A stretch of DNA of 64,000 nucleotides from Haliclystus octoradiatus (taxonomy: Eukaryota; Cnidaria; Staurozoa; Stauromedusae; Haliclystidae), in the NCBI GenBank assembly GCA_916610825.1, contig OU744448.1:33999993-34063992 (forward strand), in the 5' to 3' direction. Shown piece after piece: positions 1 to 64,000 of this stretch. The notes beneath the pieces are model-generated. The model made no database searches. It was not told where the DNA came from and worked only from the letters and a program-made list of their open reading frames with translations. The translations under genes were made by a program, and so were the position numbers. The stretch's first letter is position 1, and every line of letters begins with the position of its first letter.

Positions 1-559
1 TACGAAAATAAATTTTACTTGTCCAATTTTAATAAGTCAAAGCATAACAAATAATAATTTACTGAGAATAAAGGAAACCATCACATTTTTCTACAACTTG
101 CATCAACAATAGAAATAACGGTAGCATTGTATCAAACAATAGAAAGCAGCATTACGGAGAGTTTATCATAGAACGTAGATATCATGTATATTTTTCATTG
201 AGTAAAATCTGTCTGAAGATCGCAATGAAATGCGTGAAACTTGAGCAACCGTAAAGAATGTGTATTCTTTGACTCTTTTACCATATATTTTTATATTAGT
301 TTATTATATATATTTAATAAGAAAGTCAACGAAAAATTTTCAAATTTTTATTTTTTTCCTTTCTATATTGTATTAAATTAGCCCATCTAAATAGTCATAT
401 AATAAATTTTAAGCTTTAACTTGAAAATGGTTGCATGATGCGATCGAAACGTTATTAATTATTAATTAATTTGAAAAATTTTTGTGGACTTTTCTTTTCA
501 TATATATATTTAATATAATATTTTCTCAAAGAATATTTAGCTCTGTTAAATTCACATAC
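1..559. other. AT-rich flank with one arm of a hairpin repeat
   Basis: No gene recognised. Positions about 211-290 carry a single degraded arm of the hairpin family that is complete at 25814-25995: the GAAGATCGC, GCGTGAAACTTGAG and GTGTATTCTTTGACTC blocks occur in the same order. Exons 2-4 of the minus-strand peptide gene 0 should lie on this side but none is visible, so they lie beyond the window edge or are lost. Confidence 0.5.
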
Positions 560-611
560 CGATTGCAAGGGCGACTCCAAAGAGCAATACGAATAGTAGT
601 GTTAACTTCAT
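560..611 (-). CDS. Arg-rich peptide gene 0: signal-peptide exon (partial gene)
   Basis: This is a minus-strand 52-bp exon with ATG at 611 directly after an acceptor (TTTTGTAG) and donor GGTATGTG after 560. It encodes MKLTLLFVLLFGVALAI plus the first base of a Gly codon, a classic hydrophobic signal peptide with an ALA cleavage context. Length (52 bp), phase (1) and sequence match the first coding exons of genes 1, 2 and 3 downstream; gene 3 differs by one residue (G-I-A for G-V-A). A matching 5' UTR exon ends at 948. The acidic and cationic exons would lie at lower coordinates and are not in the window, so whether this gene is functional is unknown. It is divergently oriented to genes 1-4. 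Confidence 0.7.
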
Positions 612-947
612 CTACAAAATATAATTGAAAATGAAATAATTATTAAACTGCAAAACCACAAATGGATATGCATTTATATAATTCCATCTCTAGCCTTCAA
701 AATATTTTTCCAAATTTATGACCAATAGAAAAAATAATCTAATGCGGATTAAGCACCTCATAAAACTTGAACTTTAAATCGATATTTATGATTAATCAAT
801 ATAGTGAAGTGCTCAAGTTATATATAAATTTTTGAAGAACATATCTTCATAAAGTGACCAAATAAACAGCTCGTTTCTTTACATTGAAATAATATACAAC
901 ACACTATAACGATACAGTCAATTACTTTTGAGCTACCACAAACTTAC

Positions 948-1260
948 CTTTGATTTTGAGTTGAATCTTTGTCAGATATCAAATGTTCAATGCCTTGTCA
1001 TACCAAATCATACCAAATTTTATAGGCAAGATGTTATTCTATATAACAATAACCTGTAGTTATTTCCTTTGATTATAATTCAATTCTACAAAACATTCAA
1101 TCATTTAGTTCTAAGATCAAGATAATGAGAAGAAGAAGCTTAAGAATTTTTTTTTTCAATAACAGAATACTTCCCATGAAGGATTTTCTTGTAGACGGGG
1201 GTGTAAACGTGCATAATGCTTATTCATTTTCACGGCCTGGGATTTCATTCGTGATCCATG
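948..1260 (-). promoter_or_regulatory. 5' UTR exon and promoter of peptide gene 0
   Basis: Read on the minus strand, the sequence ends ATCTGACAAAGATTCAACTC...CAAAG followed by donor GTAAGTT (exon end 948). This matches the 5' UTR exon ends of gene 2 (21227) and gene 3 (26421). Further upstream an ACGTTTACACCC block (about 1200) matches the ACGTTCACACCC block of the other promoters. The region between them has diverged, and the TATAAAG box of genes 1 and 2 is not obvious at the equivalent place; a CTATAAAA lies nearer the exon end at about 1018-1025. Confidence 0.55.
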
Positions 1261-2545
1261 CAATGATTCATAGGGAGAATTTTTAGACTTTTAGCAGATT
1301 TCAAACTATTTCCATTCCTAGTAAGCTCTGGTTATTGCCTTATTCCCATTAAATTCATTAGAAATAGTTTAGATGTGATTTACGACTATTTTTGAACATT
1401 TAGTTCTCAGTTAGAACAAAATTTCAGAATTGAATCTCTCATTGGTGATTGAAAATTCTGGAAAATTTAATTTACATAATTGGTAGTAGAATTATGGATT
1501 TACCTTAATGTGATTGAGTGTAGCTCATGAATTTAAAGAAAAGATTACTTTCATTAATAAAAAATAGTAATATTAGGAAAAACAATAAAAAATCAACGAT
1601 AATAGATGATATTATTTATTGCATATTTTGTTCTCGCATTGATAAATCAAGCTATGGGTAATATTTAAAACAAGCTCGAACTCTATATTTCACTATTAAT
1701 AGCAAATTTTATCTCCAGTTTCACCAAAACTACATTTAATTAATTAAATTATAATTAACATAAATTTTATAGCTATATATTATAATTCAACTTTTCTATA
1801 TTGTTATAGTGTACACTACTAGTTTAGTGATTCATTTACTCAATTGATTTAATGACTTTAGTGTTTTTTTAAGATGTATGGACGGTAATAAAATCAAGTA
1901 TTAGCTGATGGTACTGTTAACTTTTTAATAAATTTTCAAAAAAAATAGCATGAAAAAAGAATTAATAAACAATGTAAAATTATATGCCTTCACTCCCCCC
2001 TCTTTCTTGATTAATTCAGAAAAAGTCTATCAATTCGATTCCTTGTTTAAATAATTTATAGAGGAAGAAGTTCCAAATGGTTTGTTTATCTGCTGTAGTA
2101 TCTTTGCAAAGAGTGCCAAAGGAGTATATCAATTCACATTGTTATTAACAACAACAGGATCAAATAGACCCATCAAGGGAAGATGAATTGTGAAGATTAT
2201 ATACTTTGATTTGCTCAGCCGATTTGAATAATAATTTTAATTTATAAAATAAAACACTGCTAACATTTGTCACGCATCAAAATTGATGTTATTGATTGAG
2301 AGGAAGAAGTTTAAAATGGTTGTCTCTCTGTTGTATTATCTTTGCAAAGAGTGCCAAGGGAGTATATATCAATTAACATTGTAGTTAAAAATAACAGGAA
2401 GAAAAAGAATTGTAAACGATTTGAAAGTGCGATGTGTAAGGAATAAAAGCATAATTTGAAATGCTAATGCCCATGTCAAAGGTCGGAAAACTTTCTAGGC
2501 GCTCAAATGTTTGAAAGTTCGACTCTAACAATAAAACGACGCATC
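960..2545. repeat. 1.6-kb segmental duplication, copy 1 (gene 0 upstream region)
   Basis: Collinear with 3550-5190. Shared landmarks include the CATACCAAATCATACCAA block, GACGGGGGTGTAAACGTGCA, and two internal copies of a GAGGAAGAAGTT...TTTGCAAAGAGTGCCAA module (near 2060 and 2300 here; near 4690 and 4943 in copy 2). Many small indels separate the copies, so the duplication is not recent. No coding exon is recognised inside. Confidence 0.75.
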
Positions 2546-3549
2546 AGCTAGCGTTTTTATCACTTTTTATAGTCACACATCAAAATAAATTTTAAATTTT
2601 GGCTTGCTTCTCGTTGTTTTTCAAATCTGTTTTACAAATCGGATATACAATCTTGAAGGCTGAGGCTGTTTTTGAAATCATAGGATGAGATAAATAGGCT
2701 TCAAAACAACTGGTCATTAAACGCCCAATTTCAAAAGATTCAAGTCAAGAAATTATCAAAGAGTATGGCACAATAGAGAATATTTATACCTGTATTCAAT
2801 TAAAGTTGTCACTGGCAATTTTGTAAGCTTTTATCAAATATTTGTTTTTGCGTGAAAGAAGAAAGAACTAATGAAGATGCGATATGAATTGATATACCAA
2901 AGCTATTGTGAACAGATTAACGAAGGGCCTGTTTAACTGGTCAACCAGGGTTATAAATGTGTAAGTCCCGGGTATGCTTTAAAAGGGGTGCTTAATATTT
3001 GGTTGTATAAGTATTTTTATTCATGGTACTTCTCGCCTTAGAGGTCATGAAGTAAAATATAATCTAAAACTTGATCTTAAAGAAGTTTTGCCTCAATATA
3101 ATTTTGTAGGCCATCGAGAATAAATACTGTGCCGATGAAACCATGAAATGTAAATGGATCATCAAGTTGTCTGCAGATTCTCCCTCTATTCGACTGTCCA
3201 AGTCTCATTTTGACAAATTGACATTTTGAAATAATATCAAATTATTCTAATGAATATCTCCCATTTCCTAAATGGATTTTTGTTGAAACCTTCACCATTG
3301 GGAAATCAATAGCATTTTTTGCGTTTTTGTTATGATTTAGGATAATTCCAGATAATTATCACGAAGTTTTTCACTTTAGAAAAGCATAAACAATAAGAAA
3401 TAATAAAGTGAGAATGAACTCTGAAATGAAAATATTTGAGTATTGAAAGTATTTGGATTCATATACTTTACTCACATGGAAGTCGTATCAATCCAAGATT
3501 TCAGAAGAGAACAACAGCATTATACATTTGTTACATAATATGTTACAAA
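2546..3549. other. No gene recognised
   Basis: AT-rich spacer between the two copies of the segmental duplication. I see no splice-bounded coding exon, structured RNA or element ends. Confidence 0.4.
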
Positions 3550-5190
3550 TTATTGCACATCATCAAATGTACAAAGCCTTGTCATACCAAATCATACCAA
3601 CTTTTGCAGGCAAGATGTTATTCTACATCAACAATAATCTGTTGTTATTTCCTTTGATTACAATTCAATTCTACAATACATTCAACCATTTAGTTCTAAG
3701 ATCTAGATAATGAGAGGAAGAAGTTATAAGAATGTTGTTTATTTCTTTCCAAGCAGAATACTTCCCATGAAGGATTTTCCTGTAGACGGGGGTGTAAACG
3801 TGCATAATGCGTATTCATCTTCACGGCCTGAGATTATCATTCGTGAACCATGCAAATGCAATGATTCAGAAATGAGAACTTTTAGACTTTTAACATGTTT
3901 CAGAACCGTTGACGTACTCTAGTTATTGCCTTTTTCTGATTAAAATCGATTAGAAATAATCTAGATTTGATTTCAGACTACCTGTGAACTTTAAATTCTC
4001 ATTTGAAAAGCACACTGTGCTTGAAGGTATTGATATAAGTAACTAAGCACGCACTAAGAAATGACTTATTAGCAAAATATGGACTTTCAATGTACTCCTT
4101 TTATTATTTTTAGACCTGATAGAGGTATAGGAAGATATTTGGAATTAAGGGAACTTCATACTTAGGAAATTTCAGAACAAAAATTGAAAATTCTTGAAGA
4201 TTTTATTAACATAATTGATTAAATGGCTTGGCATTAATTTGATTGACCATAGCTCATGAACTGAAAGGCAAGATTACTGTCATTAAGATAAAATGGTAGT
4301 TTTAGGGAGAACGATAAAAAATCAAGGATAATAAATGATATTATTGTCATTATTTATTTCATTAAATCAAGCACTGGGTGATATTAAAAACGTTCTCGAA
4401 ATTCATATTTTACTAGCAAATTGCAATTTCTATGTCAGATTTATTGAAACCACGTTAAATTAATTAAATTTATTAAATAAATTATAAATGAGATAGATTT
4501 TATAACTATATCTTATATTTTGTTTTCTCTTTATTGTCATTGTACGCTACAGTTGCTGTATATTGATACATATGCTCAGTAAGTTTAATGACTTTAGTAT
4601 TTGGTTTAAGATGGTGGACTGTAATAATTTCAAACATTAACTGATAGTATTGTTAGGATTAAATCAGAAATAGTCTATAAATTTGGTTCCTTATGTGAAT
4701 GATTTATAGAGGAAGAAGTTCCGAATGGTTTGTTTCTCTGCTGTAGTATCTTTGCAAAATAGTGCCAAAGGCGTATATCAATTTACATTGTTAATAACAA
4801 CAACAGGATCAAATAGACTCATCAAGGGAAGGTGAATTGTAAAGAATATTACAATACTTTGAATTGCTCAGCCGATTTGAATAATAATTTTAATTTATAA
4901 AATAAAACACTGCTACATTTGTCACGCATCAACCTATGTGAATGATTTAGAGGAATAAATTCCAAAATTCCAATTTGTTGTGTCTCTCTGCTGTAGTATC
5001 TTTGCAAAGAGTGCCAAGGGAGTATATCAATATCAAGGGGGAATTAACAATAACAGGAAGAGAAAGAATCGTCAACGAATTGAAAGTGCGAAGTGTAAGG
5101 AATAATGGCATAATTTGAAATGCTCAGGGCTAGATCAAACGGTTGGGAAACTGTCGAGCCGCTCTAATTTTTTCAAAGTTCGATTGTAAC
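3550..5190. repeat. 1.6-kb segmental duplication, copy 2, with relic peptide promoter
   Basis: Second copy of 960-2545. It includes the promoter/5' UTR portion in minus orientation (3550-3860), but similarity stops near 3550, just before the 5' UTR exon donor, and no signal-peptide exon follows. It is therefore the remains of a duplicated peptide gene whose body was lost. Short open frames here (3436-3922) are accidental. Confidence 0.65.
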
Positions 5191-5344
5191 AGAAATTTTG
5201 AGCGTGTTGGCGTCAAACGTCAAACCACAATAGTCGCTCCATAATGGCCATAATGTCGGCTTTAACATAAATTATGTTTATAATTAGTATAGAAACAAAA
5301 CAACGACACATCAACTAGCCTTTTAAGGACTTCTGTTAAGCTTG

Positions 5345-5960
5345 CCCACCCACCTCTGTCAAGTTGGCCGCACCACTTTCTTCGATGTAGCTCATTTTGG
5401 TCTTAAAAGTTTGATCACAGCCTGATCAAACTACGGTAACCTCTGTCGAGCTGGCCGCACCACTTTCTTCATGGTAACTCATTTTGGTCTCAAAAGTTTG
5501 ACCACGGCCTGATCAAAATTCATCAGTATGTTATACTTTTTGATCAGCGAGTTATAAGCGAATTTAAGATGTACGGCTGGCTCAACACCGCAAATCCGAA
5601 CGACATAAACTAATAAACCGAATTTGGTATCAAAAGTTTGATCACGCCCTGATCATTACTGATCAAAACTCTTTTTTCCATAATTATAATTATTAAGCGT
5701 GCGATTGGCTAATTAGCTTCTGGTGCGGCCAAATCAACTCCAAAATTTCGAAAACGAGGTTATAATCATCTGAACTCTACAAATTTGGTATCAAAACTTT
5801 GATCAAGCCCTGATCATTACTGATCAAAACTGTTTTGCTATAACTATAAATATTAAGCGTGCTATCGGCAGTTTAGCTTCTGGTGCGGCCAAATCAACAC
5901 CAAAATTTCGAAAACGAGTTTATAATCATCCGAAGTCTATGAATTTGTCGTATGACGATA
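5345..5960. repeat. Tandem repeats, about 98-bp x2 and 161-bp x2
   Basis: A CTCTGTC-AG-TGGCCGCACCACTTTCTTC unit occurs near 5354 and 5452. A second unit beginning TTTGGTATCAAAA occurs at 5623 and 5784 (period 161), including GGTGCGGCCAAATCAAC and AATTTCGAAAACGAG. All units share TTTGATCA..CCTGATCA, so the two arrays are related. Confidence 0.75.
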
Positions 5961-6135
5961 ACTAATGATAAAGCGGTTTCATGAGTCAACAAGCACAACG
6001 CAAGTTCTAGCAGAATCTTGTATTTTAATTATAATCATTTGCTTATATAGGCTATATGAAAACGAGGTTAACATATAGAGAGATTATAGCAAAAGGGCTA
6101 AATATATATATAAATAACATTTAAGTAATATCACA
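5946..6135 (-). repeat. Candidate 3' LTR of the broken gypsy element
   Basis: On the minus strand a purine-rich GATGAAGGGAAGC tract, a polypurine-tract candidate, is followed by TGTGATATTACTT. The segment ends CATACGACA near 5946, giving TG...CA ends and about 190 bp. A TATATAAGC promoter-like motif lies inside. The partner 5' LTR is absent, so the ends are inferred from position only. Confidence 0.4.
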
Positions 6136-6180
6136 GCTTCCCTTCATCTAGAATGAAATAGGTATATTTACATGATGATA

Positions 6181-6594
6181 TTAATCTAACCCAAATCCAA
6201 TTGGGGGATGAGATATTCTCGTTGAACGTCTTACTGGTTTATCTGGTCGGGATATGTTTAGATCATTTGGTACAACAGGCAACGATGATGAGGTAGTATG
6301 GGTAAGATTAGTATTGGAGGATGATTGTTCCCCTTCTAAATTAGTTGCGGGAGGGGTATTGACAATTTGATTGTTTGATGCTAAGACAGTCCTCTTTCCC
6401 ACTTGTAGCCATGCTGTATTAGAGCCCTTGAAAATGACAAATTCAGCTTTTTGAGAAGGAGTGGAATTTTTAGGCTTATACATTACAATGTCTCCAGGGA
6501 CATGATCAGGAATAAAGGGGACTCTCAAATTTCTCCCCATTAAAATTTGTGCAGGTGAGATACCGCTAGCGTTAGAAGTTGTTCGGTGAACCAG
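6181..6594 (-). pseudogene. Gypsy integrase C-terminal segment
   Basis: The open minus-strand frame ending at 6181 encodes the end of a Ty3/gypsy polyprotein. It shows an IS-PAQILMGR motif (integrase core end), a PGDIVMYKP segment typical of the post-integrase domain, then a Ser/Thr-rich tail ending in an RRSTRISHPP-like motif. Upstream of the first Met (6540) the same frame continues toward 6596, where it is interrupted by the (AC)n tail of a nested LINE. The matching N-terminal part of the integrase lies at 9509-9976, so the two halves are about 2.9 kb apart. Confidence 0.75.
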
Positions 6595-9508
6595 TGTGTG
6601 TGTTTGATATTATTTTACTTCGTTGATAAAATGAGCAATGCCTGCTCGTTTACATTATTACGAAGGAGATAATATTAATACATTCAAGATAAATTTTAAA
6701 AATAATAATAGTAGCAGTAAGTGAAGTATATACTTGATTAATTAATCTACATAAGCTTGTTACAAAATTATGTGGTAGGCCATAATCATTGGGTTAAATT
6801 TGAAAATGAAATGTTTTTACTCTTTTTAAATCTATTAGTGTAATTCATAGATTATTCTGCCAATTAATTCAATAACTAATATGGATCAGTGTTGAAGTAT
6901 CCAAACAATTTTAAGGAAATAAAATGTTCTTCAGCAGCAGAATTAAATTTCTGTATAGATAATGATTTAATTTCTTCAGTAAGCATAGTCCATAGTCTTA
7001 TTGACATAACTACAAAACTGAAACTCATCTTCTTGCAATTTACGGTTGGTGTCTTCAATCGGTGTTCCCCTCTTAGACAGTATTTTGATGATGATGTTTT
7101 AAAAAGTTGTCTAATTAATAAAGGTCGTGATGTTGTGAGGGTGCCGTGCAAGATAGTCACTAATTTTACAGATCTTCTAATTGCTAGATCAGAGATGTTC
7201 TTGAAGTATGAATCATTTACTCTGAAATGACGTAGTGCCTTTCTTTGAAAGCTGTCCAACTTTGAAAGTTCAGAAACAGGCAGGCATGTCAGAAGTGGAC
7301 TTCCATACTCTATGTGTGGACGGATGTATGTTTTATAGAAGTTTACTGATATACTGCTGGTTAGAGAATGGCGTAGTTGTCGCAGTTGATGGAGTGCAAA
7401 GTTGCCTTTCTTTAAACAGTTTTTTAATTGAATTTTCATGTTTAGCTTTTCGTCAATAATCACGCCAAGCAGTTTGATTGTATTTGAGAAAGGTATCTCT
7501 GATAATCCAACTTTGATTTTTGGTATAGGTAGCAACACTTTTGAATTTACGATGTTGATAGTTTGGGTTTTTCCAGTGTTTAATATCATATAATTGTCTA
7601 AGAACCAATCGTGTACCTTACGTATATCAGTATTGATGATCGATATTGCTTGCGTAGTGCACTTATGGTGGACATAGAGTGTTGTATCGTCGGCATAGCG
7701 AATTAAGGATGATGAAAGTTTCAGCATAGAGAGGTCATTAACATATACATTACATAGCAGAGGTCCTAAAATTGAACCTTGTGGTACTCCACGTGGTGTT
7801 TCATATGGTGTCGACAGTGTGTTGTCCACACGGACGGATTGAGTGCGGCCAGTTAGATAGCTTTCTATTAGAGCACAGCTGTTTAAATCCAGGCCATAAC
7901 TCTTCAATTTTTCTAGAAGCATACCATGATGTATCATATCAAAGGCTTTAGATAGGTCCAATGTTGCTATTGTTGTACTCTGTCTACTGTTCAAGGCGTT
8001 TGTGCAATCTTGCGTTAGCTTTAAGAGTGCCAGTTCTGTGTTGTGTCTCGGAATAAAACCATACATGTCTTTTGAAAATTTCAAAAGAAAGTGAGATTGC
8101 AGCTGCTTCGTTAGTATTTTCTCCAGAATTTTTGATATATGAATTAAAATTGCAATAGGTCTATAATTCTCATGCTTTGTACGATCACCTTCTTGAATAC
8201 AGGTGTAGTGATACCATGTTTCCAAGCAGAAGGAGATTCGCCAATTGAAATTAGATGATTAAACAAAGTTGCTATTGCTGGGGTAAGCCCTGATGAAATT
8301 GACTTTAAAAATACCACTGATATTGAGTCTGCTCCTGTTGCTTTGTTGTTTTTCATATTGGATATTATTTTATATATTTCAAAGTCAGATGTTGGTGAAA
8401 AACTAAATGTTCCATATTGTTGATTTTTAATTGTAGTTATACTACTATGCTGTTGTAGCTGCGAATCAGTGAGTGGTAGAGGGAAAGGTATACACGATGA
8501 AAAATGATCACGTATAGTAGGTTTGCTTTGGATTCAGCTGAAGTATGTAGCTTGTTGTTGTGAAAAATTGCAGGTATCGAAGTAGATTTATCTTTTCCAA
8601 TTCCAGTGATGGTTTGTAGACTGCGATGGAACTTGGCAGGGTCGCTATGTGATGATGCAATAAGGAAGCGTTGGGCGGATTTTCTTTTAAGGCTAGTAAC
8701 TAGATTTCTCTGAGCTTTGAATTGGGCTAGTATGGCAGGAGTGCGAGGTAATTTCGAAAGTTTGTCTCTATGGCGAATCGCTTCTTCAATCTCACTGTTT
8801 ATCCATATTGGTCTTCTAGCTTTAATTAATCGTGTTTTCAGAGGGGCTTATTCATTTATTAGCATACTCACTTTGTCAAACCAAATTTTACAGACTTCGT
8901 CAGCATTTCGTGGGTTTCCATCCAAGTCCGAGTAAACATTTTCCAATTGCAGTGAGGCAAGTTCATAATTCAGTGCTTCAAAATCAGTCTTCTTTGTCTT
9001 TCTGAATGTGATTTTCTTTGCTGGTAGGCGTTGTAGTTTATTCTTCATCTGAGCCATGCACATACTGTGGTCAGACGCACCTGTAGAAATTACTTTTGAC
9101 GAGTAGAAATAATTATGGTGGCTTGTCATGATTGTGTCCAGAATAGTACCTGATGCTGGTCGTGTTACTTCATTTATCAAATTGCTGAATGCAAAGTCTG
9201 CTATATACTGTTTCAGAGTATTTTGTGCACTTGGGTTTGTAATTTTCGTGCTTAAATCAAAATTTAGGTCTCCCATTATCACAATGTGAGAGTTTCTAGG
9301 AATTATGCTCTCTGAAATTGATCTCAGTTGATCAAAGTACAACTGCAATGGTGTATCCGGTGGCCTGTAAGTAGATATGACCGTGAATGTTTTGTATCCA
9401 AAGTGTATATCAAGTACAATAGCTTCAATGTTTTCTCTTTCTAGTGAGTGTCTTCTTCTGCATTTAATATCATTACGGATGTATAACGCAAGGCCGCCAC
9501 AGTAAAAT
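6594..9508 (-). mobile_element. LINE A: 5'-truncated CR1/L2-like retrotransposon, decayed
   Basis: Minus-strand fragments in order: C-terminal half of an APE-type endonuclease (MGDLNFD, SGTILDTI, GASDH; ORF 9348-8848, with coding similarity starting about 9507 at a GGLALYI segment), a linker (8356-8144), and a reverse transcriptase with [25 protein letters not shown] and YADD motifs (8225-6876). Frames shift between the pieces, so it is dead. The 3' UTR ends with TGTAAACGAGCA, ATTGCT and (AC)n, the same end as LINE B at 53.1 kb, so both belong to one lineage. It is inserted in a gypsy integrase gene: gypsy coding sequence resumes on both sides. Confidence 0.85.
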
Positions 9509-10893
9509 TTTGTTTAAAAATTTAAATTTTCATATTTCGAGGCCAAGCTTTCATGGCACGTTTCACTGTTTAAAAACAGTCTTCTCTGCTAGGCCGTTAG
9601 CGCGGGGGAAGTAAGCTGGTGATTCAGATTTATAACAGCCAGATTTGGCAAACCAGGAAATAATAGCGTCATTCACAAATTCTTGCGCGTTGTCAGACAC
9701 TAAATGTTTTGGGACGCCCAAACGGGCAAAAAATGACGAAAATATTCGTATGATATTTGCAGGACACCGGTCTGGGCATCTGAACACTTCAATCCAGCCG
9801 CTACCAGCGTCAGCAATTAATAATATATTTCCTATATCTGAAACATGACCGAAATCCATATGTAATCTCTCCCAGGGTCTAACTTTTGGCCATTCATGCA
9901 CTGATCTAGCAGTCTTAGGACGCAGATTACAGCATTTTTCGCACGAGGATACATAACGGTCAATGTCGTGAGCCATGCCTGGCCACCGAGCACTCTTGGC
10001 AAGAAAGCGCTGAGTTGAATTTATACCCTGATGGGTGGAATGTGCCTATTCGAGAATAGATTTACGCAGCGATTTAGGAATAAAGGCAATGGAACCGAAA
10101 ATAATAGCGTCATTATGTATATTTAGATTTTGACTCAATCGAGCAAATGGACGCTCAGCTTCACTGGGGGCAGTCCAATTCCCAGTAATAATTCGCTCTT
10201 TGATGGATTTTGCAACAACATCAAGATTTGTAGCAGTTTGTAAATCAGAAAAAGCGATAACAGGTTGAATAAAAGCCTCGTCACAGCTACGTGCTACTTC
10301 AACAGACGCGACGACGTCTTCACGTGAAATATTGGAAGACAATAAGAGGCGAGATAGAGCGTCAGCATGACAAATTTCAGTTCCAGGCCTGTGCTGAATA
10401 ACAAAATCATATGCCATTAATTTTATGGCCCAACGACTGACACGAGCAGAAGCAGTTTTTGGAACGGGCTGGTCAGCACCAAACAGTTGAATTAAGGCCT
10501 TATGATCTGTAATGAGAGTAAAATGACGACCTAAAAGTAATTGGCGTAACCTTTCAACACACCAGATAATGCCAAGGGCTTCTCGTTTGGTTGCTGAATA
10601 CTTATGCACAGCAGGAGTTAGCGATTTCGAGATAAAAATGATAGGCTGACCGTTTTGAGTGAGAACACGTGCAAGGCAGTTATCGGATGCGTCAGTGGTT
10701 AAAGTTGCTTCTTTTAGCAAAGAATAAGGTTGAACAATGGGTTGACTTGAAAGTTCGGATTTAAGATTTTCAAAGATCGAGCACAGTTATTGTTCCATTC
10801 AAAAGGTGTGTCTTTCTTTCGAAGTGAATTCAGAGGCTTTATTTTGTCTGCAAAATTGGGGATAAATCGGCCAAAAAATTTAATCCAATCCAT
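9509..10893 (-). pseudogene. Gypsy pol fragment: RT end, RNase H, integrase N-terminal half
   Basis: Minus-strand coding segments. Near 10893-10720: end of RT (FGRFIPNFADKIKPL, then LRKKDTPFEW). 10720-10046: Ty3/gypsy RNase H (TDASD, SKSL, KREALGI, TDHKAL, HRPGTEICHADALSRL). 9976-9563: integrase with a CEKC zinc-binding half, a first catalytic Asp in HMDFG, a second in LVSDNAQEF, and Glu in GLAEKTV. Stops and frameshifts separate the blocks. The integrase continues into about 9510, where LINE A interrupts it; the rest is at 6181-6594. The upstream end abuts the promoter of peptide gene 1, and Gag, protease and most of RT are missing. Confidence 0.85.
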
Positions 10894-10949
10894 ATATTTA
10901 TTATATGTATTTATTGAAATATAATAATAATTTATGGAATTATTCTCTT

Positions 10950-11150
10950 TTACATTATTTGAGCAGTGTGTAACTTGGCATGGGTGATGGACGTTCACAC
11001 CCTTGTTCACAATAAACTTTTAACGCAGAACGCATAAAAGACTAAGCGTCACGGTTTCTAACTTCTTCCTCTCGTCAACAAAATGAAAAACAAAGTCTCA
11101 ATTATAATCAGATAAAAAGATCATGAACCAACTCAAATTTATTGTTATTC
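10950..11150 (+). promoter_or_regulatory. Peptide gene 1 promoter module, first copy
   Basis: Contains GTGTAACTTGGCATGGGTGA, ACGTTCACACCCTTGTTCAC, AATAAACT, a TATA-like CATAAAAG (11033-11040), and CTAACTTCTTCCTCTCGTC. The same string of blocks recurs at 17400-17648, 20905-21060 and 26040-26220, each time upstream of a peptide gene or gene relic. This identifies it as the shared core promoter/leader rather than a random repeat. The transcription start is not determinable here. Confidence 0.65.
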
Positions 11151-11224
11151 TTATATTCTTATGTATCAAAAATACCAAAATATCTGACAAAGAGAATTAC
11201 AAGAAACAGGAATGCGTAACTTTG

Positions 11225-11440
11225 TCGCCTTATCATGACACCCCTGTTCACAATAAACTCCTTATTCGGAATGTATAAAGATTGTGCGTTACCATCTTTT
11301 TCCTCTAGCTAAAAAAAGAAAAACAACCCCTCTGTTACAATCAGATAAAAGGATCATGAACCAACTCAAATTTATTGTCTTTCATAACATTTTTGGTTGA
11401 TGTGTGGTAAAAGTTTTGGAAAATATTATAAAGGGAAAAA
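11225..11440 (+). promoter_or_regulatory. Peptide gene 1 promoter module, second copy
   Basis: A second, diverged copy of the module lies only about 240 bp downstream of the first. It has CACCCCTGTTCACAATAAAC, a clean TATAAAG at 11274-11280, and TCATGAACCAACTCAAATTT. A further TATAAAG (11427-11433) lies nearer the 5' UTR exon end, as in gene 2. Gene 1 therefore has two or three potential start regions in tandem. Confidence 0.6.
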
Positions 11441-11972
11441 CAATAAATTTTTGTCGCTCCATAGATTGAAATGTTGCATATAAACTTGTTATTAAGGTGT
11501 GTGAAAAGCATTGTAGAGTTTGTATCGGACGAAGATTCAAATCAAAATGGAGGCATGTGAATATATTTGTGATATCTATGTGAAAACGCCAGCCTGTATT
11601 TTTATTGGACCTTCTGATGATTGGTTACAGTTACTGTTGTTGACAAATTAATATTTAACTTGATTAATTTGAACGAATTTCAATAGATTTAAAATTCACG
11701 TTTCATTAGAAATCATTCTTTAATTTTGCTCTCTGCTATCTGCTTGGGCAATTATAAGGAAAATTAGTGTGTAAAGAGATTTAGTAAGGAATTTATATTT
11801 TGTGAATTGTGATGATCATATGTTCAAGAAACCTCTATTGGATATATCTTTTATTGTGAATTGTGTGTGATTTAATGACGTTATGTTCGTTACGTGTATG
11901 TGTTTTTCACCACTATTACTTTCTATGTGTTTTTTTTTGAAATATTTATTCTATTACAATTATATCTTTCAG

Positions 11973-13993
11973 ATGAATTTAACCTTACTTTTCCTGTTTC
12001 TCTTTGGAGTCGCTCTTGCCCTTGGTATGTATATTTATGCAAACGGAAATATCATTCAAAAGTAATATTTCTGTTCTACTGTTTGAAAATAATAATCGAA
12101 AAACTGATTCTATGCGTTTAATAATACGAAAAAACGTACTTCTTTGTTGGGAACAGCATCCCGGTGGATATAATTTGCCTTGCTAAACAATGGGACATTC
12201 CCAACTTTCATAATTAACAATTGAGTCGTCTAATCTATAAGTAATATTGAATTTCTTTAATTTGGGATTAGGTTCCTTCCGTGATGAAGATGAACGAGAT
12301 TACGGTAAGATTCAATTCGCGCATTATTTTCCAATAACAGTATAGACTGGTCCTAAAGAATGAAAGTTTGGAAGTTGAAATGCATTTTTGAATTTATTTT
12401 CTAATGACTCAAAATATCATATTAGACTCTCAATTGTCAAGGTCATATTTCTGAGATTATTACCATGATAGATATCAAAATTAGTATAAGCCATGAGAGT
12501 ATTAAATATTTATTTCTTGAAATTTTGGACTGCCTTCCAATTGCCTTTGTGTATTAGTCTAGAGGGGCATTGAGCGTCAATTTACTAAATTATTTTTTGA
12601 ATTCAAATAAAATGGAGCATGCATTTCAACATTCCATTTTTCTTTGACAAGTCTAATATACAGGTTTGCCATTAAACAATATTTTAACAGTCTTTCTCGA
12701 TAATGAAACGAAGAATCCTTTAAGTATCTTGCTAGACACCGGAAATTCCCAAACGAATATATAATAGTGAGTTCCTGACTGTTTTCATTTAAAGTCACAT
12801 TGTGGGTACTTATAAATTTTGGGCTCCTCTCAACAAGGGAATGGCACATCATGAAGATTATCGGCATCACTGCTGGAAACAGCAAAATCTACGGCAGAAA
12901 CCAAAATACAAGTAATACAATTATCGGCATATCCATTTGCATACCGCCTAATTAGAAGTACTCCAGTTTTCTCAAATATACCAAGTTTACTTTGATGCAA
13001 ATAAGAGCAGTGTACGTGAATGTCACAAATAATCACAAAGGCTTGACTGGATCTAGTATATTTGTAAATTTCGAGCTAATGTGTATTTTTCTTATGCATT
13101 TCCTCAGATGAAAATGAGGAGAATGAAGATGAGGAATTAGCTGTGCAAGGTACTTGACTATTTCGTAAATGTTAAGTTAGATCATACATCATGACATTTG
13201 CAATAATGTATACTTCCTTTGAATCTTATTTAAATCTCCTGTTTTTTTGAAAGTTAACTTTCTGCTGATCACTATAGTAATCCTTTCCCTGACTGTGGTC
13301 TTACTATAACGTTAAAGCTTTTATTTATTAAGGAAGAAGCAACAATCAATCATTAGTTTTTGAATGTAATGTATGTTGAAAGTACATTGGTAGATTAATT
13401 TGAAAAAATAAGATTCACTGAAAAAAAAACAAGCAACAGAATTGCTAGAAATACGCCACATGCCAGAAATTTAATCGTTTGAAGCCTATTCGTTTACTTA
13501 CAATGATTGATCATGATGAATGCATAAATTTCATTCAGTTGGATGTGAATGCTGGTTAGATACGAATAGTATCTCCAACGCAAAGCTGTTAGGTATGAAC
13601 CACTGGGAATATTTGGGTTATTTATTCAGCTATTTCAGTCAGGTTGAATGTGCTCATATTAACATACATCATCATGTGCAATGATATGAGACGTAGGATG
13701 ATAATTATCATACGAGATTATCTGAAAATAAAGTGACATTAGACTAACGATGGACATTAGACTTTGAGTTACAGGATAGTATATTGATATTTTAGAAAAT
13801 ATTCCAATCACCATGTCTTTTTTGCTGATGTCGGACCTTGTTATGTGAAAGTACTGTGATTACATTGGTATTTATTCCCATTCATTGTTTCTTGTTATTA
13901 GATTTAGAGATAGAAGATCCAAAACCATGGACTGGTCGTCGTCGTAGCACCCCTCGCCGCCGTCGTATTGAACGTCGCCGCCATAACTGGTAA
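11973..13993 (+). CDS. Arg-rich peptide gene 1 (secreted, charge-split precursor)
   Basis: Four coding exons: 11973-12024, 12272-12304, 13108-13149, 13902-13993, with GT..AG introns all in phase 1. They encode 72 aa. Residues 1-16 are a hydrophobic signal peptide; about 19-47 are strongly acidic (blocks such as RDEDERDY and ENEENEDEE); from the DPKPW motif on, the tail is basic with 10 Arg in three runs and ends HNW. The start is fixed because ATG follows the acceptor directly. A 5' UTR exon (end about 11552) precedes it, but its donor reads GC rather than GT (GAGGCATGT). AATAAA lies at 14066. The acidic half probably neutralises the cationic half until cleavage; role as an antimicrobial peptide is inferred from charge layout and resemblance to arminins. 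No homologue search was possible. Confidence 0.8.
13236..13440 (+). promoter_or_regulatory. Conserved block in intron 3 of gene 1
   Basis: About 205 bp nearly identical in intron 3 of genes 1, 2 (22896-23105) and 3 (28450-28660), including the 14-bp palindrome GAAAGTTAACTTTC, CTGATCACTAT, GACTGTGGTCTTAC and a long A-rich segment. Genes 1 and 2 differ at only about three positions over 200 bp. It may be an intronic enhancer, or reflect gene conversion; the sequence does not decide. Confidence 0.5.
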
Positions 13994-14065
13994 ATGAATC
14001 AGCAGCAATCTGTAGCTGTTGCGGCTATCAATTCTAATAATTTTGCATTAACAGTTTTGTTCGTA

Positions 14066-14071
14066 AATAAA
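14066..14071 (+). terminator. Poly(A) signal of peptide gene 1
   Basis: AATAAA 73 bp after the stop codon, followed by the TTTTTCATCGTCAGCAATTG block that also follows the signal of gene 2. Confidence 0.7.
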
Positions 14072-14225
14072 TTTTTCATCGTCAGCAATTGATCATGTGC
14101 TGTTGTTCGTATTAGCTCTATCGTATAAATGTAGTACCGTTGTTTTCTTTTGATTCGTATGACTCTAATTTGAATATCTAGTCAGTATTAAATAGAAATT
14201 TTTAATTGTGGATATTGTAGCATTA

Positions 14226-14734
14226 TGCCCTGGCTAAATGACTTTTTTATTTCACCAACAGTCATCGGATAATATCCGATGGATTTTTGCGTTTTTTCGC
14301 CAACATCTTGAGGGTGTCCAAATGACTTTTTATTTTCGCCAACATTCATCGGATTTTATTGAGTTCATTTTCGCCAACAGCGGTTGGTATTTTGAGGCCT
14401 GGAAGCTGGTCAATCGAGCCCACCAACCCTGAGACAAGCTACTTCATTGTTGACCAATCAGAGGAAAGTTCATATTTTCAACAAAATTCAACAATGTTGG
14501 CGAAATAAAAAGTCATTTGGCCACTTCGCCAACATCCGTAGAGAACAATAGAACTCAACAAAATCCGATGAATGTTTGACAAATTTTTGAATCTATTCAA
14601 AATCCAAATTCAACATCAGCCAATAAAATCTGAAAAGGTGAGGGTGGCCAAATGACTTTTTATTTCGCCAACATTCATCGGATTTTGTTGAATTCATGAA
14701 TGTTGGCGAAATAAAAAGTCATCTGGCCGGGGCT
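14226..14734. mobile_element. PIF/Harbinger-type MITE (509 bp)
   Basis: Ends are inverted: TGCCCTGGCTAAATGACTTT on the left and the complement of AGCCCCGGCCAGATGACTTT on the right. It is flanked by TTA (14223-14225 and 14735-14737). Internal inverted copies of CGCCAACATTCATCGGATTT allow extensive folding. A 97-bp relative with TAA flanks sits at 30026-30122. Three-base TWA target duplications and these ends fit PIF/Harbinger. There is no transposase inside. Confidence 0.75.
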
Positions 14735-14879
14735 TTACTTGCATTTGATTTCTACCATCCCATTTCAACTTTTAGCTCACTCCAATGCTGATGTCAAAAA
14801 AAGTATGTAAGGAATTTGCACTGCTCACACTAGTAGAGATTTTCAGAACACAAAAATACTCTATCTATTTACAAATATA

Positions 14880-15905
14880 CAAATGCCACTAAATATGCCT
14901 GAAGTGACTTGGGCTTCAGCAACCCAAAGGACTGAATTGTGTGCCGTGCATGCGATTTACCCGTGAAGCCAACTTATTGATATGTCATTATTGATAAGTA
15001 AATTTAAGCAGGAAAATCGTATTTTCTCTCGATTTCGATATCAAAGTTTGAAGAAAATAATATCAAGATTTATTTGTTAGAACAATTACTTATTATTAAA
15101 ACGCTCCAGGTAGGGCACCAAAGGGAGATCTTGCTAAAATTGTTGACAATTTGTTGTGCATGCACAAATGGAGTGGGACGGTATAAATATTTTGTTATTT
15201 GTTAAGTAATTGTACCCTTTACGCATACATACATAAGATAAGTTTAGAGTTGTGATACTCATGCGCAGCCTCAACATCTCTTCGATGATATAATACTTCA
15301 ACATCATAATTTACAATATTAAGAGCCTTCCGTGTAAGTTATCACAACAGTCAGTTATTTATAATGGCTTGCTAACCTAGATACATAATGAGTGTAACAT
15401 AATGAGGAACATAAATTACATATCTCTTTTGATATATCTGTAAGACTAAAAATTTTTCTCGCTCGATCCCACACTTGATGTACTTTATATTTTATGGTTT
15501 GATAGTATCTTTCATTTAACTATTCACTATTTATTATTTGTTTGGGTATTTTTTTGATTAGCAGATTTGCTTATATCATAATGGAGTTCATAGCCTAGAG
15601 TAATAAAAACCTTAAAAGTCTGACTTGAATAATTAGAGTAAGCCTGTCGAGGCTCGCTACTTCAAGATTGGATTTTTCATAAATATTCATGCTATTAAGA
15701 GTAAGTTACTTGCAAGCAATGCAACATTATATAATCTTGTATACGCTCGGGTAGCATGTAGACAATGCCACAAAGAAGAACGCATTACATAAAATCAACT
15801 ATATGTGGTATCTATAATTCAGCGTGATTCGAGATTAAAATACGATCAAATAGGATATGACTTCATCAAAGGCGCTAGAGGTAAGGCTCCGTAAAGGCAT
15901 TTTAT
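14880..15905 (+). repeat. Duplicated intergenic block, copy 1
   Basis: The intergenic sequence after gene 1 is collinear with that after gene 2 (24420-25300). Landmarks are CATGCGATTTACCCG-GAAGCCAACTT (14948; 24450), AGCATGTAGACAATGCCACA with AAGAAGAACGCATTA (15750; 25150), and AATACGATCAAATAG. A weaker third copy is at 19560-19745. The peptide genes were thus duplicated with their flanks. No coding exon seen. Confidence 0.7.
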
Positions 15906-16878
15906 ACATTTAATTGATTCCTTCAATAATAAATGTTTGTTCTGAAAATCTTAAACTGAAATATTCTATTAATTCGAGAATTATTCTAAGGTTCCTCTTT
16001 ACATTGACTGATCTATAAGTCCCGCTTTGATATACCGCACTTTGACGAGCGGTAAGCGGGACTTATTCCCTTCGTACAGCGTTGTGCAGGATTCTGCACA
16101 ACGGCATTCTGTTTGATAGTATTGTTCTGACAAATCACCACGCATTTGATGTACGGGGAAAGACGGGGTCCAACATTTCGTAATTTAATGAAAGATGCAA
16201 CATGCAAGCCAAAATAAATGAATTAAATCTATATGGAAACTTATGGCTATTAAATTCAATCGATTAACTGATGCTTGTCAAAAGTTACAAACATATTTCA
16301 ACATCATCATTCAGAATACAGATGGCGAAATTATCTGTAAATGTTTTTACCCTCCAGGATTGTTTAATATTGTATCGTTGTGAATGCTTTGGGCTACCAT
16401 CGAAAAAGAACATAGCAACCTTCAAGTGAAATGTTTATCATTTCCACAATGAATCATATTTCAGCCTGTATCTCGATCTCCGGCGAGCGTTAAAAAGTTT
16501 GCAGTAAACAGGAGCGTTCGCTAAATGAATGACTCACCCGAATCAGTAAGTTAGAATAATAAAATCAGTTTTCCAGTTTAATTAGCTCCAATACCTTGAA
16601 ATATATATGCAACAAGTGACTCAAGCCACCATTTCTGTCAAACATTTTAGCAGATTTTAAAATCTCAGGCTCTTATATATTTTACGATTTGTTCGCTGTT
16701 GACTGTTGACACCCTGGAATACTCAGATAAAACAACGTCTTTGACGAGATTTTGTTGGCAGTTTCTTTGTTTTCTAAAACAATAGAATTGCCAAAGGACA
16801 CAAGTCTCACTTACCAACATATCAAAATCGTCAAAGTAAAAGTGAGACTTCGGCAAGTCAACTCTTTACACTAATCAG

Positions 16879-17101
16879 TAATTTTTTTTTTTTGGATTTA
16901 TCATTTTTCCACGAACCGTGTAAGCTTACAGCTTTTTTACACCGGGGAGATTGGTTAATTTATTAGTATTTTGAAGCTTGTTTGTGTTTAATAGCCGGAT
17001 GCCCTTCCTGATGCCAACCTATAGTGCTCCGGACAGGGATTGAACCCGGGACCCTGCTGGCAGTGGTCCAAAACCCTAGCCACCACACCAAGGCCGCAAA
17101 C
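16879..17101 (-). mobile_element. tRNA-derived SINE, copy 1
   Basis: On the minus strand it starts with a tRNA-like head: an A-box-like GTGTGGTGGCTAGGG and a B box GGGTTCAATCCC. A GGAAGGGCATCCGGC block follows, and then an A-rich tail (T-run at 16882-16893). The same structure recurs at 27585-27808 (minus) and, more degraded, 34120-34320 (plus). Confidence 0.8.
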
Positions 17102-17104
17102 GAC

Positions 17105-17648
17105 AAACATTTTCAATTCAAAATTATGTAAAAGGCATCCATTATTTCAGGTTTTATTCAAGCTCTTCAGGGAGTAAAGAATGCAGAGTTTTAGTATAGT
17201 CACTGTTATGCCGTAATAACAGCAATCATTTCAGGTTTTCGTGTAAATTTATATAAAACTTGTGAATCTGCGAATCACAAAGTAGACGATGAATGATTAT
17301 CCAAGCGCACGTAGTTTCTTTTCAACATAAAATGATTGTTTAAATAAGTACAAGTTTTTTATACATGTGATTGATTTGTATTTATTGCAATATAATGATA
17401 ATTTATGGAATTATTCTATATTTACATTATTTAAGCAGTTTGTAACTTGGCATGGGTGATGGACGTTCACACCCTTGTTCACTATAAACTCCTGACGCAA
17501 AACGTATAAAGGACTAAGCGTTTCTAACTTCTTCCTTTCGTCACCAAAATGAAAAAACAAAGTCTCATTTCTAATCAGATAAAAGGATCATGAACCAGCT
17601 CAAATTTATTGTTATTCTTATATTCTTATGTATCAAAAATACCAAAAG
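17105..17648 (+). pseudogene. Relic promoter of a lost peptide gene
   Basis: Contains the intergenic block seen upstream of genes 2 and 3 (GGTTTTATT, AGTCACTGTTATGCC) and then a well preserved promoter module: GTAACTTGGCATGGGTGA, ACGTTCACACCCTTGTTCAC, TATAAAGG at 17505-17512, CTAACTTCTTCC, and ATCATGAACCAGCTCAAATT. Similarity breaks off at about 17648. No signal-peptide exon follows before gene 2's own promoter at 20.9 kb, so this copy lost its body. Confidence 0.65.
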
Positions 17649-17649
17649 C

Positions 17650-18700
17650 ACTTCACATGTCTAATAGTCTTCACAGTGCACGGATGGCGTCAGTGGAGGT
17701 GCAAATCAGCCTCAAATACCGAACAAAATAATTGCCGAACAAAATGATTTCTCATAAGAAGTCTGCCAGCCTTCCTAACAATCTCACTATACTAATAATC
17801 CATTATAAAGTCAATTCAATTGTTCCAATTTATGCTGTGTTTCTAGCATGGTGATGTTTTTGTGAAGAAGGCGGGGAAACGCCGTTTCCCACTACTTTCT
17901 CCTGGAGAACGGCGTTCCCTCACTTTTTCAATTGAAGTACTAATTGCAAAGAACACTCACACACACACACTGGTATTCCTGATATATGTAGTGAAAAAAA
18001 TAGTATTAGTACAGCTATCTTATATATTTTTTACGAGATGGTGAATAACCAATTGAATTTTTTGTATCGCCTGATTTTTGTATGCATTTGATAATGTAAT
18101 TTGTAAATTGTGTAATTGTGTAAATAATATGTAAATGGAAGTTTACTTATCAACACAACAACAACAACATGTTGAAGATTAGATACTAAATTTGATATTT
18201 TTAAATTTTATCTCTCCACACACAAAATAACCATCCTTGATTCCACTACCACAATCTCCTTGGGAAATATTTACACAGAATGGAATAACCTAATTTAGTT
18301 AATTCAAGACGTTCTTCAAATATCTATCTATATTGTTTTAAAAATGTAGCGCTATCGTATATGTATATAAATCAGAAAAATGCTTTTGACATTGATATAA
18401 AAAAAAGAGATTTTGGTCTGCGTGCGGACTAAATCAAGTCGTGAATACTTGACGATGATGTTGGCGATTTTGTCAAATTTGCATGCACGAAACATATACT
18501 TGTGGGGAGCTACAAGCTGTTTAGCTGGTTTGGGGCAGAGACTATTATTGATGTGAAGATTTTCAATTTGACGAAGACGTGACAGATTAGGCTATCACGG
18601 CTGGTTCTCGATAGTTCTTCGCTTCGTGTAAAATACATTTCGAATTGAATTCGGATGAATTACAGACTTTAACTATTAAACACTCCACAATTGATCGTTT
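17650..18700. other. No gene recognised
   Basis: AT-rich spacer with a short CA microsatellite (17955-17970) and a CAA run near 18160. A short open frame (17862-18044) carries two copies of a CGGCGTTTCCC-like motif but has no splice or promoter support. Confidence 0.4.
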
Positions 18701-18719
18701 ATAATTGAATGTTCCTAAA

Positions 18720-18925
18720 TCAAAATTTCATTCTGCAAATTACTAATCTTTTTCACTCCGATCCGCAAAATACCAATTTCTCATATTCCGTTACGCAAAA
18801 TACTAATTACTTATATTCTGTTCCGCTAAATACTAACTTCTCACATTCCGTTCGGCAAAATACTAATTCTTATATTCCGTTACGCAAGTTACCAATTCCA
18901 TTCCGTTATGCAAAGTACCATAATC
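18720..18925. repeat. Degenerate 30-bp minisatellite
   Basis: About six imperfect units of the form GCAAAATACTAATT, TCTTATATTCCGTT follow each other. Because the unit length is a multiple of three, one frame stays open and gives a repeating TNFSYSV-type peptide; I read this as a by-product of the repeat, not a gene. Confidence 0.7.
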
Positions 18926-19559
18926 CTAAAACGCATTATCTTAACTTATAATTATGAAGATTTTCCAATGGTTGTGCGCGCATATCTCTCCGACTTCTGA
19001 ATTAAAATTTCATAAGTAGTACCATTCGAAGCGCTGTGTTCTAAACTGGGTTCTTCCATCCCTTCATGTTTGATTTTGGTTTTCTTCTCTTCGTGTCGAA
19101 ACAAAAAGTATCTTTCCATTTTGCAGCTCCAGATTGCTCCGCAATTGTTTGTCGATGCTTTCACCTCGCATCATTGAATTACCATTACGTCTAACTATAA
19201 TTGTACATGAGGGATCTCCCCATCTCGCTATTGCTCGAGTAGGATCTCCCCATCAATCAATTAATGACAGCTCAGTCAAATAGCACGTGCGAGTGAACTC
19301 ACTCGACTTTATTCTTAGCTATCGCCGGTATCGCTAGTGTTGCTGCCTCTTTTAATTGATTGGCGCGAAATCAAATATTTTTTCAGTAAAATGATTTCTT
19401 GAGAATATTTTAATCAAAAACTTTCATTTTATCTGACACATTTGTTTAAATCAAATATATACAATGAAAGTTCTCTATTCATATATGAACATATCATATA
19501 TCATATATCATATCAATATGTCCAAACATGCACTTCGTTGCATTTCTGAAGATCTTTAC

Positions 19560-19745
19560 CAAATCCACAATGACAGCAAAGGTATTTATTACTCGGCCCA
19601 AATTATCCCAGCAACGCGGGTCAATCATTGCTATTTTCAAATAAAAACATGTGGTATTTCCTTCAGGGTGAATCAGAATTTAAAATATGATCAAATAACA
19701 TATGATTTCCTTTAAAGAGGCAAAGACCAAGCTTGGAAAAGGCAA
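19560..19745 (+). repeat. Duplicated intergenic block, degraded third copy
   Basis: Shares TATGATCAAATA, CATATGATTTC and a following G/A-rich segment with 15840-15890 and 25245-25300. No gene recognised from here to the promoter at 20.9 kb apart from a short repeat of the block preceding each peptide promoter (20610-20880). Confidence 0.5.
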
Positions 19746-20904
19746 TAACTTAAAAATAAATAAAAAATAATTCAATGAAATATCGGAATATCCACGTCAA
19801 ATTATGGCTGAGTATTTCAAATTTCCTTAATATTCCTTACAAATCATGTGATTGGTAAAAACAGAAAAAAATTCATCATGCGCTGCTATTGTTCTTCAAG
19901 ATTTACAAGTACATGGAATGTGTAAACACAGCTTAAAGCAGACTATAGAAGGCTTAGATAGTTGCGGTCAAATTCTTCTTGTTTAATAAGCATATAAATC
20001 GAGCAAGAATATAGTCAACACTATCAAAATATTGTCATGATACGGTAAAAATTTTTGGAATCTATATTTACGGTCAAACTCTTCTTACCAAAAAGCATAT
20101 AAATCTTGCATGAAGATAATTTAACATTATCAAATTTTTTGGAAGCTAAATTTATAAAAATCTTTCCAAAATCAACTGAAATGAGGTCTTGAACGTCGTA
20201 ACAGTAAATCGGATAATAGCAAGCGTTTGTATGGAAAGAATTGCGTGCTTGTGGCTTGCCTCCAGCTGTGCTTGACATTTGGATCAAGTAACCGCGCTTG
20301 GTGAATTGAAAGCTCCTTTCCCACTCCTTGGAAATTCACTACAATAGAGAAAAAACCACTTTGAACTTGAATGAATCTAGAAATACGGGGGTGAAGACAT
20401 TTATTTTCCGTTTTTTAAACAAAGTTTTCACGAAATCTTATTTAATTTTACAGTTTTCAATCATAGTATAATTAAAAGTAGAATTTTCAATCATAGATGG
20501 GACATTTCTATGTTGAATCTACATTAAGGAACGTCTAATTTTGAAAGGTTCCTTCAGTAAAATTCTTGTTTGGAACTCTTTAGAAGCTATAATAACACTA
20601 ATCATCACGAAAGGATAGGCAACTCGAGGGTATTTAAGGCCAAGATTTTCAATTTAAAATTTTGGAAACGACAACGATTTATTCAGGTTTTATATATGGT
20701 TTTTGCTCTTTATAGGAATTACAGAATGCGGTGTTCTAGAATGGTCACTGTATTAAGATAGCTAGATGAGTTCTAGCATCTAGCATGGTCACTGTTATGA
20801 CAAAGTAACATCCCTAATTCCTGGCTTTCTTGTGAATTAATTTAAAAACCTTGAATCATATCTTATACGAGATAATGATAATCAAAGCGCATGTAGCTTA
20901 GCAA

Positions 20905-21227
20905 CTTTATCATGACACCCCTGTTCATAATAAACACCTTATGCGGAACGTATAAAGATTAAGTATTTCTAAATTCTTCCTCTAATTAAAAAACGAAAAA
21001 CAAAGTCTCTATCATAACCAGATAAAAGGATCATGAGCCAGCTCAAATTTATTGTCTTTCATAACATTTTTTGTTGTTTTGTGGCAAAATTTTTAGAAAA
21101 TATTATAAAGGGAAAAACAATAAGTTGTTATTCTTAAGATTAAAATGCTGCATATAAATGTGTTATTTAGATGTGTGAAAAGCATTGCCGAGTTAGTATC
21201 TGACGAAGATTCAAATCAAAATCAAAG
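20905..21227 (+). promoter_or_regulatory. Peptide gene 2 promoter and 5' UTR exon
   Basis: CACCCCTGTTCATAATAAAC is followed by TATAAAG (20951-20957), TTCTTCCTCT and ATCATGAGCCAGCTCAAATT; a second TATAAAGGG lies near 21106. The 5' UTR exon ends GACGAAGATTCAAATC...CAAAG at 21227 with donor GTAAAT. The next acceptor is directly at the ATG (21640), so the first intron lies wholly in the 5' UTR. Confidence 0.65.
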
Positions 21228-21639
21228 GTAAATGAATTTATTTGTGATATCTATGAGAAAACACCAGCCTGTATTTTATTTGACTTTCTGATGATAGGTT
21301 ACAGTCACTGTTGTTGACAAATTAATTTGGAACCTAATTAAATTGAACAATTTTCGATAGATTTAAAATTCACATTTTATTAGAAATTCTTTAATATTGC
21401 ACTCTACTACTTGTGAGGCAATTATATTAGCATCATTTTCAGGGAGATTCAGGAAGGAATTCTGACTTAGTGAATTGTGATGATCATTTGTTCAAGAAAC
21501 CTGTGTTAGATATACTTTTTTATTGTGAACTGTGTGTGATTTAATGACGCTATGTTCTTTACAACATGTGTGTTTTCACCACTGTTACATTTTATGTGGT
21601 TTTTGAAATATTTATTCTATATTCAATTATATTTTTCAG

Positions 21640-24173
21640 ATGAAGTTAACCTTACTTTTTCTGTTTCTCTTTGGAGTCGCTCTTGCCCTTGGTATGTATA
21701 TTTATTCAAACGGAAAAATCATTCAAAAGTAATATTGCTGTTCTACTGTTTGAAAATAATAATCGAAAAACTGATTCTATGCGTTTAATAATACGAAAAC
21801 ACATACTTCTTTGTTGGGAACAGCATCCCGGTGGTTATAATTTGTCTTGCTAAACAAATGGGACATTCCCACCTTTCATAATTAACAATTGAGTCGTCTA
21901 ATCTATAAGTAATATTGAATTTCTTTATTTGGGATTAGGTTCCTTCCGTGATGAAGATGAATGAGATTACGGTAAGATTCAATTCGCGCATTATTTTCCA
22001 ATAACAGTATAGACTGGTCCTAAAAAATGAAAGTTTGAAAGTTGAATTGCATTTCGAATTTAATTATTTTTTCTAATGGCTCAAAATATCATATTAGACA
22101 CTTTCAATTATCACGGTAATATTTCTGAGATTGTTACCTTTAAAGATGTCAAAAGTTATTATAAGCCATATATAAGAGTATTAAATATTTATTTCTTGAA
22201 ATTTTGGACTGCCTTCCAATTGCCTTTGTGTATTAGTCTAGAGGGGCATTGAGCGTCAATTTCCCAAATTATTATTTTAACTCAACTAAAATGGAGCATG
22301 CATTTCAACATTCCACTTTTCTTTGACAAGTCTAATATACAGGTTTGCCATTTTAAGCAATATTTTAATAATCTTTGTCAATAATGAAACAAATAATCTT
22401 TCAAGCATCTTGATAGAAACCCCAAACACCCAAACGAATATACAATACTGAGTTCCTGACTGTTTGCCTTTGCAGTCCCATTTGAGTAATTATCCACGTT
22501 CGCTCATCTCAACACGGGGATTGGACCATCATGAAGATTTCTGGCATCACGGCTGGAAACAGCAAATTCTACAGCAGAAACCAAAACACACGTAATACTA
22601 TTATAGGCATATCCACTTCTACACTGCCTAATTAGAAGTACTCCAGTTTGTTTAAATATACCGAGTTTACTTTGATACAAATAAGAGCTGTGTGCGTGAA
22701 TGTCACAAATAATCACAAAGGCTTGACCGGATATAGTACCTTTGTATTTTTCTTATGAATTTCCTCAGATGAAATTGATGACAATGAAGATGAGGAAGTA
22801 ACTGCGCAAGGTACTTAACTATTTCGTAAATGTTAAGTTAGATCATACATTATGACATTGGTAACAATTTATGCTTCCTTTAAATCTTATGTACATCCCT
22901 GTTTTTTTGAAAGTTAACTTTCTGCTGATCACTATAGTAATCCTTTCCCTGACGGTGGTCTTACTAAAACGTTAAAGCTTTTATTTATTAAGGAAGAAGC
23001 AACAATCAATCATTAGTTTTTGAATGTAATGTATGTTGAAAGTACATTGGTAGATTAATTTGAAAAAATAAGATTCACTGAAAAAAAAACAAGCAACAGA
23101 ATTGCTAGAAATACTCCACATGTCTGAAATCGTTTGAAGCCTATTCGTTTACTTACAATCATTGATCATGATGTATCCATAAATTTCAGTCAATTGAATG
23201 CTGATTGAATACGAGTAGTATCTCCAACGCAAAGCTGTTAGGTATCAAATGCTGGGAATATTTGAGTTATTTATTCGGCTATTCCAGTCAGGTTGGATCT
23301 GCTCATATTAACATAAATCATCATGTGCAATTATGTGAGATGTCACAATGATACTAATTATTATACGAGATTATCTGAAAATAAAGTGACATTAGACTAA
23401 CGATGGACATTAGACTTTGAGTTACAGGATAATATATTGATATTTTAGAAAATATTCCAATCACCATATCTTTTTGGTGATGTCGGACCTTGTTATGTGA
23501 AAGTACTGTGATTACATTGGTATTTATTCCCATTCATTGTTTCTTGTTATTAGATGAAAATAGAGAAGATTCAAAGCCATTATTCATTGGTCATCGTCTT
23601 TTCGGCCGTCGCCGCCGTACACATGGTAAATGAATCAGCAGACTTTAATCCATATGTAGCGGCTGTGGCGTCTATCGTTTGAAGCCTATTCGTTTACTTA
23701 CAATCATTGATCATGATGTATCCATAAATTTCAGTCAATTGAATGCTGATTGAATACGAGTAGTATCTCCAACGCAAAGCTGTTAGGTATCAAATGCTGG
23801 GAATATTTGAATTATTTATTCGGCTATTCCAGTCAGGTTGAAACTGCTCATATTAACATAAATCATCATGTGCAATTATGTGAGATGTCACGATGATACT
23901 AATTATCATACGAGATTATCTGAAAAGAAAGTGACATTAGACTAACGATGGACATTAGACTTTGAGTTACAGGATAGTATATTGATATTTTAGAAAATAT
24001 TCCAATCACCATATCTTTTTTGCTGATGTCGGACCTTGTTATGTGAAAGTACTGTGATTACATTGGTATTTATTCCCATTCATTGTTTCTTGTTATTAGA
24101 TGAAAATAGAGAAGATCCAAAGCCATTGTTCGTTGGTCGTCGTCGTTTCGGCAGTCGCCGCCGTGCATGGTAA
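21640..24173 (+). CDS. Arg-rich peptide gene 2 with duplicated last exon
   Basis: Exons 21640-21691, 21939-21971 and 22769-22810 encode the signal peptide (MKLTLLFLFLFGVALAL), a GSFRDEDE-type acidic block and a second acidic block (DDNEDEE). There are two alternative last exons 545 bp apart, both phase 1: 4a (23554-23633; SKPLFIGHRLF, RRRR, ending HGK, TGA stop) and 4b (24100-24173; DPKPLFVGRRRFG, RRR, ending AW, TAA stop). Products are 68 or 66 aa. The HGK end could be a C-terminal amidation signal, while 4b ends in Trp. AATAAA occurs only after 4b (24258). 4a also contains ATG-GTAAAT, a possible donor that would join 4b in frame. Function as a cationic defence peptide is inferred. Confidence 0.8.
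22896..23120 (+). promoter_or_regulatory. Conserved block in intron 3 of gene 2
   Basis: Copy of the intron-3 block at 13236-13440, including GAAAGTTAACTTTC and the following A-rich segment. It is more similar to gene 1 than the adjoining cationic coding exons are. Confidence 0.5.
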
Positions 24174-24220
24174 ATGAATCAGCAGACTTTAATCCATATG
24201 TAGCGGCTGTGGCGTCTATC
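23131..24220 (+). repeat. 545-bp tandem duplication spanning the last exon of gene 2
   Basis: CGTTTGAAGCCTATTCG starts at 23131 and again at 23676. The two units, each with the end of intron 3 plus one cationic exon, are collinear and nearly identical in the intron part. They differ in the coding exon and in a small length change just before the stop, which shifts the end from AW-stop to HGK-stop. Confidence 0.85.
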
Positions 24221-24257
24221 AATTCTAATTATCTTGTATTAGCAATTTTGTTCTTAA

Positions 24258-24263
24258 AATAAA
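24258..24263 (+). terminator. Poly(A) signal of peptide gene 2
   Basis: AATAAA followed by TTTTTCATCGTCAGCAATTG, the same 3' context as gene 1. Confidence 0.7.
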
Positions 24264-24419
24264 TTTTTCATCGTCAGCAATTGATCATGTGCTGTTGTTC
24301 GTATTAGCTCTATCGTCTAAATGTAGTACCGTTGTTTTATTTTGATTGGTATGACTCAAATTTGACTTTCTAGTCAGGATTAAATAGAAATTTTTAATTT
24401 GTGGATATTATGGATATAT

Positions 24420-25300
24420 ATGCCAGAGGTGACTTGTGGTTTTGCGAAGCATGCGATTTACCCGCGAAGCCAACTTCGCTGATGCGCAAACGGCGGTCCT
24501 GTTCAAAATTAAGGACGTAGGATGGTTGGCTTATGATGCGCTGGAAAAGTGCTATTTAAATGGGTGCCTCAGCCTATATCTATTTCAATATGTTCAATAT
24601 AATTTCACTTGGAAAAAATTATTAAAATATCGAAAGGTTTGAGAAAATTTCTTAGTCTGTCTTGAAGTAAAAAGTCTGACTTGAATAATTAGTAGAGGAA
24701 ATATAGTATACCTGTTGAAGGTTGCTCATTCAACATTCATGCAATAAATATTCATGCATTATGCAATCAAGAGTAAATTACATGCAAGCGATGCAGCATT
24801 ATAATCTTGCTTGCGTCGGTACGTGGGTTCAGCGCATGCGCACAGCTTATTTAATATCTAATGAGACTGAATGTAACTAGCGTGTTCTTTGTTAGTAGTG
24901 TTTGGAGATCAGACTGTTTCATATAAAATTATAAATGTAGACAATTGGAATACGTATATATTCAAATATTTGTAAAAAGAACTTATGAGTTATTATTACA
25001 GTTATTGAATATAAATACGACTCTTCTTTTGGTATGATAAACTGATGTTCTTTAAATCAAATGCATAGTTCATAAATTGTAATAAATCGGAGGCTCCAAT
25101 ACACATGTACGTTTATATTACATCAAGGTCACTAGGGAAAAGCTAGGCTAGCATGTAGACAATGCCACAAAGAAGAACGCATTATTTAAAATCAACATAA
25201 GTGGTATCTAGTTCAGCGTGATTCGGGATTAAAATACGATCAAATAGCATATGATTTCATCCGAGGCGGTAGAGGCGATGCTTGTAAAGGCAATTTAATA
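24420..25300 (+). repeat. Duplicated intergenic block, copy 2
   Basis: Collinear with 14880-15905 (see that entry). An open frame at 24436-24642 is within this block and does not correspond to a conserved frame in the other copy, so it is not called as a gene. Confidence 0.65.
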
Positions 25301-25728
25301 ATAATTTTATTCAGAAAATCTTAAGCTATAATATTCAGTTACACATTCTATTCATTTGAGAATTCTTCTATGCCTCCTCCTTACAGTAATCACAACTATA
25401 AGATATTAGCAACTCGATTTTATTTAAAGCAAAGATTTCCAATTCAAAATTATATAAAATGCGTCCTTTGTTTCACTGGTTTTATTTATGCTGTTCGGGG
25501 AGTACAGTATGTGTAGTTTTAGCATGGTCACTGTTATGCCATAATTACATCAATAATTCCAGGTTTTCCTGTGAATTTATATAAACACTATGAATTTGTG
25601 AATCATATATTTAGACGATGGATAAAAATCCAACTGCATGTAGTTTTATTTTTAACATAACATAATTGTTTAAATATGTACACGTTGCATACTCATGTGA
25701 TCGATGTGTATATATTGCAATATAATAA

Positions 25729-26012
25729 CAAAATTTATGTTTATCTAATAGCAGATAATATAGGGCTCTATGTCTTCATTTGACAGAGCTTTAAATAATA
25801 ATAATATATGCATGGCGAAAGAGTCAAAGAATACACATTCTTTACTGTTACTCAAGTTTCACGCTTTTCACAGCGATCTTCAGACAGATTTTTTACTCTT
25901 CAGACAGATTGAGTAAAAAATCTGTCTGAAGATCGCTGTGAAAAGCGTGAAACTTGAGTAACAGTAAAGAATGTGTATTCTTTGACTCTTTCGCCATATA
26001 TTATATTATTAT
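25729..26012. mobile_element. Hairpin element with a perfect 85-bp inverted repeat
   Basis: Arms 25814-25898 and 25911-25995 are perfect inverted copies around a 12-bp spacer (TTCAGACAGATT). The insert is bracketed by TATATTGCAATATAATAA at 25711-25728 and 26013-26030. The related promoter relic at 17390 has a single copy of that AT-rich target and no insert, which is an empty-site comparison. Related arms occur at about 211-290 and 57600-59500. Confidence 0.75.
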
Positions 26013-26034
26013 TATATTGCAATATAATAATAAT

Positions 26035-26421
26035 TTATCGAATTATTCTTTATTTACATTACTTAAGCAGTGTGTAACTTAGCATGTGTGATGAACGTTC
26101 ACACCCTTGTTAACAATCTAACTTCTTCCTCTCGTTAACAAAATGAAAAACAACCTCTCAATTGTAATCAGATAAAAGGATTTTGAATCAACTCAAATCT
26201 ATTGTCTTGCATAAAACGTTTGATTGTTATTTATCAAAAATATCAAATTTATTACAAAGGGAATTAAAAGAAACAAGAGTGTGCAACAATAACAATAATA
26301 CAATAACAAAAATGTATTGTTTTATAGAATAAAATTTTGAAAATAAAATATGTTATTAAGGATGTGTGATCAGCATCGGAGAGTTGATATCCGAAGAAGA
26401 TTCAAATAAATATCAAAAAAG
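26035..26421 (+). promoter_or_regulatory. Peptide gene 3 promoter (TATA segment missing) and 5' UTR exon
   Basis: Has GTGTAACTTAGCATGTGTGA, ACGTTCACACCCTTGTTAAC, then directly CTAACTTCTTCCTCTCG. About 40 bp that hold the TATAAAG box in the relic (17505) and in gene 2 are absent. The 5' UTR exon ends GAAGAAGATTCAAATA...AAAAAG at 26421 with donor GTATGTG. Confidence 0.6.
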
Positions 26422-26660
26422 GTATGTGAAATGTGTGGTATTTATGTGAAAACAACAGTTGGTATTTATGTTTGACTTTCTGATGATAGATTACAGCTAC
26501 TGTTGCTCTGTATTACTGCTACATTAATTTCAACGATATTTGATAGATTGAAAATTCACGTTTCGTTTCAATGAAGACAGCTCTTTCATTTTGCATACTA
26601 CTAAGTGCTTGGGCATGTGATTTTTAAGATATTTATTCTATATTCAATTATTGTTTTTAG

Positions 26661-28987
26661 ATGAAATTAACATTACTATTTGTATTGCTCTTTGGAATTG
26701 CTCTTGCCATTGGTATGTTTATTTATTTAAACTAAAAGATTATTCAAAAGTAATGTTGCTGTTCTACTGTTTGTGAAAATAACATTCGATAAACTGATTA
26801 AATGCATTTCACGATTTTTCCGAATCTTTGTTTGGCTGGGTGTTGGACATAAGGGATAAAGACAATTAGTTTTCATTACTTTTCATTTTTAGAAGAATCA
26901 ATTATATTACTTCGACATTGCACTAGATAGACGAAGTTATATTGCTATATACATCGTGGATTTCTTTAGCGTATATGATTCCTGGAAGAGAAAGATTCAG
27001 AATCGGTGTTCAACTTCATACACTATTAACTACTTATAAGCAACATGTTTATATCTACTAATTTCCAATTATAGAACCAATTGAGGAATTTAATCTATAA
27101 GTAATTTTGATTCCTGTTCTTAAATTTGGATTTAGGTTCTTTCCGTGATGAAGATGAACGAGATCACGGTAAATTTTAATTTGCTCATTCTAATAAACAG
27201 TATAGGCTAGTCCAAAAAATGAAAGTTTGAAAGTTGAATTGAATTCTCGATTTCATTTTTCCAAATGGGTAAAAATATAATATCAGACTTTCAAATTCCA
27301 TGTTAATAGATCTGAGATTGTTTCAAAGTCAACATTCCAACTTTCATTCTTCTTTGACAAGTCTAATATACATTTTTGCATCTAACAGCATTTTATTTAC
27401 CTTCGTAAAATATGAAACGAAGAGAGCAGAACAGGTAAAACTGATGATATAATGGTCATACAGTAGTCATAAAGTCTAAATGAGTATCATCTTCGATACT
27501 TCCTCTTTGTATACGGGTATCCTTAGTAGAATTTTGCCAGCAACCCAAAATACCCAAGCGAATATATAGTTCCTGACTGTTTGCATTTTTTTTTTTTTTT
27601 TTTTGGTTTTTTATTTTTCCACAAACCGGGTAAGCTTGCAACTTTTTTTCACTGGGGTGGTTGGTTAATTTGTTAGTATTTTTTGAAGCTTGTGTGCATT
27701 TTATCGCCGGATGCCCTTCCTGACGCCAACCTATAGTGCTATGGTCAGGGATTGAACCCGAGACCATGCGGGGCATGGTCCAACGCCCTAGCCACTACAC
27801 CAATGCCGCAATTAACAATTAGAAGTCCCATTTTGGTACTTATCTATTTTGAGCTCCTCTCAACAAGGGGATGGCACATCATAAAGATTATCGGCATCAC
27901 AGCTGGCAACAGAACATTTTACAGCGGAATTCAAACACACATAGTGCAATAGGCATATCTACTTGTATACAGCATAAATACAAGTACTACAGTTTGTTTG
28001 AATATATCGCGTTTACTTTGATGCAAATAAGAGCTGTGTGCGTGAATATCACAAATAACTACAAATGCTTGAATAGACCTATAGTACATTTATAGATTTC
28101 AAAATTCGAACTATTGTGCATTTTTCTTATGTATTTCCTCAGATGAACATGAAGACAATGAAGATGAAGAAATAGCTGTGCAAGGTACTTGACTATTTCG
28201 TAAATGTTAATTACATAACGATATAGATATAGGATGTAGTATTTTGTATAGTTAGCTGCATAGTATATAGGTTTACTTTCATATTTTATAGTCAATAATG
28301 TAGATACTGATTTTAAATGTTTCATAAGTGATTTTTCCAAAGGTTTGTTTAGAATAATAAAGACCCTAAAAGTTAAAAAAATTCGATCATACATCATGGA
28401 CATCATGACATTTGCAATAATGTATACTTGCTTTGAATCTTATGTACATCTCTGTTTTTTTGAAAGTTAACTTTCTGCTGATCACTATTGTTATCCTTTC
28501 CCTGACTGTGGTCTTACTAAAACGTTAAAGCTTTTATTTATTAAGGAAGAAGCGACAATCAATCATTAGTTTTTAATGTAATGTATGTTGAAAGTACATT
28601 GATAGAGCAATTTGAAAAAGTAAGATTCACTGAAAAACAACAAGCAACCAAATTGCTAGAAATACGCCACATGCCTGAAATTTAATCGTTTGAAGCCTAT
28701 TCGTTTACTTACAATCAAAACATTAGACTTTGAGTTACCGGATTATATATTGATATTTTAAGGGAATATTCCCATGATCATATTATTTCTACTGATGTCC
28801 ATCATTGTTACGTAAAAGTATTGTGATTACATTGACATTGATTCCCATTTATTGCTTCTTGTTATTAGATGAAGAGAGAGAAGATCCAAAGCCATTATTT
28901 TGGCGTCGTCGCCGTCGTCGTCGTAGCAGCCGCCACCGCCGCCGCCGATTTACAGTTAGATTCAACTGGCCTGTTGGTCGCAAATAA
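26661..28987 (+). CDS. Arg-rich peptide gene 3
   Basis: Exons 26661-26712, 27136-27168, 28143-28184 and 28869-28987, all introns phase 1, encode 81 aa. The signal peptide is MKLTLLFVLLFGIALAI; acidic blocks are FRDEDERDH and EHEDNEDEE. The last exon begins DEEREDPKPLFW and continues with a seven-Arg run, an SSRH spacer, a four-Arg run, and a more hydrophobic end finishing VGRK, a potential amidation/processing site. In all the tail has 14 Arg. AATAAA (28983-28988) overlaps the stop codon; the sequence aligning to this end in gene 1 is 3' UTR, so the C-terminal extension probably arose by a deletion that brought UTR into frame. A SINE sits in intron 2. Confidence 0.8.
27585..27808 (-). mobile_element. 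tRNA-derived SINE, copy 2, in intron 2 of gene 3
   Basis: On the minus strand, the A-box-like GTGTAGTGGCTAGGGCG and B-box GGGTTCAATCCC are followed by GGAAGGGCATCCGGC and an A-rich tail (T-run 27588-27604 on the plus strand). The orthologous intron positions of genes 1 (about 12785) and 2 (about 22465) lack it, so it inserted after the genes duplicated. The open frame 27456-27776 is a by-product. Confidence 0.85.
28450..28675 (+). promoter_or_regulatory. Conserved block in intron 3 of gene 3
   Basis: Third copy of the intron-3 block, with GAAAGTTAACTTTC and GACTGTGGTCTTAC intact and a few more substitutions than between genes 1 and 2. Confidence 0.5.
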
Positions 28988-29099
28988 ATACATAATTTCA
29001 TCGTTAGCAATTGATTATGTGCAGTTGTTTGTATTAGTTCTTTTGTCTAAATGTAGTTTCTCTAAATATATATTGATCATTATGACTCTCGTGTGACTA

Positions 29100-30022
29100 A
29101 TATTGCTCTTCCTAGCAGGATGCAGTCGAAAATATAACGAAATATTGTCAATTTTGTCCCTTTTATTGCTGTCATGTGACTTAAATTTTATAATTAAGAA
29201 ATTATTAATATGGATATTGTATATACATTTGCATTTGATTATGGAGTGAAAACACGAATCTAATACGTTCAATTCAGGCAGAATATCGTTCCAGTTACCA
29301 AAATCTGTTGTCATTAATCGCGAGGCAATATATGTCACTAATCGCGAGGCAATATATGTGATTTACATATATGCATATCGATTTTCATTGTGAATTCACA
29401 ATTCGATGCGTCTTCCATACATATCATGCATATTATGTTTCTACAAGTATTCGCTAATTTAAAGAATATGAAATTTGTAGCAGCGTAATTTATTATTTTA
29501 TTAAGATCAACTTTTCGATCACTTCAATACAGAGATCATTTTCAAGATAACTAAAAATTTACAAATATTTATATCTATACAACAATATCAAAGCAATCAC
29601 AGTCAAAAGTATATCATAGAAGCTTCTGTTAAATACTCGTTAATTGTGATTGACTATTATTATTGTTCATTATAGAGAGAAACAACATTACTGTGGCAAC
29701 CTAGTGCATAGATATGTTTAGGGAGTAGCAATATGTAAAAATAAAATAATATCATTTACAGACAGAATATTTTGATCTATCCGACAGTTATCACGCCAAA
29801 AGTAATAACTAATACGATTTTTCTACTTTTTCATTGAAGCATTTTTGAACATATCTATGGAATATTTGGCTTATCAGTAAAATAAGTTAGTGTTCTATGT
29901 GGATGATCAAGCAAGCCCAGATCAAACTTATGTTGTGAACATTTTTAAAGTTGATTGAATTTTGAAAAATTTGGGGCTAGGGGCTAGGGAAACACTTCAC
30001 AAAATGTAATACGAAAAACGTG
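29100..30022. other. No gene recognised
   Basis: AT-rich spacer. A 20-bp sequence (TCACTAATCGCGAGGCAATA and similar) occurs twice in tandem near 29314 and 29335. Nothing else stands out. Confidence 0.4.
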
Positions 30023-30025
30023 TAA

Positions 30026-30122
30026 AGCCCCGGCCAAATGACTTTTTATTTCGCCAACATTGTTGAATTCAACAAAATCCGATGAATGTTGGCGAAATAA
30101 AAAAAGTCATTTGGCCAGGGCT
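30026..30122. mobile_element. Short palindromic MITE (97 bp), PIF/Harbinger type
   Basis: AGCCCCGGCCAAATGACTTT at the left and its inverted form at the right, flanked by TAA (30023-30025 and 30123-30125). Almost the whole element is one hairpin around a GTTGAATTCAAC centre. It belongs to the same family as 14226-14734. Confidence 0.8.
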
Positions 30123-30139
30123 TAAACCTGCTTGATCTT

Positions 30140-30680
30140 CTGCCAACCAGTGTAATCAATGCTTGGTCAGGACTGACCACATCGTAATCAATCTTTTGAT
30201 ATTATTATGATAGGGATAAGGACGTGATTTGAGTTTGAGGGTGCCAGGGAAATATCACTTTCATCGTGGAATATTATTATTCTCTTCGGATTTAATTTGA
30301 TCAGTTAAATAAATGCCTGATTGGAGCTGATCACATCCTCATTAATCATTTGATATGAAAATGTGAGGAATTGGGTGTAGTTTAGTTAAGGGAAGCAAGG
30401 GTACTTTTGGCTGTAATCTTGTACATTGTAACGTGAATGTTTTCTCTGATCTTTAGATCAATTAGCTATGGCCTGACTAGTACTGATAACATCGTGATCA
30501 ATCATGTGACATAAACATTTAAGGATTTGGACGTGGTGAAGAGGAATCGGCAGCAAAAGAGACACGATAAATTAAGCCTAAAAACGAGAATATTTCAAGC
30601 CTTGGTTGTAATTTGATAAGCAATTAAAATGCCTGATGACATCGTGATCAAATTTTTGACAATGCCGTGTATGAAAGTTT
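30140..30680. repeat. Degenerate tandem repeat, about 155-bp period, four units
   Basis: Each unit contains a form of GCCTGA..GA-TGATCACATC followed by TAATCAAT--TTTGACAT, near 30160, 30320, 30480 and 30630. Units are heavily diverged. No coding potential seen. Confidence 0.5.
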
Positions 30681-30699
30681 AATATATTCAAACAAACTT

Positions 30700-33030
30700 T
30701 TCAAGGGTCATTATTCTCATTCAACAATATACTTGAATATATTTATTTGATTGCGATGAAACTTTCCAGGGAATCTAAGATAAAATAAACAATCATAATT
30801 TGACGCGGACACGGACAGATTAAAGAGTATCGAAGTGCTAGCTCACAAATAGTTATTCCATTACATTCAATGAATAACAGATCAACAATGGAACATATGA
30901 TCAAAAACATGAATTCAAATGTTTTTTGAGGCATGAAAACGCATCTGTAATCACGCCAGACTTGAAAACACGGAGCGGTCAATGCAGTTTAATTGATCCG
31001 ATTTCGACTATACTCGATATTTCAAAATACTCTATTTCGGTCAATTTTTGTTTTGACATGTTGGTCGATTACTAATTTCATATATTTAGAGAATAATTAA
31101 TAAACTTAACTTATTAAGCCTAAAAATTTCATTGAAACAATCATATGGTTAATCAATTCTCCCAAAATATTGATATTTACAAACAGAGCTCAAATTTGAA
31201 TTTACTCAAAATCCCCTCAAAACAAAATAGTTAGCATTTGAATACACTCGAAAGGTCAACTTCATTTTGAATCATTTCGTGGAATACTGTTAAATATTAA
31301 TTGCATTTGAATATTGGACGGTTTGCGTGTATTCTCTAGTATATTTAGATACAAGGAAGTAAAAATGTCCCCGAAAGCGTGTTGAAAGCGTGTTGTATGA
31401 TTATTTGAGTTTTCCTCAATTCGTACTGTCTCATTGATTTGCTTCCTCAATTGGATTACAATATTAGCCGCGCATATTGAAAGAAAAGGAGAGGAATTAT
31501 TCTGAAGTATGACGAGAAGCATCATATCACCTACGCACAGATCTAGAGATAAACAAAGGACTTTCATTAATAGCTGTTAAAACAATTGATAACCGTGGGA
31601 TTTATTGTTATGCCACACAAACATATCTAATACGGAAACGCTCAGAATGAAAAGAAAACTATATTGGGCATTTATAGCTTAGAATTTTTGAGGAGGAAGA
31701 TAAACGAACAAAGATCATAGTAATAAAATAGTGCCTTCAACAAAAATGTAAAATTGTTTTAATATTGTTTTTATAGATCATGAAACTTAATTTGTGATGA
31801 TAGTTAGCCGCCCCAAAAGCAGTCACAACAATAAAGTAAACAAATTAAACAGACACTAATTTCAATAATTATAAACTCAGTAATAATTTCAGTTTTGTAG
31901 TGGTCTGTGGTAATTATATGTGTGATATGTACAGAATAAGTTCCGTGTTCGTTTGCGTAGGTAGGCCTACGTATAGATAGTTTACTACTGTGTTAAATGA
32001 ATTGTAGTCAACATCAAATAATATATGTTGTTCTATTGTAATAGAAATACAATCAATTAAACTATATAGAAGAAATCAATAATCAAGTGAATTATATATG
32101 GAATAATGAAACACTGCATGTTTTTCATTATTTAGTATAATTTTCTGATGATTGCGTAAGCATGAAACCGTTAACAACACTTATGAATGTATAATGTTTG
32201 ACTCCTTGTATTGTAGATATATATCATATGCATAATAATATATCTACTTGATCAAGTGGCTGCTCTGACACGTGTTTCGTCCTGCCAGTCAAGGGATTTA
32301 TCAGAGACCTTTCTGATGTCCTAGCTTGTCAGGCACCGCACATGAAGTCCCGCTAACTAATTGTAGAGATGATGAAAACTTCAGTGTATATCGGTGCTAT
32401 ATATATCTGTTGTTGATAATGTATCTCTTTTTAATTAAAAATTGGTAAATGAAAATATCAGCCAATGAAGTGAAATTAATTGAATTTAATTGAAATTAAG
32501 TTAAACTGTCTCTACTGATCTACATCATTATGTAGCCATATTATTTATATTTGTGTACGTTTATTTAAATCATGCAGTGATATGACATTTGCCCAGAAAT
32601 CGTATATAATCGTTCAGTAATCGTATAATTTGCATAGTAATCGCATGCCTTTTCCTATCTCTTCATAGTTTGGATAAAGTTGCTTACAAGATGTGCCTTA
32701 ATAATTTTAAAAATGCCCCAGTTTTCTACCAACTTTTGAACATTAAATTTTAGAAAAATAAGCAGTCTCAAAATAAGTTCCGTCTTCACATCCTACGCAG
32801 TAATATATTACATATAAGCCTTTCTCATTGTTTGCTTTATTGTAAGTATCGAAGTTCAGTAGCTGCTATCAATTGTTCATAAAGTGAAAAGTATTGAATG
32901 TTGACTATACATTGAATTTGTTATGACTATTAATAGCCCACATCCACACCAACATGACTAATCATATACTTTCGATAGTATTCTATTGTTCGGTATTCAT
33001 CACTACCGCATTCATATACTTATAGAATCA
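30700..33030. other. No gene recognised
   Basis: AT-rich spacer before peptide gene 4. Around 32210-32350 there is a CACGTGTTTCGTCCTGCCAG and AAGGGATTTATCAGAGACC segment that looks like part of a hairpin-type repeat. The short open frames here have no splice, signal or domain support. Confidence 0.4.
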
Positions 33031-33044
33031 TTATCGTCTGTTAA

Positions 33045-33177
33045 CTAACAATTGTTCATAATAGTACTTATTGTTGTCATAGAATTAAATTTTTGTATAA
33101 ATTGTGAAATTGGAAATATTGTAGACATTGAACATTTTGGTACTAAACTGTCAAGTTTATCTGGATTGGAAATCGAG
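33045..33177 (+). promoter_or_regulatory. Possible 5' UTR exon of peptide gene 4
   Basis: A GATTGGAAATCGAG end followed by GTAGGT (donor at 33178) lies 390 bp before the acceptor at the ATG of gene 4, matching the gene plan of genes 0-3. Sequence similarity to their 5' UTR exons is weak, and the promoter blocks of genes 1-3 are not recognisable, so this is tentative. Confidence 0.35.
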
Positions 33178-33566
33178 GTAGGTTGCAAATTAAATTATAT
33201 ACTAACTAAATATATAGGCCATCACAGCCTGTTTTATAATCTAGCTTATATTTAAAAAAATAAAATATATATAATTAAATGAGATAACAAAACTATTAAA
33301 GGCATATGATAGTACTGTTAATCCCTTTACCCCAATACTTATTTCATTTCCACAAATAAATTATCGAGGCATATTCTAATCAAGAACCATTAGGCCACAT
33401 TATAAATTGATTTTTTAGTTGTTCTATATGCTTGTGTTTGCTAAATACTGTATAAAATGTATGTGTGTGTGTGGATATGACTACTATCATTATACTGCAT
33501 ACATCTATCTCATGAACAGTTTTGAATCTATTTGATAAATTTGAATTTGTATATTTTTTTACATAG

Positions 33567-35235
33567 ATGAAGCTCACTTTACTTATTGTTTTGCTCTTTG
33601 GAGCTGCCCTTGCTATGGCAGGTAAGTTGACTAATTACATAACGATTTGTCATTATTATTTTGCTGTTGTTTTATTAGTCAACACTTGACATGCGAATAC
33701 AGGGAAAACCAACCCTTCAACTTATTTTACCATCCTTTAAAAATGATTATATACTGATTACAAAGACCATAAATTTGAGCTTAAGTAGATTTTGGCTTTT
33801 TCTATCTAAAATTTCAAAAGCATACATGCTACTAATGTTCTCTAAAACCTACTTTTGTCGGTAATATTCCTATTGATAAAGATGTCATTGATTAAAAGCT
33901 GTTTTAAGTTAAAAAATTTCCTATTATACACACTTTATAAAGTAAATATTTTTTTGTGGTATCAATTTACATCTTTTTAATTATATATCTTCCCAATTAT
34001 TTTAGAACCTATAATGAATGATGATCTTGAAGATGATCATGAAGATAATGACGATGGCGGTAAGTTTGATATATATAAGATGTTCTTAACTTTTTTACGA
34101 TTTGAGCCATATATATATCTATTCGTGTAGTGGTTAGAGCGTTGGATCTCGTCCTGCAGACTCTTTGGTCAATCTCTTAAAGCAATATTGGTCAGGAAGG
34201 GCATCTGACCATTAATCTGGCACACGCTACAAATAACTAATCAACTAGCCAACCATTTGGGTGAAAAGCTCTACTATGGCTTATACACGGTTTCTGGTTA
34301 AATTATAAATCGAAACATATTATAGAAGTCCTCTGATATTATTGTCAATTTGTTCCTAACTCTTAATGAGAGACTTGAATTCATATCTAGGATAGTTGCA
34401 TTTTACTATTATTGCTAGAACACCCGGCTAGAACACCGGAATATGATCCTTATGAACTTTGATGTAGCAGTAACGTTAAAATAGTCAAGACTTACTATAT
34501 CATGTAGGGATAACCACAGTTCACTATTGTTGTTTGATGTTTATATATTGAAACTGGTTGCAATTAATAACAGAACATAATTAGCTGCAATAAGCTCTTA
34601 AATATTTGAAATTTTTGTCATTTCCACTATTTAAACTTCGGTACAACGAAATGACATTTTGGTAGATTTTAATTGATGTCTGATTTGCTTGAAGGTGATG
34701 AAGAAAACGACGAAGAAAACAGCCCAGACGAAGAAGAACTTTCCGCCTTAGCAGAACAAGGTAAATAACTAACATATCATATGCTTAAAATAAAGCTGAA
34801 GATGGCCCGTTTTGACAGGAAAATGTACTTGGATTTGTTAAAAACTCCGAAGCTTCTGCTATTTGTTTTACTGTATATAGACTTTTGTAACAAGATTACT
34901 TACAAGATTTACAAGATTCTTAGTGCCTATCGTCCCAATGGTCAACTTTCCCCTTAACAACATTAATTTGTAATTGATATTGTGAATAAGTCAGTTCATA
35001 CACGAAGTTATTGTAAAAAAGGAGCATATGACATTGAATACCATGAAGCAATGATAAATTTTAATTTCAAATTTTAGATGAAAGTGCTGATCCTAAACCA
35101 TTCCTTTGGCGTCGTCGTACTCTCTTCCGTCGCCGACTTATCCGTCGCCGAATTATCAGACGCAGAACCTTAATCTTCAGAAGAAGACTTCTCAGACGAA
35201 GAATATTCTGGCGTCGTCGACGATCTGGAAAATAG
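33567..35235 (+). CDS. Arg-rich peptide gene 4 (long, repetitive Arg tail)
   Basis: Exons 33567-33621, 34006-34059, 34695-34760 and 35078-35235, all introns phase 1, encode 110 aa. Signal peptide MKLTLLIVLLFGAALAMA; two long acidic exons (DDLEDDHEDNDD; DEENDEENSPDEEE). The last exon starts ESADPKPFLW and continues as seven Arg triplets or quadruplets separated by 2-4 hydrophobic residues (patterns RRRLI, RRRII, RRRLL), 22 Arg in 44 residues, ending SGK, a potential amidation site. It is the most diverged family member, with longer exons. AATAAA is at 35258. Other possible functions for such a tail include nucleic-acid or matrix binding, but the signal peptide and acidic pro-part argue for a secreted precursor. 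Confidence 0.82.
34120..34320 (+). mobile_element. tRNA-derived SINE, degraded copy 3, in intron 2 of gene 4
   Basis: Begins GTGTAGTGGTTAGAGCGTTG (A-box region), with GGTCAGGAAGGGCATCTGAC and an ACGGTTTCTGGTTAAATTAT end, in the same order as the copies at 16.9 and 27.6 kb. The B box is poorly preserved. Confidence 0.6.
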
Positions 35236-35257
35236 ATGTGATTTCACAACACAATAC

Positions 35258-35263
35258 AATAAA
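35258..35263 (+). terminator. Poly(A) signal of peptide gene 4
   Basis: AATAAA 23 bp after the TAG stop. Confidence 0.65.
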
Positions 35264-36199
35264 ATCCTGCTAGTCAGATGAAGACATTTATATTTAACTA
35301 TCGTATATGTAAAAGTTTTGTAATAATGTGACTGTGTATACTTAATGATTAAACTTTATAAACAACCGTTTGAATGTAATATCTCGTGCATCATGTTGTT
35401 ATATCCTTATGCACCTATGATATATCGTTCATAGCATACGAGAGTGCGGCTCTTGCGATATTTTCTTGCAGATTTTATATAATTTTATGGATTAATATGC
35501 ACGAAAATGAATCGTATTTTATGCGTGTATACGATAGATAGCCCGAAGTTGTGGTATTCACGTCCTGTTCCGACATCTCTTCGATGATGTAATACTTCAG
35601 CAACATCATTTGCAGTATTTAGAACTTCAGTGTAAGGTACCACAACACCAACCTATTTTTACTGGCTTGAGAACCTATAAAAATGATACGTGTAGCGTAA
35701 TCTAGAACAGACATTTAATATAGGCCTACTAGCATATTAAACAAAATCCTGAAATAACGGTTCCGACTATAACGATATTCTGATAATAACAATAAGCCAA
35801 AATAATCCGATACCGAGTTATTTACGGTCAAATTTTGCTAAACATTTACCGCTAACAGCGGATTTTGCTAAGACCGGTAAATTAGTTTGTCTTCCTAGCA
35901 CATAGGTATTGCCGGATTCATTATCCGTTGTTTTTCCCTGTGGACCTTCTATTTTAGCAGCAGGTAAATGTTTATCTGTAAATGTATTAATAAATATAAA
36001 TATTAAGAAGTGTTTAAAAAATGGCAAGAAAGCTCCAAAAATATTAAATCATTTTCGGTGTTTTTTTTCATATACTATACCTTTCAGAAAAAGAAATTAC
36101 AGTCAAATGAAACATAATCTTATCCATGCGTAATTTGCCTTGATGCTAAGAGCCATGATGCATGATTGCTCAGTTTATTTATTTTTTAATTTAAAATCC

Positions 36200-36250
36200 A
36201 GCAATGATCATGAAGACACGGCATGAAGACAATGAAAATGACGATTTCGG
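36200..36250 (+). pseudogene. Relic acidic exon of a gene-4-like copy
   Basis: AATGATCATGAAGAC...CATGAAGACAATGAAAATGACGATTTCGGTATGT resembles exon 2 of gene 4 (34006-34059) including the donor, but the frame is disturbed and no signal or Arg exon is found nearby. I interpret it as the remains of a fifth plus-strand copy. Confidence 0.45.
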
Positions 36251-36445
36251 TATGTTTTAATGTAAAGATACCATAACATTAACAAACCTGTTACAACTGC
36301 CATCTTCACTTCACCCGGAAATTGAAGAACTTCTTATACCCATATGCACTCTTGGAAATGCCTCCCACATTCATGGCAATGCAGCAGTTATCACATTGTT
36401 ACGATAGTCTTAATCTTGTCAGATATTAATTAATATCAGCGTATA

Positions 36446-39400
36446 CACTCTTAAAAATTAAAGTGTAAAAGCATGAATTTTGGGGTGTGAATTCACACTT
36501 TTGGGGTGTAAATGCAAATGCAAAAAATTTACCCCTAATTTTTGCATTTACACCTTAGGGGTGTAAATGTACACCCCTACTGGGTGTAAATGCACTACCC
36601 TAGAAGTTGAAAATGCAATCCTAAATATTTCTCAAATTGAGCGTACTTTTACAGGAAATGTTTGTTTGGCATTGCTTTCGTATTCGCAGTTGAAATCATG
36701 ATACAAGTAGTATTATTTAAGCTGATGTGGTACATAGTATTGCAAATGGCAGCAGATAATGATAACATTCAATATTCTTATTGAAGCATTTAATTTGCAG
36801 AAATGATATACTACGATTATAATAATATGTTCAAGTGAAAATTGTAAGCATACATGTTATGATATATACAATATACAACCCATTACAGAATTACATAATT
36901 TAGTTAGCAGTTCTCTTTACAACCAGTAATAATTTTTATTGTTCAGGTAAGCAGCTAGTACTGTATCAGTTTTGAATAATTGCATTACTGATCAATTAAC
37001 AGGCCAGCGAATGCTCCTGTGATTGTTATTGATTTCTTTTAAAAACTTTTACAATTGCATTAAATTCCAAAGTGTAGAATAAATTAAATGGAAATTGAAC
37101 TATAGACCAGAGCATAAATATAAGATCCCACTTAGATAAAAACGATTCCTCATGTAGATGTACAGTACAGTGGTTTGAGTAAATGTAATAATCTGGAGAT
37201 GAAAAATGGAAAGAAAATTAAAAACAATTATAATAAAATTTCAAACGTGTGAAACAAGTGTATTCACAAGCAACTCAGTTTTAATGACACAGATGGATAG
37301 AATTAGTAGCAAATGTTGGTCACTGTCAACACACTCTTATAGACATAGTTGACATAGAAGCATGAAACTTCAACTACACATGGATTTAGGAATGGGAAAT
37401 TGTAATAGTGAAATTTACATAAAATGGTAAAATATAGGATTGGAAATTTGGAACATGAACATTCTGTATTTATATCAATCTCTAAACGAAATTTGATACA
37501 TATATCATAGATGGCAAATGAATAGGTTGGAGCATTGTAGGTGTTATTACTACTCTATATGTAATTTTAATAATGTACAATGTAATTAAGATAAAATTCA
37601 GTGGTAAATAATTTGGAACCAAGGCCATATTCTGTAATGCCATTCTATTTTGAAAAATTAAGCACTGCTGACAAAGTAGTCAGCTAAAGTGTTTATGAAG
37701 TGAAACCTGTATATAACAACCAGCAATTAGATTCATTAGGGTTCATTTGAAAGAAAAAACTGGTTTAGACTCAGAAGAATAAACTGTTTTAGTCATTCAA
37801 GGATTAAAAGCAGGTTTGACCGTATATGAGGATATCAAGAGGTACTTACAGATAATTTACGATATTGGTAATCGTGTTCACCTGATATCCAAGTAATAGT
37901 ATAATCTGATTTTATTTGATCTGGCTTGCTAGTGGCTATGTAGTTTTTCATGCGGATAAATTGGAAAAATATGATCAATGAAGAGATACCGCAAGCTGTA
38001 AATGAAAAAATACAACATGAAAATTTAGGTCTAACTCAGCTGATTGATGTTAAGAATTATACATTACAGTGGTATAGATGAATTAAGCAGCCATGAATAA
38101 TATTTGGAGATCCAGATTATTATCATAGATATATTATCATGCCTTTGTATATCATGTCGATTTAATTTCAATGTTACTAATATTATGAATATTGATGAAA
38201 AAGCCATAATTGACTATATAGATGTGATAATGATAGTAATAACAATACAATATAGTAAGTTTCACAAAAATCATGTAATATGTAATGTAATATGAGGTAA
38301 ACATGTGTATGTGGGAGTGCTCAATGTTTGTTAAAACAGAGCATAATATACAATTGAAACAACGATGAGGCAAATGGCTTTTGCATCATCTTTGTTTCAA
38401 TTCTATAAATGACAATACTATAATATTTCATAAATATTATTCTGATCTGTATAGCTATAGCTATTAAAGCCGTCCAATATATTTTAGCTGTCCCATAGGC
38501 CCTTGAATGATATGAGAGAATAATTGAGCCTACAAGTAGCCTACTATTACAGTGAAGTTTATCAAGTCTATGAAGCAAGTACTTATGAGTTATAGTAATC
38601 TAGTATTGAGAATATATAATCTTATGTTATTTGATCAATAAATTAAAGTAACTGCCATGCATAATTTCATCATGGTATCCTTCAATGCATTCCATTTCTG
38701 ATTTACATATGATAGGGTAAGAAAGTTCACACTTACCGATAACCCATGAGTTTGTGGCACATGGTGTACTACAATGGATGTTATGATATAATTTTCTTTG
38801 ATTGGGCCTGGGAATCAAAACATTGAGATGAATTAAAATATAATATTGTAAAATACCAATTAATCATTCAAATTCAAGTAAAATATATATATATATATAT
38901 ATATATGCTTGCCTTTCAATTCTGTCGATCACTTTCTGGTCTGAAAGCCTACATAATCTAGTCTCAGTCGTAGTCCAGCATCCAATTAGCCATATATCTG
39001 ATCTCTGTTTTAGCTACCATGATGCCAAGTCAGAGCATTCTAACTGTGTACAAATAAAAACAGTTAGCAAGTAATTAGTATATGATGTGATTAACAAGCT
39101 TCTCTCCAGGTCTGAAAGAAAGTTGCTTACCTTTAAAATTCCATACAAATAAAATGTAAAAGCGAGAGACAAATTCACTTTCGGCCTGTAAGCATAGCTT
39201 CCTGTTCTGTAGTCCAGGTTAGACTAGTAGCCACTCTAGAATTGTTGCAAGTGGGTCATGCAGCAAGTAATATCATACAAATTGCATTTCTCATTTTCAA
39301 AATGAGCTTGTAATCGCTGTGTGTAGCCTATTAACTGTTGAAATGTTTAGGCCAGGCTTGAAGCTTCGTTGGAATTTGTGTTCCTTTATTCTTTCCGTTT

Positions 39401-39783
39401 CAGGCAAATACGTTTCAACATAAACCATGTCAATAAACCATAAATAGCACTGCACATGAAACCAGAACTTTCAAAACCATTGTAATAAGATAGGATATAC
39501 AACAACGTCTTAAACGATTCAAATTATAATAACTTGTTTGATATATTGAAAAGTTCACAATTCGTCTTCGCCATTTTCAAAGTTCTGTAACGATTTTGCA
39601 AGCCGCGCCTAATCCCCAAACGAGGTCAATAGTGTGAAAGCGGTGTAAAAAGCATGATCTAAGGTAAAATTTTCAGAAAAAGCGGGTAAATGCAACAGAA
39701 AGCGTGCGAATGGCATTCACACCCCTTCGTTTTTGCATTTACACCCCAAAAAGTGCGTTTTTACACTTTTAGTTTTAAGAGTG
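36446..39783. mobile_element. 3.3-kb DNA transposon-like element with TIRs
   Basis: Left end CACTCTTAAAAATTAAAGTG and right end TACACTTTTAGTTTTAAGAG-TG are inverted copies, flanked by TA (36444-36445, 39784-39785). Subterminal GGGGTGTAAATGCA repeats (36497-36595) face inverted TGCATTTACACCCC at 39734-39747. No transposase is recognisable in the interior, which is AT-rich and contains a decayed pogo-like MITE (about 37697-37827) and a (TA)n run (38884-38907). It is probably non-autonomous. Confidence 0.6.
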
Positions 39784-40609
39784 TAGCTGAGTTCTATTTT
39801 ATTCTATCACAAAACGTAATGGGTAGAATCTTCAAAATAAAAGATTATTATCAAACTGTGATTATTAGAAAGAAGGAAGTTTTTGATTTGGTTTAAAATT
39901 TATTTTAGTTTAAAACTGTTTTTGCAGAAGTCCAGGCACAAGTATTGAATTGTATTTATATCCAGAGAGAAAATTTCCTGAACGGTTTCAAGTATAGAAC
40001 AATAAACATAAAATGTGTGCATTTGCGCAAAATAGTGACAGAATTTTCATTTTTCAGATGCATTTAGGGGGATTTCCCTTATGTCCCCCACTTCCTAAGC
40101 CTATGGCAGAAGAAAAGTAGTTTGTTTTAGTAGTAACTCTGATATCAGTCTAATCAAACTCTTAATGCATTTTCTCCAATGAAATATTATTGATGGCATA
40201 AAGACAAGTCTAAACCATACACTTCTCTATATGAAAGACTGGATAGAGTATTCCATTAAACTTTGAAGCCACCATGTCGGACGATTTGTTATTACTATAT
40301 CAAAATGGAGTCCCTTAATTTGGTTGCTAAAGTCAAATGCAAATTGAGTCGCTTATAATCTCAAATAGACGTGGAAATATATTGGAAAGTACCGAGTGAA
40401 AGAAATACTACTATAGTAGCAGCCTATCGTTTTTTCAGGCGTTTCCATAAACATTAAGATAGCAAATTTTACATTTTTACTTTCTGTTAATACCTAGCTA
40501 AAGTCTGTTGAAGGCCAATACGAGATAACGCAAAAATAACCAAAAAATTTAAAAATTTTAAATTATCAAAATATCTTAAAACAGGTAACCTACAATTTTC
40601 ATAAATGTC

Positions 40610-40985
40610 CTTCTGTAAAACGAAGTGTCGACTACTGGTTTGTCAATTATTTTTCCATCTCGGGATGGGGGGGTTGGTGAAGACATCATTTTTGCCACTT
40701 TGGAATAAGGTGAAGTATCCAAAATTACAAATATTCTGTTGATGCTACCCAAAAAGTTTCAAGAGGTTGATTGGTTTTAAGTAAATGCTTCACAAAAATG
40801 ATACAGAATGTTCCAAAAATTATTTCAAAAGTCAAAAATAGGATACCCAAAAGCTCCAAAATTTCAAATCTCATACCCAAAAAGTTTTATCTCCGCTGGA
40901 ATATGGACCCCAAAAAGTGGCACGTCCCCGTATAGCCGTCATATTGGAGTTCCCCCCGAGATTTTTATAGCTCTAACAGATTGTC
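40610..40985. repeat. Interspersed repeat with CGGGGACGTGCCAC-type core
   Basis: Contains CCCAAAAAGT repeats, GGAATATGGACCCCAAAAAG, GTGGCACGTCCCCGTATAGC and CTCGGG-like inverted ends (40658 and 40977). The same core is found in 54063-54452 and, partly, at 60975-61030. An open frame over it (40808-41227) is a by-product of the repeat. Confidence 0.6.
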
Positions 40986-41720
40986 CTGGAATCGCTGCCA
41001 TCAAACAGTTCGATTTTTTCTACTTGAATGTTCTCACCTGTTTTTCATATAGCGTTCAGTGTGGTCTAAGCACTCAGATAATCTTACTCAAAATATCTCA
41101 GAAACAACACAATTTACCACTATTTCAACCAAATTTTTGCAGCTTAAATTTATTTGTTTTTCAGTTAAAAAGGCTTGATGTAACACATCTCTTAATGTTA
41201 ACGTTTTTGATAATTATATATTTTTAATTTGTGTGGAATTTAAATGATTTATAACTAGTGAATTTTCTAGATTATATTCAAATTCAACGAATTCGAGACA
41301 TAACATATAAAATATGATACTTTGAAAATCGTTTAACTTGAAGGATACAAGTTTCTTCTAGCTATTTAATTGTTTAAATAGAAAATAGCTTAACGTTCAA
41401 TTGAACAATGCTGTTCACCACAACTAAGTACACATTATTCTGGAGAGTTATCTTTATTTGTCTGTGATTGTAAATCTTATCTGTGTCTGGGTTTTAGACT
41501 TACCGTGCGGAACAAAGAAGCTGCATAGAATTTCTAATCATTTATATATCTATTTATAGAAATAGTTTGTAAGAATTCTAAGAGATTTTTCAAGTGGAAA
41601 CAATTGGATTATCTGTATATTATAGCTATTCTTTGTTTATCTACAATATACGGACAGAGGGAGTGTTATATCATTCTCCATATACACGTCTGATTCAAGT
41701 TTGGTAGTTTTAATTTCCAA

Positions 41721-42949
41721 ATGGAGGAGCATACATTTAAACCATTATGTGTCAATGATTTCAAAAAATATATCGACAGACGTTTACCAAAAGCATACAG
41801 TGAATACGTCAATCTTGGTGCAGACGAAGGCTTAACATTGAAAGATAATTCACGAGCATGGAAAAAGTAAGAATAAACTACATAGTACATTCTATATCTG
41901 TACATCAAAAAGCTAATAATAATTCATATCTTCTGTAGCCAAGTATGAAAGTTATATGCCTGTTATCTATGACAGGTTGAGTTACGTTCAGAGTAGCTTA
42001 TTGGTATTATGTAAACAAATGTAAAGTAAGTAGTCATCGATATATAAGAAGCTAGATAGCAAAGCTGATGGCTTTCTGGTACATTTTGCAGTTGATACAT
42101 CCAATTTAGCACATACCTGTCTATTCTAATCTCAACTTTAACTCATGTCAGTGTATCAACAGGATGGTTATAATTTTAGAGAAAAATGAATTAGGCTTTC
42201 AAAGCATCTTTATTCGAATTCGAAATTTGGAGCGACTTTCCTAATATAAACAAACTTGATTCTGGAATTTATTCTCTTTTGTAAAAGGGAACCTAGACAT
42301 ACTTGGGAAGCTCTATGATCAACCGACAAATCAGCTGGTGTGGATGACATCAAAGCTATATTATAGAGATTTAATAGAAAATAGATTATTTTTTTGTATT
42401 AGTTGTGACGGATGTAAAGAATATGGGGGGCATGCGGTACAAAATGCAGAACAATAGTGAGCCTTCAAGTATCACGATATCTATTAAAAAACACCACATG
42501 TGGTATACTGTGTAATTAAGGAGCTTAACATGAATAATATAAATTTCTTAAGCGGTATCATCACAAGATAGAATAGTACGTTGCTGATTGCTATAATAGG
42601 GAAGTAAGTTATAGAAGTATTTTATAAATTGCAATCCAGTTTATAGCATCATCGGTTTTCGTATTGATCGTAGTATTTACTTCAAAGGTACTTCAACAAG
42701 TAATACCCTTTCAAAATAATTAGAAACAATAAATTTATCACATTATTAATGATACATTTATACAATAAGTTGAAAATGTATATAAAGTTGCTTCAAGAAA
42801 CCTGTTAAGAAATAGGTCGGACCATTGTGTAGAAAATTTTTATATCAAATGCACTTGGTGGCTGAATATAGAACGCAACATTAATTCTATACACATCAAC
42901 TCTCGAGAAATCATTGTTCAAAGCCTGGATTTATTAAGCCGACGCTCAC

Positions 42950-42986
<37 letters not shown>

Positions 42987-45900
42987 TGATAGTTTGAGTA
43001 TTCTGTTCTCTTCCTCTTCAGATTGAAAATCCGCCCAAGATATTTAACCGGTGTTTCCGTAGATGAAATTGACACATCAATCGATTTCTTTGGTCACAAA
43101 TTGAAATCTCCAGTATGCATAACACCGGCAGGTTTACAAAGACTTGCTTATGAAGAAGGTGCCATAGCAACACTTAAAGGTAAACTTCACACAAGCAAAT
43201 GATTATAGCAATAAGAGTACTAAAAGTGAAGTATAAAATAGAAATGCTTGCAGTTCGTAATATAAAAGTTTATCTGAATTGATTATTTTCAAAAACGTTT
43301 CAAACGAATAATGTAAATACCTCCGGAGGGCCTTGGAAATTGATTTGAATCTAATTGGTTAGAATGTTATATTGAGTAATTGAAAAATATTTTAAATAAT
43401 GATCTATATAATAGTGAAATTGTCCCTATATTTTCTTTTCTGTGGGACTAAACTCCCACTGAAGCGTCTGAGAAGTTCTCAATGTCTACTTTATATTATA
43501 ATTCATATATTTTCAGGATGCAGAAAGCATTCAAACTGTATGGTACTATCAACAGCAGCGACAACATCATACAAAGATCTGATGGAAGCAAACCAAGGTG
43601 TATTTCTTGGTGCTAGTATAGAGATCACTAAAGATAGAAAAGCTCTTGATCTTCTTATTGAACGAATTGAATCTCTCAACTATAAATTTATAGTTTTAGC
43701 AATTGATAATCCTGTCATTGGAAATCACTTACATGACCAAAGAAACAACTTTAATGTACCTAAATCTATTACATTGCCAAATGCTATGAAATATTATGCG
43801 GACTCATTGGGTCAAACTGTTTCTGAGGCATTCGAGGATTCTCAATTGACTCAAGATAAATACTTCTTTCTTCCGCTCGACCTTAACAAGACGTGGGATG
43901 ATGTTAGATATGTTACAAATAAGACCAAACTTCCATTGATAATCAAAGGGGTTTTAACCGGTGAAGACGCTTTAAAAGCTATCGAAAGTGGTGCAAGTGG
44001 AGTGACTGTTTCGAACCATGGAGGAAGACAATTGGATTCAGTACCATCTACGGTAAGTGTAACACCATTATTCATTGCATTGTAACGGAATGGTTCGATC
44101 AATCTTATTGGTTTGCAGCTATGATGCCAATCACAATATCATCATAGAACAAAAATAGGTTCAAAAACCCAATCGTTCTTTCAATTCGAAACGAACTTAA
44201 TATCACTAATGAGAATTTCCAATTTGATCAGGAATTTTCAAAATGAACAAATTCTGAATAAGACGAACATAATCATTTAAATGTTTAAAATTCCTGCAAG
44301 TTATAATACAAAGCCTTTGGTGTACAGTTTGATATGATCTATGGATATTCGCACACGAGTCACCTCAGCATAAAGCAGGAAGACGAAAACTACTCGTGAC
44401 TTTCTGTTACCTTCTCGTTTCCTCTCCTCAAGAAGTTGCTTGCAGGAGAATTTACCAAGCCATCCAACAAACACGTTTACAGTGTATCAAGTTGCCTCAC
44501 TCTATTAATAGTTGTGGAAAACATCGTTTCATTTCATCAATACATCCTCTAGAGTTTGGAAATTTTGCAACTTTCTAGCTAAATAGAAAAACCAAATTCT
44601 TAACATAAAACGAACCGCTGTCAATAAACTACCAAAACCAAAAATTAATCACAAATTTAATAATATGCTCTTTTCATTCCTATGCTACGAGTAATTTAGT
44701 CAATAAACCTTACTTTGTTTCATTTCTTTCTTCGCGTACACGTATTTTTACGAAATGATTCAAACAATATAAGACACTTTTCCTTTCTTTTTCTCAGTCA
44801 GTTTGCCATAATAACACAGGCAAGAAAATGCGAAACAAAACTATGTTAAACATCCATTCTTCTATTTTCAAGAAGAGAACTATAAATTTCTCGATATCAA
44901 TTTTTTTCTCGCATCATTTAACTGATTCAGAAACTCAAGGAAATTTTACAGTGTTCGACTTAGGTTTGTCCTATGACGCACAAAGGTAGGCGAATTACTT
45001 ACTTGATCATGATCAAGGATTGTAAGATCAACAAATTAAAAATCGTAGCAAGCAATCACAAATCGGGATTAGCTATTTTCTAAAGCAAATAGTTCGTATT
45101 TTCTCATTACGTTTGTCTCTGGGTGTTTTGAGAGCATATTTCATGGAAGATCGGCATGGTGATAATATATTGATGGTGGGCGCCTGGGGGGAGCGGGTAA
45201 CTTCCATACTGTCGTATATCAGACTAATATAATGTGTACCAACGAAGGACACAAGTGATCAGTCACATTGCTAATGCCGGGTTTCCACTTGGTGAAAAAT
45301 TCGCTGCAGCGAAAAATTCGCATCTACTTTCGCGGCGAAATTTTCGCTGGTTCATTTCCACATAAAATTTGTTTCGCGCGCCAAATTCGACATTTTATGA
45401 AAATCCATCATGGCACAAGTCAATTTGGAAGTTATATTGCTTGTACGACTGCAAGTTATTCAAATGTTTCTGCTCAAAAGACGTAGAGTATATGCAGGGA
45501 AAATACAGTAAACGATTCTGGGTCCAGAAATTATTTGAAGACAGGAAAGAGAAAGGAGAGTTTCATTTACTCGTAAAGGAAATGAAGCTCTACAACATCG
45601 AATATTTTTACCGTTCTCTTCGTAAATACGTCCTTCGACATTTGAACAGTTTTATATTATGATTGGTCTAAATTGAAAAGAAGGATACTCACATGAGAAA
45701 AACATTGGTTCGCTGGAGAGTCTATGTGTTTGTTTGCGTTATTTGGTGACTGGAAATTCACAATTTGCAAAAATACAGGCAACAAAGCAATACAGGCTAC
45801 AAATTCATCCCGCCATCTTGTTTGCTGAAAATGTCATGACAACATCATTTTCAATTGATTTGCATTGCTTGATTCACTTTTCGCTGCAGCGAATCGCAAA

Positions 45901-48900
45901 AAAGTAGGATCAGTTCCAACTAATTTTTTCGCTTCAGAGAAAGTTGCAGCGAAACCTGCGTGGTCCAAACTCGTGTGAAACGTCATACAACGCATGCGTA
46001 CTCAGCATTTTAGCCACGAAATATTTGCTGCAGCGAATTTTTCGTCAAGTGGAAACCGGGCTTAAGGCGGATCTGAATTATATTTCACAATAAAATTAAA
46101 TAGAAAGGCGAATACAGGAAATACGTAAATGACTTAGTTTAACACAAAGGTGATTAATTTACTTCTAACTAATTATATAACACATACTTTGGTATACGGG
46201 GACGTTCAAATACTGAAGGGTACCTTTTTTAAAATTCAGAAGAAATGTTTATGGTGTGCCTTTACCAGAAAAAGTTTTGATACCTTTCAATTCTTCATTT
46301 TGCCTATGAATTTTTAATTTTTATAAGTTTATTTTTGATTGACTCTGTCATCTATTAAAATATATTTGGGGTATCTTTTTCATCATGTGAAAAATGATTA
46401 TGGTCATTCTGCCAAAGTTCCATTTGATCAACCTCGTCGAAGCGCAATGTAAGTTACCCTCCGGGGATGACGGATACATTTTAAGTGAAAGTGCTCAACA
46501 GATCATACTGGGTTGGAAACAAAGACGAGGCAAGAATTTCAATATATTTGAGTTTCAGACGTTTAATTTGCAATCACCATACTGTTGCACCAGCAGATAT
46601 CCCCCTATGAGATGAATACCGTCTGATCGTTGCTAATTCATCACGGCAAACTCTGAGTAAAAAGAGGATTATTTAAGATGGCAGAGAAATTGGTTAAAGG
46701 AATGACGAAAAGATTTTAATTCTGACAATATCTTTCTGTCCATTGTGGTAAAACTCTTTAACATTTACTCAACCTTGACTTTAACAGAAACATCAAATGA
46801 GTACCATTTTCTGATTGCGTATGGATGGTCCGGATGAAATTGCATTACTGAACAGCTGTGGTTTATTGATTTGCATTGACGGTCAAGATCATCTGCTTTT
46901 ATTATAATAACAAATAAATATATTCATTCTGCCTTAAAATGAACGGTCTGAAACAGTAGGCACAATGCATTAATAATTTCTGAGAATATCAAACTAACAG
47001 ATCAGTACATTTTTTGTCTAATTTTTAAATATAAAGTCTAATCAATTCCAATAGGAGAATCTCTGACTGCTAATGTTCACAATATCAAGTCAAGTCAAGA
47101 TGGCGGTAAGATGGCGGTAAGATGGCGGCTCGAATTGCAAAAGGCTAATTTGTTTTCTTTCTGTTAAAGGATTTAATTAGTAGGTTCTATCGTAGCGTTA
47201 ATTATCAATTAATATTATTTATCGAGGTTATATCAATGTTATTTTGCTGTATCTACCAAACATTCATTTTCCTTTCATCTGTCGTTTGACTGCTTATTAA
47301 TACCGTCAGAATTGGATTTATTTATGAGCTGGTATATCTAAAGTGTTATTTAGTGGATTTATCGTTTTATATCAATGTTATTTTGCTGTCTCTACCAAAC
47401 ATTTATTCTCCTATCTGTCGTTTGACTGCTTAATAACATCGTCAGAATTGGATTTATTTACGAGCTGGTATATCTACAGTGTTACTTAGTGGATTTATCG
47501 TTTTATATCAATATTATTTTGCTGTCTCTACCAAACATTCATTCTCCTATCTGTCGTTTGACTGCTTAATAACATCGTCAGAATTGGATTAATTTATGAG
47601 TTGGTATATCTACAGTGTTATTTAGTGGATTTATCGTTTTATATCAATATTATTTTGCTGCCTCTACCAAACATTCATTCTCCTATCTGTCGTTTGACTG
47701 CTTAATAACATCGTCAGAATTGGAATAATTTATGAGTTGGTATATCTACAGTGTTATTTAGTGGATTTATCGTTTTATATCAATATTATTTTGCTGCCTC
47801 TACCAAACATTCATTCTCCTATCTGTCGTTTGACTGCTTAATAACATCGTCAGAATTGGATTAATTTAGGAGTTGGTATATCTACAGTGTTATTTAGTGG
47901 ATTTATCGTTTTATATCAATATTATTTTGCTGCCTCTACCAAACATTCATTCTCCTATCTGTCGTTTGACTGCTTAATAACATCGTCAGAATTGGATTTA
48001 AGTATGAATTGGTATATCTACAGTGTTATTTAGTGGATTTATCGTTTCATATCAATATTATTTTGCTGTCTCTACCAAACATTCATTCTCCTATCTGTCG
48101 TTTGACTGCTTAATAACATCGTCAGAATTGGATTTATTTATGAGCTGGTATATCTACAGTGTTACTTAGTGGATTTATCGTTTTATATCAATATTATTTT
48201 GCTGTCTCTACCAAACATTCATTCTCCTATCTGTCGTTTGACTGCTTAATAACATCGTCAGAATTGGATTAATTTATGAGTTGGTATATCTACAGTGTTA
48301 TTTAGTGGATTTATCGTTTTATATCAATATTATTTTGCTGCCTCTACCAAACATTCATTCTCCTATCTGTCGTTTGACTGCTTAATAACATCGTCAGAAT
48401 TGGATTAATTTATGAGTTGGTATATCTACAGTGTTATTTAGTGGATTTATCGTTTTATATCAATATTATTTTGCTGCCTCTACCAAACATTCATTCTCCT
48501 ATCTGTCGTTTGACTGCTTAATAACATCGTCAGAATTGGATTAATTTATGAGTTGGTATATCTACAGTGTTATTTAGTGGATTTATCGTTTTATATCAAT
48601 ATTATTTTGCTGCCTCTACCAAACATTCATTCTCCTATCTGTCGTTTGACTGCTTAATAACATCGTCAGAATTGGATTTAAGTATGAATTGGTATATCTA
48701 CAGTGTTATTTAGTGGATTTATCGTTTCATATCAATATTATTTTGCTGTCTCTACCAAACATTCATTCTCCTATCTGTCGTTTGACTGCTTAATAACATC
48801 GTCAGAATTGGATTTATTTATGAGCTGGTATATCTACAGTGTTACTTAGTGGATTTATCGTTTTATATCAATATTATTTTGCTGTCTCTACCAAACATTC

Positions 48901-51900
48901 ATTCTCCTATCTGTCGTTTGACTGCTTAATAACATCGTCAGAATTGGATTAATTTATGAGTTGGTATATCTACAGTGTTATTTAGTGGATTTATCGTTTT
49001 ATATCAATATTATTTTGCTGCCTCTACCAAACATTCATTCTCCTATCTGTCGTTTGACTGCTTAATAACATCGTCAGAATTGGATTAATTTATGAGTTGG
49101 TATATCTACAGTGTTATTTAGTGGATTTATCGTTTTATATCAATATTATTTTGCTGCCTCTACCAAACATTCATTCTCCTATCTGTCGTTTGACTGCTTA
49201 ATAACATCGTCAGAATTGGATTAATTTATGAGTTGGTATATCTACAGTGTTATTTAGTGGATTTATCGTTTTATATCAATATTATTTTGCTGCCTCTACC
49301 AAACATTCATTCTCCTATCTGTCGTTTGACTGCTTAATAACATCGTCAGAATTGGATTTAAGTATGAATTGGTATATCTACAGTGTTATTTAGTGGATTT
49401 ATCGTTTCATATCAATATTATTTTGCTGTCTCTACCAAACATTCATTCTCCTATCTGTCGTTTGACTGCTTAATAACATCGTCAGAATTGGATTTATTTA
49501 TGAGTTGGTATATCTACAGTGTTATTTAGTGGATTTATCGTTTTATATCAATATTATTTTGCTGTCTCTACCAAACATTCATTCTCCTATCTGTCGTTTG
49601 ACTGTTTAATAACATCGTCAGACTTGGATTTATTTATGAGTTGGTATATCTACAGTGTTATTTAGTGGATCTATCGTTTTATATCAATGTTATTATGCTG
49701 TCTCTATAGACCAAACACTCATTTTCCTATCTGTCGTTTGACTTCCTGATAACATCGTCAGATTTTGGTAAGTTTCTGAGTTGATACTTATAGTTGGCAA
49801 CTGCATTATTGGAAATTGATAAATCTCAAATCCTATTATCTTTATGTTCTTTAACATGTTTAACAATATATGTATATATATCTGATTTCTCAACATTTGA
49901 AGCAATGGAATATGATTCAGCGTAACAGCTTTCAACACAGCTATGCCTATTGACAGTGTCCAATTTAGAGTAAACATTGGTGTTTTCAACTCCTCTTCAT
50001 TTTACACAGTCTCACAATCAACAGACACCAAAGTAAAATATCACGCGATAAATCTAATCATTCATTTCATCTCAAATCTGCTACATCATGTAACACTCTT
50101 GATAACCCTATCAGGTGATATCCACCCAAATCCTGGCCCAACAGCCATAGAAATCATCACATGGAACTGCAACAGTTTAGGTAAAAAGATTGATGAAGTA
50201 GATCGAATTATTACAGGCCTTCAAAATTGCGTAATAGGTATATGTGAAACTAAACTAAATCAGCGCATATCAAGCAATCAACTTGCAATACCAGGATTCA
50301 CACTTTACCGTAAAGACAGGCCAAACAGCACAGCAGGGGGAGGACTAGCATATTACATAAGCGATAACCTGCAATGCAGGAGAAAGCATTCTTGGGAATC
50401 AGAGTCTATTGAAGCTCTTGTCATAGATATCAAAACTGCTGACAAAACAATATCAATTATATTGACATATCGGCCACCTAGTTTTTCCGCAGTTGAATAT
50501 TACAACGCACTCAGTCAAGTAACAGAGAATATATTACGTCAAAGGTCACATATCATTATTATTGGAGACCTCAATAGCAATCTTAGAGACAACAATGACG
50601 AACCTGCAGCATGTAAGCTAAGAACATTTATGAGCGACTTTGCCTTGACAAACTTGATCACCGAAATAACAAGGCCAGTATCAGGTACCTCGATTGACGT
50701 CATATTGAGCTCAAACCCTCAGCAATTCACAGAAACTAAAACCGTCCCAAAAGGCGCATCTGACCATGTTGTATGTAGAACCAAATGCTACTCAAAAATG
50801 AAAAAGGAAGTTCCGAAGAAAATAACTTATCGTAGAACTAAATCCACAAACTTTGAACATTTAAACGAAGAACTTTCAGGCATAAATTGGGAAGGTACCT
50901 ATATCGGTGCTAATGGGACTTTAAATTCTGCAGACCAGACATGGAACATATGGTTTAGTAAGATCATGAAAATAATTGACCAACACGCACCCCTCAAAAC
51001 TCGCCTTTTAAAAGCAGCTCGTCCTCCATGGATAAACTCTGAGATTGAAAAAGCAATTCGTCTGCGAGACACATATTCCAAAGATCAAGGCACACCAAAA
51101 TCAAAACTCATTTTTGCCAAACAACGGAATGCTGTAACGACTCTAAAGAGGAATGCAATGAAGAATTTTCTCTCACAAACATCAAAAAGTTCACCAAAAT
51201 TTTTCCACCAAACCCTCCAGAGACTTACAGGAATAGGAAAGAAATCCAGCACCTCAGTCAAACGCCTACTAGACAACGGAAAGCTAATATCAGACAGTGC
51301 GGAAATCGCAGATACATTTGTCAACTACTTCAGCGATATCATTCCTCCTTCCAAACAATGGAGTAAAACCGATCTCAATAACCACTTAAGCATGCGATTG
51401 ATATCCAATCAGAGGAATACATCAAGTTTCACCTTCAGATATGCCAATGACGAAGAAGTATGGAACATCGTCAACTCAATTGACAATCACAAATCTTCGG
51501 GGCCTGATCAAGTATCATCTGCTCTCCTCAAAAAAATCCTACCTAGTCTTTCTATTCCGATCACAGACCTCTACAACCATCTGATCACTGTTGGTGAAAT
51601 CTCAATATACTGGAAATATGGCTTAGTCACTCCAATCTTCAAACGAGATGGCCCTACTAAGAAAGAAAACTATCACCCTGTCACCATACTATCCCACCTC
51701 TCAAAATCTTTTGAGAAAGTCCTTTCAAAGCAGCTACAAGATCATTTCAACAAGATACTACCATGTGATATGTTTGGTTTTCTCAAAGGTCATTGTCCAG
51801 AAACTGGTGGAATAAAGCTTGTCAATGATTGTCAGACAGCAAAAGAAAATAAATTACACACAGTACTGGTTTCTTTAGACCTCTCAAAGGCATTCGACAT

Positions 51901-54900
51901 GGTAGATCATAAAATTTTGCTAAAGAAACTGGAAGCATACAATCTCTGCCCATCTAGCCTGAAAATTATGGCGAGTTACCTCACTGAGCGCACCCAAGCA
52001 GCAAAACTATGTGGTTCAACATCAAGAAAATTTCCAGTTACCCGAGGGGTACCTCAAGGTTCCATCTTGTCACCCCTTTTATTCAACATCTACGTTGCTG
52101 ATCTATCTTGGCTCGACATCAATGCTTCATTACTAAGATATGCTGATGACACTACTGTCTACTACTCATCGAAGTCAAAAGCCTATGCCGTTGAGACGTT
52201 GAACAAGGACCTTGAAAACGTAACAAATTGGTTCCATGAAAATTGCCTTCATCTCAACCCAAAAAAATCACAAGCAATATTGATCCAGTCTCACTCATCT
52301 ACCGGTCTTATCACACCACAAGTTAAAATAAAATCTAACCTCATTGAGTGGTCCGATTCCATTAAACTCCTTGGAATAATCATTGATAAGCACATAAGCA
52401 TGAAAGAACACGCCCAGAGCTGCATGAAAAAGTTTAACCTATGTTTACATCGGCTTCGTCAAATCAGAGGCACACTTAAATGGCCATCAACTTATACAAA
52501 ACATACCTCAGGCCACACCTTGAATACTGCAGCACCTTATTCACTGTATTGTCATTCACTAACCAACAGAAGCTGGAAAATTTACAGATATCAGCTATAA
52601 GACAGCTCAACTCCAGTGCCAGCACAAAAACAATTGATCAAAACATCAAAAACAACAAACTATTGGACAGCCTATTAGTTAGGCGAACAGCACGCATATT
52701 AATCATTGTTCATCAAGCTATAACAACATCAACACCCAAGCTAATCAGCAATCTATTTAAGACAGTCAAAAGCAAGAATTCTCTTCGAGGGCCATTTAGA
52801 ATTCAGACACAAAAATATAAGACCGAAGAAAAAAGAAAATCATTTGTTGCAACCGGAACAAGGTTATGGCGATCCACGCCAGATTCAATAAAAGAACTGA
52901 AAGGAAAAGGACTCAACAAATCAATCCTGGAAACCACTAGAGCGATGGAGAGTAAAGGCATCCTATTAGAACGATGTTACCAGTAAATCACAGAAAATAA
53001 ATGTAATGTTAAAAATTGTTTATGTAAATCGTGGGTTTGTACTCTGTATAAGCCTATTTGTTGTAACTTGTAACACTGTAATTATTATGTAATAACTGTA
53101 TGATCTTTCGTTTCATTGTAAACGAGCATATTGCTAATTTTGAATACGAAACAAAATAAAAGTTACACACACACACTCAACCTTGACTTTAACAGAAACA
53201 TCAAATGAGTACCATTTTCTGATTGCGGATGGATGGTCCGGATTAAATTGCATTACTGAACAGCTGTGGTTCATTGATTTGCATTGACGGTCAAGATCAT
53301 CTGCTTTTATTATAATAACAAATAAATATATTCATTCTGCCTTAAAATGAACGGTCTGAAACAGTAGGCACAATGCATTAATAATTTCTGAGAATATCAA
53401 ACTAACAGATCAGTACATTTTTTGTCTAATTTTTAAATATAAAGTCTAATCAATTCCAATAGGAGAATCTCTGACTGCTAATGTTTACCTTTAACCTAGT
53501 TATCCAATAAAATAGATACTTAATAGTTTGGGGTAGAAATGATATGCGTACATAAAATGAACGCATTACGCTTGCGGTCACCCAGCGGTGAAAACATGCA
53601 CCAAACCTGCTGGCTTGTGAATGGATTAAAAATCCATAGTAATGCACCACACGCATAAGAAAGTTTAGACAATAGATTATCAGGGTTCAGATATGATCGA
53701 GTGATGGTTGGTTGACAATCCCTCTCAGATCAACTCAATCTTATCTGGCATATAAATATACAGTATCAGATGTTGAATTATCTATTTTGACTGTTTGACT
53801 TGAGCATTGTGAAAATGATATATTACTGATCAAAGTTATATCACTCACTGTATTTAATAATTGCTACGGTTTAATTCAGCTAGATGTTTTACCAGAGATC
53901 GTTGCTGCCGTTGGTTCAAAAGTCCCTGTTTTTGTTGATGGTGGAATTCGTCATGGTTCTCATGTATTTAAAGCATTAGCACTTGGTGCCAGAGCAGTAT
54001 TTATTGGACGTCCGATATTCTGGGGACTGGCTTATGACGTAAGTGAATTGCTAACAAGTTACCCAAGAGGGAAGGGGTAACTCCAAGTGCCGCATTGATG
54101 GGGGGGCGCCACTTTGGAAAAATGTGACATACCCAAAAAGTCCCAAAATCCTTTAAAACCTACCCAAATTTTTTTAAAAATTTAAGAATCCTACCCAAAA
54201 GTCCAGGGAGGGTACTTCTGTATAGGCTCTATGCGGGAGGTTCCATTTTTATTGGGTTAAAATTCAAATCCTGTTTTCTGTTTTCAGCCTTCAAATTCAT
54301 TTATTCTCAAATTCTTTATAAAATCAAAATGGGACCCTAAACGTTCAATATTCTAAAGTTTCCTACCCAAAAAGTATATTTCTCAGCTGGGATATGGACC
54401 CAACAAAAGTGGCACGTCCCCGTATAGCAGAAGTGTGGGAGTTAGCCCCGAGCAAGTTACTAAAGGATATTTCGCCCAGAATCAAGTACTTTTAATTGTA
54501 TCATAATGTAAACCGCTTCTGTTTTTATATAATTGTAGATAAGTTTTAGCCCATGAATTTAACTGTCAAATTATTTATTGAATAAAGAAAGCGGTATAGT
54601 TGAATTTATAATTTGAAATAAAATAACAACTATGGAAGTTAGGTATAATTTCCATATCATTTGATAGCATTAAATCACCTAAGAACTTGTCTCTGGCACT
54701 TAGAAGTAGCCAATTTCATTTTAAACCTGAACACGACATCACAACGACAGTTATAGGTCGACACAAATTGTGCAAGTTATAAAGAGTAATCACTTTAGAA
54801 TATTTTTTATTTCATAATAAAGTTATAAGACTAATAATTCAGCTATCGCTATTAATAGTTGCATGAAAAGGAATAAATTTTCGTTATTATCGATTATAAT

Positions 54901-57554
54901 ATTTAGAACCAAATCTTGACAACGCGTGCTATTTTGACAATTTTGAATATTCCACGTGTCACGAAATTCACATCTATAGTAAAATGTCATTCACTTGCTC
55001 TGGAAACAATTTGCACGGTTTTCCATCACCATATTAGCCGTATGTAATTCGCATGCTACATATATACAGTCAAACCTTTTATAACGGTCACTATCATAAA
55101 GCAGCCACACCTGTCTATATATGGGTCACTCTTGCAATGTCTAAAAAAATATTTTCCATTAATTCAAACCTATATATAAAGGCCACCTGTCTATAATGGT
55201 CAATTTATCTACCTCTCGTAGCTGGCCGTTATATACAGGTTTCACTGTAGTTCAATCTTCACATATAAACTTGATATATATAGGGATGTTGTAACTTTCA
55301 TCCACATGAATTCAGAAACTTATGTCGTTTATAGTTCAACTTTCAAAGGAGTTAAAAACACTTGGATAAGTAATTACATTAAATAGTGTTGACAGTATTC
55401 TCTAATCTCTGTATTACTTTGTGTTACTTATTCTTCGTATCCTATTGTGTACATTCTTTGTTATACAAAGAGCAGGGAAGTGCAGTGAACAAGTACATTG
55501 AAGGCAGATTTTGCATGTTGTTCCACAAATGTTTGATTAATTAGTATGTCAAAAAGACGCAGTATTATAATAATTGAGGAGTATGGTACTTATTGTGCTT
55601 TTGATGTTATGATTAGTATGAAAAGGATGTTTCTGATACAATATCAAGTGAAAAGACAATATAACAGCGAATGTCTACCCTACAATAATGTAAAACTCTC
55701 CAAAATGTTATAACTGTACTGAAAACCACATCCACAAAGCCAATTTCCAACCAATACCAAATCTATTGCTATGGTGTTGCAAGCCTAAGTATTTGATTTG
55801 ATTTCAAATTTGTTCAGGGCGCAAACGGTGTTGAACAAGTTCTTGACATTCTTCAGAACGAATTAGAACGAACAATGATGCTTGCAGGTAAGTTAATAAT
55901 ATCCCCGTTCGATCTATTATGTTTTATTTATATTTGATGACCTTGTATTAAAGTCCTGCTTCAACATAATTTCATTGGTTTTATTAAACCAAAGTTATTG
56001 TTTTTTGTTGTATAATCAGTAATAGAATATTCATCAACATTGTTATGAGGGTAAAATGATTGAGAACGATAAAATAACATCCACTCTCGTTGAGATTTCA
56101 AAACTGAGTCAAATGTAATTAATAAAATAAAGGGCAATACACAGGGGAAAGGAGAAGTCGATATTAGTCTAATCATGGTAATACGCATCAGCATAACAAC
56201 ATGTAGCAGATCACCATAGCAAAACTAAGTTCGAAAACACAATCGATTGTAAAATCCGAACTTGATATCACGAATGAGAGCTTCTAAATTGATGAGGAGT
56301 TTTCAAAAACATCCAACATCTAACCATCAAGAAAGTCGTATAGATGCTTGTAAACGCTATACTAGGTATAGTACATATAAATTGGCGCACAGTCTCCTAT
56401 GGGCTATTCTTATTTGGCGCAGTCGAGTCACCTCAGGAGAAACCTCGAAGGCTAAATTACTCACAGATGTTACTCGTAACTTTCTATTACCTTCTCGTTT
56501 TCTCCTTACGTGCCTCTCATACAACAAATAGCAATTGCTTTTTGGAAATTGTACGCCAATTGCTTGTTATAAGGAATCTCTTCAACACACCCAAGTGATG
56601 TCGCATCGACTGCCAGGTGAGGTATTGGCTCAGTGAGCCAATGCACTATACATGTAAATGCAAATTGGGGAAACAAAGAAATCCTTTCAATTAGACTCAC
56701 CCACAAAACTGAGCTATAGCACAAGGCCAGGATTACTGACTCCGTGTAAACAACCCCTCAGTGATTGATTAACTGTGAAGTGTGATACATATGTTCACCA
56801 AAAATGGAAATTGAAGCAGCATCTGTTTCTCGTCATTATTCTTTCATCAGTTGAGTATTTTACAGATGAGCATCACAAGGAGACTTTTTTCTTTTCTATT
56901 TGTAAACCAGATTGTGATTGAATGTGATGCTTATTGTAACATATTGAATTATATTTAATTGACAAAGTCCTAAACCCAGGCAATATCATTTTAAAAGCAT
57001 GCCTGGCCAACGGAAATATGGTTAGGTTGTGCTTTTTCATGGATATATACATTTTTGAAAATCTTCCCTCATGCTGCATTAATTTTAATACTTAGTTATT
57101 CGGATTGATACTCTAAACACCCGATTCACAGACGGGAATTGGAACGTTACCAGCAGAAAATGGCAAACCGGAATCCTGATATCCCATCATCAAAATCCAA
57201 AAAACGTATTGAAATTGCTGTTCAAAGCAACAGGGACTAAGCCAAAGAAAGGAGTTCGGGCGCTGGATTAATTACTCAGATTTGTGCATGTTAGCACTCA
57301 GCATCGATTGATTTTATCAACCAATAGAAATTGAATATAACTGTCTGAGGCTAAATGAAAAACTGCGGCAATGTATCGTCATGGCATGAATTAATTGATA
57401 TAGCAAAATATATTAACCGATTTCATATTGTACATCTGCACACATCATTACTATTTCAGGCTGCAAGAATGTTTCCTCAATTACAAAAGAACATATCATT
57501 CATAAATCACAGCTGGAATCTCGTCTTGCAAAGAATTGTGCTTCAAAATTATAA
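41721..57554 (+). CDS. HAO1: Peroxisomal FMN-dependent 2-hydroxyacid oxidase
   Basis: Six exons: 41721-41866, 43022-43179, 43517-44052, 53880-54038, 55818-55887, 57460-57554; phases are consistent and total 387 aa (human HAO1 is 370). The family oxidises 2-hydroxyacids such as glycolate to oxoacids with O2, making H2O2 in peroxisomes. The barrel motifs are present: [65 protein letters not shown]. Counterparts of the catalytic Tyr (Y29), Asp (D165), Lys (K245), His (H269) and Arg (R272) remain. The usual LQLY tyrosine is replaced (GVFLGAS, residues 129-135). The protein ends ASKL, a PTS1 signal. AATAAA overlaps the stop codon. Intron 3 is 9.8 kb because of a LINE. The paralogue (HAO1 or HAO2) is not resolved. 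Confidence 0.9.
42180..43010. other. Intron 1 of the oxidase gene; possible LINE shard and TA repeat
   Basis: Holds a (TA)n tract (42956-42985) and, at 42325-42352, a short AAATCAGCTGGTGTGGATGA segment whose translation (KSAGVDDIK) resembles the linker before LINE reverse transcriptases. The match is too short for a confident call. Confidence 0.3.
44120..44590. repeat. Repeat shared by introns 3 and 5 of the oxidase gene (copy 1)
   Basis: Collinear with 56190-56530. Shared blocks are GAACTTAATATCACTAATGA/GAACTTGATATCACGAATGA and ACTCGTGACTTTCTGTTACC/ACTCGTAACTTTCTATTACC, followed by TTCTCGTTT. Both are diverged. Confidence 0.6.
45275..46062 (+). mobile_element. PIF/Harbinger element with transposase N-terminal remnant
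   Basis: Inverted ends TGCCGGGTTTCCACTTGG and (complement) AGCCCGGTTTCCACTTGA, flanked by TAA (45272-45274; 46063-46065). Subterminal palindromes TTCGCTGCAGCGAA occur near both ends. Internally, 45490-45640 encodes [19 protein letters not shown]...LVKEM, which I recognise as the typical start of Harbinger-type transposases (R-x-W-V...R...G-x-x-x-x-L). The catalytic DDE part is absent, so it is non-autonomous. Confidence 0.75.
46767..47077. repeat. 311-bp direct repeat flanking LINE B, left copy
   Basis: Identical to 53175-53485 except for three substitutions, with no indels. Similarity starts exactly at ACTCAACCTTGACT, where the LINE (AC)n tail ends on the right side, and stops at GCTAATGTT, where the LINE 5' end begins on the left side. 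It therefore behaves as a target-site duplication of unusual length. Confidence 0.9.
47096..47128 (+). promoter_or_regulatory. Triplicated YY1-like motif at the LINE B 5' end
   Basis: CAAGATGGCGG at 47096-47106 and AAGATGGCGG again at 47108-47117 and 47119-47128, spaced 11 bp. AAGATGGCGGC is the consensus YY1 site; human L1 carries a YY1 site at nearly the same distance from its 5' end, where it positions transcription initiation. That this LINE uses it the same way is inference. Confidence 0.6.
47200..49790 (+). repeat. 136-bp tandem monomer array with 680-bp higher-order period
   Basis: CGTCAGAATTGG recurs at 47304, 47440, 47576, 47712, 47848, 47984 and so on to 49616, exactly 136 bp apart (17 periods), then once more at 140 bp, giving about 19 units. 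A variant unit with AAGTATGAATTGG recurs at 47999, 48679 and 49359, i.e. every 680 bp (five monomers), showing amplification of five-unit blocks. It sits between the LINE 5' end and its ORF, as promoter monomers do in mouse L1. Confidence 0.9.
49943..52986 (+). pseudogene. LINE B endonuclease / reverse transcriptase ORF (one frameshift)
   Basis: Residues 57-66 are [10 protein letters not shown], a 2A-like motif. An APE-type endonuclease follows: TWNCN near 73-77, ICETK with Glu102, GDLN with Asp209, ASDH at 272-275. Reverse transcriptase: [30 protein letters not shown] at 733-736, and LLGIIID. The frame is broken once, between about 52465 and 52485; the C-terminal part (ending 52986, 52480 on in another frame) continues with [14 protein letters not shown] and a terminal domain. 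Apart from this shift the gene is intact. N-terminal residues 1-55 include a hydrophobic stretch before the 2A-like motif. Confidence 0.85.
53175..53485. repeat. 311-bp direct repeat flanking LINE B, right copy
   Basis: See the left copy at 46767-47077. Sequence right of 53485 (TACCTTTAACC) and left of 46767 (TCTTTAACATTT) would be the ancestral flanks. Confidence 0.9.
54063..54452. mobile_element. Inserted repeat with 8-bp target duplication, intron 4 of oxidase
   Basis: CAAGTTAC occurs at 54055-54062 and 54453-54460, bracketing 390 bp that share CCCAAAAAGT, GGGATATGGACCC and GTGGCACGTCCCCGTATAGC with 40610-40985. Ends are loosely inverted (GGGGTAACTCC left; GGAGTTAGCCCC right). An 8-bp duplication fits the hAT superfamily, but the terminal bases are not typical. 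Confidence 0.55.
55077..55247. mobile_element. 171-bp pogo/Tigger-type MITE
   Basis: Starts CAGTCAAACC and ends GGTTTCACTG, inverted, with TATA(A)ACGG just inside and TA on both sides (55075-55076; 55248-55249). Internal GGCCACCTGTCTATAATGG repeats are also inverted. CAGT...AACC ends with TA duplication are typical of pogo/Tigger relatives. Confidence 0.75.
56190..56530. repeat. Repeat shared by introns 3 and 5 of the oxidase gene (copy 2)
   Basis: See 44120-44590. The open frames 56262-56531 and 56344-56598 fall in this repeat and are not called as genes. Confidence 0.6.
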
Positions 57555-57636
57555 TAAATTTCTCATATTATGTGCTATGTTATACATATATGTATATTTA
57601 TAACTTATCTTCAGACAGATTGTTATAAAAGCATGA

Positions 57637-58584
57637 AACTTAAAATGTATATCCCGGATATTGGGAGATTGCTTCTTTAGATAGAGAAAAATTTTCATTC
57701 AGTACATGTTCTTCTTGTATTTTTACTTTGCGCAAGCATTTCCCCCTCAATAATGCAATCAAAGTTACGTTTTTGTGTCTCACTCTTTTTCCTCGAACAG
57801 GAACCCACTTATTTTCCACAAGAGAGTTTACACCGGAAAAAGCAATAAACTTTTTACTTATTTGTCTCTAAATCAAAAACCGCTAAACCAAATGACAATC
57901 TGCTTTCGGAATGAAATTTTTAACGTTCAGCTGAAGATTTAGAGCTATATTTGATCAATGTTCAAGATCCAGGTAAAGAGATATAAGCCTCTAAACTCAA
58001 AAGTTTTTAGTTTTTGATTTTTCTCACTCAAGTGCTCACACGATTAACACCTCTTTGCGACTTCGTCTAAGCATAGTCGGCATAGTTAATGCGTATTAAA
58101 AATAGTCACACACCTTCAATACCAAGCAGCGATAACTTACTTAGACGAAGTCGTAAAGAGGTGTTAATCGTGTGAGCACTTGGGTGAGAAAAATCCAAAA
58201 CAAAAAACTTTTGAGTTTAGAGGCTTATATCTCTTTACCTGGATCTGGAATATTGATCAAATATAGCTCTAAATCTTCAGCTGAACGTTGAAATTTTCAT
58301 TCTGAAAGCAGATTGTCATTTGGTTTAGCGGTTTTTATCTAGAGACAAATAAGTAAAAAGTTTAGTGTTTTTTCCGGTGTAATCTCTCTTGTTGAAAATA
58401 AACGGGTTCCTGTTCGAGGAAAAAGAGTGAGACACAAAATTAACCCAAAATCGTCACTTTGACTGCATTTTTGAGGGAGACATGATCGCGCAAAGTAAAA
58501 ACACAAGAAGATCATGTACGACTAGAAAATTTTTCTCTATCTAAAGAAGCAATCTCCCAATATCCGGGATATACACTTTAAAGT
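57637..58584. repeat. About 950-bp inverted repeat (foldback), 83 bp after the oxidase stop
   Basis: Arms of about 435 bp (57637-58073 and 58142-58584) are inverted copies with scattered mismatches; the spacer is about 68 bp. Landmarks: ATATCCCGGATATTGGGAG (left) versus CTCCCAATATCCGGGATAT (right), and CTTTTTCCTCGAACAGGAAC versus GTTCCTGTTCGAGGAAAAAG. Sequence outside the arms (GTATGAGAATGTGTGGTCTC on the right) resembles the hairpin family at 25814-25995, so the foldback may be nested in such a repeat. Confidence 0.8.
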
Positions 58585-58589
58585 AACGG

Positions 58590-58895
58590 TATGAGAATGT
58601 GTGGTCTCTGACTTCATTCTTTTTATTTCTATTATTATTATTTACAATTTTGCTATTCATGACATTGAGCACTATATTTCTTTGCTATTAGATAACATCT
58701 AATAAGAATAGATATATATTTATATAATAATAATAATAGATAGAGTCAAGAAGGACACACACTATTTTTACTGCTACTTAAAGTTTCACGTTATTTAACG
58801 ATCATCAGACAGAATACATAATGATGATCGTTGAATAACGTGAAACTTTAAGTGCTCTTAATACATAAATTTATTTATTTATTGAATCGACATTG

Positions 58896-58926
<31 letters not shown>

Positions 58927-59506
58927 TATATATTAGATATTATCTAATAGCAAAAAATAGTGCTCGATATCATTTGACAGAGCTAAATATAATAAAAGGA
59001 GTCAAAAGTTCCGTTCTTTTTTCTTATTTCTAAGTGAACTCAGTTCTAAGTGCCGCCACGAGAACAAATATTATTTAAGAAACTATAAGAATAACAAGTA
59101 GATATTTAACAATAGCATCGATAATACAATAGAATGTAATAAATATATTTAAACAATAGAAACGCTTCATTAAGTCATGTATATACTTGAGCACACCGTA
59201 ATGATTTTTCATTTAATAAAACCGTCTGAAGAGCGTCTTTACGCGAAACTCAGAGTAACGGAATAAACTCGTGATCTTTGATCTACTATTTATATTGCTC
59301 TGCTTTTAGCATTGAGCACTCAAATTGATGTTTTGCCCACACAATTACTTTATTATATATATATATATATATAATAAAATGAGTCAAAGACTACACATTC
59401 ATAATTGTAAACACACAATTATGAATGTGCAGTCTTTGACTCCTTTTGTTATATCTAGCTCTGTCAAATGATATCGAGCACTATTTTTTGCTATTAGATA
59501 ATATCT

Positions 59507-59589
<83 letters not shown>

Positions 59590-59600
59590 TACAATGTTAA
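58590..59600. repeat. Hairpin repeats and TA microsatellites
   Basis: A hairpin lies at about 58780-58852 (arms ACTTAAAGTTTCACGTTAT and its complement) and another at about 59384-59446 (GTCAAAGACTACACATTCAT and its complement). Both carry the AGTCAAAGA signature of the 25.8-kb palindrome. An AGCTCTGTCAAATGATATCG flank occurs inverted at 58950-58992 and 59456-59505. (TA)n tracts lie at 58910-58932, 59355-59372 and 59511-59587. Confidence 0.75.
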
Positions 59601-59990
59601 ATAAACAGTAAGCTGAGGTTGCCACATACGGGTAGTTTAAATGCTCATTATTCAAGTAACAACTTAAAAAGGGCGGGTACTTATTAACGATGGGTAGAGG
59701 GGCGTTGCTAACTTTTTACAAAATATAAAAAAGTTTCAGACGCTATTAAATTCCTTCCGAAAAAGTCCATTTCGCATCAGAAATTATTCGTAATAGTTGC
59801 TGCACTATAGCGCTTGTCAAAAAATCAGCAATTAAATCAAACAAAAACTATGATTTTCATATTTTGAACTAACTAATTTCTAATGTAAATTTGAAAATGC
59901 GGTTTGTTTGAAAAATGCTAAATAAATATAGTAACCCCTTCTGATTATTTGAAAGATTCTGTACCCCTACCTGAATCAAAGATAGAAATT
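59600..59990. other. No gene recognised
   Basis: AT-rich spacer between the TA tract and the LINE fragment; nothing further seen. Confidence 0.4.
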
Positions 59991-60004
59991 TAAGCTATGG
60001 TTTT

Positions 60005-60650
60005 AGGTCCGAGTAAAGGACCTTGGGGATGATCCTAATATCAGACTTGAAAACCTTGGCACATTGTTCTATGAAATCTGCAAACGCTTATAGTAGGTCC
60101 TATTTAATATTTTGAAATGTTTTTCTTCTCTTGATCCTGAGTTACTGGCCAAGTCATTCAAAGTTTATGTGAGACCAATTCTTGAAAATGTTTCACCAGC
60201 CTCGAATCTACGTTTACAGAAAGACATTAATATTTTAGAAAAAGTTCAAAGATATTTCACTAGAAGGTTGTCCTCTCCAAGATCGTACTACTGCGAGGAG
60301 ACGTATCCAGAACGCCTTCAAACTTCAATTCAGAATCAGTGAAAACACGTAGGATAAAAAATGACCTAATAATTATATTCAAAATAACTCACAATATGCG
60401 AGATCTTGATATCAATAAAATTGGGACTTTTGATAGTAATAAACACAATATTCGTGGAAACTCTTATAAAGTTGAAACAATTATTAATTCCAAAACTAGA
60501 AGTAGTTAAAAGTCAGTTTTTTCACCGTGTTATACCCTGATGGAACACTCTACCTGATGCATGTGTAACTTCAAAAGTGTGTTTTCTTTTAAACGGCACA
60601 TTAATAATATTGATTTAAAACCTTGTTGTATCCTAAATAGATAATTATTA
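60005..60650 (+). pseudogene. 3' fragment of a different LINE (RT C-terminal domain)
   Basis: Translated pieces in order: a VRDLGVI-type segment just after the RT palm (about 60010), LKCFSSLDPELL-type sequence, FKVYVRPILE, and LEKVQRYFTRRL (60112-60342). These are typical of the region following the catalytic core of CR1/Jockey-group reverse transcriptases, and the sequence differs clearly from LINEs A and B. Frameshifts and an early stop make it a dead 5'-truncated copy. Confidence 0.7.
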
Positions 60651-61043
60651 TTGAATACTAGAAAAAAAGGCTGCCTCCGGCAGCTTTTTTCTAGCTCTGG
60701 CGGAGGGCCTTGTGGGCCTTCGGCCCAATGTTGTTACTGTTGAGAAGCTGTATTTAATTTTCGTCACTAAGGAGGTGGTTTCGCTCTATACATAGTATGT
60801 ATTTCACCCGTATTTCAGAATCAAAAATCTATTGGTAACATGAATGTTATATAATAAAGATTGACTCTAACAATTTAAGGGTTATAAGATTTCAAAAGCG
60901 TTATTTGATTTCAGATAGTTAATATCATGTTGAAAACTATTTTGCTAAAGTTAAAATGACTACAATGTTACAATCCCGGGGGGGGGGGGTACTTGAGTAC
61001 ATTTCAGACGGGGGTGTGCCATTTTGGTTTTTCGGTAAGCACC

Positions 61044-61249
61044 TGTAAGATTGTATTATAGAGTTTTAAAGGACGAAATAAGACAAACGACCAAACATCA
61101 AGATAACTTGTGTAACTCTGTTTTATTAATCATATATGTGTTAGTTTTACAACGCTGTGCAATACACTCCGGTGTGCCTAATTTACAACTAAGTGTGATT
61201 AGTTTAATGACGTTGTAAATATTAGTATTATTAATTATTATATACTACA
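61044..61249 (-). repeat. 3' LTR of the 61-64 kb retrotransposon
   Basis: 206 bp with TG...CA ends. 61044-61151 matches 63893-64000 with only two differences (an extra A and an A/T change). On the minus strand it is preceded by a GAGGGGAGGCA polypurine tract (61250-61260). A TATAATAA-like promoter motif lies near its element-strand start. Confidence 0.85.
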
Positions 61250-61291
61250 TGCCTCCCCTCGGAGACATAAGTTTATTACCTTTTTTCGTCT

Positions 61292-63775
61292 TTATGGCTG
61301 ATACCAATTCGGAGTACGACGGATACGGGTTGAACTTTGATGTTGACCTTTGTCTTTATCTTTGTCTTGGTCTTTGCCTTGGTCTGTGCCTTGGGCGGGG
61401 TCTTGCTGGTAGGGGCGGAGAAATTGTCGGTTTCGCCACTTGAGGCGGTTTGTTTCTGTCTTTACTAGATAGCTGTGTCGACCTTCATATGCTTCAATTA
61501 TGCTGGCAACGGTGTCCCACTGTTGTGTTTTCGGATTTTGTACCAATACTACTGTACCAGGTAATAAATCTTCTAAGGGTTTGGAATGTTGGTCCTTGTA
61601 GGCCTTTGCCTTCTGCCGGAGAGTGATAGCTTTCTTATCAGCAGCGTTGATTTCTTCTCTTATATCTTTACAAAATATTGCGGGTCCAACTGGCAGGCGT
61701 GTTCGAGTTGGGCGTCCAAAGAGACGTTGTGCTGGCGATATTCCATCCTTTTTGGGGGTGTTTCTATACTCTAATAGACCTTCCAAAAATTCCTTTGTAT
61801 TAATATTTCCTTTAGGCGTGGTTTTCTTTACTAAATTCCTCATAAATTTAATTCCTGCTTCGGCAAATCCATTACTTTGGTGGTTGTATGGGGACGAGGG
61901 ATCATGCTTTATACCCCACACTTGACAAAATTTTTTGAAGTCTTGTGACTTGAACTGTGGGCCACCATCAGATTCTAGGTTGACTGCAATGCCAAGTTTA
62001 GCGCTCCATTGAGTTATGCGTTCTACGACATCGTCAGTATTGCTTCCTCCTCTACCAAGGTCATATACTTCTGGCCATCCAGAAAGACGATCAACAATCA
62101 CCAGATATTCTTTACCAGCATGACTGAAGAGGTCCATGGCTATAGCTTGACCAGGCCAGGTAGGTGCGTCTGCTTGACTGATGGGCTCTAATGGCTGACT
62201 GGGTTGATTTAGTTGGTCCTGACTTGAATCTTTCGAAGTGGACACTATGTGGGTTGCTTTAGGAATGCTTGGGGGTCCCAGGGATAATGTTTGTAACGGG
62301 ACCTTGGGCCATTCTTTACGAATCAATTTGAGAGCAATACAACCTGCTCTGCTTAATAAAGGATGGGTTATTTCATTCAAAATGTGTACTTTGGCCTTGT
62401 ACCTATGAGTTTCACGAAATATTTCCATAATAACATACCCATGGGACTCTAGAGGGGAACCATTTGGTCCCATTAATTGTTCATTTTCAGGCCTAAAGTC
62501 AACATCATTAGCCCCCATTAATTGGTGAAGATCTTGGAGTCCCATTGCGTCACATCCTGCCCCAGTATCAGCTAGCCAATTTATTTGCTTGCTGTGATTT
62601 CTATGGGTGGTTTGCAGTGCAATTAAATTTTCCTGGTGGCTACTTATGTGAGCAATTTCAATACAGTTTTGCGATACTTGTGATTTTGTAAAGCAAAACT
62701 TCTGCAAATGACCCTTTTTCTTGCATTTGTGACACTCTAAATTGATGGCAGGGCAATCTCCTTTTTCATGTTTGGTTCCACATCGGCCACATGCGTCATT
62801 TGCCGTGTTTTTCACGCCAGTATTTTTCGCGGCTTGAAACTGTTTCGGTTGTTTTTGAAACTTCTGTTTTTTGTAGGCGGACATCGCTCTGTTGGCGTTC
62901 ACGCTTTTTTCTGTTAATTGATCATCAACATTACGACTTGCTTCGTAATTTTGGCAAATGTCTAAAGTAGCTTTTAAACTTAATTTTTCAAGCGGTGTTT
63001 CCAGTACCCTTTGTCTCATTCCTGAGTCCATTAAGCCTGATATAACCCGGTCCCTTAATCGTTCTTCACGATGAATTGCATGGTTTGGACAATCCTCGGT
63101 GGAATATTCACAGTCTTCATCAATTTCCCTCAGTGCGGCGTAATAATTGTTAACGCTTTCCCCCTGTTGTTGATCACGTTGAATAAAAACGCGTCGGTCT
63201 ACAAGTGGGTGGCGATGAATTCGCAGATAATCTTTTAATGCCTTAATAATTTCAGCAATATCATCAGTATCTTTTATTTTGATAATTTCTTGGGTCCACA
63301 TTTTTGTCCACTCTTCGTTGAGTGTTGATCTTAATAAACCTCGGCGTGCGTTTAAATCACATTCTTGATGTAGTCTCGTAGCAGCCGCGTAATCATTAAA
63401 TCTGATTTCCCAGTCACGAAAATCTATCAATTTCATGCCTTCAGGACTTTTAAGTTTCGGCATTGATATACGTTTGGCTGTTTGAAGATTTGCTGGTGAA
63501 TTAGAAGAGCCTTGATGGACATTCGAAGTTGAAGTGCCCATATTCATAGTCTTGAAAGCATTAGTAAGTGACTCACCCTGTGACTTCATTGCTTCCGCCA
63601 ACGCCTTTTGCATTTCTTGCTGTTGAGCCATCATTACTTCTTGCATTTTTGTTTGCTGGTCAGTAACCGATTGTAAGATTAACAGCATTGGATCTTTCGA
63701 GGAATTAGCTAGTTCTTGTCTGAATTGAACTACTTCTGCTTCCAAATCCGCTTTCGTTGGGTTCTTATTAGCCAT
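61292..63775 (-). CDS. Retrotransposon Gag-protease-integrase ORF lacking RT/RNase H
   Basis: One uninterrupted 827-aa frame on the minus strand. Residues about 8-65 are Gln/Glu-rich and likely coiled coil; about 105-285 Gag core; 329-341 and 348-361 two zinc knuckles (the second a regular CX2CX4HX4C); 403-406 DTGA, the aspartic-protease active site; then, from about 525, an integrase whose catalytic triad is D548, D603 and E639 (exactly 35 residues between the last two), followed by ISPAQRLFGR and a C-terminal domain ending TRIRRTPNWYQP. Reverse transcriptase and RNase H, normally between protease and integrase in Ty3/gypsy, are missing, with the frame preserved across the junction (about residues 500-525). 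It would depend on RT from another element. Start ATG at 63775 follows a short leader. Confidence 0.85.
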   Translation of the reverse strand: MANKNPTKADLEAEVVQFRQELANSSKDPMLLILQSVTDQQTKMQEVMMAQQQEMQKALAEAMKSQGESLTNAFKTMNMGTSTSNVHQGSSNSPANLQTAKRISMPKLKSPEGMKLIDFRDWEIRFNDYAAATRLHQECDLNARRGLLRSTLNEEWTKMWTQEIIKIKDTDDIAEIIKALKDYLRIHRHPLVDRRVFIQRDQQQGESVNNYYAALREIDEDCEYSTEDCPNHAIHREERLRDRVISGLMDSGMRQRVLETPLEKLSLKATLDICQNYEASRNVDDQLTEKSVNANRAMSAYKKQKFQKQPKQFQAAKNTGVKNTANDACGRCGTKHEKGDCPAINLECHKCKKKGHLQKFCFTKSQVSQNCIEIAHISSHQENLIALQTTHRNHSKQINWLADTGAGCDAMGLQDLHQLMGANDVDFRPENEQLMGPNGSPLESHGYVIMEIFRETHRYKAKVHILNEITHPLLSRAGCIALKLIRKEWPKVPLQTLSLGPPSIPKATHIVSTSKDSSQDQLNQPSQPLEPISQADAPTWPGQAIAMDLFSHAGKEYLVIVDRLSGWPEVYDLGRGGSNTDDVVERITQWSAKLGIAVNLESDGGPQFKSQDFKKFCQVWGIKHDPSSPYNHQSNGFAEAGIKFMRNLVKKTTPKGNINTKEFLEGLLEYRNTPKKDGISPAQRLFGRPTRTRLPVGPAIFCKDIREEINAADKKAITLRQKAKAYKDQHSKPLEDLLPGTVVLVQNPKTQQWDTVASIIEAYEGRHSYLVKTETNRLKWRNRQFLRPYQQDPAQGTDQGKDQDKDKDKGQHQSSTRIRRTPNWYQP

Positions 63776-63779
63776 AATA

Positions 63780-63892
63780 AACCACGAAATAAATACTGAG
63801 TTTTCGCTGGATTATAACCATGTAAGTCCGTTGAACATTAATAACAATGATTCAATAAATAACTTTATCTATTGAACTTTATAACTGCGCCA
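63780..63892 (-). other. Leader and primer-binding site of the retrotransposon
   Basis: On the minus strand, directly after the 5' LTR end CAATCTTACA comes TGGCGCAGTTATAAAG (63892 downward), a primer-binding-site candidate because it starts with TGG, complementary to a tRNA CCA end. I do not assign the tRNA. Confidence 0.6.
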
Positions 63893-64000
63893 TGTAAGAT
63901 TGTATTATAGAGTTTTAAGGACGTAATAAGACAAACGACCAAACATCAAGATAACTTGTGTAACTCTGTTTTATTAATCATATATGTGTTAGTTTTACAA
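63893..64000 (-). repeat. 5' LTR of the retrotransposon (cut by window end)
   Basis: First 108 bp on the plus strand match 61044-61151 nearly perfectly. The rest lies outside the window, so the outer target duplication (candidate GCACC at the left, 61039-61043) cannot be checked. Confidence 0.85.

What the first reader, a model, noticed from the sequence alone, without database searches (positions are those of the whole stretch)
560..36250. A clustered family of charge-split, arginine-rich secreted peptides resembling Hydra arminins
Seen: four complete genes and one partial gene share a signal-peptide exon, two tiny acidic exons and an Arg-rich last exon opening with a (D/S)-P/S-K-P motif; every coding intron is phase 1. 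Known: arminins of Hydra have a signal peptide, anionic middle and cationic C-terminus with a PKPW start, and act as antimicrobial and microbiome-shaping peptides. Inference: this is an arminin-like or convergent host-defence family, possibly undescribed in this organism. It is the best candidate for a new system here.
Basis: partly seen in the sequence, partly recalled or inferred. Interest (0 to 1): 0.85.

Follow-up and report, generated by a model that had tools for sequence, protein, structure and literature searches.

The report
Cluster of arginine-rich secreted peptide genes
An animal genome carries a small cluster of duplicated genes for secreted peptides whose acidic front half offsets an extremely arginine-rich tail, most likely a family of antimicrobial host-defence peptides built like, but not shown to be related to, the arminins of Hydra.

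Summary
Three intact genes (A, C, D) have four coding exons each: a signal-peptide exon, two small acidic exons and an Arg-rich last exon with D-P-K-P; all nine coding introns are phase 1, GT-AG. Corrections: gene B, counted as complete, has an in-frame TGA in exon 2 and a tandem-duplicated last exon. Gene Z (minus strand) runs off the left edge. At 36202-36249 there is only a lone acidic-exon-like piece.

The exons look coding: all six dN/dS values among A, C, D are 0.24-0.51, and D resembles the others in exons 1 and 4 but not in introns. Precursors C and D are nearly charge-neutral; tails are 42-47% Arg. No Pfam or NCBIfam cut-off was reached (A, C, D); PDB search of C and contig searches found no relative.

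The layout resembles arminins, but homology is unproven: local alignments to mature arminin 1a are at chance for all five tails; one of five global alignments (C) beats shuffles (9/5000). Tails are Arg-blocked, not helix-amphipathic.

Best reading: host-defence peptides, arminin-like by layout. Species, expression and activity unknown.

The parts
560..611 (-). Gene Z, exon 1 (signal peptide MKLTLLFVLLFGVALAI); other coding exons not found in the window
   Evidence: tblastn 6.66e-07 to a composite signal-peptide query
949..1064 (-). Gene Z, 5' non-coding exon and promoter region similar to those of A, B and C (approximate limits)
11461..11548 (+). Gene A, promoter and 5' non-coding exon (approximate)
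   Evidence: similar in B, C, Z
11973..12024 (+). Gene A exon 1, signal peptide
12272..12304 (+). Gene A exon 2, acidic
13108..13149 (+). Gene A exon 3, acidic
13902..13993 (+). Gene A exon 4, DPKPW and Arg-rich tail (10 Arg of 24)
21640..21691 (+). Gene B exon 1, signal peptide
21939..21971 (+). Gene B exon 2 with in-frame TGA
22769..22810 (+). Gene B exon 3, acidic
23554..23633 (+). Gene B last exon, first copy (DSKP, ends HGK)
24100..24173 (+). Gene B last exon, second copy (DPKP, ends AW)
26661..26712 (+). Gene C exon 1, signal peptide
27136..27168 (+). Gene C exon 2, acidic
28143..28184 (+). Gene C exon 3, acidic
28869..28987 (+). Gene C exon 4, DPKP, Arg-rich tail (14 Arg of 33) ending VGRK
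33567..33621 (+). Gene D exon 1, signal peptide
34006..34059 (+). Gene D exon 2, acidic
34695..34760 (+). Gene D exon 3, acidic
35078..35235 (+). Gene D exon 4, DPKP, tail of repeated RRR blocks (22 Arg of 47), ends SGK
36202..36249 (+). Lone acidic-exon-like piece, no partner exons found; probably a relic
   Evidence: (23 bp match to C exon 3)

Best explanation
A duplicated, clustered family of secreted host-defence (antimicrobial) peptide precursors. Shown from sequence: a hydrophobic N-terminus that reads as a signal peptide, an acidic stretch of about 30-45 residues (net -15 to -24), and a cationic Arg-rich tail (net +10 to +24 in intact genes) beginning at P-K-P, on four exons with phase-1 introns. 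Inferred: after signal-peptide removal the acidic part neutralises the tail until cleavage near D-P-K-P frees it; C and D tails (ending G-R-K and G-K) are then C-terminally amidated; the tail binds anionic microbial surfaces (LPS, teichoic acid, phospholipid) or nucleic acid through Arg clusters and damages or enters the cell. The layout is that of Hydra arminins; common ancestry with them is not shown.
For: Gene models and phases. Coding constraint among intact pairs A-C, A-D, C-D: dN/dS 0.24, 0.32, 0.30 for exons 1-3 and 0.29, 0.36, 0.51 for exon 4. D resembles the others in exon 1 (71-77%) and exon 4 (57-63%) but not in introns (45-51%). Charge separation beyond shuffles (1, 0, 0 of 20,000 for A, C, D) and precursors after exon 1 summing to +1 (C) and 0 (D), in line with the net-charge-balance idea for AMP precursors (passages of PMC7073735). 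Clustered paralogues, as for Hydra AMP families (passages of PMC10945409). In the A-B pair the tail exon diverges faster (21/74 or 35/80 mismatches) than intron 3 (44/739) and the 3' flank (22/222). C and D end in G plus basic residues.
Against: No transcript, protein or activity data. The tails contain many RRR sites that proprotein convertases could cut. Helical amphipathicity is absent. A (-5) and B (-8) do not balance charge, and PMC7073735 itself finds the balance weak in two frog species and absent in a third. Intact gene A has no amidation signal. B is broken, and the rapid tail change in A-B and B-B may reflect relaxed constraint, CGN-repeat slippage or gene conversion: A against B's first tail gives dN/dS 0.65, not above 1. 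In A-C the tail is not faster than all introns together (p 0.38) and exons 1-3 are not slower than intron 3 plus 3' flank (p 1.0). dS for pairs with D is near saturation (1.06-1.31). Other secreted basic proteins would look similar.
Confidence: 0.55

Rival explanations
1. True arminin homologues outside the genus Hydra (or arminins of an unrecognised Hydra genome): same gene family by descent, with expanded Arg blocks.
For: Same order of parts; KPW in A; C's tail (32 aa from KP) and arminin 1a (31 aa) both begin KP and end VG-basic-K; global alignment score 28 against shuffle mean -3.9, 9 of 5000 shuffles reach it. Placozoan arminin-like peptides are reported, by layout (passages of PMC12013895).
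Against: Local alignments at chance for all 5 tails and global alignments of the other 4 not significant (590-1933 of 5000 shuffles reach them). I cut the tails at KP because arminin starts there, which favours the global test; five tails were tried. PMC10945409 reports no homologues outside Hydra, even in Hydractinia and Clytia (passage). The arminin precursor and gene structure could not be compared.
Confidence: 0.2
2. Secreted polyanion-binding or matrix peptides: the Arg-block tails bind sulphated glycosaminoglycans, nucleic acids or mineral, and the acidic part stays attached as a charge-paired partner.
For: Tail D is a run of Arg blocks spaced by 2-4 mostly hydrophobic residues; its moment is high at 60 and 72 degrees (2 and 0 of 1000 shuffles reach it) and low at 100 degrees; A and B's second tail also peak at 60 degrees (2 and 0 of 1000). 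BBBXXBBB patterns recall heparin-binding motifs (recalled). No cleavage site was demonstrated.
Against: Tail C shows no such periodicity (657 and 643 of 1000 at 60 and 72 degrees). Short, varied tails and G-basic ends in C and D fit free secreted peptides better than structural proteins (inference).
Confidence: 0.15
3. Neuropeptide or hormone precursors with acidic spacers.
For: Signal peptide, acidic spacer and G-basic amidation endings in C and D.
Against: Cutting at the RRR sites of D would leave mostly 2-4-residue pieces (TLF, LI, II, TLIF, LL, IFW); no repeated peptide unit; tails differ strongly between paralogues.
Confidence: 0.05
4. Decaying duplicates with little current function; the Arg runs are CGT/CGC repeat expansions.
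For: B has a stop codon, the piece at 36202 is a lone exon, and Arg codons in tails A and C are 22 of 24 CGT/CGC against 5 of 17 in the neighbouring hydroxyacid-oxidase gene.
Against: dN/dS well below 1 among A, C, D; D encodes its 22 tail Arg with four codons (CGT 7, AGA 7, CGA 5, CGC 3); intact splice sites.
Confidence: 0.05

Closest known systems
Arminins of Hydra (arminin 1a)
   Same: Signal peptide, acidic N-terminal part, cationic C-terminal peptide starting KP(W), C-terminal G followed by basic residues (C, D), clustered paralogues, no cysteine in the mature arminin 1a or in these tails
   Different: 42-47% Arg tails in intact genes; RRR blocks; no helix-type amphipathicity; no significant local sequence similarity; precursors 72-110 aa against 88 aa (length given in PMC11820242, passage)
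Arminin-like AMP1-AMP4 of Trichoplax (PMC12013895, passages)
   Same: Signal peptide, acidic N-terminal region, basic C-terminal region, C-terminal glycine for amidation; named by likeness of layout
   Different: About 150-250 aa; basic region includes aliphatic residues; sequences not available for comparison here
Hydra periculins and HyCWR peptides (PMC10945409, passages)
   Same: Bipartite charge, clustered multigene families
   Different: Cysteine-rich; the tails here have no cysteine
Arg-rich AMPs in general (PMC9658076, passages)
   Same: Arg content above 25%
   Different: The paper counts 38 in mammals, mostly defensins and cathelicidins, and six or fewer in other animal classes of its database; the tails here lack cysteine

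Membership tests
Arminin family (Hydra) | Signal peptide, anionic N-terminal region, cationic C-terminal region | tested here: met
   (net -15 to -24, then +10 to +24 in intact genes); the signal peptide was judged by reading, no predictor was available
Arminin family (Hydra) | Conserved N-terminal part, poorly conserved cationic C-terminal part | tested here: inconclusive
   Nucleotide mismatches exons 1-3 vs exon 4: A-B 9/127 vs 21/74 (second tail), A-C 17/127 vs 26/83; dN/dS is below 1 in both parts for A, C, D
Arminin family (Hydra) | Mature peptide beginning KP(W) | tested here: inconclusive
   KP in 5 of 5 tails, KPW in 1 of 5 (A); the actual cleavage site is unknown
Arminin family (Hydra) | C-terminal glycine plus basic residues (amidation) | tested here: inconclusive
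   Met in C (GRK) and D (GK), absent in A and in B's second tail; in B's first tail only through a shifted frame
Arminin family (Hydra) | Alpha-helical mature peptide | tested here: inconclusive
   The tail exon of D alone folds as one helix, mean pLDDT 71.4, pTM 0.25, no alignment, but without amphipathicity at 100 degrees: 997 of 1000 shuffles reach its moment. A and C were not folded
Arminin family (Hydra) | Sequence similarity to a known arminin | tested here: inconclusive
   Local: 0 of 5 tails beat shuffles; global: 1 of 5 (C, 9/5000). Only mature arminin 1a was available, no precursor
Arminin family (Hydra) | Clustered paralogues in the genome | tested here: met
   Z, A, B, C, D within about 36 kb
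Arminin family (Hydra) | Restricted to the genus Hydra | not testable with these tools
   Species of the window unknown; no whole genome held
Arminin family (Hydra) | Antibacterial activity; high expression in endodermal epithelium | not testable with these tools
   No expression or bench data
Any catalogued family (Pfam-A, NCBIfam, PDB sequences) | Profile or sequence match above cut-off | tested here: not met
   Pfam for A, C, D (E up to 10): best E 0.084, all below curated cut-offs; NCBIfam for A, C, D (E up to 1): best E 0.023, a ribonuclease E model; PDB for C only: best E 0.72

The most novel reading that the evidence does not exclude
An arminin-type defence module (acidic pro-region, KP(W)-Arg start, G-basic amidated end, clustered and diversifying tails) exists outside Hydra, by common descent or close convergence, in a form whose tail is built from Arg blocks that kill or bind microbes without a classical amphipathic helix.
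Probability: 0.2. Interest if true: 0.7.

Novelty: new member of a known kind. Interest (0 to 1): 0.45.

Why it matters
Hydra's arminins and periculins are described as strictly confined to that genus and probably born de novo (PMC10945409, passages). A family with the same layout in another animal would show either that arminins are older than thought or that selection repeatedly arrives at the same charge-balanced precursor. Arg-rich AMPs are also few outside mammals in the database surveyed by PMC9658076 (passages).

Tried and rejected
Identifying the species failed: no whole genome is held; no Rfam family reached its gathering score and ARAGORN found no tRNA; a 34-base piece of the 136-bp satellite has no exact match in viral or genome contigs; the neighbouring hydroxyacid-oxidase protein matches L-lactate oxidase and hydroxyacid oxidase 1 chains best, which does not name a phylum. 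I weighed tunicate and hydrozoan from general likeness (recalled) and could not decide.

Relatives were sought with D alone in viral contigs and with the A-C-D alignment in viral contigs and genome contigs: 56, 451 and 594 stretches matched patterns, none was confirmed by tblastn. These collections are viral and prokaryotic, so absence says nothing about animals.

Six short strings from A, C and D were searched in the papers held: 0 papers. 'Arminin-like' and three similar terms: 10 papers, 8 listed; among those listed 'arminin-like' occurs in the placozoan paper (11 times) and once in PMC4179610, which I did not read. This covers only the open papers held.

Positive selection on the tail was considered and left as a hint: A against B's second tail gives dN/dS 3.06 and B against B 2.38, but A against B's first tail gives 0.65, and the comparisons rest on 23-26 codons, one broken gene and a repeat-prone sequence. 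The tandem copies differ at 7/66 in the exon against 8/399 in the flank.

A classical amphipathic helix was tested and not supported for any of the five tails.
Full report
What is there. The window is a 33% GC stretch, judged animal from its intron-rich genes and retroelements (inference), with LTR and non-LTR retroelements, a hydroxyacid-oxidase gene and, between about 560 and 36250, a cluster of small secreted-peptide genes. I rebuilt the genes from the sequence and checked the borders. A, C and D are intact: 72, 81 and 110 aa, four coding exons each, all nine coding introns phase 1, GT-AG. A similar 5' non-coding exon region with a TATA-like stretch lies upstream of A, B, C and Z, and A, B and C share a 3' region with AATAAA. 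In A the donor after this 5' exon would read GC rather than GT (my reading).

B is not a complete gene as read: codon CGA of A and C is TGA in B's exon 2. Exon 2 is 33 nt with phase-1 ends, so a transcript that skipped it would stay in frame, but there is no evidence that this happens; B is best called a probable pseudogene. B's last exon is doubled by a tandem duplication with an offset of 546 bp, and a 2-nt indel between the copies shifts the reading frame of the last residues. Z leaves the window. The element at 36202-36249 is a single open acidic-exon-like piece; blastn ties it only to 23 bp of C exon 3, and no partners were found by regular expression, tblastn or a scan for basic-rich frames. 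The acidic region continues into exon 4, so the PKP motif is not at the exon border.

Is it coding? Among the intact genes A, C and D all six dN/dS estimates (three pairs, exons 1-3 and exon 4) lie between 0.24 and 0.51, with few sites each and dS above 1 in five of the six. D's introns align with those of A, B and C at 45-51%, which I take as background, while its exon 1 is 71-77% identical and its exon 4 57-63%; its exons 2 and 3 are only 48-62%. Exons 1-3 of A and C differ at 17/127 sites against 414/1534 in introns (Fisher p 0.0005), though not against intron 3 plus 3' flank alone (p 1.0). Together these favour real protein-coding genes.

What the products look like. After exon 1 the summed charges of acidic exons and exon 4 are -11/+6 (A), -11/+12 (C) and -21/+21 (D), net -5, +1 and 0; B gives -8 with either tail. 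Split at PKP instead, the acidic part is -15 (A), -15 (C) and -23 (D; the script began one glutamate late, -24 with it) and the tails +10, +16 and +24; B's tails are +7. Arg makes up 42%, 42% and 47% of the intact tails. Arg codons in tails A and C are mostly CGT/CGC (22 of 24), unlike the neighbouring hydroxyacid oxidase (5 of 17; AGA 9), which hints at triplet expansion; D uses four Arg codons. Tail D is a series of RRR blocks separated by two to four mostly hydrophobic residues. Its hydrophobic moment is low at 100 degrees (997 of 1000 shuffles reach it) but high at 60 and 72 degrees (2 and 0 of 1000); C shows no such periodicity (657 and 643 of 1000). The tail exon of D alone, without an alignment, was predicted as one helix at mean pLDDT 71.4, pTM 0.25, which is weak.

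Rate of change. In the A-B pair exon 4 differs at 21/74 sites (B's second tail) or 35/80 (first tail), against 44/739 in intron 3 and 22/222 in the 3' flank (p 1e-7 and 2e-17; both tests use the same intron, up to the first copy, and the same flank, after the second). The tandem tails of B differ at 7/66 against 8/399 in their flank (p 0.002). dN/dS is 3.06 (A, second tail), 0.65 (A, first tail) and 2.38 (B, B). Divergence along A-B is patchy even outside exons (intron 1 3%, 5' flank 17%), so conversion is possible, and B is broken; diversifying selection is a hint, not a result. In A-C the tail (26/83) is faster than intron 3 (59/504) but not than all introns together (p 0.38).

Comparison with known families. 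Pfam and NCBIfam (A, C, D) gave nothing at a curated cut-off; the PDB search was made with C only and its best E was 0.72. In the passages I read, arminins are Hydra-only, with a conserved anionic N-terminal and a variable cationic C-terminal region, clustered and highly expressed (PMC10945409, PMC4820302); 'arminin-like' peptides have been named in Trichoplax by layout (PMC12013895). I compared the mature arminin 1a printed in PMC12011183 (passage) with all five tails. Local alignment: none exceeds shuffles (1648, 2204, 2568, 3889 and 4078 of 5000 reach the score for A, C, D, B first, B second). Global alignment: C scores 28 against -3.9 +/- 8.9 (9 of 5000); the other four are reached by 590 (A), 927 (D), 937 (B first) and 1933 (B second) of 5000. 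The C result rests on KP at the start and VG-basic-K at the end, and I cut the tails at KP, so it is suggestive only. Membership in the arminin family is therefore open; likeness of layout is clear.

Verdict. A family without a match in the libraries searched, of charge-split Arg-rich secreted peptides, most likely host-defence effectors offset by their acidic pro-region. Signal-peptide function, cleavage, amidation, expression and activity are inferred. The species is unknown, so whether the family is undescribed cannot be settled here.

Noticed in passing
window 41721-57551, +: Hydroxyacid oxidase gene that I joined by hand from six exons (Pfam FMN_dh, E 1.1e-112; exon positions), ending SKL, a peroxisomal targeting signal (recalled).
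   Followed up: partly
window 47228-49783: 136-bp satellite, 18.7 copies, inside an intron of the hydroxyacid oxidase gene, shortly before a LINE.
   Followed up: partly
window 49916-52986, +: Non-LTR retrotransposon in two overlapping frames with endonuclease and reverse transcriptase domains in the first; it holds GDIHPNPGP near the start, which resembles 2A ribosome-skipping sequences (recalled).
   Followed up: no
window 61292-63811, -: LTR-type element with one 839-aa frame in which Pfam (E up to 0.001) finds an integrase but no reverse transcriptase or RNase H; by eye it also has a zinc knuckle and a protease-like motif. A terminal-repeat copy seems to begin near 63890.
   Followed up: partly
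window 6181-11019, -: LTR retroelement fragments (RNase H, integrase) apparently interrupted by a second LINE with a reverse transcriptase.
   Followed up: no
window 3501-3680, -: A further copy of the upstream region of gene Z without a signal-peptide exon found nearby; probably another partial duplicate.
   Followed up: partly
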